Shown here piece after piece: positions 1 through 64,000 of a DNA stretch of 64,000 bases. Source of the DNA: Actinomycetota bacterium (GTDB lineage: Bacteria; Actinomycetota; CADDZG01; WHSQ01); NCBI GenBank assembly GCA_009380005.1, contig WHSQ01000008.1, forward strand, positions 1 to 64,000, in the 5' to 3' direction. The translations under genes and the position numbers were made by a program. Position 1 is the first letter of the stretch, and every line of letters starts with the position of its first letter. Under the pieces are notes generated by a model. That model did not search any database and was not told the origin of the DNA. It saw nothing but the letters and a program-made list of their open reading frames with translations.

Positions 1-1
1 C

Positions 2-580
2 TTGAGAGATGTCTCGACCGTAGGCCCGATACGCGTAACGAGTGTACGGAGAACCCTCATGGACCTCGCCGGACGCAAGGATCCTCTGTTCCAGTTCGCC
101 CTGGACCGGGGGCTTCGCACGGGGAAGACATCCTTGAGCCAGCTGGCGAAACTGGTGGAGGAACCCTGGACTCGGGGACGGCGCGGGGTCCGGATACTGG
201 GAGTTGCCGTCCAGGAGAGAACACCCGGGCTCGGACCCACCGACAGCGAAATGGAGGAGCTGTTCGCTCGTATCGTTCGGGAGTTCGGGCTTCCGTGTCC
301 CCAGCGGCAGTATCCGATCTCCGTACCGGATGGCGTGAACGTGGCCGACTTCGCCTACCCACAGGTTCGGCTCGCCATCGAGTGCGACAGCAAGGCCTGG
401 CACCTACACGGCGACTCCTTCGTCGAGGATCGCCTGGACGACGCCGTTCTGGCGGTTCAGGGATGGCAGGTGCTGCGCTTCACCTGGGTTCCCCTCAGAT
501 GGAAGCCTGCGGAGGTGGCTTCCACGGTTCGCGCGGTCTATGAGCAGCGCCTGCCCCCGCGCCGAGTGCAACGCCGCTAG
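2..580 (+). CDS. DUF559/AbiEi C-terminal-like nuclease-fold protein, 5' end outside window
   Basis: The frame is open to the left edge, so the TTG at position 2 is probably internal. The start of the visible part (IRVTSVRRTLMDLA) matches the junction that follows the winged-helix N-terminus in AbiEi-like proteins. The C-terminal half resembles DUF559/Vsr-like endonuclease folds, with a plausible acidic core D116, E127 and D129 and a conserved WxVLRFTW strand at about residues 155-162. Such proteins are common in actinobacteria as orphan genes; whether this is an antitoxin or a nuclease cannot be decided here. The last codons and the stop lie inside a palindromic repeat that recurs 70 bp downstream. 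Confidence 0.75.
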   Translation: MRDVSTVGPIRVTSVRRTLMDLAGRKDPLFQFALDRGLRTGKTSLSQLAKLVEEPWTRGRRGVRILGVAVQERTPGLGPTDSEMEELFARIVREFGLPCPQRQYPISVPDGVNVADFAYPQVRLAIECDSKAWHLHGDSFVEDRLDDAVLAVQGWQVLRFTWVPLRWKPAEVASTVRAVYEQRLPPRRVQRR

Positions 581-678
581 CGCTGGGCGCACGAAATGTT
601 GTACTCGGGCTGGGGCGTCCGGAACTGGCCGCCGAGTGCAACGCCGCTAGCGCTGGGCGCTCGAAATGTTGTACTCGG
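561..678. repeat. Tandem pair of 48-bp imperfect palindromes, 70-bp period
   Basis: Copies at 561-608 and 631-678 are identical except for one base (A591 versus T661). Each copy begins GCCGAGTGCAAC and ends GTTGTACTCGG, so the two ends are near-perfect inverted repeats (one G-T pair) around a GC-rich centre containing AGCGCT. The first copy contains the stop codon of the upstream gene. Transcribed, each copy could form a long hairpin, so termination or mRNA 3' end protection is possible. A REP-like dispersed element is an alternative. Confidence 0.85.
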
Positions 679-692
679 CTGCGCGGGGGCGG

Positions 693-866
693 TTAGTCGC
701 CGCGGCCGATGGCCAGCCAGAGCGCGCCGAGGGTCACCAGGAGCATCGCGGTGAAGGCTATGAACGCCCGGCCCCCTTGGACGCCGGCGTTGATGCCCCC
801 GCTGCACGCCGCCATGACCGGCAGGCCGGCACATGCAACCGCCAACCGGGCCCGTGACCAGCTCAT
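693..866 (-). CDS. Small membrane protein (57 aa) ending the qcr operon
   Basis: A 57-residue protein starting MSWSRARLAV. Its ATG overlaps the stop of the upstream 232-aa gene as ATGA, strong support for a real translationally coupled gene. It has a hydrophobic N-terminus with a lipobox-like MAAC at residues 18-21 and a clear transmembrane segment at about residues 34-53. I do not recognise the family. Its position as the last gene of the cytochrome bc operon suggests a small accessory subunit or assembly factor of that complex. It could instead be a lipoprotein with an additional anchor. Confidence 0.7.
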   Translation of the reverse strand: MSWSRARLAVACAGLPVMAACSGGINAGVQGGRAFIAFTAMLLVTLGALWLAIGRGD

Positions 867-1561
867 GCTCGACCCGCCTCTCTCTCCTCGGCCTCGCGCC
901 GAACCTTACGTTCCATCCACCACAGGCCCCCGAGGTGCAACAGGAACAGCACGAAGAACCCCAGGGTCATCATGCGGGCCGGCCGGAGAGGGTTGCCCGT
1001 GTCGTACTCCATGATCACGGAGATGTCGGGACCTTCCTCACCCTGGAGCGGAGCGAACGTGACCGCCCCGTAGGTATCGTCCGCCTGGTTCAAGAGGCGG
1101 ACGCTCTCCTCGTCCGCCAGCAGATCCCCGACGTCGGTGTAATCCGCAGCCTCGCCCTCGTCGATGGCCGCTTCCAGTGCCTTCGTCGCCTCGTTCTTGA
1201 GGGCCGATCCCTGGGAGCTCTCGAGCGGGTCCTCGGTGTCGGGCTCGAACCAGGGATCGTCCGGGTAGGAGCCCGCCGCCTCGAAGTCGATGTCGCCGGC
1301 ATCCTCGGCCAGGCCCACCTCGTCCCAGCTCGGCAACTGACCGACGGGCCCCAGGGGATTGACGGTGGGGGGAATGAACGGCGGGTTGAACCCCGACCAG
1401 GCCAGGCCCATCATCGTGAGAAAGGCCAGCGTGACGCACGCCGTGATGAAGTACGCCAGCCGCGCGCCGGTCACCATCGCGACCAGCAGGAAGACGCTGC
1501 CGCAGAAGACGATCACCCCGGAGAGGACCACGCCGATGCCCTCGACGAAGACGACGTCCAT
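863..1561 (-). CDS. Membrane protein of the cytochrome bc operon, unknown function
   Basis: A 232-residue protein with two N-terminal transmembrane helices (about 8-28 and 36-55), an acidic extracytoplasmic-looking domain rich in Asp and Glu (about 75-185), and a third helix near 198-218 followed by a basic Arg-rich tail. There is no cysteine or haem motif in the soluble domain. The start abuts the cytochrome c stop with no gap, and its stop overlaps the 57-aa gene. The position suggests an accessory subunit of the quinol:cytochrome c reductase, perhaps docking a basic cytochrome c through the acidic domain; this is inference. Confidence 0.75.
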   Translation of the reverse strand: MDVVFVEGIGVVLSGVIVFCGSVFLLVAMVTGARLAYFITACVTLAFLTMMGLAWSGFNPPFIPPTVNPLGPVGQLPSWDEVGLAEDAGDIDFEAAGSYPDDPWFEPDTEDPLESSQGSALKNEATKALEAAIDEGEAADYTDVGDLLADEESVRLLNQADDTYGAVTFAPLQGEEGPDISVIMEYDTGNPLRPARMMTLGFFVLFLLHLGGLWWMERKVRREAEEREAGRA

Positions 1562-2614
1562 CTATAGCGTCCTCTCGTATTCCAGGACCGCTTCGATCTG
1601 CTCGTCGGTGAGCGGATGCGGCGGGACCGGGATGCCCTGCGATGGAGCCTCCGCGAACGGCGGCATGAACGCGAACCGGCGCCCGTTGCGGATCGTGTAC
1701 AGGTGCATGTTGGGCTGCAGGTGTTCGATGTCGCCCCTCCACAGGGCGAGCCCGGGGTAATAGACCGGCCCCCGCGGGAAGTCCTCGGGATCGTTGCCGA
1801 CCGGTATGGCTACGGGGCGGGTGTTCTCCTTGCCCTCGCCGTCGGGGCCGTGGCAAACCGCGCAGCGAGCCTCGAAGATCTCCTGGCCCGAGGCGCCCTC
1901 GTCGAGCTCGTAGTTCTCGCCGGCGATGTTCCCCGACGCATCGCGCTGGGTCACCTGCAGGCTTCGGATGTAGGCAATGACGTCGTCGACCATCTGCGTG
2001 GTCATGGGCCCCCCGTACTCCTGGCCCCAGGTTGGCATCGGGGTGCCCGGGCGCCCTCGCTCGATCGTGAAGCGCACCACCTCCTCGTCCCACCTCTGGA
2101 AGACCGTGTTGAGAGGGGGAGCCACCCATGCCACGACCTTCCCGGTGACCGGGTCCCGGCCGGGCGGGTTGGCGACGCCCCCACCACCGTCACCTCCGTG
2201 GCAGTTGGCGCACCCCATGCCGAGGGCGACGGCGTGCTCCAGCTCTTTGAACTCCAGGGGATCCGCGTCCTCCTCGAGCCGGGGAGCGACGTTGTAGATG
2301 AGCTCGCCGCGCTCGACGGCCTCGTGCGAGAAACGCTCGGTGAAGGCCTCCTGACGCTGCCTCTCCGGCAACCAGTAGAGGGGGATGAACAGAGCCGTCG
2401 CCAGGGTGGCGACGAAACCCGCGGCCAGCAGCCGCTCGAGGCGCGAGCCCTCCAATACGTCGTCCGGCTGGCCGGGCCGCAGCGCGGCCGGGATCCCGAG
2501 CATCGCGGCCGGGCTCCGACGCATCCGTCCGGTGCGGGCCAGGAAGACGGCCCAGAGGATCGCGGCCGGTAGGAGCACCAGCGCGGCGATGAGTAGTACG
2601 TCGCCCGTTTCCAC
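1562..2614 (-). CDS. qcrC: Membrane-anchored dihaem cytochrome c of the bc complex
   Basis: A 350-residue protein with two N-terminal transmembrane helices (about 5-25 and 64-82) and two cytochrome c domains with CXXCH at C135-C138-H139 and C251-C254-H255. A TPMPTWG segment near residue 191 probably supplies a Met ligand. It should accept electrons from the Rieske cluster and pass them towards the CuA/cytochrome c part of the caa3 oxidase. A dihaem c1 equivalent is typical of actinobacterial bcc complexes, although QcrC there usually has a C-terminal rather than a two-helix N-terminal anchor, so the symbol is by role. Confidence 0.85.
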   Translation of the reverse strand: METGDVLLIAALVLLPAAILWAVFLARTGRMRRSPAAMLGIPAALRPGQPDDVLEGSRLERLLAAGFVATLATALFIPLYWLPERQRQEAFTERFSHEAVERGELIYNVAPRLEEDADPLEFKELEHAVALGMGCANCHGGDGGGGVANPPGRDPVTGKVVAWVAPPLNTVFQRWDEEVVRFTIERGRPGTPMPTWGQEYGGPMTTQMVDDVIAYIRSLQVTQRDASGNIAGENYELDEGASGQEIFEARCAVCHGPDGEGKENTRPVAIPVGNDPEDFPRGPVYYPGLALWRGDIEHLQPNMHLYTIRNGRRFAFMPPFAEAPSQGIPVPPHPLTDEQIEAVLEYERTL

Positions 2615-2637
2615 CTAGCCCCTGATCTTCCTTTCGC

Positions 2638-3453
2638 TCACACCGGGATGCAGAAGGGTCCGACCGGCTCCGAGAACTGATCCCACGTGTTGGTGCCGCG
2701 GGGAGGACCGACCTGAACGCTGCCCGTGTCTACCACGACGGAATCGCCCTCCCGAGCGATGGGGAAACGGTCGAGGCCGCGCGGCGCGGGCCCTCCGTAG
2801 TACTCGCCGTTAAGCCGGTACTTGGAGCCGTGACACGGACACTCGAACAGCTGCGACGTGTCGCAGTGAGGAACCGAGCAGCCGAGGTGCACGCACTTCC
2901 GGTACAGCGCCTGCATCTTGAGGTCGGTCGCGCCGATGGCGAGGTACACGGGGGAGTCCCCCGTGCCCTCGTAGTACACGAGGTAGAACCGCCCCTCGGA
3001 GACGAACTTCGGCTTGAAGTTGTTCGCGGGGCCGATCTCCGCGAGAAGGTCGTCGTAGTTGCCGACCGTGATCTTCGTACCGAAACCGCCGGTCAGCGAC
3101 GGCCACAAGAACGACAAGGTGCTCATGCCGAAGAAGCCCAGGAACGCGGTGAACGAGAAGGTCCAGGCGCGGTTGAAGAACTGACGCCGGGTCACCGCCA
3201 TCTGCTCGACCGTCAGGGGCTTGAGCGCCTTCGGCTTCTCGACCGTCACCGCGGGTGTTCCGGCGCTGGTGGCCGATGCGGTCGCGGCGACGGGCCGAGC
3301 CGCGGCAGGCTCGGCTGCGGCCCCCGGGTGCTCGCGCACCTCGGCGTCCGCCTGTGCCTTGCGCTGGCGCCGGATCGTCGTGTTCACCATGAAGGCCGCC
3401 CACAGCACGATGCTCGCCGCTACGACGATGAGGGCGATGGTTCCCGGACTCAT
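2638..3453 (-). CDS. qcrA: Rieske iron-sulfur protein of the cytochrome bc complex
   Basis: A 271-residue protein with an N-terminal membrane helix (about 5-23), an Ala/Pro-rich cytoplasmic stretch (about 40-90), a second helix near 110-130 and a C-terminal Rieske domain. Both cluster-binding boxes are intact: CVHLGC and CPCHGS, giving the two Cys and two His ligands plus the disulfide cysteines. A third cysteine (PHC) lies between the boxes. It transfers one electron from quinol at the Qo site to cytochrome c. The multi-helix N-terminus is like actinobacterial QcrA, although the typical three-helix version is longer. Confidence 0.92.
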   Translation of the reverse strand: MSPGTIALIVVAASIVLWAAFMVNTTIRRQRKAQADAEVREHPGAAAEPAAARPVAATASATSAGTPAVTVEKPKALKPLTVEQMAVTRRQFFNRAWTFSFTAFLGFFGMSTLSFLWPSLTGGFGTKITVGNYDDLLAEIGPANNFKPKFVSEGRFYLVYYEGTGDSPVYLAIGATDLKMQALYRKCVHLGCSVPHCDTSQLFECPCHGSKYRLNGEYYGGPAPRGLDRFPIAREGDSVVVDTGSVQVGPPRGTNTWDQFSEPVGPFCIPV

Positions 3454-3472
3454 ACCTTCGGTCTCCTATCGG

Positions 3473-4285
3473 TCATAGCTCGAAGAAGATCCCGCCTTCC
3501 CACGGGTAGATGAAGTTGAAGCCCGGGCCGCGGAAGAACATGCCGATGATGGTCAGCACGGCGAAGGTCAGCATGTAGAAGGACCACAGCGTGATCGCGA
3601 GCTTGCGATCATCGGGTCGCGTCGACGGATTGCGGTCGATGAAGGGCAGGGCGAACCAGGTCAGGATCAAGACGTTCGGGATCGTCACGCCGGCGACCTG
3701 AGGGTGCCAGTAGCGCAACAGCTCCTGCAGGCCGAGGAAGTACCACGGGGCCTTGGAGGGGTTCGGCGTCTGGTTGACGTTCGAGAGCTCGCGTAACGGG
3801 GCATCGACCATCACCGAGAAGAACGTCAGGATCGCCATCACGACCAACAGCGCCACGAACTCGCCCGCCATCAGGTGCGGCCAGACGTTGACCCGGTCCA
3901 TCGGCTGCCGCTCGACCTTCTGGATCGCCTCCGGCTTGACCACCGCCAGCAGGCGCTGGACGCGCTCGGGCACCGCCCCGTTGCCGGCGGCCGCCTTCCG
4001 GGCCGGCGCGGCCTTGGCGGCGGGTTTCGGTGCTGCCTTGGTGGCGGTTCCCGCGGCCGGCTTCGCCTCGGCCGCGGGAGCGGCCGTCGCGCCCGACGCT
4101 GCGGCCGTCGCACCGTCCCGCTTGGGGGCCGGAGCCGTGGACGGGTCGGGCTTGCTCGGGTTCGCCGAGCCGCGCTGGGCCCGGACCCGCGCCGCCTTGG
4201 CCCGGGCCTGGGCGACGGCGGGCGAGGATCCCTTGGCCGTCTCCTCGGCTAGGACCTGATCGAAGACCTCGTCTGGCGTCGGCAT
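3473..4285 (-). CDS. Cytochrome b C-terminal subunit (subunit IV-like) with N-terminal cytoplasmic module
   Basis: A 270-residue protein. Residues 139-159, 198-215 and 229-250 are membrane helices equivalent to helices E-G of cytochrome b, i.e. the PetD/subunit IV half of a split cytochrome b. The Qo-site loop reads KAPWYFLGLQE, so the usual PEWY is APWY. Residues 1-39 are a helical module (PDEVFDQVL, then GSSPAVAQARAKAAR) also present in the cupredoxin at 26387 and in NuoI at 49278, followed by an Ala/Pro/Lys linker (about 45-105). The N-terminus should be cytoplasmic. It lies 12 bp behind the cytochrome b6-like gene. Confidence 0.85.
   Translation of the reverse strand: MPTPDEVFDQVLAEETAKGSSPAVAQARAKAARVRAQRGSANPSKPDPSTAPAPKRDGATAAASGATAAPAAEAKPAAGTATKAAPKPAAKAAPARKAAAGNGAVPERVQRLLAVVKPEAIQKVERQPMDRVNVWPHLMAGEFVALLVVMAILTFFSVMVDAPLRELSNVNQTPNPSKAPWYFLGLQELLRYWHPQVAGVTIPNVLILTWFALPFIDRNPSTRPDDRKLAITLWSFYMLTFAVLTIIGMFFRGPGFNFIYPWEGGIFFEL
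4169..4285 (-). other. Shared about 37-aa respiratory module, copy 1 (N-terminus of cytochrome b C-terminal subunit)
   Basis: This segment encodes residues 1-39 of the subunit IV-like protein. It is aligned by eye with residues 1-38 of the cupredoxin at 26387 and residues 327-363 of NuoI at 49278. Conserved in all three are E-[VI]-[FY]-x2-VL near the start and GS-[SA]-P-x-VA-x2-RAK-x-AR in the middle, ending in Gly. It is predicted as two short amphipathic helices. I do not recognise it as a named domain. Confidence 0.8.
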
Positions 4286-4297
4286 CGTTGCCCGGCC

Positions 4298-5068
4298 CTA
4301 CATCGGGCCCGAGATCCCACCGTCCTTCCTGACTCTCCAGAAGTGGATCGAGATGAAGATCACGATGATGAACGGCAGGAACAGGACGTGCAGCGTGTAC
4401 CAGCGCAGCAGGGTCTCCGGCCCGATCACCGGCCCCCCGAGCAGCGCGAAGCGCACCTGGTTACCGACGACCGGCACGCTGCCGCCCATCTCGGTGCCGA
4501 CCGTGACGGCCCACACCGCAAGCTGGTCCCACGGCAGCAGGTAGCCGGTGAAGGCCAGAAGGATCGTCAGCAGGAACAGCACGACGCCGACGATCCAGTT
4601 GAACTCCCGCGGCGGCTTGTACGAGCCCGTGTAGAAGACCCGGGCCATGTGGAGCATCACGCTGATCACCATCAGGTGCGCTCCCCACCGGTGCAGGTTC
4701 CGCACCAATAGTCCGAAGGAGATCGTCGTGTGCAGGTTCTGCATGTCCGTGTACACGGCTTCGACCGAGGGCCGGTAGAAGAACATCAGGTAGATCCCGG
4801 TGATCGTCAGAAGGATGAAGAGGAAGAACGACAACCCGCCGAGGCACAACGTGTAGGAGAGCTTGATGCCGTGGCGCTTCACCTTCACCGGGTGCAGGTG
4901 GTACAGGAGCGAGTTCATCACCACGTAAGCGCGGTTGCGGGGGGAATCGGCGTAGCCCCTCCGGAAGATGGAGCCGGGGCGGAAGATGGAACGCCACACC
5001 TGGCTGCCGTGAAGCTTCCCGGGCAGCTCCCGAGCGATCTCCCTGGGACTGAAACGTCGCGTCGCCAA
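4298..5068 (-). CDS. qcrB: Cytochrome b6-like N-terminal cytochrome b subunit
   Basis: With the TTG start at 5068 (preceded by AGGTAGG) the protein has 256 residues. A longer reading frame begins at 5134 but would overlap the ferredoxin gene by 41 bp. It has four membrane helices with haem b ligands H126/H140 in helix B and H227/H242 in helix D. The 14 residues between the last pair are the b6f-type spacing rather than the bc1-type 13. Together with the following gene it forms the split cytochrome b that oxidises menaquinol. The gene product is very likely a membrane core subunit; the start is less certain. Confidence 0.85.
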   Translation of the reverse strand: MATRRFSPREIARELPGKLHGSQVWRSIFRPGSIFRRGYADSPRNRAYVVMNSLLYHLHPVKVKRHGIKLSYTLCLGGLSFFLFILLTITGIYLMFFYRPSVEAVYTDMQNLHTTISFGLLVRNLHRWGAHLMVISVMLHMARVFYTGSYKPPREFNWIVGVVLFLLTILLAFTGYLLPWDQLAVWAVTVGTEMGGSVPVVGNQVRFALLGGPVIGPETLLRWYTLHVLFLPFIIVIFISIHFWRVRKDGGISGPM

Positions 5069-5093
5069 TCTGTTCCCTACCTGACCTTTCTCC

Positions 5094-5510
5094 CTAACCG
5101 GCCTTCTGCGCCGCCGGCACGGTTCCCATCGCACGCGCGCCGCGCTTCTTGCCGCCGGTCACCTCGCTCTGCACGAGGGCGCCGGTCGGGCAGCGCTCGA
5201 CGCAGAGGTTGCACCGGGTGCAAGCGTTGTCGTCGATCAGGAACAGGATGTCGTTGCCCTCCATGCTGTTGGCGAGCTCGACGTTGCCGGAGTTCTGCAC
5301 GGCCGTTGGGTCCACCATGAAGATGCAGTACCAGGGGCAGATGTCGACGCAGCCCTCGCAGAGGATGCACTGCTCGGGGATGAAGTCGATGAAGCGCTTG
5401 GGTTTGACGGCCCCCTTGAGCCAGTCTTCATCCACCAACTGCATCTCGTAATCGGCACGGAAGATCGGCTTCTCGATGATCTCCATTTCCTTGGGCTCTA
5501 GTTCGGCCAT
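5094..5510 (-). CDS. 2[4Fe-4S] ferredoxin of the cytochrome bc operon, NuoI-like
   Basis: A 138-residue soluble protein with two complete cluster motifs: C48-C51-C54-C58 followed by Pro, and C97-C100-C103-C107 followed by Pro. An extra cysteine, C62, follows the first motif (CPWYC). The same extra cysteine at the same distance occurs in the NuoI at 49278 (CPDWC) but not in the NuoI at 37290. It is encoded between a small membrane protein and the b6-like subunit, in the same operon, which suggests it docks on the cytoplasmic side of the bc complex or feeds it electrons. A free ferredoxin is the alternative. Confidence 0.85.
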   Translation of the reverse strand: MAELEPKEMEIIEKPIFRADYEMQLVDEDWLKGAVKPKRFIDFIPEQCILCEGCVDICPWYCIFMVDPTAVQNSGNVELANSMEGNDILFLIDDNACTRCNLCVERCPTGALVQSEVTGGKKRGARAMGTVPAAQKAG

Positions 5511-5519
5511 CGTCCTCTC

Positions 5520-5927
5520 CTACTTCCCGCTCATGTAGCCCTTGACGACGTCCTGGACGCCCTTACCACCGACCCGCTTGCGCTTGCGCACCTGCCAGAA
5601 GTAGGCGCCGGCCAAGGCTGCGAACAGCAGCGTCAGCTGGATCGTATTGGCGACGATGTCCCGGAAGATCGCGATCTGGGAGGGATTGCATCCTTGGTCG
5701 GCCGGCAGTCCGGATCCCAGCGCGTGACACATGGAGCCCACGCCGGGGATGCGCTTGCTCAGATCGATGATCTCCGCCACGTACTGGTCGAACTTGTAGA
5801 TGATCACCGAGGGGGCTTGGCCCAGCAGCAAGATGGCCGCTATCCAGATCAAGCTTCCAACCACGATGGCGCGCGTCCAAGTCATGGGACGGTCCGTGAA
5901 TCGGTAGACGCGAGCCGGAACTCTCAT
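5520..5927 (-). CDS. Small membrane protein, first gene of the cytochrome bc operon
   Basis: A 135-residue protein starting MRVPARVYRFTDRP, with membrane segments at about residues 17-36 and 93-112 and a periplasmic loop holding two cysteines (MCHALG and QGCNP). The ATG at 5927 is preferred over the in-frame TTG at 5945 because a TAATAT box ends 8 nt upstream of it. I do not recognise the family. It is the promoter-proximal gene of the qcr cluster and lies 9 bp before the ferredoxin, so a membrane anchor for that ferredoxin is a reasonable guess. Confidence 0.7.
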   Translation of the reverse strand: MRVPARVYRFTDRPMTWTRAIVVGSLIWIAAILLLGQAPSVIIYKFDQYVAEIIDLSKRIPGVGSMCHALGSGLPADQGCNPSQIAIFRDIVANTIQLTLLFAALAGAYFWQVRKRKRVGGKGVQDVVKGYMSGK

Positions 5928-5935
5928 TCGGCGCC

Positions 5936-5941
5936 ATATTA
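5936..5941 (-). promoter_or_regulatory. Putative -10 box (TAATAT) of the cytochrome bc operon, leaderless layout
   Basis: TAATAT on the minus strand ends 8 nt before the ATG at 5927. It fits the TANNNT-then-start arrangement seen at seven other first genes in the window. No convincing -35 box is visible. Confidence 0.4.
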
Positions 5942-5997
5942 ACAACGCGCCTGCTACGTAACTGGTCGAAAACGGGGTTCTACCAGGGATTTGAGAA

Positions 5998-6144
5998 TTA
6001 GTGATTCGGATCCTGGTCTCGATCGTTGAGTTCTGAGAGTCGCCTCTCCAACCGACGCTGGCGCGCCGCGAGGGTCCACAGGTAGCCGCCGATCGCGACC
6101 CACACCGCGAGGAACGCGATCAAGAGCCACGTCTCGTTGCTCAC
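5998..6144 (-). CDS. ccmD: CcmD-like haem exporter small subunit
   Basis: A 48-residue protein (start SNETWLLIAFL) with one membrane helix at about residues 6-26 and a charged Arg-rich tail (ARQRRLERRL). This is the standard CcmD layout. The GTG start overlaps the ccmC stop as GTGA. CcmD helps release haem-loaded CcmE from the CcmABC transporter. The gene is separate from the main ccm cluster but adjacent to ccmC. Confidence 0.82.
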   Translation of the reverse strand: MSNETWLLIAFLAVWVAIGGYLWTLAARQRRLERRLSELNDRDQDPNH

Positions 6145-6866
6145 GTGGCCGCGCCGGCCTGAGCCGCCCTTCTGATCTCGATCGCCTCCAGCCGGTCGGC
6201 CGTGCGTCCCAGCCTGACCCGGAGACCCACCAACCACAGGAACAGCAGGGTGATGGCCGCCAGGGAGACGAAGAAGGCCAGCAGCTCGGGCCCGCCCAGC
6301 CCCGAGCCGTCCGCAAGGTTCGTGGGCGTGGGGCCGGCCGGGTGCAACGTCCTCCACCAGTAGATCGAGAAATGAACGATCGGCACGTTGACGAACCCGA
6401 TGATCCCGATCACGGCGGCGGGGCGCCCCGCTCGAGCGGGGTCGGCGGCGAACGCTCGGAACAGCAGGTAGCCCACGTAGGTCAACCACAGCACCAGGGT
6501 CGAGGTGAGCCGTGCGTCCCACTGCCACCACGTCCCCCATACCGGCCTGGCCCAGATGGGGCCGGTGATCAGGACGAGCGCCCCGAACACGACGCCGACC
6601 TCCGCCGCTCCGTGCGCGAACAGATCCCAGCGGCGAGAGCCGGTCCGTAGGTAGGCGATCGAGGCGATGAACGTGACGGCGAACCCGAGGTAAGCCGCCC
6701 AGGCGGAGGGCACGTGGATGTAGAAGATGCGCTGGAGGGGCCCGCCCATGGCCTCTTCCGCCTCGCGGGCGACGAACAGGATGAGCGCCAACGCAACCAC
6801 CATCGTCGCCCAGGCAGCGATGCCCAGCATCTGCAGGCCGTTCGAGCGATCCATCCGGGCCGTCAT
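6141..6866 (-). CDS. ccmC: CcmC haem-handling membrane protein
   Basis: A 241-residue protein with six membrane helices. It carries the tryptophan-rich WWD signature GTWWQWD and the flanking conserved histidines (YIHVPSAW and VHFS) that present haem to CcmE. CcmC attaches haem to the CcmE chaperone in cytochrome c maturation system I. It is the first gene of a two-gene unit with ccmD. A TAGGCT box ends 7 nt before the ATG. Confidence 0.93.
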   Translation of the reverse strand: MTARMDRSNGLQMLGIAAWATMVVALALILFVAREAEEAMGGPLQRIFYIHVPSAWAAYLGFAVTFIASIAYLRTGSRRWDLFAHGAAEVGVVFGALVLITGPIWARPVWGTWWQWDARLTSTLVLWLTYVGYLLFRAFAADPARAGRPAAVIGIIGFVNVPIVHFSIYWWRTLHPAGPTPTNLADGSGLGGPELLAFFVSLAAITLLFLWLVGLRVRLGRTADRLEAIEIRRAAQAGAAT

Positions 6867-6873
6867 CGCACGC

Positions 6874-6879
6874 AGCCTA
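6874..6879 (-). promoter_or_regulatory. Putative -10 box (TAGGCT) of ccmCD, leaderless layout
   Basis: TAGGCT on the minus strand is 7 nt from the ccmC ATG, so transcription would begin at or next to the start codon. Nothing else was found in the 219-bp gap to the DUF1801 gene. Confidence 0.5.
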
Positions 6880-7085
6880 CTAACTGGGCCCGGCTAGGAC
6901 GTGTCTCCTTATTCGGCGGCCCACGTGAGTGCGGCGGCCTCGCGGTTCAGGGGATGCCCTCGAATGATTCGGAAACCGTTCTTGATGGCTGACCGGAGGG
7001 ACGAGTCGAAACGGATGAGATGACTCGGTGCGGTAGGCGGCTCGGTCGTAGGTGACTGAGCGGGGAGCGGGGCGAAGGAGCCGGC

Positions 7086-7565
7086 TCAGCTCACCGCTTT
7101 CTTCACGAGCGCGCCGATCTTTGCCTCTTCGGCGGGGGTCAACTCCTTCAGCGCGAAGGAAGTCGGCCACATGGCGCCCTTGTCGAGGTTCGCCGTGTCG
7201 TTGAAGCCGAACGTCGCGTACCGCGACTTGAACTTATCCGCGCTTTGGAAGAAACAGACGATCTTGCCGTCCTTGGCGTACGCGGGCATCCCGTACCAGG
7301 TTTTCGGCGAGAGGGCCGGCGCGCTGGCTTTGATGATCGCATGGAGCCGCTTGGCCATGGAGCGATCCGGTTCCGGCATCTCGGCGATCTTCGCGAGCAC
7401 TTCCTTTTCCCCGTCCGCCTTGCGCGCTTCCGCCTTCAGCTCTTGGGCGCGCTCCTTCATTGCGGCTCGTTCCTCGGCCGTGAATCCCTTGGACTTCCTG
7501 CGGGTCGCGGACGTGCTCTTGGCGGGCTTCTGCGTGCGCTTCTTTGCGGGTTTCCTCTCAGCCAT
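7086..7565 (-). CDS. DUF1801/YdhG-like protein
   Basis: A 159-residue soluble protein. Residues 1-35 are a basic Lys/Ala/Thr-rich tail, and the rest resembles the DUF1801 (YdhG-like) fold, with the typical [21 protein letters not shown] segment region and an [11 protein letters not shown]-terminal helix. The biochemical role of the family is not established. The gene follows the frameshifted glyoxalase-family gene by 24 bp and is probably the last member of the araC operon. Confidence 0.75.
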
Positions 7566-7589
7566 TGCGAAGCACCTCCTCCGGACGGC

Positions 7590-8010
7590 TCATCGCAGCT
7601 CCTGGATGCGGATGAGGTTACCCGCCGGATCGCCGGAAGGCGCAGTCGCGAATCCCGTAGGGCTGCTCGGTCGGCTCCTGGACGACTTCGGCGTCGCCGG
7701 CCTGCAGGCGCTCGAAGGTGCCGTCGAGGTCGGCGGTGGCCAGGTTGATGGAGGCGTAGGTGCCCTTGGCCATCATCTCGGCGATGGTGCGGCGCTCGTC
7801 GTCGGTGATGCCGGGGGTGGCGGCCGGCGGGTAGAGGACGATGGACGTGCCGGGCTGGTCGGCGGGGCCGACCGTGAGCCAGTGCATCCCGCCGTATTCG
7901 ACGTCGTTGCGGACCTCGAAGCCGAGGGTGTCGCGATAGAAGGCTAGGGATGCATCCGGGTCGTCGTGCGGGAGGAGGGTCTGGTAAATGGTGATGTCCA
8001 TGGCGGTCAT
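7590..8010 (-). pseudogene. Glyoxalase/VOC superfamily protein with a C-terminal frameshift
   Basis: The frame from the ATG at 8010 (ATGA overlap with araC; an internal ATG lies at 8001) reads as a VOC protein and stops at 7618 with the ending DCAFRRSGG. Shifting by one base near 7640 restores the expected ending DPAGNLIRIQEL and a TGA at 7590. One extra base is therefore present in a GGCGATCCGG context. The lost segment includes the terminal IQE glutamate that serves as the last metal ligand in active VOC enzymes. It could be a true recent frameshift or an assembly error. It pairs with the AraC regulator upstream. Confidence 0.75.
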
Positions 8011-8456
8011 GCTAGCTGCGGCTCGGTGACCGGCGCTTCTCGATTCCTGATCGGTCTGGTCACCTGTTTCGCCACGCACGGCGGCATCCCCGCCATCGCG
8101 CCCGTCGCGTGGCGCCGGTAGGTGCTGGGCGGCACACCGACCAGTTCGGTGAAGCGAGTGCTGAAGGTGCCCAGCGACGAGCAGCCGACCGCGAAACAGA
8201 CCTCGGTGACGCTGAGGTCGCCACGACGCAGCAGCGCCATCGCGCGCTCGATGCGCCGCGTCATGAGGTAGCTGTACGGCGACTCGCCATAGGCGAGCCG
8301 GAACTGGCGGCTGAGGTGTCCGGCCGACATGTGTGCGCCGCGGGCGAGCGCCTCGACGTCCAGCGGCTGCTCGTACTCCCGGTCGATCCGGTCGCGAACG
8401 CGGCGCAGCAGCGCGAGGTCGCGCAGGTGCTGCGCTGCGGCGGTTCTGCTGGTCAC
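8007..8456 (-). CDS. AraC-family transcriptional regulator
   Basis: A 149-residue protein made mostly of the C-terminal double helix-turn-helix of the AraC/XylS family (about residues 17-115). It includes the typical ALARGAHMSAGHLSRQFR first helix-turn-helix and the AVGCSSLGTFSTRFTELVGVPPSTYR second one. There is no N-terminal sensor domain. It starts at GTG 8456 and overlaps the VOC gene by ATGA. The AraC plus VOC pairing is common in actinobacteria, and the regulator probably controls its own operon. Confidence 0.88.
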   Translation of the reverse strand: MTSRTAAAQHLRDLALLRRVRDRIDREYEQPLDVEALARGAHMSAGHLSRQFRLAYGESPYSYLMTRRIERAMALLRRGDLSVTEVCFAVGCSSLGTFSTRFTELVGVPPSTYRRHATGAMAGMPPCVAKQVTRPIRNREAPVTEPQLA

Positions 8457-8532
8457 CTGCGCGATCGTGCCACGTCGCGCCGGAATTGCCTAGCACGTGC
8501 TGCTCTGGCTCACCGACTTTAGGAGACACGTA

Positions 8533-9669
8533 CTAGCTCGACGGTTGGATCAGGCGGTCGAGCTCGAAGTGCATCGGATCGGGCGGATCCCAGTCCCCGC
8601 CCCACTCGAAGCCCCAACTTTGGAGGACCTCGACCACGCGCCGGTCGAGCTGCCCCTCAGACCCATAGAGGTTGGTCTGCACGTTGATGTCGAATGCGAG
8701 CCCGAACGCGTGCATCGACAGGGCTCTCTTCGGATCCCGGCTGATGAACCTCGGCACGTAGCAGCCCCCGTAGTCGTTGCTATCGATCAGATCGGCAAGC
8801 CCCGCGCGCTCGATCTCGGCAAGGGCCGAAGCCATCTGCGGCACCATCAGCCTGTGACAGAGGACCCGACCGAGGATCGGCACGTCGGCCGTGACGATGT
8901 TCGCAGCGACCCAATTCGGATCGGGCTTGACGAAGCCATCGTCCAGGATCTCGAAGTTCATGCGCCCGATCAGCCCACCCTGAGCCGTGCCGTTGGGTTC
9001 CGGGTCCTCGGGCCCCAACACCTCCGGCACCTGGGGGAGGAGTCGCGTCAACCGTTCGCCCAGCGTGCGCTGCAAGCGCCGGGCGATCCCGTCGCGATCG
9101 TCGACCGAACGCGCCCCGATCATCAGAGCGTTGCGGCCACCGATCTTCAGTTCGTCGGCCAACCGCCGGTCGATCAACACATCGGCGATCCTGGGTGAGC
9201 CGCTGTCGGCGAAGGCGCCGATCTCGATCGGGTCACCGTCGATCTCCAGCTTGGAGTCTCCTTCCAATCCGAGCTCTCGAGCGGCATCGAACGAGACGAC
9301 CGCGTTCCCCGCCAGTAGCGCGGACCACACGAACTCCGCGTCCCTGGTCACGGACGGCGCGACGGATCGGAACGGAACGGGGTCTACCGCTCCGACCGTC
9401 ACACGTTCCCCCTTGATGGTGATCGTCGTGAGCCTGACCTGGGTGACGATCGCAACGCCGTCGAAGCGCGCGATCCTCTTCACGTCTCGATCGGCCGCCG
9501 GCGGCTTCATCAACGCGAGGAAGGCGGGTACCGCCGGCATCGGATCGGGGAGATCCAGCTCGGTGGCCGGGCGTGGGTAGCTCTCGGGGAAGTTGGGGGC
9601 CTGGTCGCGACCGCCGCAACCCGTGACGGTGAACGCGACGATGCAGGTGAGAGCGAGGATCCGACGCAT
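8533..9669 (-). CDS. Lipoprotein with M15 (D-Ala-D-Ala carboxypeptidase-like) peptidase domain
   Basis: A 378-residue protein with a lipoprotein signal peptide (VTGC lipobox, Cys18) and a long middle region (about 60-240) that I do not recognise. The C-terminal M15-type domain has the zinc motif SMHAFGLAFDIN (His and Asp ligands) and DPMHFE (second His). It would trim cell-wall peptides outside the membrane. It lies 1 bp after ccmB and is the last gene of the ccm cluster, although its function is not obviously linked to haem. The middle region resembles the MacB-periplasmic-like style of long beta domains, at low confidence. Confidence 0.78.
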   Translation of the reverse strand: MRRILALTCIVAFTVTGCGGRDQAPNFPESYPRPATELDLPDPMPAVPAFLALMKPPAADRDVKRIARFDGVAIVTQVRLTTITIKGERVTVGAVDPVPFRSVAPSVTRDAEFVWSALLAGNAVVSFDAARELGLEGDSKLEIDGDPIEIGAFADSGSPRIADVLIDRRLADELKIGGRNALMIGARSVDDRDGIARRLQRTLGERLTRLLPQVPEVLGPEDPEPNGTAQGGLIGRMNFEILDDGFVKPDPNWVAANIVTADVPILGRVLCHRLMVPQMASALAEIERAGLADLIDSNDYGGCYVPRFISRDPKRALSMHAFGLAFDINVQTNLYGSEGQLDRRVVEVLQSWGFEWGGDWDPPDPMHFELDRLIQPSS

Positions 9670-9670
9670 C

Positions 9671-10408
9671 TCAGTCCAGTACGAACTCGAAGGTGACGAT
9701 CGAAGTGATCGTGAAGATCACATCGAACGCCAGGAGGACCCCGAACCACCCGGAGCCCGCCACCGAACCGGCGGGTTCGCCGGCGAAGATGGTCGATGTC
9801 AGTTCCACCGCCGCGATGAAGATCGGAACCAGGGCCGGTAGCGACAGGATCGGCAACAGGAGCTCACGACTGCGCGTTCGTGCGGCCAGCGCGGCGAACG
9901 TCGTAGCCACGACGACGAACCCGACGTCCACAAGAGCCACGACGGCAAGCATCGAGCCGGAACGCTCGGCCAGCCGCAGATCGAACAGCAGCGAGAACGC
10001 CGGGATGAGGATCACTTGGAGCGCCACGACGTAGGTCAGGTTGACCAGGGCCTTGGCGATGAAGAGCCCGCTGCGATCGAGCGGTACCAACAAGAGCGCC
10101 TCGATGGCCGCATGCTCGCGTTCGACCTCGAAGGTGCGTGCGGCGCCGATGAGGCCCGCGAACAGCACCGTCACCCACAGGAAGCCGGCGAGCACGTCCG
10201 ATGCCGGCAAGGTACCGGCCGGCAACCTCAACGCGCGACCACCCGTAGGTCCGCCCGGGAGGGTGAATGCCAGCAGCAACGTGACCGTGAACGCGAACAT
10301 CATCATCGGCAGCAGCGTCTCTCGCGCCCGGATCTCGACGCGAACATCCTTGCGTACGAGAGCCATGGTCTTGCTGAGGAACCCTGGCTCGACGACCTGC
10401 GCGTTCAT
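9671..10408 (-). CDS. ccmB: CcmB haem exporter permease
   Basis: A 245-residue, six-helix membrane protein. The opening (about residues 10-45: ALVRKDVRVEIRARETL) and FEVEREHAAIEALLLVPLDR match CcmB. It forms an ABC transporter with CcmA whose ATPase cycle releases haem-loaded CcmE. The ATG at 10408 overlaps the ccmA stop by ATGA; the longer frame upstream is an artefact running antisense through ccmA. Confidence 0.92.
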   Translation of the reverse strand: MNAQVVEPGFLSKTMALVRKDVRVEIRARETLLPMMMFAFTVTLLLAFTLPGGPTGGRALRLPAGTLPASDVLAGFLWVTVLFAGLIGAARTFEVEREHAAIEALLLVPLDRSGLFIAKALVNLTYVVALQVILIPAFSLLFDLRLAERSGSMLAVVALVDVGFVVVATTFAALAARTRSRELLLPILSLPALVPIFIAAVELTSTIFAGEPAGSVAGSGWFGVLLAFDVIFTITSIVTFEFVLD

Positions 10409-11070
10409 GTCGACGCCGTGGCGGTGTTGGGATGGTCGTAACGGCCCTGCATGACCAGTCGTCCATCGCGCAGGATGATGCCGCCGTCTGCGAACGCCTT
10501 GACCTTCTTCGCTCCGTGCGTGGCGATCAGCGCGATCCGCTCGCCGGCCTTCCAGGGCTCGACCGCGGCAGAGACCAGGTTCGCCGCCTCGTCGTCCAGG
10601 TTGGCATACGGCTCGTCGAGCAACAGGATGGGAGGCTCGTGTAAGAGGGCCCGGGCGACCGAGGCGCGTCTGCGCGTTCCGGCCGAGAGGGCTTCGGCAC
10701 GTGTGTGTTCGAACCGGCCGAGATCGAGTTCCCGGATCGCCTCGCCGACCCGGCCCGGGCCCACCCCATACAACGATCCGAAGAGGCGCAGGTTCTCGCC
10801 GACCGTCAGTCGCCCGTAGAGACCGGACTCGTGTCCCGCGTACCCGATGCTTCGACGGAAGGTTTCGTCGGAAAGGTTGACTCTGTGTCCTCTTCCGATC
10901 ACTTGCCCGTAAGTCGGACGTACCAGGCCGGCGATCGCGCGCAAGAGGGTCGACTTGCCGGAACCGTTCTGACCGAACAGACCGAAGACGCCGGGCCCGA
11001 TCTCCAAGCTCAAGTTGTTGATCGCGACCGTGCGCCCGAACGCGATGGTGAGATCGTTCACCCGGATCAC
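10405..11070 (-). CDS. ccmA: CcmA ABC transporter ATPase
   Basis: A 221-residue ATPase with Walker A GQNGSGKST (about residues 34-42), signature LSAGTRRRASVARALL, and Walker B ILLLDEPYANLDDEA. The signature begins LSAG rather than LSGG, as is usual in CcmA. It couples ATP hydrolysis to CcmB and CcmC. The ATG at 11070 overlaps the upstream gene's stop, and ccmB follows with an ATGA overlap. Confidence 0.93.
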   Translation of the reverse strand: MIRVNDLTIAFGRTVAINNLSLEIGPGVFGLFGQNGSGKSTLLRAIAGLVRPTYGQVIGRGHRVNLSDETFRRSIGYAGHESGLYGRLTVGENLRLFGSLYGVGPGRVGEAIRELDLGRFEHTRAEALSAGTRRRASVARALLHEPPILLLDEPYANLDDEAANLVSAAVEPWKAGERIALIATHGAKKVKAFADGGIILRDGRLVMQGRYDHPNTATAST

Positions 11071-12242
11071 GACCTGGCTCCCGCCTCATCCCGGGCCTCG
11101 AGCCGCGCCTTGAGACCGGCCCTTCGCTCGTTCCACCGGGCGCGGTCGAGCTTGCCCGCCCGGTAGTCCAGGTCGAGGCGCGCGATCTCCATCACCAGAT
11201 CGTCGCGGTCCCGGGGCGTTATCGCATCCAGTTCTCGGGCGAGCCGCTCGTCGCGCCGGCGGGTGGATCTTCGGATCAGGCCGAAGGCGACGGCCCCCAG
11301 GACGAGGAGACCCACAGCGACGGCGCCGCCTATCAGCGCGGCCGGTGTCCCGGCGTCGGCGATGGCCAGCGCCTGCACCTGGTCTCCGGGGTCGAGGTCT
11401 TCGGCCGCGCTCCAACGGCGATACTGGGTGTCGTCGATCGTCTGCTCGCCGTCTTCGTCGAGACGATTGCTCTCGATGCGCAACGGGGGCTCGGCCAGCA
11501 CCGAGAACTCCAGCACCGGATACAGAGCCGTGCGCGATAGGTCGTAGGACCCGCCGGCTCCCGTGAGCCGGTACGAGTAGGTGAGCTCCGTGTCACCCGG
11601 CGGGATGGCCGCGGTCAGCGCCATCCCGAAGGAGGTCGGCTCGAGCTGCGGGACCGTGAGGGAGGAGCGGAGGATCGCCACGGTGCTCTCCGTCGCTCCG
11701 GGCGGCAACGCCAGACCGAACGTGGGCGAGGGTTCCGCCGCGCCGAGCTCCGCGCCGCGACCGATGTACGCGTCCTCGCTCAGGTTCACGATCTTCAACG
11801 ACTCGACCACCGCGATGGAGTCACCACGCGGGATGGCGAAAGCGAGGTTGCGTCGCACGAGCATCACGTCGGGGTCCGTCGTCGGTTCCCACACGCGAGT
11901 CGTGGTTTCGATCACCGGCGGCTCATCGGTATCGTTTGGTATCTGCAGCGCGTCGCTGGGGTACAGGCCGCCCTTGTAGACCGCGTCGATCGTGTAGAAG
12001 AGCTCCGGTCCGGTCGCCAAGCCCCGGAAGCGGAACTTCCCATCCGCATCGGTGGTTGCCGTTCGTTCGAACGGATCGGAGAGATCGGCCGTCGTGCCGA
12101 CCAGGGTCACCTCCACCCCGATCTGGGGCCCGCCGGTGCTCTCGTTCATGACGACTCCTTCGATGGAGCCTCGCTCGGCTGCCAGTCCCGGTGAAGGAAG
12201 CATCAGCCCGAGGGCGATGGCGACGATCAGACCGCGCCGCAT
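11067..12242 (-). CDS. Exported membrane protein with carboxypeptidase-regulatory-like domain, ccm cluster
   Basis: From the ATG at 12242 the protein has 391 residues: a signal peptide (MRRGLIVAIALGLMLPSPG), a CarboxypepD_reg-like beta-sandwich (about residues 25-110), a longer beta-rich domain (about 120-300), a membrane helix near 315-337 and a cytoplasmic helical hairpin. The hairpin (IARLDLDYRAGKLDRARW) resembles the CcmI-type hairpin in the neighbouring upstream gene. It overlaps that gene by 16 bp and ccmA by 4 bp, so it belongs to the ccm operon and may assist apocytochrome handling. I do not recognise a named family for the whole protein. Confidence 0.75.
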   Translation of the reverse strand: MRRGLIVAIALGLMLPSPGLAAERGSIEGVVMNESTGGPQIGVEVTLVGTTADLSDPFERTATTDADGKFRFRGLATGPELFYTIDAVYKGGLYPSDALQIPNDTDEPPVIETTTRVWEPTTDPDVMLVRRNLAFAIPRGDSIAVVESLKIVNLSEDAYIGRGAELGAAEPSPTFGLALPPGATESTVAILRSSLTVPQLEPTSFGMALTAAIPPGDTELTYSYRLTGAGGSYDLSRTALYPVLEFSVLAEPPLRIESNRLDEDGEQTIDDTQYRRWSAAEDLDPGDQVQALAIADAGTPAALIGGAVAVGLLVLGAVAFGLIRRSTRRRDERLARELDAITPRDRDDLVMEIARLDLDYRAGKLDRARWNERRAGLKARLEARDEAGARS

Positions 12243-12613
12243 CGTGGGCAACTTTCGTTCGGGGCGCGGGTGGCTCCGCACTTGGGACAGGTCATCGCGT
12301 GCCGCGCGCGCGCGATCTCGGCTTCCAGGTCGTCGGAGTGAGTCCCGGAGGCTTCGAGCGCGTCGAGCTCCGCCATCGCCGCGACCGCTTCGGCCTCGTA
12401 CTGGCGCTTGAGGACCCGGAAGTCATCGTCCCCGAGCTTCCCGACGCTTCTATCGTCTTCTAGATCGACGATCGCGGTGAGAGCAGCGCGCTTCTTGGCG
12501 TCGGCTTCGTCCGTGAGCGCTCTCGCATCGGAGCCCTCCGGTTCCGGCCGGCGTAGAGGGATGAGCACCCACAGCAGGACGATGAGAGCCACGAGAGCCA
12601 CTGCGACCGTCAC
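12227..12613 (-). CDS. CcmI-like membrane protein with C-terminal zinc ribbon
   Basis: A 128-residue protein that starts at GTG 12613 (GTGA overlap with ccmH). It has a membrane helix at about residues 3-20, a CcmI-type helical hairpin (LEDDRSVGKLGDDDFRVLKR) at about 48-85, and a C-terminal zinc ribbon with CPKC and CPRC. CcmI normally holds the apocytochrome C-terminus during haem ligation by CcmF/H. The zinc ribbon in place of the TPR domain is unusual. Gene order (ccmF, ccmH, this gene) supports the assignment. Confidence 0.75.
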   Translation of the reverse strand: MTVAVALVALIVLLWVLIPLRRPEPEGSDARALTDEADAKKRAALTAIVDLEDDRSVGKLGDDDFRVLKRQYEAEAVAAMAELDALEASGTHSDDLEAEIARARHAMTCPKCGATRAPNESCPRCGAV

Positions 12614-13092
12614 AGCTGTTCCCTTGCCTGCGCGAGCTCGGAGTCGAGCCGCGATCGTTGCGAAGGAGTGGGCTCGTCGAGGTTTTGCTCGGGGGCCCGC
12701 CGCCGCGACCAGCGCCGCGCGACCGCGGTCGCGGCCAGGAGCCCGGCCCCCACTGCGACGGCGGGCATCACCCAGGCCCAGAGGCCCGCCCCGCTCGCCG
12801 GGGGCGTGCTGCGGATCGACGCTCCGTACTCCGCTTCGAGGCGATCGAGGATGCGCTCGCGGCTCCACCCGTCCCGAGCCCATCCGAGGATCCGGCCGCG
12901 CAGCTCGACCGCGGCATCGGAGGGACAATCGTGCAGCGTGACGCCGGGGCAGTACGGCGACATGATCTCCCCCGAGATCCGGTTCGCGAGGTCCTCCGGG
13001 GGCCCGGCCCCAGCCGCCGGCGCGGCGACGGCGATGGCGATGGCGATGGCGATGGCGATGGTCAGGGTCACCGCGGCCGGGATGCGCTTCAT
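12610..13092 (-). CDS. ccmH: CcmH/CcdA-partner type thiol protein with non-canonical cysteine spacing
   Basis: A 160-residue protein with a signal peptide that contains a run of Ala-Ile dipeptides, a CcmH-type three-helix domain and a C-terminal membrane helix (about 99-118). The classic LRCxxC motif is replaced by SPYCPGVTLHDCPS, with seven residues between the cysteines; this variant occurs in other divergent CcmH proteins as far as I recall. CcmH reduces the apocytochrome CXXCH before haem ligation. The ATG at 13092 overlaps the ccmF stop by ATGA. Confidence 0.8.
   Translation of the reverse strand: MKRIPAAVTLTIAIAIAIAIAVAAPAAGAGPPEDLANRISGEIMSPYCPGVTLHDCPSDAAVELRGRILGWARDGWSRERILDRLEAEYGASIRSTPPASGAGLWAWVMPAVAVGAGLLAATAVARRWSRRRAPEQNLDEPTPSQRSRLDSELAQAREQL
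13031..13060. repeat. (GCGATG)5 hexanucleotide repeat in the ccmH signal peptide
   Basis: Five perfect GCGATG copies encode alternating Ala and Ile in the hydrophobic core of the CcmH signal peptide on the minus strand. The six-base unit keeps the frame, so copy-number change would only lengthen or shorten the signal peptide. Confidence 0.9.
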
Positions 13093-15083
13093 TCCGCAAC
13101 CGCCACCGGTCTCGGCACGGTTCGTCGCACGGCCGAGCGCGCTCCGACGGGCTCCCCGGCCATCACGATGACGATCCCACCCAGCATCACGATGGCCCCG
13201 GCCCAGATCCACCACGTGAGGGGATTGATGAACGCGCGGATGGCCGCAGCGCCATCGGGATCGAACGAGGTAACGACGGCGTAGACGTCCTCCACCGGGT
13301 TGGTACGTATCGAGACCTCGGACTGAGGCTGCTGCTGCGCGACGTGGAAGTTCCGTTGCGGCCGCATGACCGCCACGAGCTCGCCGCCGCGCCTCAGGTC
13401 GAGCACGGCCTCGTTGACCTCCTTCTCAGGCGTCTCGCTACGACGCAGGTCCGTGTAGGTCACGGTGTAGGCGCCGAGCCTCATGGACTCGCCGGGTTCC
13501 AGCAGCGCGTGGCGCTCGGTCCGGAAGGCGCCTCCCGCCAGCCCGATCACGATCAACACGACGCCGAGATGGATCACGTATCCGCCGTACCGGCGGCGGT
13601 TGCGCGTGAGGGTGCGGGCCAGCGCCGATGCGAGGCCGGTCGCTCCGCGGCGCCGGTGGATCTTGCTGCCTCGCGCGAACTCGGAGCCCACCGCCGTAGC
13701 CGTGAACGCGCAGAGTCCGAACGCGATGAGCGCACCTGCGCTGCCGATCCCGGCGAGAGCCAGCGCGACGATCACGACCGTTCCGACGATGAGCGGGACA
13801 CGGATGACCCGGCCCATGGCACCAGGGCTCATCCGGCGCCACGAGATGAGCGGTCCCAACCCCGTCAGCGCGAGGATCGCAAGTGCGATCGGTATGAACA
13901 CGGCGTTGAAGAAAGGTGGACCGACCGACAGCCGGGTGCCGGTCACGGCCTCGGCGATGATCGGGTACAGCGTTCCCCACAGGACCGTGAAAGCTGCCGC
14001 CAGGAACAGGACGTTGTTGGCCAGGAACGCGGACTCGCGTGACATCAACGAGTCGAACCGGTTCTCGCTCTTCAGCTTGTCCGCGCGCACCGCTATGACT
14101 CCGAGCCCTCCGATCAGCATGACGCCGAGGAAGGGCAGGAACCACTTGCCGATCGGTCCTTCCGTGAACGTGTGGATGCTGGAAAGGATCCCGGATCGGG
14201 TCAGGAAGGTGCCGAAGACGGCGAGGACGTAGGTCAACAAGATCAACGTGACGTTCCAGATCTTCAGCATCCGCCGCTTCTCCTGGATCACCACCGAATG
14301 CAGGAACGCGGTGGCGGTAAGCCACGGCATGAAGGACGCGTTCTCTACCGGATCCCAGGCCCAGTAGCCGCCCCAGCCGAGCTCGGTGTAGGCCCAGGCC
14401 CCCCCGAGCACGATCCCCACCGACAGGGAGCTCCAGGCGAAGAGCGTCCACCGGCGAGTCGAGGTGAACCAGCCTTCGTCGAGCCGGCCCGTGATCAGGG
14501 CGGCGAGGGCGAAGGCGAAGGGGATGGAGAACCCGACGAAGCCCGAATACAGCAGCGGCGGATGGATCATCATGCCCGGCGACTGCAGCAGGGGATTCAG
14601 GCCGCGCCCATCGCCGGGGACGGGAGCCAACCGCGTGAACGGGTCCGCCGGCGCCACCAGGAGCACCAGGAAGAAGATGCCGACCCCGGCGAGGATCGCT
14701 CCCGCCCAAGCCGTCAGGCGAGGGTTCGCCCGTCGGGAGCGCCTCACCGCCACCGCCGAGAACGTCGTCAGGAGCATGGTCCAGAACAGCAATGAGCCCT
14801 CCATGCCACCCCACAGGGCCGCCAGCGTGTATCCGCGCGACAGCGACTCGGACGAGTAGTTCGCCACGTACTCGATCGAGAAGTCGTGGGCGAAAAGGGC
14901 GTTCACCAGGGCAGAGGCAGACACGATCGTGAAGCCTGAGGCCGCGGTCAACGACCGCGTTCCCGCCCGGGTCAGATCGCGCCGGCTCCGCAGGGCGCCG
15001 ATCACGAAGAGGACGCAGGCGAGCGCGGCGAAGACGAGTGCGGCGATCAGGCTGGGGCGGCCCAGGCCGCCCAGGGATCTCAC
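13089..15083 (-). CDS. ccmF: CcmF haem lyase
   Basis: A 664-residue integral membrane protein starting at GTG 15083. It carries the WWD-type haem motif WGGYWAWDPVEN (about residues 225-236), conserved histidines such as MIHPPLLYSG, and the CcmF C-terminal periplasmic region. It ligates haem from CcmE onto apocytochromes together with CcmH/CcmI. Length agrees with the family. It lies 22 bp after ccmE in a ccmE-F-H-I order typical of system I. Confidence 0.95.
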   Translation of the reverse strand: MRSLGGLGRPSLIAALVFAALACVLFVIGALRSRRDLTRAGTRSLTAASGFTIVSASALVNALFAHDFSIEYVANYSSESLSRGYTLAALWGGMEGSLLFWTMLLTTFSAVAVRRSRRANPRLTAWAGAILAGVGIFFLVLLVAPADPFTRLAPVPGDGRGLNPLLQSPGMMIHPPLLYSGFVGFSIPFAFALAALITGRLDEGWFTSTRRWTLFAWSSLSVGIVLGGAWAYTELGWGGYWAWDPVENASFMPWLTATAFLHSVVIQEKRRMLKIWNVTLILLTYVLAVFGTFLTRSGILSSIHTFTEGPIGKWFLPFLGVMLIGGLGVIAVRADKLKSENRFDSLMSRESAFLANNVLFLAAAFTVLWGTLYPIIAEAVTGTRLSVGPPFFNAVFIPIALAILALTGLGPLISWRRMSPGAMGRVIRVPLIVGTVVIVALALAGIGSAGALIAFGLCAFTATAVGSEFARGSKIHRRRGATGLASALARTLTRNRRRYGGYVIHLGVVLIVIGLAGGAFRTERHALLEPGESMRLGAYTVTYTDLRRSETPEKEVNEAVLDLRRGGELVAVMRPQRNFHVAQQQPQSEVSIRTNPVEDVYAVVTSFDPDGAAAIRAFINPLTWWIWAGAIVMLGGIVIVMAGEPVGARSAVRRTVPRPVAVAE

Positions 15084-15105
15084 GGTCTCCGCCTGCTCGC
15101 GACGG

Positions 15106-15522
15106 TCAGGCCGCTCGTTTGGCCTTGAACTTCGAAGGGCACTTCGCCAGGACCTCGGTGGCCACGAACGTGGATCCTTCCAGGTCGCCCTTGACCACCA
15201 CCTCGGATTCGTCTTTGAAGGTGTCGGGGAGGGGCCGGTCGGTGGTCACGGCCATCTCGGTCTCGCCGTCGGTTACCCGGAAGGTCGTGACGAGACCGTC
15301 GCGCTCGATCGAACCGGGCACGACGGTGCCGTTGACCCGGTAATCCTGGCTCGTCACGCCGCGCTCCTTGGCCTCGCTCACGGTTACGTAGAAGGACGCC
15401 GCGCCCGGCCGGCTCAGGGCCCAGACGATCAGGGTAGGTACGGCAACCGCGAGCAGGGCGCCGCCGACCACGAACTTGGCGCGCCGCTTGGGCGATGTGG
15501 CGGTCTCGAGGGGTTGGGCCAT
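15106..15522 (-). CDS. ccmE: CcmE haem chaperone, cysteine variant
   Basis: From the ATG at 15522 the protein has 138 residues: a membrane anchor (about 16-35) followed by the OB-fold CcmE domain with VNGTVVPGSI and DTFKDESEVVVKG. The haem-binding position reads VLAKCPSKF, so the usual His of HxxxY is Cys (CxxxF). Cysteine CcmE variants are known in archaea and Desulfovibrio. It carries haem from CcmC to CcmF. An ORF extension to 15555 is less likely as it adds residues before the usual N-terminus. Confidence 0.92.
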   Translation of the reverse strand: MAQPLETATSPKRRAKFVVGGALLAVAVPTLIVWALSRPGAASFYVTVSEAKERGVTSQDYRVNGTVVPGSIERDGLVTTFRVTDGETEMAVTTDRPLPDTFKDESEVVVKGDLEGSTFVATEVLAKCPSKFKAKRAA

Positions 15523-15559
15523 GAGCCTCAGCAGCCTAATCGAGGGCCGCGGCAAGGTC

Positions 15560-16162
15560 TCATCGGGCGGCCAGCATCGAGTCGAGTTGCTCGCTCAGTT
15601 CGTCCCACTCCAGGCCCCCGAAGAAAGAGGTGCGGTTCCCCGTCGTCAGGCCCGCCACCTCCACTTCCGCGAACGTGCCGTCGCGGTGTACGAAGAAGGT
15701 CTGCGGGAGGAAACGGTCGTTCACTTCCAAGGTCGCCGCCAGCTCGCCGCCCCGGTCCTTGAGGAGTCGGTAGGTCATGCCGAACTCGTCCGCGAACCGC
15801 AGGGCGGCCGCGTCCGAGTCGCGCTGGACGTCGATCCCGAGCACGACGACGCCGTAGTCCCCGTACTCCCGGTGAGCCCGATCGAGGATCGGTGCTTCGT
15901 CCCGGCACGGCGGACAGAAGGAGCCCCAGAAGTTGAGTACCAGGATCTTGCCCTCCAGATCGGAGCTCGTGACCCGGCCGCCGCCGCCCAACAGGGGGAG
16001 CGAGATCTCGGGGGCCCGGGCGCCCGGGGCGACCACGACCTCGGCCGGACGCGCCAGATAATAGCCGCCGACGACGGCGACAACCAGAGCAACGACTACG
16101 ACGGGCCCGAACCTGCGTAGAGGCGAACGATGTTCGGGATCCGGGTTTTCACGTGTGCTCAT
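15560..16162 (-). CDS. resA: ResA/CcmG-type thioredoxin-fold thiol-disulfide oxidoreductase
   Basis: A 200-residue protein with an N-terminal membrane anchor (about 18-38) and an AhpC/TSA-like thioredoxin domain. The active site is WGSFCPPC and the cis-proline loop is LPQTFF. It should keep the CXXCH cysteines of apocytochromes c reduced outside the membrane. It is the first gene of the ccmE-F-H-I-A-B unit. A TAGCCT box ends 6 nt before the ATG. Confidence 0.9.
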   Translation of the reverse strand: MSTRENPDPEHRSPLRRFGPVVVVALVVAVVGGYYLARPAEVVVAPGARAPEISLPLLGGGGRVTSSDLEGKILVLNFWGSFCPPCRDEAPILDRAHREYGDYGVVVLGIDVQRDSDAAALRFADEFGMTYRLLKDRGGELAATLEVNDRFLPQTFFVHRDGTFAEVEVAGLTTGNRTSFFGGLEWDELSEQLDSMLAAR

Positions 16163-16168
16163 GACCCC

Positions 16169-16174
16169 AGGCTA
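16169..16174 (-). promoter_or_regulatory. Putative -10 box (TAGCCT) of the resA-ccm operon, leaderless layout
   Basis: TAGCCT on the minus strand is 6 nt from the resA ATG at 16162. It matches the recurring TANNNT-start arrangement. Confidence 0.5.
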
Positions 16175-16189
16175 GCGGCCGGTCTCATA

Positions 16190-16195
16190 TATATT
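16190..16195 (+). promoter_or_regulatory. Putative -10 box (TATATT) of the cox operon
   Basis: An AT-rich island (TATATATT, 16188-16195) in the 70-bp divergent gap between resA and coxB contains TATATT, which would give a leader of roughly 30 nt before the coxB ATG. No clear -35 box is visible. Confidence 0.35.
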
Positions 16196-16232
16196 CCGCG
16201 GGTTCACCGTATCTCCCCAGTTGGCGCCCACG

Positions 16233-17273
16233 ATGGAGACGTGTTTGAAGGGATCTGACAGAAAGTCGCTGCGCGCGGCCGCGCTCGGCGTCCTCCTGTT
16301 GGTTGCCCTGGTCCTGACGGGCTGTGAGGACCGCGCGCCTCAGGACTTCCTGAACCATCCCATCGGCGAGACGGCCAAGGAAGCGGACCGTCTCTGGGAC
16401 ATCGTGTTCGCCATCGCGGTGGTCATCTTCGTGCTGGTCGAAGCCGTGCTGGTCTTCGCCGTGGTTAAGTTCCGGCGGCGACCCGGCCGGGAGGCCGCCC
16501 AGTTCCACGGCAACACCAGGCTCGAGATCGTACTGACCCTCATCCCGGCCCTCCTCCTCGCCGGACTGGCCGTGCCGATGGTGAGTACGCTCTTCGCCGC
16601 GGCCGAGGAGCAGCAGGGCGCCCTGCAGATCAGGGTCGTCGGGAAGCAGTTCTGGTGGGAGTACGAGTACATGGATTCGGGGGTCGTCACCGCGAACGAG
16701 CTGCACATCCCCACGGGCACGCCGATCCGTCTGGTCATCGAGGGAGATCCCAACGACGTCATCCACTCCTACTGGGCCCCCCGGTTGTTCGGCAAGCAAG
16801 ACGTCGTCCCCGGGCGAACGAACTTCATCAACATGGAGGCGCCGAAGCCCGGCACCTACTGGGGCCAATGCACCGAGTATTGCGGCCTCTCACACGCCAA
16901 CATGCGCCTCAGGGTCGTCGCCCAGGACCCCGACGAGTTCGAGGACTGGCTCGCCCTGCAGGAGGAGCCCGCCGCCGAACCGACCTCCGGCGCCGCGGCC
17001 GAGGGCCAGAAGCTGTTCCTGGAGAACGCCTGCGCCGGCTGCCACGCGATCCAGGGGACGGATGCAGCCGCACGAGTGGGGCCGGACCTGACGCATCTGG
17101 CGGGGCGGTCGACCTTCGCCGGGGCGATGTTCGAGACGAACGAGCAGAACCTCGTGAAGTGGGTCACCGACGCGCCGGGCGTGAAACCGGGCGTGAAGAT
17201 GCCCTCCTTCCGGGGGCAGCTAACCTCGGAAGAGGTGGAATCGATCGTCGCCTACCTGTTGACTCTGGAGTGA
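16233..17273 (+). CDS. coxB: Cytochrome c oxidase subunit II with fused cytochrome c (caa3 type)
   Basis: From the ATG at 16233 the protein has 346 residues; a TTG at 16221 is an alternative start. It has a lipoprotein signal (LVLTGC, Cys31), two membrane helices (about 52-75 and 100-121), a CuA cupredoxin domain with HSYW and CTEYCGLSHANM (all CuA ligands), and a C-terminal cytochrome c domain with CAGCH. The fusion makes this a caa3 oxidase that can accept electrons through its own haem c. It is the first gene of the cox operon. Confidence 0.95.
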   Translation: METCLKGSDRKSLRAAALGVLLLVALVLTGCEDRAPQDFLNHPIGETAKEADRLWDIVFAIAVVIFVLVEAVLVFAVVKFRRRPGREAAQFHGNTRLEIVLTLIPALLLAGLAVPMVSTLFAAAEEQQGALQIRVVGKQFWWEYEYMDSGVVTANELHIPTGTPIRLVIEGDPNDVIHSYWAPRLFGKQDVVPGRTNFINMEAPKPGTYWGQCTEYCGLSHANMRLRVVAQDPDEFEDWLALQEEPAAEPTSGAAAEGQKLFLENACAGCHAIQGTDAAARVGPDLTHLAGRSTFAGAMFETNEQNLVKWVTDAPGVKPGVKMPSFRGQLTSEEVESIVAYLLTLE

Positions 17274-17307
17274 GGGAAGAGCTGATGTCCAGCGAGGGAG
17301 TGAACCG

Positions 17308-19164
17308 ATGGCCACTGCCGCGTTGACCCGACGAGGGATGTTCGCTCGTCCGCGCGCTACAACGGGTTGGTGGAGTTGGGTGACCACCATCGACCACAAG
17401 AAGATCGGGATCCTGTACGGCGTCACGGCCTTCGTGTTCTTCCTGATCGGCGGGGTCGAGGCGCTGTTCATCAGGTTGCAGCTGGCGCGTCCCGACGGTC
17501 AGGTCCTGGATGCCGAGCTCTACAACCAGTTCTTCACCATGCACGGCATCACGATGATCTTCATGGTCGTCATGCCGATGGGCGTCGCGCTCATGAACTA
17601 CTTCATCCCTCTCATGATCGGTGCACGGGACGTCGCGTTCCCGCGCTTGAACGCGTTCAGCTACTGGGTCTTCCTGTTCGGCGGGATCTTCGTGTACTCG
17701 AGCTTCTTCCTCGGCGGGGCGCCGGACGGAGGCTGGTTCGGTTACGCGCCGTTGAGCCGTACCCTGCCCGGCCACGGCATGAGCTACTACTCGCTGGGTC
17801 TGCAGATCCTGGGTATCGCGTCGCTGGCCGGAGCCGTGAACTTCATCGTTACCATCCTGAACATGCGCGCGCCGGGCATGACTTTCATGCGGATGCCGGT
17901 GTTCATCTGGATGTCGCTCGTCGTGTCATTCCTGTTGCTCTTCGCCATGCCGGTGCTGGCCGTCGCGCTGTTCCAGCTGATGTTCGACCGGTTGTTCGGA
18001 GGCAACTTCTTCAACCCCGCCGTGGGCGGCGACCCGCTGTTGTGGCAGCATCTGTTCTGGGTCTTCGGACACCCGGAGGTCTACATCCTCATCCTGCCGG
18101 CCATGGGGATCGTGTCCGAGGTACTGCCGACGTTCTCCCGCAAGCCCCTGTTCGGCTACGCCGCGATCGTCTTCGCCGGCGTTGCGATCGGATTCATGGG
18201 TTGGGGTGTGTGGGCGCACCACATGTTCGCCGCCGGCCTCGGCCCGGTCGCCAACACCGCCTTCGCTCTGACGACGATGTTCATCGCGGTCCCGACCGGC
18301 ATCAAGATATTCAACTGGGTCGGGACGATGTGGGGTGGTTCGATCCGTCTCACGACAGCGTTCTTGTTCGCGGTGGGCTTCGTCGCGATGTTCATCATCG
18401 GGGGCCTCTCCGGGGTCACGCACGCCTTCGTGCCGCACGACGCGCAACAGACGGACACGTATTACATCGTGGCCCACTTCCACTACGTGCTGTTCGGCGG
18501 GGCCATCTTCGGGCTCTTCGGCGGGCTCTACTACTGGTGGCCGAAGGTGTTCGGTCGCCTCCTGGGTGAGAGGCTGGGGAAGCTCCACTTCTGGTTGTAC
18601 TTCATCGGATTCAACCTGACCTTCGGGCCGATGCACATCGTTGGTCTGCAGGGTCAGCCACGCCGCATCTATACGTACCCGGAGAACATGGGTTGGGATC
18701 TCTGGAACCTCGTCATGACGGTCGGAGCGTTCGTGATCGCCGTGGGGACGCTGGTGTTCATCGTCAACGCGGTGCTGTCGCGGAAGCGGGGCGAGGAAGC
18801 GGTAGCCGACCCGTGGGACGGCCGCACGCTGGAGTGGACCACGCCGTCGCCGCCCCCCGAGTACAACTTCTCAGACGTACCCCTCGTCACGCACCGGGAC
18901 GACTTCTGGCACAAGAAGTACGCGCGCACCCCGGAGGGCGAACCGGTGCGGGTCTTCGCGGGTGCCGAGCATGCCGATGACGACGAGCATCACCACGGGA
19001 TCCACCTGCCGTCGCCTTCCTATTTCCCCGCGTTGGCAGCTCTCGGGATGCCGTTCCTAGGCTACGGAACGGTGTACAAGATCCTTCCGGCGATGATCGT
19101 CGGCGCCGCGATCTTGCTTCTGGGCTTGTTCGGCTGGGGCCTCGAGCCATCGGTGGAAGAGTGA
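17308..19164 (+). CDS. coxA: Cytochrome c oxidase subunit I with C-terminal extension
   Basis: A 618-residue haem-copper oxidase subunit I. The CuB/Tyr motif GHPEVY, the double histidine AHHMF and the haem a/a3 segment HFHYVLFGG are intact, and TGIKIFNW supplies the K-channel lysine, so this is an A-family proton-pumping oxidase. The last 70 or so residues hold a His/Asp-rich patch and two extra membrane helices (from PSPSYFPALAALG), resembling a fused small subunit. Upstream, GGGAG precedes the ATG by 9 nt. coxC overlaps the stop as TGATG. Confidence 0.96.
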   Translation: MATAALTRRGMFARPRATTGWWSWVTTIDHKKIGILYGVTAFVFFLIGGVEALFIRLQLARPDGQVLDAELYNQFFTMHGITMIFMVVMPMGVALMNYFIPLMIGARDVAFPRLNAFSYWVFLFGGIFVYSSFFLGGAPDGGWFGYAPLSRTLPGHGMSYYSLGLQILGIASLAGAVNFIVTILNMRAPGMTFMRMPVFIWMSLVVSFLLLFAMPVLAVALFQLMFDRLFGGNFFNPAVGGDPLLWQHLFWVFGHPEVYILILPAMGIVSEVLPTFSRKPLFGYAAIVFAGVAIGFMGWGVWAHHMFAAGLGPVANTAFALTTMFIAVPTGIKIFNWVGTMWGGSIRLTTAFLFAVGFVAMFIIGGLSGVTHAFVPHDAQQTDTYYIVAHFHYVLFGGAIFGLFGGLYYWWPKVFGRLLGERLGKLHFWLYFIGFNLTFGPMHIVGLQGQPRRIYTYPENMGWDLWNLVMTVGAFVIAVGTLVFIVNAVLSRKRGEEAVADPWDGRTLEWTTPSPPPEYNFSDVPLVTHRDDFWHKKYARTPEGEPVRVFAGAEHADDDEHHHGIHLPSPSYFPALAALGMPFLGYGTVYKILPAMIVGAAILLLGLFGWGLEPSVEE

Positions 19165-19781
19165 TGAGCACTCACGAGGTTGCGGTGGAGGGCGCCGTTC
19201 ACGAAGAGCACCACACGTCCATGGGGCTCGACAACGTCAAGATGGCGATGTGGGCCTTCCTCGGATCGGAGTGCCTGTTCTTCGGGTCGATGATCTCGAC
19301 GTACCTGCTGTACCGGGGTCGTACGGCGTCGGGTCCGAGCCCTCACGAGATCTACGACATCCCCTATACGTCCGTGAGCTCGTTCGTGCTCCTGATGTCT
19401 TCGCTGACGATGGTCCTGGCCCTCGCGGCGTTCCAGAGGAGCGACGACCGGCAGGGCCGCATCTGGTTGCTCGCCACCGCGTTCCTGGGCGTGACCTTCA
19501 TCGGCGGCCAGATCTACGAGTTCACGACCTTCTACGAGGAGGGCCTGGCGCTGGCGACGTCACCGTTCGGGAGCTCGTTCTTCATGCTCACCGGTTTCCA
19601 CGGGGCCCACGTCACGGTCGGGATCCTCATGCTGCTTTCGCTGTACGGGATGTCGGCGTTCGGTCGCATCGAAGGGGGCCGGAGCGCGGCGCGGCCGGTC
19701 GAGATGGTGGGCCTGTACTGGCACTTCGTCGACATCGTGTGGATCGTGATCTTCATGATCGTCTACCTGATACCGGAGTGA
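19164..19781 (+). CDS. coxC: Cytochrome c oxidase subunit III
   Basis: A 205-residue protein with five membrane helices (short-form subunit III) and the family motifs FLGSECLFFG near the start and FHGAHVTVG plus YWHFVDIVWI near the end. Start at the TGATG overlap with coxA; a GTG 3 bp upstream is possible. It stabilises subunit I and proton uptake. Confidence 0.94.
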   Translation: MSTHEVAVEGAVHEEHHTSMGLDNVKMAMWAFLGSECLFFGSMISTYLLYRGRTASGPSPHEIYDIPYTSVSSFVLLMSSLTMVLALAAFQRSDDRQGRIWLLATAFLGVTFIGGQIYEFTTFYEEGLALATSPFGSSFFMLTGFHGAHVTVGILMLLSLYGMSAFGRIEGGRSAARPVEMVGLYWHFVDIVWIVIFMIVYLIPE

Positions 19782-19785
19782 GCGC

Positions 19786-20166
19786 GTGAGTTTGCCCGAA
19801 GTATCGACCCATCAGCAGATCGACGAGCTCCGCGCCGAGGAGCACCATCCGACCCCGCGGCAGTACGTGAAGGTCGCGATCGTGCTGTTCGTGGTGACCG
19901 CGTTCGAGGTCGCGATCTACTACATCGAGGCGGTCGGAGGACTCCTCGTCCCATTACTGCTCTTGTTCGCGCTCATCAAGTTCGTCCTGGTCGTGCTGTG
20001 GTTCATGCACCTTCGTTTCGACAGCCGGCTTTTCCGTAGGTTGTTCGTGACCGGGATGGCTTTCGCGTTGATCGTCTTCGCCATCGTGCTGGCGACGTTC
20101 TTCTTCCGCGACCCGGGAGCGTTCACCGAGAGCAACGGCAGCAACGGTTCGTCGTCCTCGGAATAG
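19786..20166 (+). CDS. Cytochrome c oxidase subunit IV-like protein
   Basis: A 126-residue protein with three membrane helices (about 28-48, 52-70 and 80-104) and the FVLVVLWFMHLRFDSRLFR segment typical of prokaryotic cytochrome oxidase subunit IV (Cox4/CyoD type). It begins at GTG 19786, 4 bp after coxC, and ends in a Ser/Asn-rich tail. It supports assembly or stability of the oxidase. Confidence 0.88.
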   Translation: MSLPEVSTHQQIDELRAEEHHPTPRQYVKVAIVLFVVTAFEVAIYYIEAVGGLLVPLLLLFALIKFVLVVLWFMHLRFDSRLFRRLFVTGMAFALIVFAIVLATFFFRDPGAFTESNGSNGSSSSE

Positions 20167-20169
20167 CTG

Positions 20170-21042
20170 ATGGATACGTGGGGAGCCTCCGCTGCGTTCG
20201 ATCTATCGACCTGGCACCCGCACTACGACGTGTGGCTCCTGATCGGCTCCCTCTCGGCCTTCTATCTCTTCGCGCTGATCCGCCTGGCCCCCGCTCTGGC
20301 GCCGGCCGGGCGGCCACCGGCGAGCCGGAGGCAGGTCGTGTGCTTCATGGCCGGGGTCGTGGCGATGTGGGTCGGCGCCGACTGGCCGGTGCACGAGCTC
20401 GCCGAGGATTTCCTGTTCAGCGTGCACATGACGCAGCACATGCTGTTCTCCTTCATCGCACCGCCGCTGCTCATGCTGGGCGTACCTGCCTGGCTCCTGC
20501 GTGCCGTGCTACGGCCGGCGTGGCTGATGGCGGCGGTTCGCTTCATCGGCCGTCCGTTCATCGCTCTCGTGATCTTCAACGGCGTGCTGGTGTTCACCCA
20601 CTGGCCGGTGGTCGTGGACCTGTCGCTGCGCGTGGAGCCGGCGCACTTCCTGATCCACGTCATGATCTTCACGTCGGGGGTGGCGATGTGGCTGCCGGTG
20701 ATCGAGCCGCTGCCCCAGTTCAAGGCGTTGCAGCCGCCGGCGAAGATGTTCTACCTGTTCCTGCAGTCCATCGTCCCGACCGTCCCGGCGTCGTTCCTGA
20801 CGTTCGCGGACGCTCCCATCTACAAGCTGTACGAAACGTTCCCGCGACTGTGGGGGATCGGCGTCCTCGTCGATCAACAGATGGCCGGACTGATCATGAA
20901 GATCGGAGGCGGTTTGCTACTGTGGGTCGTGATCGCGACGATCTTCTTCCGGTGGAGCTCGCGTGAGGAGAGCGGCGTGGTCGATACCGTCAGTTGGGAT
21001 GACTTCGAGCGCGAGCTCGAAGCCTTCAAGATGAGGAAGTAG
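20170..21042 (+). CDS. ctaG: CtaG, cytochrome oxidase (caa3) assembly membrane protein
   Basis: A 290-residue protein with about seven membrane helices. Conserved segments include WPVHELAEDFLFSVHMTQHM and ISAPP-like FIAPPLLMLG, with several histidines, as in the Bacillus-type CtaG (caa3_CtaG) family that is needed for active caa3 oxidase, probably for copper insertion. It lies 3 bp after the subunit IV gene, and the cupredoxin gene starts directly after its stop. Confidence 0.9.
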   Translation: MDTWGASAAFDLSTWHPHYDVWLLIGSLSAFYLFALIRLAPALAPAGRPPASRRQVVCFMAGVVAMWVGADWPVHELAEDFLFSVHMTQHMLFSFIAPPLLMLGVPAWLLRAVLRPAWLMAAVRFIGRPFIALVIFNGVLVFTHWPVVVDLSLRVEPAHFLIHVMIFTSGVAMWLPVIEPLPQFKALQPPAKMFYLFLQSIVPTVPASFLTFADAPIYKLYETFPRLWGIGVLVDQQMAGLIMKIGGGLLLWVVIATIFFRWSSREESGVVDTVSWDDFERELEAFKMRK

Positions 21043-21720
21043 ATGAACGCGCAGCCGACCCGTCAAGATCCCCTCCTGGGCGAGGTCCGCTTCCGGCTGC
21101 CGTTGCCGGTCATCCTTCCCATCGGTTCGCTCATCGTGATCGCGCTCGTCGCCATCGCCTTCTCTCAGATCCTGCTGAACGTCCCCAAGGAGGTGGCGAC
21201 GGTCATCGCCCTGGCGACGGCGGCGAACCTCCTCGTGGCGCTGTCGGTCATCGCGACGCGACCCCAGATGAGCCGGGCGCGCATCCTCGAGGTGCTCGCC
21301 GTCATGCTGTACCCGATCATCATCGGCGCCGGCTTGGCGATCGTCGGCGTCGGGGAGGGGACGGCCGCCGGCGAACACCAGGCCGGAGGCCCGGCCGCCG
21401 AGGGCATCGCCGTCTCGGCCGCCAACGTGCAGTTCGACACCGACCAGATCGCGCTGCCCGCCGACGAGGCGACGACGATCACGTTCGACAACGAGGATTC
21501 CGCCGACCACAACATCGCGATCTACGAGGACGAAAGCGCCCGGCAGGACCTGTTCAAGGGCGCGACCGTGGCGCCCGGAGACAGCACGAACTACGAGATC
21601 CCGGCGATCCCGGCGGGCGAGTACTACTTCCAGTGCGACGTCCACCCGTCGATGAACGGCGATGTGACCGTCGCTGCCGAGGGCGAACCGGCCGAAGGCG
21701 AGGGGGAGACGGCCTCCTAG
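21043..21720 (+). CDS. Membrane-anchored cupredoxin 1
   Basis: A 225-residue protein. Three hydrophobic segments (about 22-45, 55-70 and 85-106) form the membrane part, and residues about 125-212 form a cupredoxin domain with type-1 copper ligands: His in ADHNIAIY, then Cys, His and Met in FQCDVHPSMNG. An acidic tail follows. It could carry electrons to the caa3 oxidase or deliver copper. It is the last gene of the cox operon. Its domain closely matches cupredoxin 2 at 26387, so the two are paralogues. Confidence 0.85.
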   Translation: MNAQPTRQDPLLGEVRFRLPLPVILPIGSLIVIALVAIAFSQILLNVPKEVATVIALATAANLLVALSVIATRPQMSRARILEVLAVMLYPIIIGAGLAIVGVGEGTAAGEHQAGGPAAEGIAVSAANVQFDTDQIALPADEATTITFDNEDSADHNIAIYEDESARQDLFKGATVAPGDSTNYEIPAIPAGEYYFQCDVHPSMNGDVTVAAEGEPAEGEGETAS

Positions 21721-21899
21721 GGTCGCGAAGCCGTCGCCCAGTCGGCAGCGGCTCGGGCAAGCAGGTCAAGCCCGGGCAGTCAGGGGCGACGATCGGGAGC
21801 CTGGTCGAGCCTCGCGGCGCGCTTCGGCAGCATCCCGGCTCGTTCCGCTTCGGTTCGGAGATCGGAGTTCAAAAGAGAGCGAAGGGCAGCGGGCTTCGA

Positions 21900-22019
21900 C
21901 ACTCCCGATCTGGGAACCCCCGAAATTCGTGAGGCCCGCGAGGCCCGCGAGGCCCGCGAGGCCGGTGAGGCCGGTGAGGCCGGTGAGGCCACCGGCCCCC
22001 TTTGGCCCCACGGAAAACA
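21900..22019. repeat. Dispersed GC-rich element with 9-bp tandem repeats, copy 1
   Basis: A 37-bp leader (21900-21936) with the hairpin-like core CTCCCG..GGGA precedes a tandem array of 9-bp units at 21930-21992: three or four of the type GAGGCCCGC and three of GAGGCCGGT, then GAGGCCACC. It closes with CGGCCCCCTTTGGCCCCACG. The same layout occurs at 60469-60564. It occupies most of the 351-bp gap between the convergent cupredoxin and ctaB genes. The minus strand reads as a Gly-Leu-Thr/Ala repeat open frame, which I regard as a by-product. The rest of the gap shows nothing else recognisable. Confidence 0.8.
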
Positions 22020-22071
22020 TGGGGTCTGGAACGAGGACGCTCGCCGCGAGTCGGGGCGGGTCTTGCGGTAT

Positions 22072-23055
22072 CTACAGCTGGATGTACACGAGCTGGTCGA
22101 CCGCCATGGCCACGAACAAGATGGCGAGGTAATAGATCGAGTACTTGAACAGGCCCCAGGCCCGGCGGGTGGTGGGGTCTCGCCACAGCCTCACGGCCCC
22201 GGCGACGAAGACGACGTTTAGCACGACCGCCGCCGCCAGGTAGACGAGACCCATCCGTCCGACCGAGAACAGCGCCAGGCACATCGCCAGCAACAGGAAC
22301 GAATACAGGACTATGTGTTTGGCGGTCTCGTCTCGCCCGTAGACGACGGGCATCATCGGGACCTGCGCGCGGGCGTACTCCCGCTCGTACCTCATGGCCA
22401 GGGCCCAGAAGTGTGGTGGGGTCCAGTAGAAGACGATCCCGAACATGATGAGGGCGGGCCAGTCGACCGTGCCGGTCACCGCGGTCCAGCCCACCAGGGC
22501 CGGTACCGCGCCGGCGGCGCCCCCGATGACGATGTTCTGCGGCGTGGATCGTTTCAGGACCAACGTGTAGACGAAGACGTAGAACAACAGGGCGCTCGTG
22601 GCCAGAACGGCGGAGGCGAGGTTCACCGTGGCCCACAGGAAGAGGAACCCGATCGCACCGAGCGTCGCCCCGAACGCGAGCGCCGCGGAGGGAGCCACCT
22701 TGTGGGCAGGAAGCGGACGGTTGCGCGTCCGATGCATGACGCCGTCGATGTCCCGGTCGATGTAGCAGTTGATGGCGTTCGCACCGCCGGCCGCGAGGGT
22801 GCCCCCGATCAACGTCGCAAGCATCAGCCACGGTGACGGCAGACCTCTCTCCGCGACGATCATCGCGGGCACGGTGGTGATGAGCAGGAGCTCGATGATG
22901 CGCGGCTTCGTTAGGGCCACGTAGGAGGCGAACTTCTCCCGCCTGGAGGCGGGAGCGACGACCTGTCCGTCCGGTGCGGCCTCGATGGCCACGCCGTCGC
23001 TCATGGGTTTCACCTCGAGCGCCGTGCCCTGCGTGATCAACATCCGGCGAGCCAT
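22072..23055 (-). CDS. ctaB: CtaB, protohaem IX farnesyltransferase (haem O synthase)
   Basis: A 327-residue UbiA-family prenyltransferase with about nine membrane helices. The two Asp-rich motifs are NCYIDRDIDGVMHRTRNR (about residues 95-112) and the second around YEREYARAQVPMMPVV. It converts haem B to haem O for the caa3 oxidase. The ATG at 23055 overlaps the ctaA stop as TGATG; further Met starts at 23043 and downstream are possible. It faces the cox operon convergently. Confidence 0.94.
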   Translation of the reverse strand: MARRMLITQGTALEVKPMSDGVAIEAAPDGQVVAPASRREKFASYVALTKPRIIELLLITTVPAMIVAERGLPSPWLMLATLIGGTLAAGGANAINCYIDRDIDGVMHRTRNRPLPAHKVAPSAALAFGATLGAIGFLFLWATVNLASAVLATSALLFYVFVYTLVLKRSTPQNIVIGGAAGAVPALVGWTAVTGTVDWPALIMFGIVFYWTPPHFWALAMRYEREYARAQVPMMPVVYGRDETAKHIVLYSFLLLAMCLALFSVGRMGLVYLAAAVVLNVVFVAGAVRLWRDPTTRRAWGLFKYSIYYLAILFVAMAVDQLVYIQL

Positions 23056-24008
23056 CAGCCGCTTCCCTCCAATGCGGGCTTCGTCGAGCGCCGGGCGGCG
23101 ACGGGCGCGCGAAGGCCGGGGTGGGTCACGGCGGCGATGGCGACGAGGCCGGCCCAGATCAGCGCACCGAGGGCGAGATGGAGAGTGATCGAAGCCGAGT
23201 TGAGTGCCTGGTTCGATTGCGTCCATACGTTCGCGGCGCCGAGCAGCAGCTCGATGGCGTAGAGACCCACCGCGATATGGGCGAACCGCGCGGCGACGGG
23301 TCGAGTTCCCTTCTGCCGGATGACGCCCCATCCCACGACGAACACGATGATGCCCACGACGGCCGCGAGCACGCGGTGGAACCAGTGGAGCGCGGTGATC
23401 TCGATCGATAGATCGGGGACCGGGCGGCCCTCGATGAACGGCCAGTCCGGGAAGCCGGCGCCCTGCGCCTCGCCGACGCCGCTCAGGTAGGAACCGACCA
23501 GGAGAAGCACCAGGACGGACGCCGCGGCGAATCCGGCTCGACGAGCGGTGCCTCGATCGACTTCTTGCCTCCTGGTGGACGGATCGACGAGCGAAGCACG
23601 CAGGTACACGAGCAGCGCCACCAGCGACAAGGCCGCCGCGAGATGGACGACGACGAGATCCGCCTTCAGCTCGAAGATGACGACGGCCGCTCCCAGGAGT
23701 GCCTGGAAGATGACCAGAGCGAGCGCCCCGATCGAGGTCCAGAGGATGCGCCGCTCGCTCCTGAACCGGACGACCGCCAGCGTCGCCAACGACGCCAGCA
23801 TCACGACGACGATCCCCGCCGCGGCCCGGTGGGAGAACTCGATCACCATCGCGCGATCGTGCAGTGCAGGGGTGAGCCGGCCCAGGCAGTCGGGCCAGTC
23901 CGTGCCGCAGCCGAGGCCGGACTTCGTCGCGCGGACGAACCCTCCGATCGCTACGAGAACGAGGGTCGCTGCCAGGGAGGCGCTCGTGAGTCGTCGCAAG
24001 AGCGTCAT
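23055..24008 (-). CDS. ctaA: CtaA, haem A synthase
   Basis: A 317-residue protein with eight membrane helices and the CtaA/Cox15 signatures: GGFVRATKSGLGC with GTDWPDC, FSHRAAAG, VVHLAAALS, and HWFHRVLAA in the second half. The paired cysteines of the first extracellular loop, seen in the Bacillus-type enzyme, are present. It oxidises haem O to haem A. A TAACAT box lies 9 nt before the ATG, slightly longer than the usual spacing in this window. Confidence 0.93.
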   Translation of the reverse strand: MTLLRRLTSASLAATLVLVAIGGFVRATKSGLGCGTDWPDCLGRLTPALHDRAMVIEFSHRAAAGIVVVMLASLATLAVVRFRSERRILWTSIGALALVIFQALLGAAVVIFELKADLVVVHLAAALSLVALLVYLRASLVDPSTRRQEVDRGTARRAGFAAASVLVLLLVGSYLSGVGEAQGAGFPDWPFIEGRPVPDLSIEITALHWFHRVLAAVVGIIVFVVGWGVIRQKGTRPVAARFAHIAVGLYAIELLLGAANVWTQSNQALNSASITLHLALGALIWAGLVAIAAVTHPGLRAPVAARRSTKPALEGSG

Positions 24009-24051
24009 GCGTAAGGCATGTTACCCGGCCCCCCCGGCGACGGGACCCCGC

Positions 24052-24057
24052 TACCCT
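24052..24057 (+). promoter_or_regulatory. Putative -10 box (TACCCT) of the thioredoxin-like lipoprotein gene, leaderless layout
   Basis: TACCCT ends 7 nt before the ATG at 24065. Confidence 0.5.
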
Positions 24058-24064
24058 TGGACGC

Positions 24065-24976
24065 ATGCGACGGATCATGGTGACGTGCGTGCTCGTTCCG
24101 GCTCTGCTCCTCGCGGCCTGCGGCGGCGGTGAGGAGACCGGATCGGTCGGGGGCGGGGCGTGTCGAGAACGCATCGAGGGCTCTCCCTTCACCCAACCCG
24201 TCGCGCAGGACGCGAAGGCGTACGGCCTCGTCGTCAATTCCGACCTTTCGGTGGGGTCGAATCGCGTCCTGGTCGGTGTCCTGGACGATTCCGATGCGCC
24301 GATCGGCTCGCCCGAGATGGACGTGTCGATGGAGCTGTTCGACATCTGCTCGTCCACCGAGGACCCGGTGGCATCGACCGACACCGAGTTCATCTGGACG
24401 ATCGAGCCGGTCCAGGGCGTGTTCGTCGGCGGGGCGGAGTTCGACCGGGCGGGCAAGTACGGCGCCGAGATCTCGATCGAGGGAGACGGGATCGACGAGA
24501 CGGCATTCGCTTCGTTCGACGTGAAAGCCGAACCGTCGACTCCGGCGATCGGGGCGCCGGCACCGGCCTCCGACTCGAAGACGGCCGACGACGTGAAGGA
24601 CCTCGAGCTGCTGACGACGGATCCCAAGCCCGACCCAGCCTTCTACGAGCTTTCGGTGGCGGATGCGGTCGCGGCCGGGGAACCCTTCGTGCTCGTCTTC
24701 TCGACCCCCAAGTTCTGCACCTCGGCGGTATGCGGTCCCACGCTCGACATCGTGAAGGGTGTCGCGCCCGACCATCCCGGCGTCAACTTCTTGCACGTCG
24801 AGGTCTACGAGCTACCCGCGGACGTTAACAACCTGCAGACGGTGCAGGCCGTGCAGGAGTGGGGACTGCCGAGTGAGCCCTGGGTGTTCGTCGTCGACGC
24901 GGACGGCAAGGTCGCCGGGAAGTTCGAAGGCGGCGTCGGGGCGGGGGAACTGAACGCGGCACTCCAAGGGCTTTAG
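24065..24976 (+). CDS. Lipoprotein with C-terminal thioredoxin-like domain
   Basis: A 303-residue lipoprotein (LLLAAC lipobox, Cys19) with a beta-rich domain (about 45-165) and a C-terminal thioredoxin-like domain (from about 190). The putative redox site is FCTSAVCGP, with four residues between the cysteines, so it is not a canonical CXXC. EPWVFVVDADGKVAGKFEG is a typical thioredoxin-fold end. Its position next to haem A and oxidase genes suggests a role in oxidase or CuA maturation, similar to Sco proteins, but the CX3C copper motif and its His are not evident. The stop overlaps that of the convergent gene by 3 bp. Confidence 0.8.
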   Translation: MRRIMVTCVLVPALLLAACGGGEETGSVGGGACRERIEGSPFTQPVAQDAKAYGLVVNSDLSVGSNRVLVGVLDDSDAPIGSPEMDVSMELFDICSSTEDPVASTDTEFIWTIEPVQGVFVGGAEFDRAGKYGAEISIEGDGIDETAFASFDVKAEPSTPAIGAPAPASDSKTADDVKDLELLTTDPKPDPAFYELSVADAVAAGEPFVLVFSTPKFCTSAVCGPTLDIVKGVAPDHPGVNFLHVEVYELPADVNNLQTVQAVQEWGLPSEPWVFVVDADGKVAGKFEGGVGAGELNAALQGL

Positions 24977-25299
24977 TTCCGCGGAGCGTCCTCGATCGAT
25001 AGAGCGACGAGCTCGTCGTCGCGCACTTCGACCTCCACCGTGACCGGGTCGGCGCTGACCCGGTGCTCGTTCAGGTGAGGCAGTGCGAATCCGTACTCCC
25101 GATCGGGATCGATCAGGATCTCGCACTCCTCGCCCTCGGATCGCAGCGTGAAGGCGCGCACGTCGGTAAGTGTCCGTGACTCCACTTCGAGGACCACTCC
25201 GGTCACCGTGGTTCGGCCGGCGCAGTCGGGTCCCGAGCCTCCACAACCCGCGAGTGACAAGGCGATCAGGGCGGAGGCGGCCAGCGCACGCATCGGCAT
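24973..25299 (-). CDS. Small lipoprotein, unknown function
   Basis: A 108-residue protein (MPMRALA; an ATG at 25293 would give MRALA) with a lipoprotein signal ending LSLAGC and a compact beta-rich domain of about 85 residues containing two further cysteines (PDCAG and EECEIL) that could form a disulfide. The fold may be OB-like, similar to small extracytoplasmic domains, but I do not recognise it. Its start lies only 12 bp from the start of the divergent prenyl synthase. Confidence 0.7.
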   Translation of the reverse strand: MPMRALAASALIALSLAGCGGSGPDCAGRTTVTGVVLEVESRTLTDVRAFTLRSEGEECEILIDPDREYGFALPHLNEHRVSADPVTVEVEVRDDELVALSIEDAPRN

Positions 25300-25304
25300 A
25301 GGGT
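25299..25304 (+). promoter_or_regulatory. Putative -10 box (TAGGGT) of the prenyl synthase gene, leaderless layout
   Basis: TAGGGT ends 7 nt before the ATG at 25312 and lies at the start codon of the divergent lipoprotein. It argues against the upstream GTG at 25303, which falls inside the box. Confidence 0.5.
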
Positions 25305-25311
25305 GACATAC

Positions 25312-26319
25312 ATGCCTTCGGATGCCGCAGAGATCGAGCGCCTGCGGGCGGCGTTCGACGCACGTCTGCGTGCGTACCTCGATGAACGCCGGAGCGAGCT
25401 TCCCGAGGCCATCGATCTCCTGGACGAGGTCGAGCGCACGCTCGGCGCGGGCGGCAAGCGGCTGCGGCCCGCGTTCTGTTACTGGGGACACGTCGCGGCG
25501 GGCGGCATTGCCGACGATCGGATCATCCGCGCCGCGGCGAGCCTCGAGCTGCTGCACACGTTCGCGCTGGTGCACGACGACGTGATGGACAACGCGAACG
25601 AGAGAAGAGGGGAACCGACGGTCCACGCGAAGCGGGGGCCGAACGTCGCGATCCTCGTCGGAGACATGGCGCTCGTTCTGGCGGACGACGCTCTCATGGG
25701 CTCGGGCTTCGACGAGAAGGACCTTCACCGGGCGTTCGATGTCTACTCGCGCATGCGCCGTCAGGTCATCGCGGGCCAGTACCTTGACCTGGAAGCCGCG
25801 CATTCCCAGATCGACGAGCGGATCGCTCGTCGCATCGCGGTTCTCAAATCCGGAAGCTATTCGATCGAACAACCACTCTTGATGGGCGCGACTCTGGGGG
25901 GCGCGAGCGACGATGTGCTGCGCGACCTCAGCGCCTTCGGCAGTCCGCTCGGCGAGGCCTTCCAACTCCGGGACGACTTGCTGGGAACGTTCGGGCAGCC
26001 GTCGATCACGGGTAAGTCGGTCGATTCCGACATCCGCGAAGGCAAGCGGCACGTGCTGTACACGAAGGCGCTCGACGGGCTTGAGGGAGAGGACCGCGAC
26101 TTCTTCGTCGCGCGGTGGGGAGGAAGCTTCCTCTCGGACGTCGAGGTACGCCGTTTGCGATCCCTGCTCGAGACATCGGGAGCGCGGGCCGGCACCGAGG
26201 AGCTGGTGGTGGGACTGTTGGCCCAGGCTGTAAGCGCACTCGAGAAGGCGGCTCTCGACGAACGGTCGCGAGAGGCGCTCGGGGCGCTCGCCGACCTCGC
26301 TACCAAACGCAGCGCGTAA
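25312..26319 (+). CDS. Polyprenyl (geranylgeranyl-type) diphosphate synthase
   Basis: A 335-residue all-helical trans-prenyltransferase. The first Asp-rich motif is HDDVMDNANERRG (about residues 86-98), preceded by GGKRLRPA. The second motif is LRDDLLGTFG, in which the final Asp of DDxxD is Gly, as in many actinobacterial homologues. Lysine and arginine substrate contacts are present. Given the menaquinone-type reductase downstream, it probably makes the side chain of menaquinone or another C20+ prenyl chain; product length cannot be read from sequence alone. Confidence 0.9.
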   Translation: MPSDAAEIERLRAAFDARLRAYLDERRSELPEAIDLLDEVERTLGAGGKRLRPAFCYWGHVAAGGIADDRIIRAAASLELLHTFALVHDDVMDNANERRGEPTVHAKRGPNVAILVGDMALVLADDALMGSGFDEKDLHRAFDVYSRMRRQVIAGQYLDLEAAHSQIDERIARRIAVLKSGSYSIEQPLLMGATLGGASDDVLRDLSAFGSPLGEAFQLRDDLLGTFGQPSITGKSVDSDIREGKRHVLYTKALDGLEGEDRDFFVARWGGSFLSDVEVRRLRSLLETSGARAGTEELVVGLLAQAVSALEKAALDERSREALGALADLATKRSA

Positions 26320-26386
26320 CCGGCATCGCGGGCGCGGCGAGGTAGATTGGCGCGCCAGGAGCCGAACGTTCGACGCGGGAGAAGGA

Positions 26387-26500
26387 TTGGACCCCGAAGA
26401 GATCTATCAAGAGGTGCTCACCGAGGAGCAGCAGAAGGGCTCGGCCCCCGCCGTCGCCGAGGGGCGCGCGAAGGCGGCCCGAGCCCGAGCCGAGCTCGGC
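26387..26500 (+). other. Shared about 37-aa respiratory module, copy 2 (N-terminus of cupredoxin 2)
   Basis: Residues 1-38 of the cupredoxin protein. They align without gaps to residues 2-39 of the cytochrome b C-terminal subunit: EEIYQEVL corresponds to DEVFDQVL, and GSAPAVAEGRAKAAR corresponds to GSSPAVAQARAKAAR. Confidence 0.82.
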
Positions 26501-27436
26501 TCTCCCCACCCCAAGGAACCGAAGTGGTGGCCCGGCGCGCAGCCTCATCTCGAGGGTGGCGGCGAAGCGGCGGAGGCGGAACCGGCCCCGGTCGAAGCCG
26601 AGGCCGAGGAGGCCCCCGCGCCCGAAGTGCCGGCGGCGGAACCCGCGCCGGCGCCCGCGGCGGAAGCTCAGCCCCAGCAACCCGCGGTCACCGCCGCTCA
26701 GGCGGAAGCGGACGCGACCCCCCAGACCGTCGCCCCTCCCTCCGATCCCGGTATCGAGACGCCGGCCGCGGCCGCCGCGGCGGAACCCGCGCCGGCGGCC
26801 GTCGCGGTCGCTCCCGCGGCGCCCCAGACCGTCACGCAGCTGCCACCTGAGGCGCGGCCCGCGGGGGTGCGGACGGGGACGGCCAGCGGCAACCGGCTCC
26901 GTCCCGAGGATGGCGTCTCGACCGAGGCGCAGTTCGAGGGCCAGGCGGCGATGTACGAACGGCGCAAGGTCATCGACGAGCTCGTGGCCACCGGCGTCCC
27001 GGCTGCGGCCGTCCGGCGCGACGACGACAGCGGCTCGCCCATGCTCGCCCTCCTCTACCTCATCATCCCGATCCTGGCTCTCGTGGTCCTGGCGAACCTG
27101 AACATCGCCGGGGGCGAAGAGGGCGGCGGCGGAGGCGGCGAAGGTGGGGGAGGTGGGGGAGGCATCAAGCTCTCGGCGGCCAACGTCCAGTTCGACACCG
27201 ACACCCTCCAGTTGCCGGCCGGCGAAGAGGCCACGATCAGCTTCAACAACGAGGACACCGCGGAGCACAACGTCGCGATCTACGAGGACTCCAGCGCCGA
27301 GGCGGATCTCTTCAAGGGCCAGATCATCTCGGGCGGGGACTCGACCGAATACCAGGTGGGGCCCTTCGAGGCCGGCGCCTACTACTTCCAGTGCGACGTC
27401 CACCCGGCGATGAACGGGGACGTCGAGGTCTCGTAG
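26387..27436 (+). CDS. Membrane-anchored cupredoxin 2 with N-terminal shared module
   Basis: A 349-residue protein from TTG 26387 (GGGAGA lies 6 nt upstream). Residues 1-38 are the module shared with the cytochrome b C-terminal subunit and NuoI-2. An Ala/Pro/Glu-rich linker follows (about 50-165), then a short helical segment, a membrane helix (about 217-239), a Gly-rich stretch and a C-terminal cupredoxin domain (about 263-349) with His in AEHNVAIY and Cys, His, Met in FQCDVHPAMNG. The module would be cytoplasmic and the copper domain outside. This could tether a copper carrier to respiratory complexes. Confidence 0.85.
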   Translation: MDPEEIYQEVLTEEQQKGSAPAVAEGRAKAARARAELGSPHPKEPKWWPGAQPHLEGGGEAAEAEPAPVEAEAEEAPAPEVPAAEPAPAPAAEAQPQQPAVTAAQAEADATPQTVAPPSDPGIETPAAAAAAEPAPAAVAVAPAAPQTVTQLPPEARPAGVRTGTASGNRLRPEDGVSTEAQFEGQAAMYERRKVIDELVATGVPAAAVRRDDDSGSPMLALLYLIIPILALVVLANLNIAGGEEGGGGGGEGGGGGGGIKLSAANVQFDTDTLQLPAGEEATISFNNEDTAEHNVAIYEDSSAEADLFKGQIISGGDSTEYQVGPFEAGAYYFQCDVHPAMNGDVEVS

Positions 27437-27475
27437 CTCGCCCGGAACCATTCCGTAATAGACTCGTTCCGCAGC

Positions 27476-27493
27476 TTGTGAAGTTTTTCACAA
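27476..27493. promoter_or_regulatory. Perfect Rex-type operator upstream of the nuo operon
   Basis: TTGTGAA-GTTT-TTCACAA is an exact match to the Rex redox-repressor consensus (TTGTGAA, four bases, TTCACAA). It is the core of a 10-bp perfect inverted repeat, 27473-27496, with a 4-nt loop. It lies 47 bp before the first gene of the operon that contains nuoA-N, with a possible -10 (TAGACT, 27459-27464) just upstream, so a bound repressor would block initiation. Rex releases DNA at high NADH/NAD+. No rex gene is present in the window. Confidence 0.8.
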
Positions 27494-27540
27494 GCTCGTC
27501 TGCGCCCCGACACCCGGCTCAGAAAGAGAGGTAGGCCGCA

Positions 27541-28773
27541 GTGCCCACCGAGGTTGACGTCGTCGTCGTCGGTGGCGGCCCGTCCGGTTCCGCGGCGGCT
27601 CACTACCTCGCCGCCAGGGGCCATTCCGTCGTCGTCTGCGAGCGCGAGACGTTCCCGCGCGAGAAGACGTGCGGCGACGGACTGACGCCTCGGGCGGTCA
27701 AGGTCCTCCTCGACATGGGCCTCGACGAGGACCTCGCCGGGTGGGAGCGCGTCGTCGGCCTGCGGGTCCACGCCGAGCGCAGGATCCTCGAGATCCCTTT
27801 CCCGAAGCTCGAGCGATGGCCGGACTACGGGCTGGTCAAGCCGCGCAAGGACCTGGACGAGGTCGTGCTGGATCATGCCGAGAGCTTCGGAGCCAAGGTG
27901 CTCTTCGGAACGACGGTGACCGAGCCCGTGTTCGACCGAGGCGTCGTGGTCGGCGTGAAAGTGAAGCGCGACGACGGGGATGAGGAGATCCGCTCCAAGT
28001 TCGTCATCGTGGGCGAAGGTACGGGCACGAAGTTCACTCGCACGCTGGGCCGCGACCGCGATCCGGCCTATCCCATGGGTTTCGCGATCCGGCAGTACTT
28101 CGATTCGCCCTTCGAGCACTCCGGTTGGTTCGACGCGTGGCTCGGCGTCAAGTCGGGGGTGGACTCGTTGCCGGGATACGGCTGGGTCTTCCCGGTCGGA
28201 GACGGGAGCGTGAACGTCGGGGTCGGTTTGCTGTCGACCTTCGAGCGCTGGCGCGAGGTGAACCTCCGCCGACTCCAGAGCAACTTCGTCTCCGTCATCC
28301 CACCCGACTTCGAGATCAACTCCCACACGGTCCTCTCGCGCGAGAGAGCCGGTCGCCTGTTCATGGGTCAAAGCATCTGGCCCCCCCACGGTCCGGGGTT
28401 CATCCTTACCGGGGACGCAGCCGGGATGATCAATCCCTGTAACGGCGAGGGCATCGCTTATGCGTACGAGACCGGGCGGATGGCGGGCCGTCACATCGAC
28501 GAGGCCCTCCGTGCCGGCAGCTCGCCTTCCTTGGAGAGCTACACGGCGGAGATAGAGCGTGTCTACGGCCCCTACTATCGGCTGGGGCGCCGGTTCGTGA
28601 AGGTGATCGGGCATCCCAGGCTGATGGGTTTCCTGGTTAGCAATGCGATGCGGTCGGAGGCGCTGATGAGCTTGACGTTCACTCTCCTTGCCAACCTGGA
28701 GGACCGCCGGGCTCACAGCGGCCAGCAGAAGATCTTCAAGGCGATGAACAAGCTCGCGGAGTGGAAGCCATGA
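27541..28773 (+). CDS. Geranylgeranyl reductase/menaquinone reductase family flavoprotein
   Basis: A 410-residue FAD protein from GTG 27541 (GAGAGG upstream). It has the N-terminal dinucleotide motif [19 protein letters not shown], the [17 protein letters not shown] motif and the late FAD motif [21 protein letters not shown], typical of the geranylgeranyl reductase/MenJ group that reduces prenyl chain double bonds. As first gene of the nuo operon it probably partially saturates menaquinone. Its stop overlaps nuoA by ATGA. The exact substrate is inferred from context. Confidence 0.88.
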
Positions 28774-29135
28774 CGCTCGATTCCTACGTGCCGATCCTGT
28801 TCCTGATCGTCCTCTCCACGTTGTTCGCCGTGGCGTCGATCTGGGTGTCGTCGAGGATCGGTCCCCGAGCTCCGACGCCCGCGAAGCTCACGCCGTACGA
28901 ATCCGGGATCGTTCCCGAAGGGGGGATCGAGAAGCAGCGCTTCCCGGTGAAGTTCTATCTGGTGGCGATGCTCTTCATCATCTTCGACATCGAAACCGTC
29001 TTCTTGTACCCGTGGGCGGTCGCGTACGACAACCTCAAGCTGTTCGGCTTGATCGAGATGGGTGTGTTCATCGCCATCCTGCTGGCCGCGTACGTGTACG
29101 TCTGGCGTCGTGGAGGTCTCGAATGGGTGGATTAG
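28770..29135 (+). CDS. nuoA: NuoA, complex I membrane subunit (14-subunit complex)
   Basis: A 121-residue, three-helix protein with the NuoA/ND3 motifs PYESGI and [12 protein letters not shown]. It starts at the ATG that overlaps the previous stop (ATGA). It sits at the junction of the peripheral and membrane arms of complex I. First nuo gene of an operon with all 14 subunits. Confidence 0.95.
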
Positions 29136-29623
29136 AGGGATCGCTCGGTCAGAACTTCATCACCGCTCGTCTCGACAAGTTGGTCGACTGGTCGCGCCGC
29201 TCCTCGCTGTGGCCCGCGACCTTCGGGCTCGCATGCTGCGCCATAGAGATGATGGCGACGACCATGCCGCGCCACGACCTGTCCCGGTTCGGCATGGAAG
29301 CGTTCCGTGCATCGCCTCGCCAGGCAGACGTCCTGATAGTCGCCGGGCGCCTGTCACAGAAGATGGCTCCCGTCTTCCGGCACATCTACGACCAGATGAT
29401 GGAACCGAAGTGGGTCATCTCCATGGGCGCGTGCGCGTCCACCGGGGGCGTATTCAACAACTACGCGCTCGTCCAGGGCGTCGATCAGATCGTCCCCGTC
29501 GACATCTACGTGCCGGGCTGTCCTCCGCGCCCGGAGATGTTGATCGACGGCATCATGCTTCTCCACGAACGCATCAAGAACGGGGAGTACCGCGTTCGCC
29601 GCACGCCCGAGGGCGTCGGTTGA
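29123..29623 (+). CDS. nuoB: NuoB, complex I N2-cluster subunit (14-subunit complex)
   Basis: A 166-residue protein with the N2 [4Fe-4S] ligands: adjacent cysteines in [14 protein letters not shown] and VPGCPPRPE. The ATG at 29123 (GGAGG upstream) lies inside nuoA, overlapping it by 13 bp. It donates electrons from N2 to menaquinone. Confidence 0.95.
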
Positions 29624-30110
29624 TGGAGACGGCGTACCTGTCCGGGAGGGAGTGGACCGAGCGCGCGCGGAGCCTGAGGGAGGAGGGCTGGCGCCTCAGC
29701 GCCTATTGCGGCGTAGACCGCCTCAACCTCGGTGGCGGTGAGGTCCGGTTCGAGATGGTGGCCCAGCTCATGCAGCCGGAGACGAAGGATCTCCTCACGA
29801 TCCACGTCGGAGCCGAGGGCGACCCGCCGACGATCCCGTCCGTGAGCGGGATCTTTCCGACGGTGAACTTCATGGAACGCGAGGCCTACGACCTGTACGG
29901 CATCCGTTTCGAGGGGCACCCGAACCTCCGGCGCCTCCTCCTCCCGGACGAATGGGAAGGCCATCCGTTGCGTAAGGACTACGGCGTCGGAAAGGTGCCC
30001 CTGCAGTTCTTGCCGCAACCGTTCCTGCAGATCGATCAGCCCGGCCAGGCTCCCGACGCCGCCGAAGCCGGCGCCGAGGTCGACGACCTCGGCCAGTCGG
30101 GAAGAGCGCG

Positions 30111-30114
<4 letters not shown>
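29623..30114 (+). CDS. nuoC: NuoC, complex I 30-kDa subunit (14-subunit complex)
   Basis: A 163-residue soluble subunit with the family motif EREAYDLYGIRFEGHPNLRR and LLPDEWEGHPLRKDYG. TGATG overlap with nuoB and ATGA overlap with nuoD. A short Ala/Glu/Asp-rich tail follows the conserved end. Confidence 0.93.
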
Positions 30115-31351
<1,237 letters not shown>

Positions 31352-31355
<4 letters not shown>

Positions 31356-32134
31356 CCCAGACCCAGAACGGATCGTCGCGACGCGTGCTGTCGGACGAGT
31401 TGAGGTCGACGGCCGAAGAGATCGTCGCCAAGTACCCCAACAAACGCTCCGCGACGATCCCGCTCCTGTTCCTGGTCCAGAGCCAAGAGGGCTACGTCAC
31501 GGAGGACGGCATGCGCGAGGTCGGCGAGATCGTGGGGATCACGCCTGCGCAGGTCCTTGCGACGGCGAGCTTCTACACGATGCTCAAGAAACGTCCCCAG
31601 GGTGAGTACCTGATCTCGGTGTGCCGGAACATCTCGTGCACCCACCTGGGCGCGAGGAAGGTGATCCAGAGGCTCGAGGACCATCTCGGGATCGCCGCCG
31701 GCGGCACGACGGAGGATGGGAAGTTGTCGCTCGAGGCCGCCGAATGCCTCGCTACCTGCGATGGAGCCCCATCCATGCAGGTGAACTACGAAGACTTCTA
31801 CAAGGTGAGCCCCGAGGAAGCGGTGGAGATCGCCGACAAGCTGACCGGCGGCGACGAGGTCCGCAGCGTCGCGGGCGAGCGGGTGAAGACCGCGCGGGAG
31901 ATCTCTTACGAGACCGCGACGGCCGGGCTCCGCTCGCCGGGCAGCGCCGGTGACCAAACCGGCCCCGTGATCGGTGGGGAGACCGGAGCCGCCGTGGTCA
32001 CCGAGGGCTTTCGGCCCAAGGTGACCGGGGTGGAGCAGATCGACGACGCCACCGCGGAGGAAGACATCGCCGCAACGGGCGAGGACACGTCGGTCTCCGG
32101 CGAGGGTGATGCGCCCGGGGAGCGCGACGCGTGA
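31352..32134 (+). CDS. nuoE: NuoE, NADH-module 2Fe-2S subunit with long C-terminal tail
   Basis: A 260-residue protein from GTG 31352 (GTGA overlap). The first 165 residues or so are the thioredoxin-like [2Fe-2S] domain, with cluster ligands in CRNISC and CLATC. A further 95 residues, rich in Gly, Thr, Glu and Asp (VTGVEQIDD and an acidic end), extend past the usual end of NuoE, which is about 160-200 residues. The tail is unstructured-looking and its role is unknown. Confidence 0.93.
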
Positions 32135-33477
32135 GCCCCGTGTCGGGCCGGCCTCGCGGCGAGGTGCGGATCGTGACGCGCCGGATGCGCGAGTACCCGG
32201 AGGATTCGTGGACGTTATCGCGCGCCCTGGATGACGGCGGCTACGAGGCGTCGCGCAAGGTCGTGACGCAGATGACGGCCGACGACACGATCGAGCTCGT
32301 CAAGAGCTCCGGATTGCGAGGGCGCGGCGGGGCCGGCTTCCCCACCGGGATGAAGTGGTCGTTCGTGCCCAAGGACGTCTTCCCGAAGTACGTCGTGATC
32401 AATCACGACGAGGGAGAGCCGGGCACGTTCAAGGACCGTGAGCTCGCCGAGCTGGACCCGCATGCCCTGATCGAAGGCATCACGATCGCGTGCTGGGCGA
32501 ACCAGGCGAACAAGGCGTTCATCTACTGCCGCGGTGAATTCGCGCTCGGCTCTCGCCGGATGGATCGGGCGATCCGCGAGGCGTACGAGAAGGGTTTCCT
32601 CGGCGACGGGATCTACGGTTCGAAGTTCGACCTCGACATCATCTTGCACCGCGGTGCCGGCGCCTATATCTGCGGAGAGGAGTCGGCGCTGCTGGATTCC
32701 CTCGAGGGCTTCCGGGGACAGCCCAGGCTGCGACCGCCGTATCCCGCGGTGAAGGGTCTGTACGCACAGCCGACCGTCGTCAACAACACCGAGACGTTGA
32801 TGGCGTTGCCGGCGATCATCGATAAGGGCGCCGATTGGTACAGGAAGTGGGGAACCGAGAAGTCGCCCGGAACCAAGGTTTTCTCCGTCTCGGGCCACGT
32901 GAAGGAGCCGGGCAACTACGAAGCTCCGCTGGCGATGCCGCTGTCGGAGGTGCTCGAGCTCGCCGGCGGCATGCGCGACGGCAGCGAGTTCAAGGCCGTG
33001 ATCCCCGGCGGCGCCAGCGCTCCCTTGCTGACCGACCTGAGCGTGCCCATGGACTTCGAATCGCTGAAGGACGCGGGCACGATGTTGGGCTCAGGGGCCA
33101 TCGTGTTCATGGATCAGACCACGTGCATGGTGCGGAACGCGCTCGTGACCACCGAGTTCTTCGAGCACGAGTCGTGCGGCAAGTGCACGCCGTGCCGCGA
33201 AGGGACCTGGTGGGGGGTCAAGGTGCTCGAACGGATCGAGCACGGCGAAGGCCGCCCGGAGGACATGGATCTGCTCCTGGATATCTGCGACGGCATCGAC
33301 GGCCGGGCCTTCTGCCCCCTCGGCGACGCCGCTTCCTGGGCCCTCCGCTCCAACGTGAAGCTCTTCCGCGACGAGTTCGAGGCGCACGTCTCCGAAGGCC
33401 GCTGCATATTCGACGGCGAGCACAAGCAGCTCGTCGGGGCTCGCGCCCGAGGTGACGAGATGGAAGGTGGGTCGTGA
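32131..33477 (+). CDS. nuoF: NuoF, NADH-binding FMN subunit
   Basis: A 448-residue subunit with the NADH/FMN motifs GLRGRGGAGFPTGMKW and NHDEGEPGTFKDR, and the N3 [4Fe-4S] ligands in ESCGKCTPCREG plus a distant FCPLGD. It oxidises NADH. Starts at GTG 32131 (GTGA overlap with nuoE). The second nuo operon lacks this gene. Confidence 0.96.
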   Translation: MSPVSGRPRGEVRIVTRRMREYPEDSWTLSRALDDGGYEASRKVVTQMTADDTIELVKSSGLRGRGGAGFPTGMKWSFVPKDVFPKYVVINHDEGEPGTFKDRELAELDPHALIEGITIACWANQANKAFIYCRGEFALGSRRMDRAIREAYEKGFLGDGIYGSKFDLDIILHRGAGAYICGEESALLDSLEGFRGQPRLRPPYPAVKGLYAQPTVVNNTETLMALPAIIDKGADWYRKWGTEKSPGTKVFSVSGHVKEPGNYEAPLAMPLSEVLELAGGMRDGSEFKAVIPGGASAPLLTDLSVPMDFESLKDAGTMLGSGAIVFMDQTTCMVRNALVTTEFFEHESCGKCTPCREGTWWGVKVLERIEHGEGRPEDMDLLLDICDGIDGRAFCPLGDAASWALRSNVKLFRDEFEAHVSEGRCIFDGEHKQLVGARARGDEMEGGS

Positions 33478-36047
33478 CCCAGAACGGCGGCGCGCCGAAG
33501 GACACGCAGGTCGGTCTCACGCTGAACGGCCGGGAACTGAAGGTCGAGAAGGACCGGCTCCTGATCGACGTCGCCGAGGAGGTCGGGATATTCGTTCCCC
33601 GCTTCTGCTACCACCCGGGCATGAAGTCGGTGGCGGTCTGCCGGATGTGTCTCGTCAAGGTGGAAGGTTCGCCGAAGCTGTTGCCCGCCTGCGCCACCCC
33701 GGTTACCGACGGCATGGTCGTGGACACGGTGGACGAGACCGCGGTCGACGCCCAACGGGGGATGCTGGAGTTCCTGCTGATCAACCACCCGCTCGACTGC
33801 CCGATCTGCGATCGTGCCGGCGAGTGCCCGCTGCAGGATCAGACCTATGCGCACGGACCGGGAAGCACGCGCTACGTGGAACCCAAGCGCACCTACGAGA
33901 AGGCTCTCGAGATCTCCGAGCTCGTGGTGCTCGATCGGGAGAGATGTGTCCTGTGCTGGCGGTGCGTGCGGTTCGCGGACGAGATCGCAGGCGACCGGTT
34001 CATCCAGCTCGTCGATCGGGGGCCCGGGACCCAGATCCTCACCTTCTCCGACGAGCCTTTCGACAGCTACTTCTCCGGCAACACGATCCAGATCTGTCCG
34101 GTCGGCGCCCTCACGTCGAAGCCCTACCGCTTCGTGTCGCGCCCCTGGGACCTCCAGACCGCCCCGAGCGTCTGTACCTATTGCTCGGTCGGGTGTCCGC
34201 TGACGAACGAGTCGCGCGACGAGAAGATCGTGCGTTGCCAGGCGCTACCCAACGAGAACGTCAACGACTTCTGGCTCTGCGACAAGGGCCGCTACGGATA
34301 TCACCACGTGGAGTCGGCTGAGCGGCTCGGCTCGCCTCTCGTGCGCTCGGGCAAGGAGTTCGAGCCCGCCAGCTGGGGAGCGGCCGTCGACAAGATCGTG
34401 TCGGCGATCAAGGACAAACGCCGTATCGGCGTGATCGCGGGCGGCCACCTCACGACCGAGGATGCCTACGCGATCGGCAAGCTCGCGAAGAAGGTGCTCG
34501 AGACGAAGGACGTCGACTCACGCATCCAGGATGCAGGCGCACCCTACGAACGCGCGCTTGCTCTCGGAGGGATCGCGGGCTCGACCGCGACCTTGAACGA
34601 CGTCGAGGGGGCTCCCGAGATCCTGTGGGTCGGACCCGATCCTAAGGAGACGCTGCCGGTCCTGTACCTGCGCCTGCGTAAGGCGGTGAACGACGGTGGG
34701 GCGCGGTTGACGGTTGTCTCGCCGCGCGCCACATCGCTGGATGTGATCGCTGCGAAGGTCGTTCGGTGCGAGGCGGGTGGGGAGGGCCGGGCCCTCCGCG
34801 AGATCGATGACCTCGGCGACGACGCGGTCGTTTGCTGGGGCCAGTCGTCGCCGGGCCGGGACGAGACCGACGCGTTCGATGCAGCCGTCGCCGCGTCGCA
34901 AGCGTCCGGCGGCAAGCTCTTGGTTTGCGTTCCGCATGCGGGCTCTCAGGGCATGCTCGACATGGGCGTGCACCCCGGGCTCGATGCCGGCTACGTCGAG
35001 GTGGCGGAGCCGGGCCGCGACACCCGTGCGATCTTGGAGGCTGCTGCGGCGGGCGAGCTCGACGCGCTGTTCCTATTCGGGGCCGATCCGATCGCCGACT
35101 TCCCCGACGCAGGCCTCGCCCGCAGGGCCCTCGAGAAAGGCATCTTCACCGTAGCGGTAGAGCTCTTCCCGACCCAGTCGGCGATGCGCGCCGACGTCGT
35201 GCTTCCCAGCGCCGCCTACGCGGAGCGCGAGGGCACGTTCACGAACCTCGAGCGGCGGGTGCAGAAGCTGGAGCGTCTCGTCGCGCCGCCGGGCACCGCA
35301 CAGGAGCCGTGGAAGACCTGCGCCGCGATCGCAGGGGCGCTGGGCGATGCGTGGGGGTGGGCCCGTTGCGATGACGTCTGGGACGACATCCGCAGGAACG
35401 TGCCGACCCACAAGGACCTCGACCTCGCGCTGCTGACGCAGGAGGCCCCCGCCCACGCTCCCTTCTACGAATCCGCCTTCGGAGACGTGCAGACGCACAC
35501 CATGGATCCCCCGGCGCTCACGGTGGCGGGGCCGGGCGGTCAGTACCCGAAGGGTTATCGGTCGGGCGCGCCGTTCCAGACCGGTCAGAACTGGCCGCTC
35601 TCGTGGGAGTTGCGTGCCTTCGAGGCCAAGCAACGTCCCGGCGTGATCCCGCACCCGAACGGCTCGGCGAACGGTCACGGCGCGGCCCCCGCGGGTGCAC
35701 CCGACGCGCCGGACGCCGCACCTCGTGCGGCCGAGGGCGGTGATGACTTCGTGCTCCTCAGCGGTCGATTGATCTACGACGAGGGCTCGATGGTCTCCCG
35801 CAGCAAGGCGTTGGGAAACATCGCTTCGGGCGGCTACGCGGAACTGAACCCAGGCGACGCGGCCGACCTGGAGGTGTCCGCCGGCGATCGGGTCGTCCTT
35901 CGCGGCGCGGGGGCCGAGGTGACGCTGCCGGTGCGGATCGGCGACATCGCGAAGGGCGCGGTGTACGTGCCCTACGACCAGCGTGATGTGAAGGCCAACA
36001 CCCTCATGTCGGGCGTCGACTCGCGAGTCGGGGTGGCGAAGGCGTGA
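33474..36047 (+). CDS. nuoG: NuoG, complex I large iron-sulfur subunit
   Basis: An 857-residue protein: N-terminal [2Fe-2S] domain (CYHPGMKSVAVCRMC and PACAT), the HPLDCPICDRAGECPLQD motif, two [4Fe-4S] motifs starting CVLCWRC, an N7-type set (CTYCSVGC with a later LCDKGRYGY), then a molybdopterin-oxidoreductase-like domain that continues to the C-terminus. An Ala/Pro-rich interdomain stretch lies at about residues 720-755. It relays electrons from NuoF/E to NuoI. GTG start overlapping the nuoF stop. Confidence 0.95.
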   Translation: MTQNGGAPKDTQVGLTLNGRELKVEKDRLLIDVAEEVGIFVPRFCYHPGMKSVAVCRMCLVKVEGSPKLLPACATPVTDGMVVDTVDETAVDAQRGMLEFLLINHPLDCPICDRAGECPLQDQTYAHGPGSTRYVEPKRTYEKALEISELVVLDRERCVLCWRCVRFADEIAGDRFIQLVDRGPGTQILTFSDEPFDSYFSGNTIQICPVGALTSKPYRFVSRPWDLQTAPSVCTYCSVGCPLTNESRDEKIVRCQALPNENVNDFWLCDKGRYGYHHVESAERLGSPLVRSGKEFEPASWGAAVDKIVSAIKDKRRIGVIAGGHLTTEDAYAIGKLAKKVLETKDVDSRIQDAGAPYERALALGGIAGSTATLNDVEGAPEILWVGPDPKETLPVLYLRLRKAVNDGGARLTVVSPRATSLDVIAAKVVRCEAGGEGRALREIDDLGDDAVVCWGQSSPGRDETDAFDAAVAASQASGGKLLVCVPHAGSQGMLDMGVHPGLDAGYVEVAEPGRDTRAILEAAAAGELDALFLFGADPIADFPDAGLARRALEKGIFTVAVELFPTQSAMRADVVLPSAAYAEREGTFTNLERRVQKLERLVAPPGTAQEPWKTCAAIAGALGDAWGWARCDDVWDDIRRNVPTHKDLDLALLTQEAPAHAPFYESAFGDVQTHTMDPPALTVAGPGGQYPKGYRSGAPFQTGQNWPLSWELRAFEAKQRPGVIPHPNGSANGHGAAPAGAPDAPDAAPRAAEGGDDFVLLSGRLIYDEGSMVSRSKALGNIASGGYAELNPGDAADLEVSAGDRVVLRGAGAEVTLPVRIGDIAKGAVYVPYDQRDVKANTLMSGVDSRVGVAKA

Positions 36048-37303
36048 TCGACTGGATCAAACAGCTCCCCGGCAACGTCATCGACTTCATCGGGCCGGAG
36101 ATCATCATCGCGACGGCCAAGGTCGTGCTCGTGTTCGGGGTACTCCTCGTGACGACGCTCCTGGTGATCTGGTTCGAGCGCCGGGTCATCGCGGATATGC
36201 AGGCCCGCGTCGGACCGAACCGGTGGGGGCCGTTCGGTCTCTTCCAGACGCTCGCGGACGGGATCAAGCTCTTCTTCAAGGAAGACTTCCGCCCCGCCGC
36301 CGCCGATCGCTGGACCTTCGTGATCGCCCCGGTGATGGCGATGGTTCCCGCGTTCCTGGCGTTCGCCGTCGTGCCGTTGGGAGACCACGTCGTCATCGCC
36401 GGCCATCGCGTCGATCTGGTGATGAGCGACCTGAACATCGGCATCCTGTACTTCCTCGCCGTGGGTTCGCTGGGCGTGTACGGGGTGGTGCTCGCCGGCT
36501 GGGCATCGGGATCCAAGTACCCGTTGATCGGAAGCATCCGCTCGACGGCACAGATGATCAGTTACGAGATCGCGCTGGGACTGTCGCTGGTGCCGATCGC
36601 GTTGGTCGCGGGCAGTCTCTCGACGGTGGACATCGTGGCCGCGCAGGCAGGGACCTACGACAACATCGTGCTGTTCGGCCGCGATCTGAACTTCCTCGAA
36701 GGGATCATCCCGCACTGGTTCATCGTCCAGCAGTGGCCGGCGTTCTTGATCTTCCTCGTCGCCGGCATCGCGGAGACGAACCGCGCCCCCTTCGACCTGC
36801 CGGAGGCGGAGACGGAGCTGGTCGCGGGTTACCACACGGAGTACTCGGGCATCCGCTTCGCCATGTTCTTCCTCGGCGAGTACGTACACGTGGTGGCCAT
36901 CTCTGCCATGGCGGCCACGTTGTTCTTCGGGGGCTGGCACGGTTGGAACCCCGCGTTCCCGGCCGCGATCGACTGGCTGCGATGGATCGTCCCCATCTTC
37001 TGGTTCACGATCAAGACCGTCGCGTTCGTCTATCTGTTCGTTTGGCTGCGCGCTACGTTGCCGCGGTTGCGCTACGACCGGTTGATGTGGGTGGGGTGGA
37101 AGCGGTTGATCCCCGGCGCGCTCGTCTGGATCGTCGTCACGGCGGTGTTGAACAGCGATCCCGAGGAAGTACCGACCAGCGCCAGGCTCTGGGTCATGGC
37201 CGTGGTGTTCGCGATCTTGCTCGCCTGGGTCTGGCGGGGTGACCCGCGACTCACGGCCCTGGAGCCGTGGCGGAAGAAGGAGGTCACTCGTGGCACTGCC
37301 TGA
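36044..37303 (+). CDS. nuoH: NuoH, complex I membrane subunit (14-subunit complex)
   Basis: A 419-residue ND1-type protein with eight or more membrane helices, the quinone-site loop [19 protein letters not shown], and [27 protein letters not shown]. Start at GTG 36044 overlapping nuoG. It links the quinone cavity to the proton-pumping arm. Confidence 0.95.
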
Positions 37304-37778
37304 GATATTCACGGGCCTGACGACCGTCATCAAGAACGTCTTCCGTCGCAAGGACACGGTGGGCTATCCAGAGGTGCGGCGACTTCCCTTCCCCCGTTAC
37401 AAGGGGCGCCACATCCTCGACCGTCATCCCGACGGCCTCGAGAAATGCATCGGCTGCGAGCTATGTGCAGGGGTCTGTCCCGCCGACGCGATCCGGGTGG
37501 TCGGAGCGGAGAACACGGCGGAGGAGAGGTTCTCGCCGGGCGAGCGCTACGCGCAGATCTACCAGATCAATTATCTGCGTTGCATCTTCTGCGGGCTGTG
37601 TGTCGAGGCCTGTCCGACGGAGGCTCTGCTGATGACGACCGAGTACGAGCTGTCCGGTTCGACGCGTGAAGACCTCATCTACACGAAGGAGCAGCTGATC
37701 GTCGATGCTCCCATCATCCGCCACTGGGACACGAAGAAGGAGTTGCCGCCCGACATCAACCTGAAGGGCACCTCCTAG
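37290..37778 (+). CDS. nuoI: NuoI, complex I 2[4Fe-4S] subunit (14-subunit complex)
   Basis: A 162-residue protein from GTG 37290 (AGGAGG 7 nt upstream), overlapping nuoH by 14 bp. Two cluster motifs, [12 protein letters not shown] and [12 protein letters not shown], are intact. It has the normal length, without the long tail of the second NuoI and without the extra Cys after the first motif. Confidence 0.95.
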
Positions 37779-38350
37779 TGGACGTAGCGGTTTTCGTCGC
37801 CGTCTTCGTGCTCGCCCTGGGCTCCTCGCTGGCGATGCTCTTCGCACGTAATGCAGTTCACGTTGCCCTCTTCCTCGTCGCCGGTCAGGTCGCTCTGGCG
37901 GTCGCCTTCCTGCTGCAGGGTGCGTTCTTCGTCGCAGCGGTACAGGTGATCGTTTATGCCGGCGCCATCATGGTGTTGTTCCTCTTCGTGATCATGCTGT
38001 TGGGAGTCGACCAGCGCGAGGCACTGATCGAGCCCCTCCCCGGGCAACGCCCGCTCGCGATCGGCCTCGGCGCGCTCTTGGTGTTGGAGATCCTGTACGC
38101 CTCGATGCGGGGTCTCGATCTGGCGAGCGCGAGCCCCGAGGGTTCGGCAGCGCTGGCCCGGCTGAACGCGGATCCCGGCAACGTCGAAGCTCTGGCCCGG
38201 CTGCTCTTCAGCGACTTCCTGCTGCCCTTCGAAGTGACCTCCGTCCTGCTGGTCGCCGCGATCGTCGGCGTCATGGCGCTGGCTCGCAGGATGGGCGGTC
38301 CGCTCACGGCCTCGGAACGATCGGATCGCGCAGAAGAGGTTGCCGCATGA
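37778..38350 (+). CDS. nuoJ: NuoJ, complex I membrane subunit (14-subunit complex)
   Basis: A 190-residue ND6-type protein with five membrane helices and the conserved [21 protein letters not shown] stretch. TAGTG overlap with nuoI and ATGA overlap with nuoK. Confidence 0.93.
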
Positions 38351-38655
38351 CGCGGGTCGACCCGGGATACTTCCTTGCCCTCGCCGGGCTCATGTTCAGC
38401 ATCGGGGTGGTCGGCACACTCGTCCGGCGCAATGCGATCGTGATCTTCATGTTCGTCGAGCTGATGTTGAACGCCGTGAACCTGGCGTTCATCACGTTCG
38501 CGCGCATGCACGGCGAGCTCGACGGCCAGGTACTGGTCTTCTTCGTGTTGGTCGTCGCTGCGGCCGAAGCCGTCGTCGGTCTCGCGATCATCCTGCGCAT
38601 CTACCGGCTGCGCGAGTCCGCCAACGTCGACGACGTCAACCTCCTGAAGTGGTGA
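38347..38655 (+). CDS. nuoK: NuoK, complex I membrane subunit (14-subunit complex)
   Basis: A 102-residue, three-helix ND4L-type protein with [15 protein letters not shown] and [12 protein letters not shown], carrying the two membrane glutamates needed for proton translocation. Confidence 0.94.
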
Positions 38656-38659
38656 TCGG

Positions 38660-40564
38660 GTGACCTCGGGAGACTTCGGTCAGCTCGCCCCCTTGATCAT
38701 CGCTCTGCCTCTGCTGGGCGCACTCGCGCTGTTCTTCTTCGGCCGTCGCATCGGGACCGCCGCCGGCACCGTGGCCTCGGCGACGATCGGCGCCGCGTTC
38801 GTGATCGGCGTAGTCACCTTCTTCGAGCTCCTGGGCCACGAGCACGGACATCGTTCGAGCGTGGTGGAGCTGTGGGAGTGGGTAGCCGCCGGCAGCTTCC
38901 GCGTGGGCGTCGACCTGTTGATCGACGAGCTCTCGATGGTCATGGTCCTGGTCGTCACCGGGGTCGGAACTCTCATCCACGTGTACTCGATCGGTTACAT
39001 GCACGACGATCCCAGGTACCCGACGTTCTTCGCCTACCTCAACCTTTTCGCGGCGTCGATGTTGCTGCTGGTGCTCGCCGAGAACGTCTTGTTGTTGTAC
39101 GTGGGCTGGGAGGGTGTCGGCCTCTGTAGCTATCTGCTGATCGGGTTCTGGTTCGAGAGACCGGCCGCAGCCAACGCTGCGAAGAAAGCCTTCATCGTCA
39201 ACCGGATAGGTGACCTCTCGTTCCTGATCGGCATCCTCGTCCTGACCACGACCGTTGGTGCATTGTCCGTCGGTCAGATCAACGCCGAAGCGGGTGCCAT
39301 CTCCGCGGGGATGGCAACCGTGGCGGCGCTCCTGCTGTTCGGCGGGGCGACCGGTAAGAGTGCCCAGATACCGCTCTACGTGTGGCTGCCGGACGCGATG
39401 GAGGGCCCGACCCCGGTATCGGCTCTGATCCACGCCGCCACGATGGTGACGGCCGGTGTGTACATGGTGGCCCGGCTGTCGCCGGTGTTCGAGGCATCTT
39501 CGGGCGACTTGGCCTTGACGATCGTCGCCTGGGTGGGTGCCGCCACGGCTCTGTTCGCGGCGGTCATGGCTTGCGCGGAGAACGACATCAAGCGCGTCCT
39601 GGCGTACTCGACGATCTCGCAGCTCGGCTACATGTTCCTGGCCCACGGGGTCCACGCGTACTCGGCCGGGATCTTCCACCTCGCGACGCACGCGTTCTTC
39701 AAGGCGCTGATGTTCCTTGGCGCCGGCGCGGTGATGCATGCGCTGGCCGGCGAGACGGACCTGCGGAAGATGGGCGGTCTGCGGAGGGTGATGCCGGTCG
39801 TCGGGTGGACGTTCGCAGCCGGCTGGCTGGCGATCAGCGGGGTGATCCCGTTCGCCGGATTCTTCTCCAAGGACGCGATCCTTGCTTCCGCGTGGGCCGA
39901 CGGCGAGTACGGCCTGTGGGCGGTCGGCGTGCTCACGGCTCTGTTGACCGCGTTCTACATGTCCCGTCTCTACTTCAGCGTCTTCGAGGGCGACCTCGTC
40001 GTGCCCGAGGGCGTGCACGTCCACGACGCCCCGGTCACGATGGCTACGGCCCTGGTGCCACTCGGCGTCCTGTCCGTCGTCGGCGGGGTGCTGAACCTGC
40101 CCGGGGTCCTGACCCTGGAGCACTTCCTGGAACCGGCCGTCGGCGAGTCCCACGTTCCCGAGGGCCTGATCCCCTGGGTCCTCGCCGGCCTCGCGTTGTT
40201 CGTCGCGGCCCTCGGCATCGGCCTTGGATGGCGGCTGTACGCGCGTCGTGACGGCGAGGCGAGACGCCGGGCGTGGCAGCGGCGCGTACCGTGGCTCGTC
40301 ACGGGGGCCCGCAACAAGTTCTACGTGGACGAGTACTACGGGGGCCTGGTCGTGGGACCGGCGAAGCGGACGGCTACCTTCTTCGCCGATGTCTTCGACA
40401 CCCGCGTGATCGACGGCGTCGCCAACGGGGCCGGATGGGTCGTCGCTCGTTCGGCGGCGGGCCTGCGCAAGATGCAGACCGGCTACGTACGCAACTACGG
40501 GCTGGTCTACCTCTTCGGCGTCGTACTGGTCTTCTCGCTGTTGATCATGAAGGCGGTTCGGTGA
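38660..40564 (+). CDS. nuoL: NuoL, complex I antiporter-like subunit (14-subunit complex)
   Basis: A 634-residue ND5-type protein from GTG 38660. It has the GWEGVGLCSYLLIGFW motif with the key Glu, a lysine-containing helix (GGATGKSAQIPLYVWLPDAMEGPTPVSALIHAATM) region, and a long amphipathic C-terminal helix with final anchor. Proton-pumping subunit. Confidence 0.94.
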   Translation: MTSGDFGQLAPLIIALPLLGALALFFFGRRIGTAAGTVASATIGAAFVIGVVTFFELLGHEHGHRSSVVELWEWVAAGSFRVGVDLLIDELSMVMVLVVTGVGTLIHVYSIGYMHDDPRYPTFFAYLNLFAASMLLLVLAENVLLLYVGWEGVGLCSYLLIGFWFERPAAANAAKKAFIVNRIGDLSFLIGILVLTTTVGALSVGQINAEAGAISAGMATVAALLLFGGATGKSAQIPLYVWLPDAMEGPTPVSALIHAATMVTAGVYMVARLSPVFEASSGDLALTIVAWVGAATALFAAVMACAENDIKRVLAYSTISQLGYMFLAHGVHAYSAGIFHLATHAFFKALMFLGAGAVMHALAGETDLRKMGGLRRVMPVVGWTFAAGWLAISGVIPFAGFFSKDAILASAWADGEYGLWAVGVLTALLTAFYMSRLYFSVFEGDLVVPEGVHVHDAPVTMATALVPLGVLSVVGGVLNLPGVLTLEHFLEPAVGESHVPEGLIPWVLAGLALFVAALGIGLGWRLYARRDGEARRRAWQRRVPWLVTGARNKFYVDEYYGGLVVGPAKRTATFFADVFDTRVIDGVANGAGWVVARSAAGLRKMQTGYVRNYGLVYLFGVVLVFSLLIMKAVR

Positions 40565-42117
40565 GCAACTTCCCGTTCCTCGACGTCGTGATCTTCCTAC
40601 CGCTGGCGGGAGCTTTCGCGGTGGGGCTCATCCCGCGCGACAACGACGGTGCGCTGCGGTGGACCGCCTTCGCCGTGACGCTGGTGACCTTCGTCGTGTC
40701 CCTCGGCCTTCTGTTGAACTTCGACTCGGACGCGGCCGGCTTCCAGCTCGGCACCGATGTGCGTTGGGTGAAGGATTGGGGGGTCGGCTACATCACGGGG
40801 ATCGACGGCATCAGCCTGTGGATGATCATGCTCACGACGTTCCTGATGCCCCTGGCGGTCCTGGCGTCGTGGACGATCACGACCCGATTGAAGCCTTACT
40901 TCGTCTTCCTGCTCGCGCTCGAGACCGGGATGCTCGGCGTCTTCTCGGCCCTAGACCTGTTCCTCTTCTACGTCTTCTGGGAGGTCGCCCTCATCCCGAT
41001 GTACTTCCTGATCGGGATGTGGGGGTACGCCAATCGGATCTACGCGGCCGTGAAGTTCTTCCTGTTCACCGTGCTGGGTTCGCTGTTGATGCTCGTCGCG
41101 ATCCTGTTCGTGTACTTCAACGCCGGCGAAGGAGCGACGTTCGACTACCGCGCGCTCCTGGGGACCCCGTTCTCCCCGGAGGTCCAGCGACTGTTGTTCC
41201 TCGGCTTCTTCGCAGCCTTCGCCGTGAAGGTGCCGCTCGTGCCGCTCCACACCTGGCTGCCCGACGCTCACACCGAAGCGCCCACGGCGGGTTCGGTGAT
41301 GCTGGCCGCCGTCATGCTGAAGATGGGCGCCTACGGGCTGTTGCGTTTCGCGATCCCTCTGTTCCCGGACGCGGCGCGCGAGTTCGTCCCGCTCGTCATG
41401 ACGCTCGCCATCATCGGCATCCTCTACGGCGCCGCGGTCGCCGTGATGCAGAAGGACCTCAAGCGTCTCGTCGCCTACTCCTCGGTCGCCCACCTGGGGT
41501 TCGTCGTCCTGGGGATGTTCGTGGGGACGGTCGAAGGCATGAGCGGCGGGATCCTGCAGATGATCAACCACGGTCTTTCGACCGGGGCGCTGTTCCTGCT
41601 CGTCGGAGCGCTCTACGACCGGCGGCACTCGCGGCTGATCGCCGACTTCGGGGGCCTGTCGAAGTCCGTCCCGGTCCTGGCGGGCATCTTCCTCTTCGTA
41701 GCGCTGTCGTCGCTGGGCTTGCCGGGGCTCAACGGCTTCGTCGGCGAGTTCCTCATCCTGCTGGGGACGTGGACGGCTTACCGGTGGTGGGTCGTCCCCG
41801 CCGCGTTCGGCATCGTTCTCGCCGCGATCTACCTGTTGTGGGCCTACCAGCGCGTCTTCCACGGAGAGCCCGTGATCGAGGAGAACCGCGTCATGATCGA
41901 TCTGAACCTGCGCGAGGTCTCGATGCTGGCGCCGATCATGGCTCTGATCGTGCTGATCGGCGTTTACCCCAAGCCGTTCCTCGACACGATCGAGCCCGCC
42001 GCCGAGCGCACCGCGCAGGTCTTGAAAGAGGGTTCGGTCGCCTCCCGAGACGGGGCGCAACAGCTACGTCGTCACATCGTGGCCGGCCCCCTCGTTCCCG
42101 TGCTCGAGGAGGACTAG
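40561..42117 (+). CDS. nuoM: NuoM, complex I antiporter-like subunit (14-subunit complex)
   Basis: A 518-residue ND4-type protein from GTG 40561 (GTGA overlap). It has FYVFWEVALIPMYFLIGMWG and LPDAHTEAPTAGSVMLA with the conserved Glu and Lys residues. Gene order nuoL-M-N is canonical. Confidence 0.94.
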   Translation: MSNFPFLDVVIFLPLAGAFAVGLIPRDNDGALRWTAFAVTLVTFVVSLGLLLNFDSDAAGFQLGTDVRWVKDWGVGYITGIDGISLWMIMLTTFLMPLAVLASWTITTRLKPYFVFLLALETGMLGVFSALDLFLFYVFWEVALIPMYFLIGMWGYANRIYAAVKFFLFTVLGSLLMLVAILFVYFNAGEGATFDYRALLGTPFSPEVQRLLFLGFFAAFAVKVPLVPLHTWLPDAHTEAPTAGSVMLAAVMLKMGAYGLLRFAIPLFPDAAREFVPLVMTLAIIGILYGAAVAVMQKDLKRLVAYSSVAHLGFVVLGMFVGTVEGMSGGILQMINHGLSTGALFLLVGALYDRRHSRLIADFGGLSKSVPVLAGIFLFVALSSLGLPGLNGFVGEFLILLGTWTAYRWWVVPAAFGIVLAAIYLLWAYQRVFHGEPVIEENRVMIDLNLREVSMLAPIMALIVLIGVYPKPFLDTIEPAAERTAQVLKEGSVASRDGAQQLRRHIVAGPLVPVLEED

Positions 42118-43593
42118 ATGGAGTTCGAGGCTCCTGCCGTCCAGCTCGGCGCCATCGGGCCCGAGATCGCCCTCGTCACGACGGCGCTCCTGCTGCTGAT
42201 CGTCGACGCGTTCATCCCTGAAGGGGAGGAGCGCTGGTATCTCGCCGTGCTGGCGACGATCGGCTTCGGCGTCGCCATCATCCTGGCCGCGAACCAGTGG
42301 GGCGAGCGAGAGCTGCAACTGGCCCGCATGGTGGCGGTCGACAACTTCGCGACGTTCGTGAAGACCTCCGTCGCCGTCTTCGCCGTCCTCACGGTATGGC
42401 TCTCGAGGGACTACCTCAAACGGTCGGAGGACGAGGAGTCGGAGTTCTACGCGCTGCTGTTGTTCGCCGCCGCCGGCATGATGCTGATGGCGTCGGCGGC
42501 CGACCTGATCATGGTGTTCCTGGCTCTCGAGATCTTCTCGATCTCCCTGTACGTCCTGGTCGGCTTCCGCCGCCGCTCTCTCGCGAGCCAGGAATCGGCG
42601 ATGAAGTACTTCTTGCTGGGGGCGTTCTCGTCGGCGTTCTTTTTGATGGGGATCGCTCTCGTCTACGGCGCTACGGGCACGACCAACTTCTATCCGGGCG
42701 GAGGCGGCGAGGGGATCGCCGGGTATCTGGTGAGCAGCGCAGCGAGCGACGTTGATCTGCTGGTCCTGGGCGTCGGGCTCCTCATCGTGGGTCTCGGGTT
42801 CAAGATCGCCGCGGTGCCGTTCCACATGTGGACGCCGGACGCGTACCAGGGAGCGCCGTCGCCGATCACGGGATTCATGGCGGCCGGGACGAAGTTCGCG
42901 GCCGTCGCCACGATGCTACGGCTCTTCGTCGTGGTGCTGTATCCCCTCCGAGCCGACTGGCGACCGATCCTGATCGCCGTCGCCATCGCCACGATGCTCC
43001 TGGGGTCCGTCCTGGCGGTGATCCAGGAGGACGTGAAGCGACTCCTTGCCTATTCGTCGATCGCCCACGCCGGCTTCGTGCTGACCGGACTGATCGCGGC
43101 GAACGACCGGGGCCTGTCCGGCTCGCTGTTCTATCTGGCGACGTACGGCCTCACGGTGCTCGGCGCGTTCGCGGTGGTGACCGTGCTCGCCGGTCGTAAG
43201 GAACGGAACGTCACCCTCGCCAGCTATCGAGGGCTGTTCTACGAACGTCCGTTGCTGGCCGGCGCGCTGACGTTGTTCATGCTGTCGCTCGCCGGCGTTC
43301 CCCTGACTTCCGGCTTCGTCGGCAAGTTCCTGGTCTTCGGCGCAGCCATCCAGGCGGGGTATTGGTGGCTCGCCGTGATCGGCATGCTCGCCAGCGTGAT
43401 CGCAACCTTCTTCTACCTGCGGGTGCTGGTCGTCATGTACATGCAGGAGGACGATCGGGGCCTCCAACCCGCGATCACGGGCCGCCTCGCCAACTCGGTC
43501 GTGGGCCTGACCGCCGCGGCGACGCTGGTGCTGGGGATCGTATGGGGTCCCTTGATCGACCTGGCCGAGAGGGCCACGGTCTTCTTCGCCTAG
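42118..43593 (+). CDS. nuoN: NuoN, complex I antiporter-like subunit (14-subunit complex)
   Basis: A 491-residue ND2-type protein with FLALEIFSISLYVLVGF and the KIAAVPFHMWTPDAYQGAPSP region. The ATG follows the nuoM stop directly. Its stop is 4 bp from the stop of the convergent metallophosphoesterase; no terminator hairpin is visible between them. Confidence 0.94.
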   Translation: MEFEAPAVQLGAIGPEIALVTTALLLLIVDAFIPEGEERWYLAVLATIGFGVAIILAANQWGERELQLARMVAVDNFATFVKTSVAVFAVLTVWLSRDYLKRSEDEESEFYALLLFAAAGMMLMASAADLIMVFLALEIFSISLYVLVGFRRRSLASQESAMKYFLLGAFSSAFFLMGIALVYGATGTTNFYPGGGGEGIAGYLVSSAASDVDLLVLGVGLLIVGLGFKIAAVPFHMWTPDAYQGAPSPITGFMAAGTKFAAVATMLRLFVVVLYPLRADWRPILIAVAIATMLLGSVLAVIQEDVKRLLAYSSIAHAGFVLTGLIAANDRGLSGSLFYLATYGLTVLGAFAVVTVLAGRKERNVTLASYRGLFYERPLLAGALTLFMLSLAGVPLTSGFVGKFLVFGAAIQAGYWWLAVIGMLASVIATFFYLRVLVVMYMQEDDRGLQPAITGRLANSVVGLTAAATLVLGIVWGPLIDLAERATVFFA

Positions 43594-43597
43594 TCGC

Positions 43598-45418
43598 TCA
43601 GCCGGCCCCGGTCGCAGAGCGATCGCGCAGGTCGACGACCCTCTTCGCCGTCACCACGGCCAGGGCCCCGCCGATCGTGAGGCCCATCTTCGACTCGCGT
43701 CTCACCGTCATCGGGCGGTGGGAACGCCCGAACACCGAGCTACCCCGGCCTGCCGCGGCCGAGGTCTCGGGGAAGGGATGGTCGATGAGGAGCTCGGCGT
43801 TGCGATCCTGCTCGTCTCCGTCGCCGGCCCCGAACCCGACCTGCGGATCGTTCGCCATCAACTCGCGGGCGAACGCGGTGATGTCGTCGTCCTCGTGATC
43901 GACCATCGTGGTGAAGATCGACAGGGTCCCGTCACCGTTGTCGACGACTTCGACGAGGCGGCTCTGCGGGGGCCAGTCGATGTGCGCGGCCGTGCCGATG
44001 TCCCAGAACGTCGGCCGGGCGACGATCACGTTGTCGTGCGTGTGGCCGTTCACCCATGCGATCACGCACGAGTACTTCGTCACGACCGCCAGGACGTCCT
44101 CGGCCTTGCGCCGGGGGAGGTCATTGGCGTTCGGCTGGAGCGGGTCCGGTGTCTCGACTGGGTTGTCCAGGGAGCGCAAACCATGGTGGCTGAACAACAT
44201 GACGAGCTGCTTGTCGGCTTGCGCCTTGACGAGCTCGGCCTCGAGCCACTGCAGCTGCCGGTCGCCGACCGAGCCCGATGCCTCGCCGCCGGGGTTGACG
44301 GTGTCGAGCACGATCCAGCGGACGGTACCTACGCCGGCCGTGTAGTAGAGGGTCTCCGCGGCCAGGTTCGCCTGCGTCAACCCGTGCCCCCCGGGAAGGC
44401 CCCGAGACTCGAGGTGCCGTTGGATCCACTCCTTACGGGAGACGTAGCGCCGATCGGGGTCCGCGGTCGTCGGTTGTTGGGGGGCGTTGGGAGCGGTGAG
44501 CGCCCCGAGGAAGTCGTTGCACGGGTTCGTGCCGTGGGGGACGCCGACGACCTTGGTTCCGCCGGTTCCGATGCGTTCGAACGCCGGGTTCACCGGCGCG
44601 TTCCCCTGCGCGAGACCGTCGTGGTTGCCGAAGCACGTGTACCAGGGCGTCCCGGCCCCCACCGCGGTGAACGTCGTGAGCGCGCTCTCGAGGAAGCCGG
44701 GTGCCGCCGGGTAACCGAATCCTGATTTGTAGAAGTCCGCGACCGAGGCATCCGGGTGCCAGTAGTCGTGGTCCCCGGAATCCTGCACTCCCTCGTAACG
44801 CGTCTCGTCACCCGAGTTCGGCGTGACCTCGCCACCGTCCATCAACCCGAGGAACAGCATCAACTCGTTGAACTGCTGGTTGTCGGTGTTGTCGCCGGTC
44901 GAGATCGTCGCCTCCAGCGGGGCCCCCGTTACCGGGGAGTACCCGATCGCCCGCAGCCGGCGCAACATGGCGTCGGTTATGCGGGCCGAAGCCGCCTCGT
45001 GCGGCCGGTGAGCGGAGGCGAAGGGCATCGAGTCACACCCTCGGTCCCCGTCGTTGTAGCGGTCGAGGAACTCGACCCGGCTGGGGCTCTGGCAGTCGAT
45101 GACGTGCTGGTCGGTCAGGTGGACGAGGTTCACGAGGGTGGCTCGGCGCAGCTCACGTCCCGTCTGCGGCGAGGCCAGCTCCGATCGCACGACGTGGCTC
45201 TCGCCCGCCTTGGTCACGACCGGCGTGTAGCCCTTCTCTCCTGGAGTGCCGGGGCCGTAGGTCTGCGCGAGCGTCGTGAGCTCCGCGGCCCGGGCGGCGA
45301 GCGTTGCGGGGTCGCCGGCCGCCGCGGAAAGCTCTCGGGCCACGGCCTCCCGCGGGAGGCCCGACGCGGCGGCGACCGCTCCTACGAGCGCCAGGAAGTT
45401 GCGTCGGGAGATCTGCAT
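43598..45418 (-). CDS. Tat-exported metallophosphoesterase (TIGR03767-like)
   Basis: From the ATG at 45418 the protein has 606 residues and opens with a Tat signal (SRRNFLALVGAVAAASG). A GTG at 45523 would add 35 residues. Calcineurin-like phosphoesterase motifs are present in order: LTDQHV, STGDNTDN, CFGNHDG, SHHGL and NGHTHDN. It resembles a family of actinobacterial secreted phosphoesterases of unknown substrate. It sits between the two complex I operons, oriented opposite to both, without an obvious functional link. Confidence 0.85.
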   Translation of the reverse strand: MQISRRNFLALVGAVAAASGLPREAVARELSAAAGDPATLAARAAELTTLAQTYGPGTPGEKGYTPVVTKAGESHVVRSELASPQTGRELRRATLVNLVHLTDQHVIDCQSPSRVEFLDRYNDGDRGCDSMPFASAHRPHEAASARITDAMLRRLRAIGYSPVTGAPLEATISTGDNTDNQQFNELMLFLGLMDGGEVTPNSGDETRYEGVQDSGDHDYWHPDASVADFYKSGFGYPAAPGFLESALTTFTAVGAGTPWYTCFGNHDGLAQGNAPVNPAFERIGTGGTKVVGVPHGTNPCNDFLGALTAPNAPQQPTTADPDRRYVSRKEWIQRHLESRGLPGGHGLTQANLAAETLYYTAGVGTVRWIVLDTVNPGGEASGSVGDRQLQWLEAELVKAQADKQLVMLFSHHGLRSLDNPVETPDPLQPNANDLPRRKAEDVLAVVTKYSCVIAWVNGHTHDNVIVARPTFWDIGTAAHIDWPPQSRLVEVVDNGDGTLSIFTTMVDHEDDDITAFARELMANDPQVGFGAGDGDEQDRNAELLIDHPFPETSAAAGRGSSVFGRSHRPMTVRRESKMGLTIGGALAVVTAKRVVDLRDRSATGAG

Positions 45419-45651
45419 GGGGATGCGGTCCAAGCTCGATGCCGGTCGTTGGAACAGCGGTTCGCCGCGGGCCGCCCGCCTCCTGCCCGGGGGCCCGGAA
45501 CGGGCCGGCGCGCGCTTCTTCACGAGCGGGCAAGTACCCGTGACCAGGCGGCCTGCGTGTTAGTTTGCGCCGGGTATCCAGGACATTTCCGTTGCTGGAG
45601 CCCCATGCGTTGCGGAGGGATCGATACCGGCGCGACAGGAGCGGCAAGCAA

Positions 45652-46020
45652 GTGCCTGAAGGCTATTTCGGTCAGTACTTCACGATCGCTATCTTCATAG
45701 TCGCGGGCGTGGTCCTGGTCCTCGGGACCTTCGCGTTGGCCAAGCTGCTGAGCCCCTTCCAGCCGCACACCGAGAAGCTGACGACCTACGAGTCGGGCAT
45801 CGATCCGATCGGCACGGGTTGGAGCCAGGCCAACGTCCGCTATTACATCTTCGCCCTGCTCTTCGTGATCTTCGACGTGGAGGCCATCTTCCTGTTCCCC
45901 TGGGCCGTCGTCTTCGAGCGACTCGGGACCCAGGCCTTCGTCGAGATGGTGATCTTCATCGGGATCCTCACCCTCGCCCTGTTGTACGCGATCAAGAAGA
46001 AGGTCCTCGAATGGCTGTGA
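45652..46020 (+). CDS. nuoA: NuoA-2, complex I membrane subunit (11-subunit complex)
   Basis: A 122-residue protein from GTG 45652 with [11 protein letters not shown] and [12 protein letters not shown]. It opens the second complex I operon. The 233-bp gap to the divergent phosphoesterase has a possible -10 (TAGTTT near 45560) but no Rex-like palindrome. Confidence 0.92.
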
Positions 46021-46541
46021 TGGAGAAGGTCAAGCTGCCTAAGCCCGCCGCTTGGGCGTTGAACTGGAGCCGCAGGTACTCGCTGTGGGTGATGCAGTTC
46101 GGCCTCGCCTGTTGCGGGATCGAGATGGGGGCGGCGTTCGCCAGCAAGTTCGACGTGATCCGGTTCGGGGTGATCCCCTTCCCGGCTTCTCCCCGCCAGG
46201 CCGACCTCTTGGTCGTCGCAGGGACCGTGACCGACAAGATGGCGGCTCCTCTGAAACGCGTGTACGACCAGATGCCCGAGCCCAAATACGTGATCTCGAT
46301 GGGGTCGTGCGCCAACTGCGGGGGGCCCTACTGGGATTCGTACTCGGTGACGAAGGGCTGCGACCAGCTCATGCCGGTCGACGTCTACGTCCCAGGCTGC
46401 CCACCGCGGCCCGAGGCGCTGCTGCAGGGCATCATCCGGCTCCAGGCCAAGATCGACGGTGAAGACATCCAGGAGAAGTGGAAGGGCCACGACACGCTGA
46501 TCCCCCACATCCCGGAGCCGGGCCTGGCGGGAGGCATCTAG
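46011..46541 (+). CDS. nuoB: NuoB-2, complex I N2-cluster subunit (11-subunit complex)
   Basis: A 176-residue protein with N2 ligands in [17 protein letters not shown] and VPGCPPRPE. The ATG at 46011 (AAGAAGG upstream) overlaps nuoA-2 by 10 bp; an ATG at 46020 is possible. It carries an additional Cys (CANC) near the third ligand, as is common in NuoB. Confidence 0.93.
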
Positions 46542-46545
46542 GGCG

Positions 46546-47106
46546 GTGTCGGTGCAAGAACGGGTGAGCGCCGAGGAAGCGGTCGAGCGGCTCCGTTCGA
46601 CGCTCGGGGACGACGTGGGAGATGTCGAGGTCCGCTTCGGGCATCTGGATGCGACCTGCTCGGCCGAGAACCTGCGCCACGTCATGACCACGCTGCGCGA
46701 CGAGCCCGGCCTCCGTTTCGAATTCTTCACGTTCCTCTCGGCGATCGACCGCTCCGAGTTCGGTGGCCCCGACAAGCCGGACAAGCACGGGGGCCTGGAG
46801 CTCATCGTCCACCTGTACTCGCCCGCCCACGTCCTGCACATAAACGTGCGCGTGCCGCTCGACCTCGCCGATCCTCGCTGCGAGAGCATCTCCGCCATCT
46901 ACCGGGGGGCCAACTGGCACGAGCGAGAGATGCGCGACATGTTCGGGATCCAGTTCGAAGGTCATCCGAACCTGACCGGGATCTACCTACCGGAAGACTT
47001 CGAGGGGCATCCGGGCCTGCGCTCGTTCAAGTTGCCCAACCGCGCCTTCATCAAGCCCTGGCCGGGAGCGAAGGATCCCGAAGAAGCCGCTGCCGGGGGG
47101 CGGTGA
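46546..47106 (+). CDS. nuoC: NuoC-2, complex I 30-kDa subunit (11-subunit complex)
   Basis: A 186-residue protein from GTG 46546 with YRGANWHEREMRDMFG and FEGHPNLTGIYLPEDFEGHPG, the NuoC signature. It is a separate gene, not fused to NuoD. Confidence 0.92.
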   Translation: MSVQERVSAEEAVERLRSTLGDDVGDVEVRFGHLDATCSAENLRHVMTTLRDEPGLRFEFFTFLSAIDRSEFGGPDKPDKHGGLELIVHLYSPAHVLHINVRVPLDLADPRCESISAIYRGANWHEREMRDMFGIQFEGHPNLTGIYLPEDFEGHPGLRSFKLPNRAFIKPWPGAKDPEEAAAGGR

Positions 47107-47107
47107 C

Positions 47108-48256
47108 GTGACCCAGATCCGCACCCCCGAGGACGTCGCCCGTGAGGTGGCCGAAGGTGGTCTGGCGACCCAGCAGATGATCCTGAACGTCGGCCCGCAG
47201 CACCCGGCGACGCACGGTGTGTTCCGCCTGCTGGCTACGATCGACGGCGAGATCCTGGCCGAGGCCGAGCCCGTTATCGGCTACATGCACCGCGGCTACG
47301 AGAAGCTCGTCGAGGCGCGCGACTATCGGCAGATCACGAACCTCGTGTCGCGCATGGATTGGCTGTCGGGTTTCAACAACGAGCTGCCGTTGGCGATGGC
47401 GCTCGAGACGTTGATGGAGATCGAGGTTCCGCCGAGGGCGCAATGGCTACGCGTCGTCATGCTGGAGATGAACCGCATCCTGAACCACCTGATGTTCTTC
47501 GCCTCGTTCGGCGCGGAGCTCGGTGCGATCACGCCGACCTTCTATGCCTTTCGCGAACGCGAGGACATCCAGCTGGCGATGGAGAGTGCGACCGGCGGCC
47601 GGATGCACTTCGGCTTCATGCGACCGGGTGGTCTCAAGGAAGACGTACCGCGCGGGTTCATCGCTCAGGCCCTCAAGAGCGTGCGACAGGTCATCGCCCG
47701 CTTGGACCAGTACGAAGACCTGCTCGTCGGCAACGAGATCTTCAAGCAGCGCACCGTAGATGTGGGAGTGCTGAGCCGGGAGCAGGTCATGTCGTACGGC
47801 GTCTCGGGCCCGATCGCTCGTGGCTCCGGCGTGTCGGACGATGTCCGTAAGGACGAGCCGTACCTCGTATACGACCGGTTCGACTTCAACGTCCCGATCG
47901 GCCACAGCGGGGACTGCTTCGACCGGTTCTGGGTCCTGGTGCACGAGGTCGTCGAGTCCGCCCGCATCGTGGAGCAGGCGATCGAGGGCCTGCCGGCCGG
48001 TCCCGTCCTCGGCAAGGTGCCGCGCGTGATCCAGGCTCCCGAGGGCGAGGTCTACGTGCGGGCCGAGAACCCGCTCGGCGAGCTCGGTTACTACCTGGCC
48101 TCGGACGGCGACCGCCGTCCCTACCGGCTGAAGATCCGGACCCCGAGCTTCAACAACGTCTCGGTGCTCCCGGAGGTCCTCCGCGGCACCTTCGTCGCCG
48201 ACATGATCGCCATCCTCGGCTCGTTCTTCTTCGTCTTGGGGGACATCGACCGTTGA
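47108..48256 (+). CDS. nuoD: NuoD-2, complex I 49-kDa subunit (11-subunit complex)
   Basis: A 382-residue protein with HPATHGVFRLLATIDGE and IGYMHRGYEKLVEARDY. The quinone-site residues are kept. Shorter than NuoD-1 and different in many loops. Start GTG 47108. Confidence 0.93.
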   Translation: MTQIRTPEDVAREVAEGGLATQQMILNVGPQHPATHGVFRLLATIDGEILAEAEPVIGYMHRGYEKLVEARDYRQITNLVSRMDWLSGFNNELPLAMALETLMEIEVPPRAQWLRVVMLEMNRILNHLMFFASFGAELGAITPTFYAFREREDIQLAMESATGGRMHFGFMRPGGLKEDVPRGFIAQALKSVRQVIARLDQYEDLLVGNEIFKQRTVDVGVLSREQVMSYGVSGPIARGSGVSDDVRKDEPYLVYDRFDFNVPIGHSGDCFDRFWVLVHEVVESARIVEQAIEGLPAGPVLGKVPRVIQAPEGEVYVRAENPLGELGYYLASDGDRRPYRLKIRTPSFNNVSVLPEVLRGTFVADMIAILGSFFFVLGDIDR

Positions 48257-49287
48257 TGCCTGAGTTCATCCAGAACTTCGAGCTGACCGCCTGGTGGATC
48301 CTCGCCATCAAGCTGATCGTCGTGCTGACGGTCGTGCCGGTCGGCGCCCTGGCGGGCGGCTACGCGTTGCACAAGGTCATGGCCCACCTCCAGCACCGGC
48401 TCGGTCCGATGTACGCGGGGGGCTTCCACGGTTGGGCGCAGACGCTGGCGGATGGGATCAAGTTCGTCCTGAAGGAAGACATCATCCCGGAGAAGGCCGA
48501 CAAGCCGGTCTTCAAGTACGCGCCGGCGATCATCTTCATCCCCATCCTGCTGCTGTATCTGGTGATCCCGGTCGACCGGCGATTGATCGTGCAGGATCTC
48601 GACGTCGGCCTCTTCTACCTCCTCGCCGTCAGCTCCATCCCCGCGATCGGCATCCTCATGGCCGGGTGGTCGAGCGCCAACAAGTACGCGCTGATAGGCG
48701 CGCTGAGGTCGGCGGCGCAGCTGATCGCCTACGAGCTACCGATCGTGCTGTCGGCGGCCACGGTCGCGATGCTTGCCGGGACGCTCTCCGTCGTGGGCAT
48801 CGTGGAGGCGCAGGACTGGCCGTTCCTGTTCTGGCCCCCCGGTATCGGTCTGATCGCGTTCATCATCTTCTTCGCGGGTTCCGTGGCGGAGATGAACCTT
48901 CCTCCGTTCGACATGCCGGTGGCAGAGTCCGAGATCATCACCGGCGCGTTCACCGAGTACTCGGGGATGCGCTTCATCTTCGGCTACTTCTTCGCCGAGA
49001 CGGCACACATGATCGCTTTCTCGGGACTCGCCGTGACGTTCTTCCTCGGCGGCTACAGGCCGATCGTGCCCTGGGAACCCCTCACCGTAATCCCCGGCAT
49101 CGTCTGGTTCATGCTCAAGCTGTTCGTGATGGTGTTCCTGTACCTCTGGGTACGCCCGACGTTCCCGCGGCTCCGAGAGGACCAACTGCAGAAGTTCGCG
49201 TGGAAAGGCCTGATCCCCGGCAGCCTCGGCCTGATCCTGGTGGCGGGGGCCTGGATCCTGTACGCACCGGAGTGGCTATGGCACTAG
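48256..49287 (+). CDS. nuoH: NuoH-2, complex I membrane subunit (11-subunit complex)
   Basis: A 343-residue ND1-type protein from the TGATG overlap with nuoD-2. It follows nuoD-2 directly: nuoE, F and G are absent. It has [15 protein letters not shown] and [27 protein letters not shown]. Confidence 0.93.
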
Positions 49288-50534
49288 ACGAGCGGGAAGT
49301 GCAACGCGAGATGGACGCGGCCGCGCACAAGCTCCGCAAGGAGAAGAAGCGCACCTATGGCATCGGCCTGCTCAAGGGTCTCGCGGTGACGTTGCGACAT
49401 CTCTTCAAACACAACACCGTGATCGAGTACCCCGACGTCAAGCAAGACCTACCGTCGCGCACCCGCGGCGTCATTGCCCTCAAGGAAGAGAACTGCACCG
49501 TGTGCATGCTTTGCGCGCGGGAGTGCCCCGACTGGTGCATCTACATCGATTCGCACAAGGAGACGCTCCCCCCGAAGCGGGCGGGGGGCCGCCCCCGGAA
49601 GCGCAACGTCCTGGACCGTTTCGCCATCGACTACGCGCTCTGTATGTATTGCGGTATCTGCGTCGAGGTGTGCCCCTACGACGCGCTGTTCTGGAGCCGC
49701 GAGTTCGAGTACGCCGAGTACGACATCCGTGAGCTGACCCACGAGAAGGAGAAGCTCTCCGACTGGATGGCGACGGTGCTTCCGCCCCCCGCCTTGGAGG
49801 AGGGCGCGCTGCTGCCCGGTCAGCCCGAGCCGCCGGCCCCCGCCGCCCCCTCGGGCGACGGCGCCGCCGCGGTCCCGGCCGGCGACACGGGAGCGGCCGA
49901 GATGAAGCCGGCGAGCGCGGCCCGCCCCGCCACCCAGACGGCCTCCGCCGCGGAGGTTCGTCCCGAGCAGGCGGCCGATGCACCCAAGGCCCCGTCCGCC
50001 GTGCAAGAGCCGGCCGGGTCCGAGCACGAGCAGGCGCCGGCCCCCGCCGCCACCAGCGCGACCCAGGTGGAGGAGGGTCAGCCCCCGACCAAGGCCGAGA
50101 CCGAAGCCCCCGCGGGATCGGCCGCGGCCACCGAGCCGGAGGCCCAGACCAGGGCCGTCCGGGAGTCCGGCGACTCCCCGTCGGCCACCGCGCGGGGCGA
50201 GGCCACCGGTGAGATCGAAACGCCTGCCCCGGCCGCCGTCCCCACGCCCACCGAGGACCCGGACGAGGTCTACGAGACCGTCCTGAAGGACCAGCTCGAG
50301 GCCGGTTCCTCGCCGCAGGTCGCCGAGGCTCGCGCCAAGGTCGCGCGGGTAAAGGCCGAGCGCGGCGTCCGCCGTGCGCCGACCCCCATCGAGACCGAGA
50401 AGAAGGTGCCGAGCGCTCCCGTGACGGGGCACTTCACCGAGCCGGTTCCCGGCGGTGCGCCCGCCGCGGAGGAACCCAAGCCGGAGCAGGGTCCGGTCGA
50501 GCCCACGGACGAGGAGAAGGGGCCGGACGGGTAG
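49278..50534 (+). CDS. nuoI: NuoI-2 with long tail carrying the shared module (11-subunit complex)
   Basis: A 418-residue protein from ATG 49278, overlapping nuoH-2 by 10 bp. The ferredoxin core has C73/C76/C79/C83 and C122/C125/C128/C132, plus an extra C87 (CPDWC) that recurs in the bc-operon ferredoxin. Residues 178-325 are an Ala/Pro/Glu linker, 327-363 are the shared module (DEVYETVL, then [15 protein letters not shown]), and a second disordered tail follows. Ordinary NuoI is about 160 residues. With no NuoE/F/G present, this subunit is the likely electron entry point, and the tail could recruit the donor or another complex. Confidence 0.9.
50256..50366 (+). other. Shared about 37-aa respiratory module, copy 3 (tail of NuoI-2)
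   Basis: Residues 327-363 of NuoI-2. Here the module is C-terminal to the folded domain, whereas in the other two proteins it is N-terminal. The core [15 protein letters not shown] aligns to the other copies without gaps. Confidence 0.82.
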
Positions 50535-51100
50535 TGGAGGCTGCCTGGCAAGAAGGTCTGTTCTTCGTATTCGCAACCGTCATCACGGTCTCGGCGATCG
50601 GCGTCGTCACGGCGCGGAACGTGATCCATGCCGCCCTCTTCCTGGTGGCGACCCTGATCGGCGCGGCCTGCATCTACATCCTGATGTTCGCCGAGTTCGT
50701 CGCCTGGGCTCAGGTCCTGGTCTACGTCGGAGCGATAGTGGTGCTGATGCTGTTCGGCCTCATGCTGACGCGAGCTCCGATCGGCAAGTACGGCGAATAC
50801 GACAACGACCAGAAGGGGTTGGCCGCGATCGTCGCAGCCGCGGTGTTCGGCGTTACGGCGTGGGTGTTGATCGACTCCTTCGAGGGAGTCGAGCTCCCCA
50901 CGGACCGGGTGGCTGCGACCACCAGCAAGGACGTCGGCGAGGCCATCTTCTCTTCCTACGTGCTCCCGTTCGAGCTCGTCTCCGTGCTCCTTCTGGCCGC
51001 GCTGGTCGGAGCCGTCGTCATCGCCCGCCGTGACGAGCGCGTGACCTCGAGGACCATCGATGCCGCCCGGCGCGAGAAGGCTCGGGAGGAAGACGTCTGA
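50534..51100 (+). CDS. nuoJ: NuoJ-2, complex I membrane subunit (11-subunit complex)
   Basis: A 188-residue ND6-type protein from GTG 50534 (TAGTG overlap) with AWAQVLVYVGAIVVLMLFGLML and five membrane helices. A basic Arg/Lys/Glu tail ends the protein. Confidence 0.91.
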   Translation: MEAAWQEGLFFVFATVITVSAIGVVTARNVIHAALFLVATLIGAACIYILMFAEFVAWAQVLVYVGAIVVLMLFGLMLTRAPIGKYGEYDNDQKGLAAIVAAAVFGVTAWVLIDSFEGVELPTDRVAATTSKDVGEAIFSSYVLPFELVSVLLLAALVGAVVIARRDERVTSRTIDAARREKAREEDV

Positions 51101-51405
51101 TGCCCCTCTCCTACGTCCTCGTGCTCGCGGCCTTGCTGTTCTCGATCGGCGTCTACGGCGTGCTTGCCCGTCAGCATGCAGTGCTGGTGCTGCTATCGAT
51201 CGAACTGATGCTGAACGCGGTGAACATCAACCTGATCGCGTTCAGCGCCTGGTTGCAGGACACCGGTGTACCGGGTCAGGTGTTCGCGTTGTTCATCATC
51301 GCGGTTGCTGCAGCGGAGGTCGGGGTCGGGCTCGCTCTCGTCATCCTCATCTACAGGAATCGTCGCAACGTCGACGTTGAAGGACTGAGCCTGATGAAAT
51401 GGTGA
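51100..51405 (+). CDS. nuoK: NuoK-2, complex I membrane subunit (11-subunit complex)
   Basis: A 101-residue ND4L-type protein with [18 protein letters not shown] and VAAAEVGVGLAL, keeping both membrane glutamates. The stop overlaps nuoL-2. Confidence 0.93.
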   Translation: MPLSYVLVLAALLFSIGVYGVLARQHAVLVLLSIELMLNAVNINLIAFSAWLQDTGVPGQVFALFIIAVAAAEVGVGLALVILIYRNRRNVDVEGLSLMKW

Positions 51406-53450
51406 ACGTCCAGCAGGCACTCATCTTTGCGCAAGAGCATGGTGAGACCGATACCGCCGAGACCGTGTTGGATCCCGGCCTGATCGGCGGCTTCGTATGG
51501 CTCGTGCCTCTCCTCCCGATCCTGTCCTTCTTCGTCATCCTCTTCTTCGGCAAGAGGATGAGGGACCGGGGCCACGCGGTCGGGATCCTCTCGATCGGCG
51601 CGGGCCTGCTCATCTCGCTGGTCTCGTTCCTCGAGCTGGCGGGGGGCCGGGGCACGATCGAACGGTCGTGGACGTGGTTCGAGCTCGGCGCGGGCGACCA
51701 TCCGTTGCACCTGGAGTTCGGGATGAACCTGGACTTCCTGACCGCCGTCATGTTCGTGGTCGTTTGCACGATCTCGCTGTTGGTGCAGATCTATTCGGTG
51801 GGCTACATGCACGACGACTCGCGATACACGATCTTCTACGCGATGCTGTCGCTGTTCACCGGATCGATGTTGTTCATGGTGATCGCCAACAGCCTGCTCC
51901 AGCTCTTCGTCGGGTGGGAGCTCGTGGGCGTGTGCTCCTACTTCCTGATCGGCCACTACTGGGAGGAGAAGGAGAACTCCTCCGCGGCGATCAAGGCCTT
52001 CATCACGAACCGAGTGGGGGACGTGTCGTTGCTCTTCGGCATCTGGGCTCTGTTCACCCTGAGCGGTACCTTCAACATCAACGACATCAACCACATGGCC
52101 CAGGAGGGCGACCTCGGGGGCCCGCTCGCCGTAGTGGCGGCGCTGCTGTTGTTCGGTGGCGTCGTGAGCAAGTCGGCTCAGTTCCCGCTCTACGTTTGGC
52201 TGCCCGATGCGATGGCCGGCCCCACGCCCGTCTCCGCCCTGATCCACGCCGCGACGATGGTCGTGGCGGGCGTCTATCTGGTGGCGCGGATGTTCGTCTT
52301 CTTCGAGCACGCCGGCGGCGCTCTGAACGTCGTCGCATTGATCGCAGCGATCACCATGTTGCTGGCGGCGGTCCTGGCGATCGTCCAGGACGACATCAAG
52401 CGGGTGCTCGCGTACTCGACGGTTTCGCAGCTCGGCTACATGGTCGCGGCCTTGGGCGTGGGTGCCTACACGGCCGGCGTCTTCCACCTCTTCACGCACG
52501 CATTCTTCAAGGCTTGCCTGTTCCTCGGCGCCGGTTCCGTGATCCACGCCGTGCACTCGAACAACCTGAGCGACATGGGAGGCCTGCGGCGGTACATGCC
52601 CCACACCTTCAGGACCTTCATCATCGCTTCGTTGGGCTTGGCCGGCATCTTCCCGTTGGCCGGGTTCTTCTCCAAGGACGAGATCATCGGTGGCGCCTTG
52701 CGATCCGCAAGCGAAGGCGATCAGGCCGTGGCCTGGGTCGTGTTCGGCTCGGCCATCATCACGGCCTTCCTCACCGCGTTCTACATGGCGAGGGCCTGTA
52801 TCAAGGCCTTCTGGGGTGAGTACCGGGGGCACGGGACCCCCCACGAGAGCCCCGGCTCCATGGTGACTCCGCTCTGGATCCTCGCCGTCGGTACGCTCAC
52901 CGTCGGCTTCCTGGGTATCCCCGTGATCGGTCCCTTCCAGGACTGGATCACGGTTCCCGGGCACGAGCATCACGGGTTCTCGACGTTCTACAACCTGGTG
53001 CTGCCGGTAGGGTCCGTGCTCGTCGCCTTGCTCGGCATCTACCTCGGCTACCTCATCTTCTACCGGGAGAGGTGGCGTTACGACATCCTGGCCGGGCCCT
53101 TCGCCTGGGCCTACCGGTTCGTCGAGAACAAGTATTTCCTCGACGACCTGTACCTCAACGGCATCGTCAACCCCACCAAGGGTGCGATCGCGCGGGCGAC
53201 GTACTGGTCGAACCAGCACATCCTCGACGGGGCGGTCAACAAGGTCGCGGCCGGAACCGTCGGAACGGCGCAGGTGACCTACGACGTCCTGGATCAACAG
53301 ATCGTCGACTACGCGGTGAACGGTGCAGCCGGCATAACCGGTCTCACCGGCGGGATATTGAAGTACATACAGACGGGTAACGTGCAGCGCTACGCCGCGA
53401 TCCTCTTCGGCGCGGTTGTGATCTTCGTCGTCTTGTTGGTGCTGCTCTAA
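51399..53450 (+). CDS. nuoL: NuoL-2, complex I antiporter-like subunit (11-subunit complex)
   Basis: A 683-residue ND5-type protein. The ATG at 51399 or the GTG at 51402 (GTGA overlap) can start it. It has FVGWELVGVCSYFLIGHYW and SKSAQFPLYVWLPDAMAGPTP, and the long C-terminal lateral helix. About 50 residues longer than NuoL-1. Confidence 0.93.
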   Translation: MVNVQQALIFAQEHGETDTAETVLDPGLIGGFVWLVPLLPILSFFVILFFGKRMRDRGHAVGILSIGAGLLISLVSFLELAGGRGTIERSWTWFELGAGDHPLHLEFGMNLDFLTAVMFVVVCTISLLVQIYSVGYMHDDSRYTIFYAMLSLFTGSMLFMVIANSLLQLFVGWELVGVCSYFLIGHYWEEKENSSAAIKAFITNRVGDVSLLFGIWALFTLSGTFNINDINHMAQEGDLGGPLAVVAALLLFGGVVSKSAQFPLYVWLPDAMAGPTPVSALIHAATMVVAGVYLVARMFVFFEHAGGALNVVALIAAITMLLAAVLAIVQDDIKRVLAYSTVSQLGYMVAALGVGAYTAGVFHLFTHAFFKACLFLGAGSVIHAVHSNNLSDMGGLRRYMPHTFRTFIIASLGLAGIFPLAGFFSKDEIIGGALRSASEGDQAVAWVVFGSAIITAFLTAFYMARACIKAFWGEYRGHGTPHESPGSMVTPLWILAVGTLTVGFLGIPVIGPFQDWITVPGHEHHGFSTFYNLVLPVGSVLVALLGIYLGYLIFYRERWRYDILAGPFAWAYRFVENKYFLDDLYLNGIVNPTKGAIARATYWSNQHILDGAVNKVAAGTVGTAQVTYDVLDQQIVDYAVNGAAGITGLTGGILKYIQTGNVQRYAAILFGAVVIFVVLLVLL

Positions 53451-53474
53451 CAGCGGAAAGGGGTCAAGAGGTCT

Positions 53475-54998
53475 ATGGGGTGGATAGACGACTGGGGTGT
53501 AGCCCTGGCGACATTCCTTCCGGCGCTGGGCGCCATCGTCCTGCTATTCGTGCCGTCCGTGCAGGACCGTACGGTCAAACTGATCGGGACGATCAGCACG
53601 TTCCTGGCGCTCGTGGCCGGGATCCTCATCCTGTTCCGCTTCGACTACGGGCGGTCGGGGGAGATACAACTGGAAGTCGACACCCAATGGATCCCCACGA
53701 TCGATGCTCGCTACCACGTGGGTCTCGACGGGATCTCGTTGCCGTTACTCGAGCTGTCATTGCTGGTCACGTTCCTGTGTGCGATCTATCTGTGGTTCCA
53801 CGTACCGGAACCCGGCAAGGTGAAGGCGTTCTTCATCCTGATGTTGCTGCTCGAGACCGGCATGAACGGAAGCTTCGTCGCGCTGGACCTGATCCTGTTC
53901 TTCATCTTCTGGGAGCTCGTGCTGGTCCCGATGTACTTCATGATCGGTGTGTGGGGTGGTCCCCGCCGCGAGTACGCGGCCGTGAAGTTCTTCCTCTATA
54001 CGTTGTTCGGTTCGGTCTTCATGCTGCTGGGCTTCCTGGCTCTGTACCTCCAGGCCGGCTCCTTCGACATGCTCGAGCTTCGAAGCCAGGGGATCGATGC
54101 TTCGCGTACGTTCCAGAACCTCGTGTTCCTCGGGTTGTTCCTCGGCTTCGCGATCAAGGTGCCGATGTGGCCGTTCCACACGTGGCTCCCGGACGCGCAC
54201 ACCGAGGCCCCCACGGTAGGGTCCGTGCTCCTGGCGGCCATCCTCCTGAAGATGGGCACGTACGGATTCGTGCGGATCGCGATCCCCATCCTTCCCGAGG
54301 CGGCCGTCGACTTCGCGCCCATCATCGGGATCCTGGCCGTGATCGCGATCATCTACGGGGCGCTGTGCTGTCTCGCCCAGACGGATCTCAAACGACTGAT
54401 CGCGTTCTCGTCGGTGGGGCACATGGGCTTCGTGATGCTGGGCATCGCCACCCTGAACGACGCCGGGGTCAACGGCGCGATCTTCGGGATGGTTGCCCAT
54501 GGACTGATCACCGGCATGCTCTTCTTCATCGCGGGCTCCGTCCACGAGCGCTACCACACCCGCGAGATCGGAGAGCTGGGCGGCATGCTGGCCCGGCTCC
54601 CGCGCTTCGGCACGTTGCTCACCTACACGGCGATCGCCTCGCTGGGGCTACCGGGGCTGGCCGGTTTCTGGGGTGAGGCTCTCGCGCTGTTGGGCTCGTA
54701 CCAGCCGGGGGCCGGGTTGGACCCGGTCCTCTTCCGCATCCTCATGGTCGGCGGGGGCATCGGCACGATCCTGACGGCCGGCTACTTCCTCTGGACCTTG
54801 CAGCGGGTGAACCTCGGCCGGCACCCCGAGGCGGCCAGGCTCCATCCCCACGCTCGGATCATCGACGTCCAGCCCCTGGAGTGGTGGGCATGGGCCCCGC
54901 TTCTGGTCTTGATCCTGGCCGCGGGCGTGTACCCCAAGCTCGTATTGGGGGTAACCGACGGGGCCGTTCAGAACGTCCTGAGATCGTTCGGGGGCTAG
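53475..54998 (+). CDS. nuoM: NuoM-2, complex I antiporter-like subunit (11-subunit complex)
   Basis: A 507-residue ND4-type protein from ATG 53475 (AGAGG upstream) with FFIFWELVLVPMYFMIGVWGG and LPDAHTEAPTVGSVLLA. The 24-bp gap after nuoL-2 is the largest inside the operon. Confidence 0.93.
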   Translation: MGWIDDWGVALATFLPALGAIVLLFVPSVQDRTVKLIGTISTFLALVAGILILFRFDYGRSGEIQLEVDTQWIPTIDARYHVGLDGISLPLLELSLLVTFLCAIYLWFHVPEPGKVKAFFILMLLLETGMNGSFVALDLILFFIFWELVLVPMYFMIGVWGGPRREYAAVKFFLYTLFGSVFMLLGFLALYLQAGSFDMLELRSQGIDASRTFQNLVFLGLFLGFAIKVPMWPFHTWLPDAHTEAPTVGSVLLAAILLKMGTYGFVRIAIPILPEAAVDFAPIIGILAVIAIIYGALCCLAQTDLKRLIAFSSVGHMGFVMLGIATLNDAGVNGAIFGMVAHGLITGMLFFIAGSVHERYHTREIGELGGMLARLPRFGTLLTYTAIASLGLPGLAGFWGEALALLGSYQPGAGLDPVLFRILMVGGGIGTILTAGYFLWTLQRVNLGRHPEAARLHPHARIIDVQPLEWWAWAPLLVLILAAGVYPKLVLGVTDGAVQNVLRSFGG

Positions 54999-55005
54999 TC
55001 GCACC

Positions 55006-56502
55006 TTGGACCTCGCCCAAGCGATGAACCTCCCCCCGATCGACTGGCATGCGATCGCGCCCGAGCTCGTCCTCACGGCGGCGGCGTGCCTCGTTCTCGT
55101 CGTGGATCTGTTCCTGCCCGACGAGGCCAAGTGGATCGCGATGCCGCTCAGCGCAGCCGGCTTGTTCGGCACCCTTGCAGCCGTCGTTTCTCTGCTCGGC
55201 GCAGAGCGCGTGACGCTGGCGGGAAGCTTCGAGGTCAACGATTTCGCGCTGTTGTTCAAGGCTCTGTTCTGCGTGATCGGGCTCATCATCCTGGCGCTAT
55301 CGCTCGACTACTTCCGTGACGGCCGTTACCACCAGGGCGAGTTCTACTTCTTGTTGCTCTGCGCTCTGCTCGGGGGCGTCGTGATGGCGAGCGCTCGCGA
55401 TCTGATCTCCATCTTCATCGCGATCGAGACGATCAGCATCCCGGGGATCGTGATGGCGGCGCTCCGAAAGGGAGACGTGCGTTCGAACGAGGGCTCCCTG
55501 AAGTTCTTCCTGTTCAGCGTGCTGTCGTCCGCCTTGATGTTGTACGGGATGTCGCTGATCTACGGCGTCACCGGTTCTACCAACGTCGACGAGATCAACC
55601 AGGTGCTTCCGCAGCAGCATGAGGGCTTGGTCGCGGTCTCGGTGTTCTTCGTCGTGATCGGCTTCGCCTTCAAGGTTTCGGCCGTGCCGTTCCATTTCTG
55701 GGCCCCCGACACGTACGAGGGTTCACCTCCGCCGGTGGCTGCCTTCCTCGCGTCGGCGTCGAAGATCGGGGGCTTCGTCGGGTTGCTCGTCCTGATGTTC
55801 CGTGCCTTCCCGGCGGTCGCGGAACAGTGGCGTCCCGCGTTCGCGGTGCTGGCCGCATTGACGATGACCGTAGGGAACCTCATCGCGCTTCGACAGCAGC
55901 ACATCATCCGGCTGCTTGCCTATTCGGGCGTCGCGCAGTCCGGATACATGCTGGTGGGCTTCGCGCTGATCGGCGCCAACGCCGATACGAACTCGCAAGC
56001 CTTCAAGGCGACGGTGATCTACATCGTCATCTACGGACTGATGGACCTTGGTGCGTTCGCGGCTGCTATCTCCTTCGCCCGGCGCGGTGGTACCTACTTC
56101 ATCTCCGATTACTCGGGCCTCTGGAACCGATCGCCGGCCCTCGCCGGTCTGATGGCCGCCTTCTTGTTGTCGCTTGCGGGGGTACCGCCGCTGGCCGGCG
56201 CATGGGCGAAGCTGTTCGTCTTCCTGGCATCGATCGAAGCACAGGTCTACTGGCTCGCAGTCGTCATGGGTGTGAACGCCGTCATCGCGGCGTGGTACTA
56301 CCTCGCGGTCGTCAAGCGGATGTTCTTCGACGTGCCCGAGGTCTCGGAACCCATCGAGACGCCCTACCTGTTGCGCGCGGCCATGGGCCTGGCGGTCCTG
56401 GCGCTGGTGGCGAGCTTCGTCTACCCGAGGCTCGTGACCGATCTCGCCGACCGGTCCGTGCTCGAGAGCCGCGGCGCCGATGTCGAGCTCTCGTCGCCGT
56501 AG
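55006..56502 (+). CDS. nuoN: NuoN-2, complex I antiporter-like subunit (11-subunit complex)
   Basis: A 498-residue ND2-type protein from TTG 55006 (an ATG at 55024 is possible). It has FIAIETISIPGIVMAAL and the VSAVPFHFWAPDTYEGSPPP region. Its stop abuts the stop of the convergent nucleotidyltransferase with no gap. Confidence 0.92.
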   Translation: MDLAQAMNLPPIDWHAIAPELVLTAAACLVLVVDLFLPDEAKWIAMPLSAAGLFGTLAAVVSLLGAERVTLAGSFEVNDFALLFKALFCVIGLIILALSLDYFRDGRYHQGEFYFLLLCALLGGVVMASARDLISIFIAIETISIPGIVMAALRKGDVRSNEGSLKFFLFSVLSSALMLYGMSLIYGVTGSTNVDEINQVLPQQHEGLVAVSVFFVVIGFAFKVSAVPFHFWAPDTYEGSPPPVAAFLASASKIGGFVGLLVLMFRAFPAVAEQWRPAFAVLAALTMTVGNLIALRQQHIIRLLAYSGVAQSGYMLVGFALIGANADTNSQAFKATVIYIVIYGLMDLGAFAAAISFARRGGTYFISDYSGLWNRSPALAGLMAAFLLSLAGVPPLAGAWAKLFVFLASIEAQVYWLAVVMGVNAVIAAWYYLAVVKRMFFDVPEVSEPIETPYLLRAAMGLAVLALVASFVYPRLVTDLADRSVLESRGADVELSSP

Positions 56503-57432
56503 CTAGTACAGGTCGCGGTCGTCGAGAGCGATCGCATCGCGAACCTCGCGTCCACTCGCGATCGTGACGCCCGTCCATACGACGGCGCCCTCTACGCGCG
56601 CCCGTGGCCTCACGTGGGCTCCGGCGAGCACGATGGCTCCCGGGCCCAGCGTTCCTCCCGCCGCCGTCGCGCCGGGACCGAGATAGGCCTTGCCCCCCAC
56701 GACCTGCACGATCCGACCGGGAAGCTCACGGGGTGGTCCCGGAGCGCGGCCGTTCAGGACATCGATCGACGTTTCCAGGAAGGAGACCGGCGTGCCGACG
56801 TCGGCCCGGTAGCCGGTGTGAGGAAAGACGGCGAGCCCTCCCGTGTCCGCCAGCTGCTTCAGAAGGGTCTCGCCGAGCCCCAGCGGCCGGTCGTCGTCGA
56901 GTCGGGCGAGGACCTCTCTCTCGAACACACCCACGCCGATGTAGGAGGCTCCCGGCCGTTGCTCGAGCCGCCGATCGACGAACCCCGTCGCGCGCCCCCC
57001 GTCGTGCAGGAGGTCCGCGCCGGAGTCGACGTCGCGAACCGCGACCGTCGCCGGGGCCCCGTTCCGCCGGTGGGCGTCGAGGAGGTCGGCCGGATCGAGG
57101 TCGGTCACGAGATCGCAGTTGTGGACCAGCACCCGGTCGGCGAGGCGAGACTCGAGGGCCTTGAGGGTGCCCGCGGTTCCGTAGGCTTCCGGCTCTTCGA
57201 CGAAGATCTCCACGCCCCCTCCGCCGAGCGCCCGGCCGACCGCCGGCGCCAGCCACGAGGCGTTGACCACGACCGGAGGCGCGACCCGTTCCAGCGCCCG
57301 CAGGCCCCACCGGCCGAGGGGGACGTCCAGGAGGGGCAGGGCCGCCTTCGGCACGAGATCGGTCAGCGGGCGGAGGCGCTCGCCCCGGCCGGCCGCCAGC
57401 AGTATCGATGAGATGCCCACTTGAACCACCAT
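56503..57432 (-). CDS. Sugar-phosphate nucleotidyltransferase-like protein
   Basis: From ATG 57432 the protein has 309 residues. The N-terminal nucleotidyltransferase signature is ILLAAGRGERLRPLTDLVPKA, the catalytic Asp lies in HNCDLVTD, and SYIGVGVFE plus YRADVGTPVSFLE are typical of the family. A left-handed beta-helix-like C-terminus follows (GPGATAAGGTLGPGAIVLAGA). It probably makes an NDP-sugar or activates a related sugar phosphate. The substrate is not determinable here. Confidence 0.85.
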   Translation of the reverse strand: MVVQVGISSILLAAGRGERLRPLTDLVPKAALPLLDVPLGRWGLRALERVAPPVVVNASWLAPAVGRALGGGGVEIFVEEPEAYGTAGTLKALESRLADRVLVHNCDLVTDLDPADLLDAHRRNGAPATVAVRDVDSGADLLHDGGRATGFVDRRLEQRPGASYIGVGVFEREVLARLDDDRPLGLGETLLKQLADTGGLAVFPHTGYRADVGTPVSFLETSIDVLNGRAPGPPRELPGRIVQVVGGKAYLGPGATAAGGTLGPGAIVLAGAHVRPRARVEGAVVWTGVTIASGREVRDAIALDDRDLY

Positions 57433-57603
57433 GCCCGGTCCCGTAGCCGTCCGGCTGAGGCGGCGGCCGGCTCCTGCTCGGTCTGTCGACGGTCGGTGCA
57501 GGATATGTTCCGACCTCGCCGAATGGGTACATAGAGGCGGCACACCGTCGCCGATCGATGACGCTGCGGCGTCGAGGATCCTTCCAGGAGGGCCCCTAAC
57601 AAC

Positions 57604-58809
57604 GTGAGACGAGTAGCTCGCATCACGCTGGCGATGACGCTCGCCCTCGGGAGCATCCTCGTGCTGCCCCGCGGCGGCGCGACCGGCTCGCAGGCGCTGG
57701 CGCAGATCCCGTTGCCGACGCTGTCGCCGACGCTCCTCGACCCGGACCCCACCCCGACTCCCCCGCCCACCGAGCCCTCACCATCGCCGACCTCCGAGGG
57801 CGGCGGAGATGGCGGCTCCGGCTCCGGAGGCACGACCACCGACGAGACCGACTCCAAGAAGGACGACGGCACCAAGAGTGGCAGCGAGACGAAGCGCAAG
57901 CGCAAGCGTCCCGGCGGCGGCGAGTTCGTCGGCCCGTTCCGGCCATCGGGGTCGTTCACCACGGACCGGCTGGTGGCGCGAGCCGCCCAGCTGCGCTCGC
58001 TCGGCGTCTCGACGCCGGAGGTGATCGAGAAGGTCTTCCCGCCGTTCATCATCGCCGGACATGCCGCGTGGACGAACACGTGGGGCGCGCCTCGTTACGG
58101 CCCCGCGCCGGGACAGCGCCGTCGTCACCAGGGACAGGACGTGTTCTGTGACTACGGTGCACCCGTGCTCGCCGCCGTTCCCGGCACCGTCAGCTTCGGT
58201 GATGGCGGCCTCGGCGGGAAGGTCGCTCGGGTGCATACGGCCGACGGCGGCTACTTGTATTACGCGCACCTGTCCAACTGGAACACGAAACAGTTCGATC
58301 AGGGGGATCGCGTCGAGGTCGGGGACGTCATCGGCACATGTGGGAACAGCGGGAACGCGCTCTCCACTCCGCCGCACGTTCACTTCGGCCATTACAACGG
58401 CGACGGTGTCGCGGTCGACCCGATGCGCGAACTCGTCCGATGGTTGAGGCAAGCGGAGCGCCGCACCGGCGTCCTCGTCGAGAACGCCACCAACGAGCGC
58501 ACGAAGGAGATCGCTTCCATCACGCTCTCCCGCCGTTTCGGCGACGCTTTCATGCCCGACACCTCGCAGCTCTCCCTGGCCGGCGACGCGCTGTGGGCCT
58601 CGGGTTCGTCGCCCGGGATCGGCATCTTCACGCTGGCAGATATCGCCTTGCGAACGGCGCTCTCGGACAGCCTGTTCGAGGCCGAGTTGCACCCCGTGTC
58701 CGGGGATCGAGAGTCTCGCGACGTCCTGCGATCGATGCTGACCCCCAGCGCGATCCTGACGGAGATCACCGCCGACGACGACCACGCCCACACCGAGACC
58801 GCGGACTAG
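57604..58809 (+). CDS. Secreted M23-family (LytM) endopeptidase
   Basis: A 401-residue protein from GTG 57604 with a signal peptide, a Pro/Thr/Ser then Lys/Arg-rich linker (about 40-105), and an M23 metallopeptidase domain with HQGQDVFCDYG (His and Asp ligands) and HVHFG (last His ligand). It would cut or remodel peptidoglycan cross-bridges. A C-terminal region of about 110 residues after the peptidase is unrecognised. The 171-bp gap upstream shows no clear promoter box. Confidence 0.87.
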   Translation: MRRVARITLAMTLALGSILVLPRGGATGSQALAQIPLPTLSPTLLDPDPTPTPPPTEPSPSPTSEGGGDGGSGSGGTTTDETDSKKDDGTKSGSETKRKRKRPGGGEFVGPFRPSGSFTTDRLVARAAQLRSLGVSTPEVIEKVFPPFIIAGHAAWTNTWGAPRYGPAPGQRRRHQGQDVFCDYGAPVLAAVPGTVSFGDGGLGGKVARVHTADGGYLYYAHLSNWNTKQFDQGDRVEVGDVIGTCGNSGNALSTPPHVHFGHYNGDGVAVDPMRELVRWLRQAERRTGVLVENATNERTKEIASITLSRRFGDAFMPDTSQLSLAGDALWASGSSPGIGIFTLADIALRTALSDSLFEAELHPVSGDRESRDVLRSMLTPSAILTEITADDDHAHTETAD

Positions 58810-58838
58810 CCGCCTCCGCTATCCTTCGTCACCGTTAC

Positions 58839-58921
58839 GGCGGGATGCCCGAGTGGCCAAAGGGAGCGGTCTGTAAAATCGTCGGCGAATGCCTTCAGAG
58901 GTTCGAATCCTCTTCCCGCCA
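58839..58921 (+). tRNA. tRNA-Tyr (GTA)
   Basis: A class II tRNA with acceptor stem GGCGGGA/TCCCGCC, D-arm CCC..GGG, anticodon loop CTGTAAA (anticodon GTA at 58873-58875), a long variable arm (GGC-GAAT-GCC) and T-arm AGAGG-TTCGAAT-CCTCT. The discriminator is A at 58921 and CCA is not encoded. Confidence 0.95.
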
Positions 58922-58930
58922 CGCCGCTGG

Positions 58931-58954
58931 AGGCCCCCCGCCGGGGGCCTTTTT
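58931..58954 (+). terminator. Rho-independent terminator after tRNA-Tyr
   Basis: An 8-bp perfect stem, AGGCCCCC/GGGGGCCT, with a 4-nt loop is followed directly by a T run. It begins 9 bp after the tRNA end. Confidence 0.92.
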
Positions 58955-59024
58955 CATGCCGGCGGGCGCTCCCTTCCGGCGGTTCTGAGACAGTACGGCT
59001 AAGGCTCGGGACGCCCCGCCCCCG

Positions 59025-59030
59025 TACCCT
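59025..59030 (+). promoter_or_regulatory. Putative -10 box (TACCCT) of the FAD oxidoreductase gene, leaderless layout
   Basis: TACCCT ends 6 nt before the GTG at 59037. Confidence 0.5.
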
Positions 59031-59036
59031 GCCGGG

Positions 59037-60410
59037 GTGAAGGACTACCCCTCGTACAGCTTGTGGCTCTCTCAGGTCGGGGACCTGTCCCCCCGCCCTG
59101 TGCTCCGGCGCGACCTCGAGGTGGACGTCGCGATCGTGGGAGGCGGGTACACGGGTCTGTGGACGGCCTATTACCTCAAGAAGGCGGACCCGGGTCTTCG
59201 CATCGCCTTGCTCGAGCGGGATGTCTGTGGGTTCGGCGCCTCGGGACGTAACGGCGGGTGGTGCTCGGCCCTGTTCGCGGCATCCAAGAAGAAGATCGCT
59301 CGGCGTCACGGACGGGCGGCGGCCGTGGCGATGCAGAAGGCGATGTTCGACACCGTCGACGAGGTCGGTCGCGTCACCGCGGCCGAGCGCATCGACTGCG
59401 ATTTCCACAAGGGCGGGACCCTGACGCTTGCACCCTCGCCGGCGCATGTGGGGCGGGTCAGGGAGGAGATCGTCGAGGAACACTCGTGGGGCTTCTCCGA
59501 TCGCGACTTCAGTTGGCTCGACGAGGCCGAGGTCCGGCAACGGATCCACACCCCGGAGCTGTACGGCGCGGCCTTCACTCCGCACTGTGCCGCGTTGCAC
59601 CCGGCGAAGCTCGCTCGTGGGCTGGCCGACGTGGTCGAGGGCCTCGGGGTGGAGATCTACGAGCAGACCGCCGCGGCCACGGTCGAGCCCCATCTCGTGG
59701 AGACGGATGCCGGTCGTACCGTTCGAGCCCGGTTCACGGTTCTGGCGACCGAGGCGTTCACCGTGGAGCTGGCGCACGCCGCTCGTCGTCTCGTCCCTCT
59801 TTACTCGTTGATGATCGCCACCGAATCGCTGGGGGAGGCGTTCTGGGACGAGGTCGGGTGGCGCGACCGGGAGACCATCACCGATGGTCATCACCTCCTC
59901 ATCTACGCGCAACGCACGGCGGACGATCGCATCGCATTCGGCGGCCGCGGCGCGCCCTACCACTTCGGTTCGAGGATCAGTGACGACTTCGACCGCGATC
60001 CCCACGTCTTCATCGAGCTCAAGCGAGTGCTTCACTCCCTGTTCCCGGCCGTGCGCCATGCGGCGATCACGCATCATTGGGGGGGGCCGGTCGGCGTGCC
60101 GCGCGACTGGTACTCGAGCGTGAGCCTCGACGCTGACGGGATGGCCTGGGCCGGCGGGTACGTGGGCGACGGTGTTTCGACGAGCAACCTGGCGGGCCGG
60201 ACCCTGCGAGACCTGATCCTGGGTCATGACACGGCGATCACCCGGCTCCCGTGGGTCGGCCACAGGTCGCGTCGATGGGAGCCGGAACCCCTGCGGTGGA
60301 TCGGGACGAACCTCGCCCTGAGGGCGATGGGCAGCGCGGATCACAAGGAGCGTAAGACCCGCAGGGCCACGCGACGCGGCGACCTCCTCAAGAAGATCGT
60401 CGGGATCTAG
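59037..60410 (+). CDS. FAD-dependent amino acid/polyamine oxidoreductase (DAO family, PuuB-like)
   Basis: A 457-residue protein with a leading VDVAIVGGGYTGLWTAYYL Rossmann motif, FGASGRNGGWC (the conserved segment of the glycine oxidase/gamma-glutamylputrescine oxidase group) and a late GYVGDGVSTSNLAGRTLRDL FAD motif. It oxidises an amine or amino acid to imine with FADH2 reoxidised by oxygen or a carrier. The nearby ATP-grasp ligase and agmatinase-family gene fit an amine or polyamine catabolic setting, but substrate identity is inferred. Confidence 0.85.
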   Translation: MKDYPSYSLWLSQVGDLSPRPVLRRDLEVDVAIVGGGYTGLWTAYYLKKADPGLRIALLERDVCGFGASGRNGGWCSALFAASKKKIARRHGRAAAVAMQKAMFDTVDEVGRVTAAERIDCDFHKGGTLTLAPSPAHVGRVREEIVEEHSWGFSDRDFSWLDEAEVRQRIHTPELYGAAFTPHCAALHPAKLARGLADVVEGLGVEIYEQTAAATVEPHLVETDAGRTVRARFTVLATEAFTVELAHAARRLVPLYSLMIATESLGEAFWDEVGWRDRETITDGHHLLIYAQRTADDRIAFGGRGAPYHFGSRISDDFDRDPHVFIELKRVLHSLFPAVRHAAITHHWGGPVGVPRDWYSSVSLDADGMAWAGGYVGDGVSTSNLAGRTLRDLILGHDTAITRLPWVGHRSRRWEPEPLRWIGTNLALRAMGSADHKERKTRRATRRGDLLKKIVGI

Positions 60411-60423
60411 GCCCGCGACTGGT

Positions 60424-60912
60424 TCAAGCCCAGCAGCGACGGGCGAAAGAACGGCGATCGGGGAATCCCACTCCCGTTTCGGGACCCCCCATTTTCAGTG
60501 AGGCCAGTGAGGCCACTGGCTCCATTGGCTTCACTGGCTCCCTTGGCCTCACGATAGAACCGGGCTCCGAAAACGGATACCTCGAAGCTGCCCATAGCGT
60601 GCCGAGGGCACGCAGCTTGCCGCGTCGCTCGAGCTCCACGATCGCCCGGTGGCCGGCGTTCGGCTTGGCCGTCCATGCTCCGTGTTCGAGCCGTGCCTGC
60701 CACGCCCTCTTCCGCATATCCGGATCGACCAGGTAGTTCTGGAGGGTGAAGAGCTTCTCCGCGGCCGGATCCTTGGTCCACACGCCGTTCGGCCCCCGGA
60801 AGTCGGGGATGCCCGATTCGGTGGAGATCCCGGCTCCGGTCAGGACGGTGACGCGCTGCGCGCCGGCGACGAGCTCGCCGGCGGCCTCCAGGCTCGCCCC
60901 CAACGTTTCCAT
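60424..60912 (-). pseudogene. Truncated sir2-family NAD-dependent deacetylase
   Basis: The ATG at 60912 starts a Sir2 N-terminus: VLTGAGISTESGIPDFRG and a zinc-free stretch up to GHRAIVELERRGKLRALG (60601-60912). In intact sirtuins this is followed by the TQNID/H motif; here it is replaced at about 60590-60606 by sequence from a 9-bp-period repeat element, and the frame runs out at 60424. The catalytic His and the zinc module are absent, so the gene should be inactive. Confidence 0.82.
60469..60564. repeat. Dispersed GC-rich element with 9-bp tandem repeats, copy 2
   Basis: A 37-bp leader (60469-60505) matches the leader of the copy at 21900-21936 at about 27 of 37 positions by eye. It runs into six 9-bp units at 60499-60552, the first two TGAGGCC-type and the rest in the opposite orientation (TGGCTCC/TGGCTTC/TGGCCTC), making an imperfect inverted arrangement, and closes near CTTGGCCTCACG. 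It lies between convergent genes, as copy 1 does, and replaces the 3' half of sir2. Confidence 0.78.
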
Positions 60913-60919
60913 GAGCCAC

Positions 60920-60925
60920 AAATTA
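60920..60925 (-). promoter_or_regulatory. Putative -10 box (TAATTT) of the sir2 fragment, leaderless layout
   Basis: TAATTT on the minus strand is 7 nt from the ATG at 60912. Confidence 0.5.
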
Positions 60926-60962
60926 CCTGCGGAGCGGCGGCCGGCGCCCATCCGGAGACGGT

Positions 60963-60968
60963 TAGCCT
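60963..60968 (+). promoter_or_regulatory. Putative -10 box (TAGCCT) of the ATP-grasp gene, leaderless layout
   Basis: TAGCCT ends 6 nt before the ATG at 60975. It shares a 62-bp divergent gap with the sir2 promoter. Confidence 0.5.
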
Positions 60969-60974
60969 TCGCGG

Positions 60975-62429
60975 ATGGAGGAAGCGACGGCCAGGAGCCT
61001 GGATCCCTCGGACGCCTTGCGGGCGCGCCTGGGCTCCCGAGCGATCTCGGACCTCGAGACGGGGACCATCGTCGTCCTGCCCTCGATCACGTTCCCGGAA
61101 GAAGAGCTTCGCAAGATCACGGCGATCGAGTTCTACGCCGAGCGGATGCTCTACGCCCTCCTGTGGCTGCGGCACCCCGAGATGCGGATCGTCTACATTA
61201 CCTCCTCGCCGGTCGATCCGGCGGTGGTCGACTATTACCTCGGCTTCGTCGATGAGCCGACGGCGCGAGAGAGGCTGACCCTGGTCTCGCTGGACGATTC
61301 CGACGCCGCCGCGATCAGCGGCAAGCTGCTCTCGCGGCCCGAGCTCATCGAACAGATCCGCTCCGTGGTGGGAGACGACGACGCCTACATCCTTCCCTTC
61401 AACGTCACGTCTCTCGAGGTCCAGGTCTCACACCGGTTGGAGATGCCGCTCTACGGAGCTCGTCCCGACCACGTCTGGTGGGGATCGAAGTCGGGGGCCA
61501 GGTCTCTCGCCCGGGATGCCGGGGTCGCCGTCCCCCGCGGGCAGGAGGACCTTCGCTCCGTGGAGGAGGTCGAGTTGGCGGTACGGCGACTGCGGGACCG
61601 AGAGCCGAGACCGGCCGCCGCCGTCATCAAGCTCAACAACGGATTCTCCGGTCAGGGCAACGCGATCGTCGAGCTCGGACACATCGCAGCGCCGTTCACC
61701 GGTACGCCCATCGTCTTCTGTTGCGACGACGAGGGGTGGGACACGTACGGTCCGAAGATCGCGCTGGAAGGCGCCGTCGTCGAGGAGTTGATCCGCGCCC
61801 CCGGAGCCGCCTCCCCGAGTGCCCAGTTCCGCATCGCGCCGAACGGCGAGTTCGAGGCGATCTCAACGCACGATCAGATCCTCGGGGGCCCGGAGCTACA
61901 GGTGTACCTGGGTTGTCGCTTCCCCGCGGGTGCGGATTACCGTCTCGAGATACAGGAGTTGGGATTGTCCGTCGCGGAGGTACTCGCGTCCCAAGGGGTC
62001 ATAGGTCCCTTCGGGATCGACTACATCGTTCGGCCCACCGGTGACGGGTGGGACATCCTCCTCACCGAGATCAATCTGCGTATGGGGGGCACGAGCCATC
62101 CGTTCTTCATGGCCCGTTTCGTGACCGAAGGTTCCTACGATCCGTCGACCGGGAACCTGGTCGCGGACGGACGGGCCAAGCACTACGTGGCGAACGACAA
62201 CTTGAAGTCGGAGGCTTACGTTGGGCTCGCGCCGGCGACCGTCATCGACGCGGTTCAACGAGCCGGCATCGCCTTCGACGTCTCGCGCAAGACCGGAGTG
62301 ACGCTCCACCTGATGGGGGCGTTGCGGGACTACGGGAAGTTCGGTGGCCTCGCGATCGGCGACTCGGCCGACGAAGCGGACGCGCTGTACCTTCGACTGG
62401 TCGAGGTCCTGGACTCCCTACGTAGCTGA
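60975..62429 (+). CDS. ATP-grasp ligase, PGM1-like
   Basis: A 484-residue protein with an N-terminal domain of about 170 residues and an ATP-grasp core: VIKLNNGFSGQGNAIVEL for nucleotide binding, VVEELIRAP, and DILLTEINLRMGGTSHPFF for Mg-ATP. It resembles the peptide ligase PGM1-related family of actinobacteria, which forms amide bonds through acyl-phosphates. Substrates are unknown; the neighbourhood suggests amino acid or polyamine chemistry. The stop overlaps that of the agmatinase-family gene by 12 bp. Confidence 0.8.
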   Translation: MEEATARSLDPSDALRARLGSRAISDLETGTIVVLPSITFPEEELRKITAIEFYAERMLYALLWLRHPEMRIVYITSSPVDPAVVDYYLGFVDEPTARERLTLVSLDDSDAAAISGKLLSRPELIEQIRSVVGDDDAYILPFNVTSLEVQVSHRLEMPLYGARPDHVWWGSKSGARSLARDAGVAVPRGQEDLRSVEEVELAVRRLRDREPRPAAAVIKLNNGFSGQGNAIVELGHIAAPFTGTPIVFCCDDEGWDTYGPKIALEGAVVEELIRAPGAASPSAQFRIAPNGEFEAISTHDQILGGPELQVYLGCRFPAGADYRLEIQELGLSVAEVLASQGVIGPFGIDYIVRPTGDGWDILLTEINLRMGGTSHPFFMARFVTEGSYDPSTGNLVADGRAKHYVANDNLKSEAYVGLAPATVIDAVQRAGIAFDVSRKTGVTLHLMGALRDYGKFGGLAIGDSADEADALYLRLVEVLDSLRS

Positions 62430-63413
62430 CGGGCGTTCGGGGGCCGGATCGCGGTCGCCGTCGCGGAGCGCCATCGCGCTCAAGGCTTCGAGGATCGTGC
62501 GGTGGGCGGCCATGGCGGTGATCTCCGCATGGTCGTAGGGCGGGCTGACCTCGACGACCTCGAGCCCGGCGAGACTCATCTCGAGACAGAGTGTCCGAAC
62601 GGCTCGCAACAACTCGCGGGTGGTCAGCCCTCCGGGCTCGGGCGTGCCGGTGCCCGGCGCGTATGCCGGATCCAGCACGTCGATGTCGATCGACAGGTAC
62701 AGGTGATCCGCATCGGCGATCCGACCCAGGACCTCGCCCATCACCGCGTCGATCCCACGCTCGGCTATCTCTTCCGACCGATGCCAGCGCACGCCTGCGG
62801 CGCGGGCCCAGTCCCACTCCTCTTGGAACGGCCAGTAGCCGCGCAGTCCGACCTGGATCAGCCGCCGTCCCGGGATCACGCCTTCCTCGACGAGATGGCG
62901 GAACGGAGTCCCATGCGACCACTTGACACCGGACAGGTCGGGCGCCGTGTCGGCGTGGGTGTCGAACTGGACGACGGCCAGGCTGCCGTGGTCGTAAGCC
63001 TCGGCAACCGCCGAGATGTCGGGGAAGGCGATCGAATGGTCGCCCCCGAGCACCACCGGGATCGCCCCGGCCCGCACGATCCCGCGAACCGCCGACCGGA
63101 TCGCCCGGTGGCTGGCGTGGGCGTCGCCGGGCACGACCTCGGCGTCGCCGTGGTCGACGATCGTTAGTTCGGCGAAGGGGTCGACGCCCAGGTCCATGTG
63201 CCAGCCGCGCGGGGTCCCTCCGCCGTCGTAGGCGTTGCGGATCGCCCGCGGGCCGAAGCGGGCGCCGGGCCGGTGGGTGACCATGTCGTCCATCGGGGCT
63301 CCCACAACCACGACGTCGGCGCCGGCCAGCTCTCGGGGGTCGAGCGCCAGGGGCACCTTCTGGAAGGTGCCCACCCCCGCGTAGGCCGGCTCGCCGGGCC
63401 GGTTCGTCTGCAT
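62418..63413 (-). CDS. Agmatinase/arginase-family ureohydrolase
   Basis: A 331-residue protein with the ureohydrolase manganese motifs GGDHS, DTHADT and SIDIDVLDP. The pattern and length fit the agmatinase (SpeB) branch better than arginase, but guanidinobutyrase or formiminoglutamase activities are not excluded. It hydrolyses a guanidino group to release urea or an equivalent. It faces the ATP-grasp gene convergently. Confidence 0.88.
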   Translation of the reverse strand: MQTNRPGEPAYAGVGTFQKVPLALDPRELAGADVVVVGAPMDDMVTHRPGARFGPRAIRNAYDGGGTPRGWHMDLGVDPFAELTIVDHGDAEVVPGDAHASHRAIRSAVRGIVRAGAIPVVLGGDHSIAFPDISAVAEAYDHGSLAVVQFDTHADTAPDLSGVKWSHGTPFRHLVEEGVIPGRRLIQVGLRGYWPFQEEWDWARAAGVRWHRSEEIAERGIDAVMGEVLGRIADADHLYLSIDIDVLDPAYAPGTGTPEPGGLTTRELLRAVRTLCLEMSLAGLEVVEVSPPYDHAEITAMAAHRTILEALSAMALRDGDRDPAPERPSAT

Positions 63414-63441
63414 GCCTGCATCCTGCCAGTTAGACCGGCGA

Positions 63442-63481
63442 TGGTCCCGCTCGCCCCCCGCTGGTCCCGCTCGCCCCCCGC
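63442..63481. repeat. Tandem duplication of a 20-bp GC-rich unit
   Basis: Two exact copies of a 20-bp unit beginning TGGTCCCGC and ending CCCCCCGC lie between the agmatinase-family start and the reductase 3' end. The second is followed by another TGGTC. Confidence 0.9.
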
Positions 63482-63484
63482 TGG

Positions 63485-64000
63485 TCAGTGCTTGCGCGGG
63501 ACGTGACGGACGTTCGCGAAGCCGAACTCCTCGAAGTGGATCTGATCGTCCGGCACGCCCTTGGCGACGAATTGGTTCCTCAACGCGTGCATCATCGGCG
63601 GGGGACCGCAGATGAGGATGTCCTTCTCCGGAAGGTTGCGGCTGACTCCTTCGACGTCGTCGGCCGTCATGAACCCGAGCCGGTCTCTCTGAACCGGGAT
63701 GGTCCGGACGCGCGGGTTCTGATCGCCGAGAGCGTAGAAGTCCTCGATGAAGTACTTCTCTTCGCCGGTCTCCATCGCGTAGTAGAAATCGATCTCGTAG
63801 TCGTCCTCGGTGAGGCTGCGCGCCATGCTGAGGAACGGCGTTACCCCGATCCCCCCGGCGATCCAGATCTGCTTGGGGTTGTCGATGTTGCGGTACGAGA
63901 ACGCGCCGTAGGGACCCTCGACATGTACCAGAGCGCCGACCTCGAGCGCTCGCAACGCGTTCGTGAAGTCGCCGAGCGCCTTGACGGCAACGCTGAGGTG
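63485..64000 (-). CDS. Ferredoxin-NADP reductase-type FAD/NAD(P) oxidoreductase, 5' end outside window
   Basis: The frame is open to the right edge. The visible 171 residues include the FAD-domain end (LRALEVGALVHVEGPYGAF), the NAD(P) motif IAGGIGVTPFLSMARSL, DILICGPPPMMHALRNQFVAKG, and a C-terminal FEEFGFANV. This fits flavohaemoglobin/ferric-reductase-like transmembrane reductases or oxygenase reductase components; the part that would identify the type is outside the window. Confidence 0.85.
   Translation of the reverse strand, partial: HLSVAVKALGDFTNALRALEVGALVHVEGPYGAFSYRNIDNPKQIWIAGGIGVTPFLSMARSLTEDDYEIDFYYAMETGEEKYFIEDFYALGDQNPRVRTIPVQRDRLGFMTADDVEGVSRNLPEKDILICGPPPMMHALRNQFVAKGVPDDQIHFEEFGFANVRHVPRKH

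What the first reader, a model, noticed from the sequence alone, without database searches (positions are those of the whole stretch)
4169..50366. A shared ~37-aa module on three unrelated respiratory proteins (possible docking tag)
Residues 1-39 of the split cytochrome b C-terminal subunit, 1-38 of cupredoxin 2 and 327-363 of NuoI-2 align without gaps by eye and share a core GS-[SA]-P-x-VA-x2-RAK-x-AR. Each copy adjoins a long Ala/Pro linker, is N-terminal twice and C-terminal once, and by topology is cytoplasmic in all three. The three hosts belong to the bc complex, a copper carrier and the NADH-less complex I. That pattern is what a common binding partner, an oligomerisation tag or a respirasome tether would give. 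Similar N-terminal segments may exist in other actinobacteria, but I do not recognise a named domain.
Basis: partly seen in the sequence, partly recalled or inferred. Interest (0 to 1): 0.85.

Follow-up and report, generated by a model that had tools for sequence, protein, structure and literature searches.

The report
Shared helical tag on respiratory proteins
A ~38-residue helical hairpin, absent from every domain database searched, sits at the cytoplasmic end of a respiratory complex I subunit, a cytochrome b subunit and copper electron carriers in many Actinomycetota, so these bacteria probably use one shared tag to bring parts of their electron-transport chain together.

Summary
Three window proteins (cytochrome b C-terminal subunit, cupredoxin-2, NuoI-2) share a 37-41 aa segment, 54-59% identical pairwise and 10-11 SD above shuffles. 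It occurs exactly three times in the 3.8 Mb genome; the next hit has E 0.5-0.9. It matches no Pfam family and no solved structure, and is predicted to be a two-helix hairpin (pLDDT 94). It is conserved in 95 of 397 sampled Actinomycetota genomes. The commonest hosts by far are the split cytochrome b subunit (N-terminus) and NuoI (C-terminus, 1-3 copies). Every NuoI host with readable upstream genes belongs to a complex I lacking NuoEFG. Other hosts are NuoC, cupredoxins (attached at opposite ends in two lineages), a cbb3-associated FixP-like protein, a PPOX-type soluble protein and a one-TM protein. Where topology can be read, the tag is cytoplasmic. In the window family the cytochrome b tag is as conserved (85%) as the membrane core (86%), while the linker between them is not (35%). 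'Respiratory proteins only' is nearly but not fully right. Some sister lineages carry an unrelated short motif on the same cytochrome b subunit.

The parts
4169..4285 (-). Module copy 1: N-terminal residues 1-39 of the cytochrome b C-terminal subunit (subunit IV-like)
   Evidence: profile match E 4e-25 in own genome; alignment
3953..4168 (-). Ala/Pro-rich linker between module and membrane core of cytochrome b C-terminal subunit
   Evidence: 35% mean identity in the family against 85% for the module and 86% for the core; core starts at 3952
3473..4285 (-). Host 1: cytochrome b C-terminal subunit (split cytochrome b)
   Evidence: PF00032, 7e-10; 3 predicted TM segments
4298..5134 (-). Cytochrome b N-terminal subunit, partner of host 1 (no module)
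   Evidence: PF00033 2.6e-45, NF040969
2638..3453 (-). Rieske Fe-S subunit of the same bc complex (no module)
   Evidence: PF00355
26387..26500 (+). Module copy 2: N-terminal residues 1-38 of cupredoxin-2
   Evidence: profile match E 7e-24
26387..27436 (+). Host 2: membrane-anchored cupredoxin-2 (module, long Ala/Pro linker, one TM at residues 218-236, cupredoxin domain at 260-346)
   Evidence: PF13473 7e-11, PF00127 8.5e-8; TM; start taken as TTG at 26387, not proven
50256..50366 (+). Module copy 3: residues 327-363 of NuoI-2, near the C-terminus
   Evidence: profile match E 5e-25; register
49278..50534 (+). Host 3: NuoI-2 of the complex I that lacks NuoEFG
   Evidence: TIGR01971 1.9e-28, Fer4 domains
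45565..56502 (+). Second complex I cluster: NuoA, B, C, D, H, I-2, J, L, M, N (NuoK not checked, expected between J and L); no NuoE/F/G
   Evidence: Pfam
37239..37778 (+). NuoI-1 of the complete complex I (cluster 29062-43593, with NuoE/F/G); carries no module, an internal control
21043..21720 (+). Cupredoxin-1 beside the oxidase genes; no module

Best explanation
The segment is a real, previously uncatalogued ~38-residue cytoplasmic domain: a two-helix hairpin with an on-average acidic helix 1, the turn G-[ST]-x-x, and a basic Ala-rich helix 2. It hangs on long flexible Ala/Pro linkers at the N- or C-terminus of electron-transport proteins. Shown here: sequence, conservation, host range and (by prediction) cytoplasmic placement. 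Inferred: it is a docking tag. Through it the complex I lacking NuoEFG (NuoI, sometimes NuoC), the split-cytochrome-b bc complex, copper carriers and, in some lineages, a cbb3-associated subunit or a soluble PPOX-like protein are held near one another on the cytoplasmic membrane face, by binding a common cytoplasmic partner or by weak, multivalent contacts between the tags. The likely benefit is local channelling of menaquinol and electrons along this branch of the chain. Which of the two binding modes applies is not decided; the common partner is slightly favoured.
For: Exactly three copies in this genome, all on the electron route complex I -> bc -> Cu carrier. Conserved in 95 of 397 phylum genomes, in at least 14 families. 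Hosts are dominated by cytochrome b C-subunit and NuoI; also NuoC, cupredoxin N-terminal (one family) and C-terminal (another), and a FixP-like protein beside a CcoO homologue and a CcoN-like ORF. Module conserved like the membrane core (85% vs 86%), linker free (35%). Each host keeps its own module version (71-83% within host across genomes, 53% between hosts in one genome), so copies are old and separately maintained. Tandem copies, 2-3 per NuoI, in several lineages. All 39 module-bearing NuoI loci with readable upstream genes are NuoD-H-I-J or NuoC-H-I-J, with no room for NuoEFG, while NuoI-1 of the complete complex I has no module. AF2 hairpin, pLDDT 94. Co-occurrence with the split cytochrome b. 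Some sister lineages put a different short motif on the same cytochrome b subunit and on a membrane cytochrome c.
Against: No binding partner was identified and no interaction was tested. In a natural tandem AF2 gives two confident hairpins but low pTM (0.39), so no sign of stable module-module packing. Oxidase subunits of the window carry no module. Two host types, the PPOX-like soluble protein and the single-TM protein next to TilS/DUF2342 genes, do not lie in respiratory operons. Copy number and host set differ between lineages, so a fixed architecture is unlikely.
Confidence: 0.6

Rival explanations
1. The tag is an electron-input dock. It recruits one soluble redox protein (perhaps the PPOX/F420-type protein that itself carries the tag, or a ferredoxin-like donor) to the complex I that lacks NuoEFG; the copies on bc and Cu carriers serve the same recruited factor.
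For: Every module-bearing NuoI with readable upstream genes belongs to the type without NuoEFG and the tag is at the end of NuoI or NuoC in the peripheral arm. Three families carry it on a soluble PPOX-like protein (best hit TIGR03667, 5.5e-8, below its cut-off). The donor of the 11-subunit complex I is an open question (PMC11238625).
Against: A cytoplasmic donor has no reason to bind cytochrome b, a cupredoxin or a cbb3-associated protein. The window genome has no module-bearing soluble protein. PPOX hits are weak and F420 use is untested.
Confidence: 0.2
2. The tag is a biogenesis or localisation signal: it binds an assembly factor, protease adaptor or a membrane microdomain, so that these proteins are assembled or placed together, without holding mature complexes together.
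For: Works at either terminus and in soluble and membrane hosts. Helix 2 is strongly basic (mean +4.1), which could bind anionic lipid. Single-TM module proteins exist outside respiratory operons.
Against: Complex I, bc and cupredoxins need different cofactors and assembly factors; the Rieske, NuoB and oxidase subunits do not carry the tag. A compact hairpin with a conserved turn and V/Y/L/A core is more than a basic lipid-binding helix needs.
Confidence: 0.15
3. No specific function: a low-complexity, Ala/Lys/Arg-rich tail that spread by duplication and drifts.
For: Short, Ala-rich, always next to low-complexity linkers.
Against: 85% identity in the module against 35% in the linker beside it; confident fold; 302 of 397 genomes have no match at all, so ordinary Ala-rich helices are not picked up; host-specific versions maintained across genomes.
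Confidence: 0.03

Closest known systems
Bacterial microcompartment encapsulation peptides (from general knowledge)
   Same: Short helical tag on a flexible linker, at the N- or C-terminus of several unrelated enzymes, gathering them in one assembly
   Different: Two-helix hairpin, not one amphipathic helix; hosts are respiratory-chain proteins, most of them membrane-bound; no shell proteins were sought or seen; no sequence relation shown
Peripheral subunit-binding domain of 2-oxo acid dehydrogenase E2 (Pfam E3_binding, from general knowledge)
   Same: ~35-40 aa all-helical domain on Ala/Pro-rich linkers that docks partner enzymes
   Different: No Pfam match of the module to it; host proteins unrelated; occurs on many hosts and at termini
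SHOCT and similar short terminal bacterial domains (from general knowledge)
   Same: Short two-helix segment shared by unrelated proteins at a terminus
   Different: No Pfam match; SHOCT hosts are broad and not respiratory
Respiratory supercomplex III2IV2 of Actinobacteria (bcc-aa3; review PMC8361435, abstract seen)
   Same: Physical coupling of consecutive respiratory complexes in the same phylum
   Different: Held by fixed subunits of bc and oxidase; here the bc complex is of the split b6f-like type and the shared element is a modular cytoplasmic tag that also reaches complex I and Cu carriers. Supercomplex formation is not shown here
11-subunit complex I lacking NuoEFG (PMC11238625)
   Same: The module-bearing NuoI belongs to this type
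   Different: A C-terminal docking hairpin is not mentioned for the enzyme described there; its electron donor is unknown

Membership tests
Any curated Pfam domain (incl. SHOCT, E3_binding/PSBD) | Significant match of the module to a Pfam profile | tested here: not met
   47 modules scanned at E<=10: no family hit by more than 2 members, best E 0.037 for a single member; full host proteins show no domain over the module
Any protein of solved structure | Sequence or fold relation to a PDB chain | tested here: not met
   profile: best E 0.27; Foldseek: no hit at E<=0.001, best E 1.9, generic helical pairs
11-subunit complex I (no NuoEFG) | NuoA-D and H-N present, no NuoE/F/G in the cluster | tested here: met
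   window cluster 45565-56502 (NuoK not checked); 39 relatives show NuoD-H-I-J or NuoC-H-I-J
11-subunit complex I (no NuoEFG) | Does not oxidise NADH | not testable with these tools
   needs enzymology
Split (b6f-like) cytochrome b | Separate N-terminal (PF00033) and C-terminal (PF00032) subunits | tested here: met
   window 4298-5134 and 3473-4285
Docking / recruitment tag (functional kind) | Same segment on unrelated proteins of one pathway, on linkers, same compartment | tested here: met
Docking / recruitment tag (functional kind) | Demonstrated binding partner | not testable with these tools
   no interaction data; tandem AF2 gives no packing evidence
PPOX-class F420-dependent oxidoreductase (one host type in relatives) | Score above curated cut-off of TIGR03667/TIGR03666/TIGR03618 | tested here: not met
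   32.8 bits against 125.3 for TIGR03667; E 5.5e-8 suggests the superfamily only

The most novel reading that the evidence does not exclude
These Actinomycetota build a respiratory assembly not by fixed subunit interfaces but by a modular 'plug' shared by the complex I without NuoEFG, the split-b bc complex, mobile Cu carriers and, in some lineages, a cbb3-associated subunit and a soluble electron-input protein. Sister lineages use a second, unrelated plug at the same place.
Probability: 0.3. Interest if true: 0.92.

Novelty: new variant of a known kind. Interest (0 to 1): 0.78.

Why it matters
It is an unnamed domain family whose host list is nearly a respiratory-chain parts list, which makes the disputed question of how respiratory chains are organised in space testable with one deletable tag. 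On NuoI it is confined to complex I clusters without NuoEFG wherever I could check, the enzyme whose electron donor is still an open question (PMC11238625), so bait experiments with the NuoI hairpin could find its partner. If the docking reading is right, the tag could also be used to co-localise engineered electron-transfer proteins.

Tried and rejected
(1) Low-complexity artefact: rejected. (2) Recent duplication or gene conversion among the three window copies: rejected by DNA and codon differences and by host-specific clustering across genomes. (3) Known domain by sequence or fold: none; the RC-U match in 7o0w (E 0.4) taken as chance. (4) Homotypic packing in a natural tandem (L156): AF2 gave two hairpins without a confident mutual arrangement, pTM 0.39; inconclusive. 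(5) A phylum control outside Actinomycetota with the genome search was not possible; the only cross-phylum evidence is a scan of one genome for each of 84,980 species for two strict peptide patterns, whose 27 confirmed hits all have Actinomycetota titles. (7) Literature for a named tag, a split-b N-terminal extension or a helical respiratory tether: nothing relevant. (8) A first shuffle test used a cytochrome b segment out of register by one residue; repeated correctly.
Full report
Observation. The three segments exist at the stated places. Aligned, they are TPDEVFDQVLAEETAKGSSPAVAQARAKAARVRAQRG (cytochrome b C-terminal subunit), DPEEIYQEVLTEEQQKGSAPAVAEGRAKAARARAELG (cupredoxin-2) and [37 protein letters not shown] (NuoI-2). 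Pairwise identity is 54-59%; ungapped BLOSUM62 scores are 109-116, while 20,000 shuffles never exceeded 38. DNA identity is 62-69%, and only about half to two thirds of identical residues share a codon, so the copies are not recent.

Specificity. A profile of the three finds these three places and nothing else in the 3.8 Mb genome (E 4e-25 to 7e-24; next 0.54). A 43-row profile that spans very diverged forms still finds only these three (next 0.86). No Pfam or NCBIfam model covers the segment, a scan of 47 modules at E <= 10 gave only scattered hits, and no PDB sequence or fold matches significantly.

Structure. AlphaFold2 with 47 natural modules predicts a compact hairpin, helices 4-18 and 22-40, mean pLDDT 94. 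G19 and A25 are invariant in the broad 43-row alignment; V24, R28, K30 and A32 are nearly or fully fixed among the closer relatives. Helix 1 carries on average -2.7 charges (range -6 to +1) and helix 2 +4.1 (range -1 to +6). A natural tandem (L156) gives two confident hairpins joined by a disordered linker and pTM 0.39, so no evidence for a rigid pair.

Distribution. Nearly all same-family and all same-class genomes carry it; the same-family exception, G014, also gave no split-cytochrome-b match. In a draw of 397 Actinomycetota genomes 95 have it, from at least 14 families, and 302 have none. The strict-pattern scan of one genome for each of 84,980 species found only Actinomycetota MAG contigs. 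The module tracks the split cytochrome b: 87 genomes have both, 8 genomes only the module, 31 only the cytochrome, 271 neither (not corrected for phylogeny).

Hosts. A script over the fetched loci assigned 135 distinct module proteins to classes: 51 cytochrome b C-subunits (N-terminal module), 47 NuoI (C-terminal module; 1-3 copies), 12 single-TM proteins, 10 cupredoxins with N-terminal module, 8 soluble beta-sandwich/PPOX-like proteins, 4 NuoC (C-terminus) and 3 cupredoxins with two C-terminal modules; 22 more were left unassigned, mostly contig-end or frame-shifted pieces. One of the unassigned, L059, is a FixP_N-like protein (9e-4, below the family cut-off) with an N-terminal module, beside a CcoO homologue, a CcoN-like ORF (by eye) and NuoA/NuoB-like ORFs (by eye). 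The fetched set was chosen by me from the hit lists, so the proportions are indicative.

Topology. Cupredoxin-2 of the window is module, linker, TM, cupredoxin; in family f3 the order is signal peptide, cupredoxin, TM, linker, two modules. Both orders put the module in the cytoplasm. The FixP-like and single-TM proteins do so too, by predicted TM segments and flanking charges, and NuoI, NuoC and the PPOX-like protein are cytoplasmic (and family knowledge). Attachment to cupredoxins at opposite ends in two families suggests independent fusions with the same outcome.

Selection. In ten window-family genomes the cytochrome b module has 85% mean pairwise identity, the linker 35% and the membrane core 86%. 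Modules of the same host are 71-83% identical between genomes, whereas different hosts within one genome are 53% identical, the same as different hosts between genomes (54%). So each host has its own old version and there is no concerted evolution.

Complex I type. In the window NuoI-1 of the complete complex I (NuoE/F/G at 31226-36047) has no module, while NuoI-2 of the cluster without NuoEFG has it. I checked 42 loci with a module-bearing NuoI in relatives (a few are two records of one genome): three lack the upstream genes or could not be read far enough, and the remaining ones all read NuoD-H-I-J or NuoC-H-I-J, with no NuoE/F/G match. The donor to such 11-subunit enzymes is described as an open question, with the idea of a docking platform (PMC11238625).

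Mechanism. Shown: a conserved hairpin domain, on linkers, on several unrelated proteins of one electron route, in one compartment. Inferred: docking. I give 0.6 to a tag that gathers these proteins through a common partner or multivalent tag contacts, 0.2 to an electron-input dock for the complex I without NuoEFG, 0.15 to an assembly or localisation signal, and 0.03 to no function.

A parallel. Sister families without the module carry a different short motif, M-T-E-I-P-E-H-L-L-K-R-(S/A)..., once or twice at the N-terminus of the same cytochrome b subunit, at the cytoplasmic N-terminus of a membrane cytochrome c encoded near it, and on a weakly Nfu_N-like protein. Another family, f8 (G042), has almost no extension. 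This suggests the cytochrome b N-terminus is a recurrent site for cytoplasmic tags.

Known or new. The functional kind (terminal tags on linkers that gather enzymes) is known from microcompartments and 2-oxo acid dehydrogenases (general knowledge), but no sequence membership was found, and I found no report of such a tag on respiratory proteins (the library lacks most subscription papers). I therefore file it as a new variant of a known kind, built on a new domain family.

Noticed in passing
L221-L230, L232-L236 (cytochrome b subunit), L258, L261, L268, L270 (membrane cytochrome c), L269 (Nfu_N-like, weak): Second, unrelated short motif E(I/V)PEHLLKR(S/A)xxAxxKA, 1-2 copies, on the cytochrome b C-subunit and a membrane cytochrome c of lineages that lack the module.
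   Followed up: partly
L169:1813-2883, L159:1926-3152, L198:1669-2943, L202:928-3042: Soluble protein with beta-sandwich and PPOX-like parts carries the module at its C-terminus in families f28, f38 and f44, in f38 and f44 next to a NUDIX-like gene (by eye); possible redox partner.
   Followed up: partly
L134, L136, L145, L149, L066, L067, L129, L143: Single-TM protein (signal-like N-terminus, short outside loop, cytoplasmic C-terminal module) in families f9, f47 and f58; in f9 next to DUF2342- and TilS-like genes; role unknown.
   Followed up: partly
L059:2549-3283 (-): Module at the N-terminus of a FixP_N-like one-TM protein beside a CcoO homologue and a CcoN-like ORF, just upstream of a reductase-like ORF, NuoA and NuoB.
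   Followed up: partly
window 26950-27040: Cupredoxin-2 has a second conserved stretch just before its TM (YERRKxIDELVxTGVPAxAA), similar in rhythm to half a module.
   Followed up: no
L156, L157, L158 (family f38): Two module copies separated by only ~12 residues at the N-terminus of the cytochrome b subunit; a good construct for structural work.
   Followed up: yes
L021, L041 (genome G005): Cytochrome b and NuoI genes of this draft genome are frame-shifted around the module, probably assembly errors.
   Followed up: no

Follow-up and report, generated by a model that had tools for sequence, protein, structure and literature searches.

A probable Rex operator before a 14-subunit complex I operon, and the predicted outline of a small Rex regulon in its actinobacterial family

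What controls the 14-subunit complex I operon carried by the window, the whole 64-kb stretch of DNA analysed here? A likely answer lies in the 104-bp gap between an upstream cupredoxin-domain gene (26387-27436) and the GTG at 27541 that starts the first gene of the operon, which encodes a geranylgeranyl reductase-family (GGR) flavoprotein. Positions 27473-27496 read AGCTTGTGAAGTTTTTCACAAGCT, which is a perfect 10-bp inverted repeat of the form AGCTTGTGAA-GTTT-TTCACAAGCT. Enclosed within it, at 27476-27493, is the 18-mer TTGTGAAGTTTTTCACAA, an exact match to the Rex consensus TTGTGAA-N4-TTCACAA with GTTT as the spacer. The 18-mer ends 47 bp before the GTG, and is thus in the promoter region of a respiratory operon, GGR-nuoA-N, for which the start point is inferred. 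A preliminary description of this DNA had pointed out the exact operator match, the perfect repeat and the 47-bp distance, and all three were confirmed. We consider it very probable that 27476-27493 serves as operator for Rex, the repressor that senses NADH/NAD+, whose binding here and response to NADH would be as in characterised Rex proteins. The features of the locus are collected in Table 1.

Table 1. Positions of the operator, the predicted promoter element and the surrounding genes in the window.
Feature	Positions	Strand	Basis and remarks
Cupredoxin-domain protein, upstream gene	26387..27436	+	PF13473, PF00127; palindrome 36 bp past gene end
Predicted -10 box TAGACT	27459..27464	+	TAGACT/TAGGAT-type box closely upstream of operator in relatives; also in operator-less G016 and G021
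Inverted repeat around operator, 10-bp, perfect	27473..27496	.	Read from sequence; 10-bp stem on folding; stem not kept in relatives
Probable Rex operator (ROP), exact TTGTGAA-N4-TTCACAA	27476..27493	.	Sequence match; 0-1 mismatch in 10/10 testable family members and in G019
GGR-family flavoprotein (possible menaquinone reductase MenJ), first operon gene	27541..28773	+	TIGR02032 over cut-off; best model NF045655 below its cut-off
14-subunit nuoA-N operon (NADH:quinone oxidoreductase)	28761..43593	+	Pfam/NCBIfam matches for A, B, D, E, F, G, H, I, L, M and N
11-subunit nuo operon (A-D, H-N), comparison operon	45673..56502	+	No E, F or G found; no Rex site

The 18-mer is the sole match at up to three mismatches in the window, where 0.34 would be expected at such tolerance, and an exact match is expected only about 1.4e-5 times per window, or 8e-4 times per genome, at 66.5% G+C. 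It is also conserved. Among family members that have sequence before GGR-nuoA, and are therefore testable, the site is kept at the same spot with at most one mismatch in 10 of 10, the source genome included, at 13-86 bp before the reductase start. In G004 the nuo site is present by synteny, and it is found too in G019, a genome of the sister family; the site before the ATP synthase (atp) operon recurs in 13 family genomes and in G019. Two genomes of the same class, G016 and G021, have kept GGR-nuoA and a TAGGAT -10-like box but lack the operator (at least six mismatches), and neither contains a Rex match at E<=1e-10. These relatives without a Rex match, which retain operon and promoter box but not operator, form a clean natural control for the ten family members and G019, where Rex and site occur together. 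More broadly, of 61 genomes, 20 of the 46 with Rex carry an exact site and none of the 15 without it does (Fisher p = 0.0012, a value that is only indicative because the genomes are related). A chance palindrome without function was rejected given its low expectation, its fixed position in relatives and its absence from genomes with no Rex match, and has an extremely small probability in our view. Among the points against the Rex reading is that the relatives' nuo site usually has TCGTGAA, one step off the consensus. Separately, five f3 genomes that lack a Rex match share a conserved stretch, TTGTGATAGCTTTCA, close before nuoA (L108-L112, about 1375-1422). In some of them a downstream AGCTATC makes it an inverted repeat. 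The stretch may be a decayed operator or the site of another regulator.

The source genome encodes one Rex. Its protein scores 343.5 bits against the NCBIfam equivalog NF003992 (cut-off 226) and exceeds the cut-offs of PF06971 and PF02629 (Put_DNA-bind_N and CoA_binding Rossmann domains); three weaker PF06971 matches in the genome fell under the cut-off and were left out. It aligns to solved Rex structures with E about 1e-47, and the alignment includes the stretch VRKDLSY-GSYGTRGVGY and the nucleotide-binding glycine motif VGIGNLG. With a Rex homologue in the genome and the site conserved in relatives, the two tests that had been proposed for the Rex reading both came out in its favour. The gene lies on contig C177 and is followed by hemA, forming a rex-hemA operon. 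In its promoter, 17 bp ahead of the start codon, is TTGTGATTACGCTCACAA, and 14 of the 15 family genomes retain a site there, at one or two mismatches. Near rex-hemA there is also a gene for a Crp-family regulator (L074:4364-5101), and several family genomes have relatives of it near rex. In G005, a second, broken-looking Rex-like sequence, split over frames, lies near an intact rex (G005:C18:87747-88409, L141-L144).

Further sites, which the preliminary description had suggested searching for, are few. At up to two mismatches the 3.8-Mb genome (639 contigs, contamination 1.4%) has only four, and the reversed control has none. Besides the nuo site, these lie before the ATP synthase operon (C111), before rex-hemA (C177) and before a gmd-guaB3 pair (C22). 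Three of the four are exact, the rex-hemA site being the one with two mismatches. The Rex regulon of this genome thus appears very small, consisting of nuo, the F-type ATP synthase, rex-hemA and whatever is served by the one site before gmd-guaB3.

The same map bears on a second possible owner of the palindrome, a CRP/FNR-family regulator like GlxR/CRP of other actinobacteria. TGTGA-N6-TCACA is the CRP/GlxR core, and the nuo site holds it exactly; the source genome also has Crp-family genes, one of them near rex on C177 with a recognition helix of RE...R type (read by eye). However, the genome holds just four copies of this looser core, at exactly the four Rex-type sites and so also at rex itself, with no genome-wide population apart from them, which argues against a CRP-type regulator. 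In addition, every one of the 26 sites at nuo and atp has A7 and 25 of them have T12, although the CRP core leaves both positions free; these counts use sites of at most one mismatch and are therefore partly selected for the result. The distribution of the proteins also speaks against it, as G019 carries Rex and both the nuo and the atp site yet has nothing related to the C177 Crp protein at E<=1e-10, and G021 has a Crp relative but no site. We rejected a CRP/FNR site, on the lack of further core matches and on the A7 and T12 positions, as a very unlikely reading.

A perfect 10-bp stem would also form in RNA, and it begins 36 bp past the upstream stop codon, so the repeat could in principle terminate transcription of the cupredoxin gene or, as a hairpin at the 5' end, stabilise the nuo mRNA. 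There is, however, no U-tract, and the GC-rich hairpin plus U-tract of an intrinsic terminator was not called on the + strand. The pairing itself is broken in relatives, where 9 of 12 have C at position 2 and 11 of 12 still have A at its partner, A17, with the other bases of the motif kept. As position 2 is mostly C opposite A at the nuo sites, the conserved feature is not a hairpin. The same motif moreover lies 5' of atp and rex. Both forms of the RNA explanation were rejected for want of a U-tract and of conserved pairing, and we regard them as extremely unlikely.

Returning to the Rex operator, its position suggests how it might act. In most relatives a TAGACT/TAGGAT box (read by eye) is found upstream of the operator, between a few and about a dozen bases away, and no consensus -35 was found for the nuo promoter in the window sequence. 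The operator had been described as overlapping or just downstream of a possible -10; the downstream placement holds but the overlap does not, since the TAGACT box is wholly upstream. We infer a transcript start near 27471-27473, and because the box precedes the operator, the latter is predicted at about +1 to +24. New here is this predicted placement, in which the operator sits at the start point and follows a conserved -10. In the source genome the atp and rex operators overlap the -35/-10 interval (boxes read by eye). If Rex here behaves as characterised Rex proteins do, from which repression is taken as the direction of regulation, then with NAD+ dominant a Rex dimer would bind the palindrome, where it would cover the predicted start point and the bases just beyond it, and would impede either the initiation of the GGR-nuoA-N transcript or its promoter escape. 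A rise in NADH, such as low oxygen may bring, would load Rex with NADH and release it from the site, and the NADH-oxidising 14-subunit complex I could be made.

That the operon behind the site encodes a complete 14-subunit enzyme was borne out, with NuoE, F and G present, and with nuoC, J and K assigned by position only. The label 'menaquinone reductase' for the first gene stood in part. Membership of the geranylgeranyl reductase family is supported and MenJ is the best model, but the score against NF045655 is 247 bits where the curated cut-off is 700. As the preliminary description had it, the 11-subunit operon of the window has no equivalent site, at up to three mismatches, and throughout the source genome's family the best resemblance before this operon has at least four mismatches (fetched loci, 1.5 kb flanks). 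In G019, however, TTGTGATAATTTTCACAA lies before nuoA of the 11-subunit operon with one mismatch (L237:18536-18553), so the lack of a site before the NADH-less form holds for the family but is no general rule. The predicted preference for the NADH-oxidising over the NADH-less complex I makes it directly testable how cells that have both forms divide their use.

Some of the sites suggest targets beyond energy conversion. The exact site on C22 (G000:C22:55888-55905, L072:5889-5906) is 127 bp before the pair for GDP-mannose 4,6-dehydratase and GuaB3, adjoins a divergent transglycosylase-like gene, and recurs, at up to two mismatches, in 8 of the 11 family genomes that could be tested. A YgjP-like metallohydrolase gene (PF01863) has a Rex-type site about 100 bp upstream in 10 of 14 family genomes (L147-L149, L161, L197, L198, L201, L205), and its counterpart in the source genome has none. 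In G006, G010 and G014, Rex-type sites also separate a SufB/D-family gene for Fe-S assembly from a divergently oriented EamA transporter gene; a fourth genome, G004, has such a site too, at the end of a contig on which only the EamA gene is seen (L195, L199, L202, L207 including G004). We therefore list gmd-guaB3, the ygjP-like gene and suf as predicted candidate targets, with the regulated gene uncertain in the divergent regions. A literature search found no description of these sites as Rex targets and no paper linking Rex with YgjP; for suf and Rex it gave one match, which merely cites a Rex paper. On balance, we lean towards a family Rex regulon that is small and partly rewired, in which complex I and ATP synthase are tied to suf, the gmd-guaB3 operon and the YgjP-like metallohydrolase, and in which the 14-subunit form is targeted and the 11-subunit form spared, G019 having a site before both.

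Rex was reportedly first described in Streptomyces coelicolor. The statement that it controls nuo in Streptomyces has a published basis for S. avermitilis, where qRT-PCR, gel shift, ChIP and footprint established that Rex controls nuo, atp and rex-hem (PMC5355995), so the nuo case here is of an already known type. The two systems share the consensus TTGTGAANNNNTTCACAA and three core targets (nuoA1-N1, atpIBEFHAGDC and rex-hem), rex adjoins hemA in both, and in both the atp and rex sites lie around the -35/-10 interval, as judged here from boxes read by eye. They differ at nuo. The S. avermitilis nuoA1 operator, at -42 to -16, covers the -35 region (PMC5355995), whereas ours follows the predicted -10 and precedes GGR, so the blocking step would differ here; in its placement it resembles instead the cydA1 operator, at -3 to +25 (PMC5355995). 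The S. avermitilis search gave 36 sites with one to three mismatches, none of them exact, and 11 published targets (PMC5355995), in contrast to the four sites at up to two mismatches, three exact, seen here; the gmd-guaB3, ygjP-like and suf sites are absent from those 11 targets. Kibdelosporangium, Amycolatopsis, Umezawaea, Blastococcus and other actinobacteria share the extended 24-mer AGCTTGTGAAN4TTCACAAGCT near GGR and nuoA. In many of these the site is between GGR and nuoA, unlike here, but in Blastococcus it stands before GGR as in the source genome. In short, the proven Streptomyces Rex circuit of nuo, atp and rex-hemA can be extended to a set of genomes outside Streptomyces.
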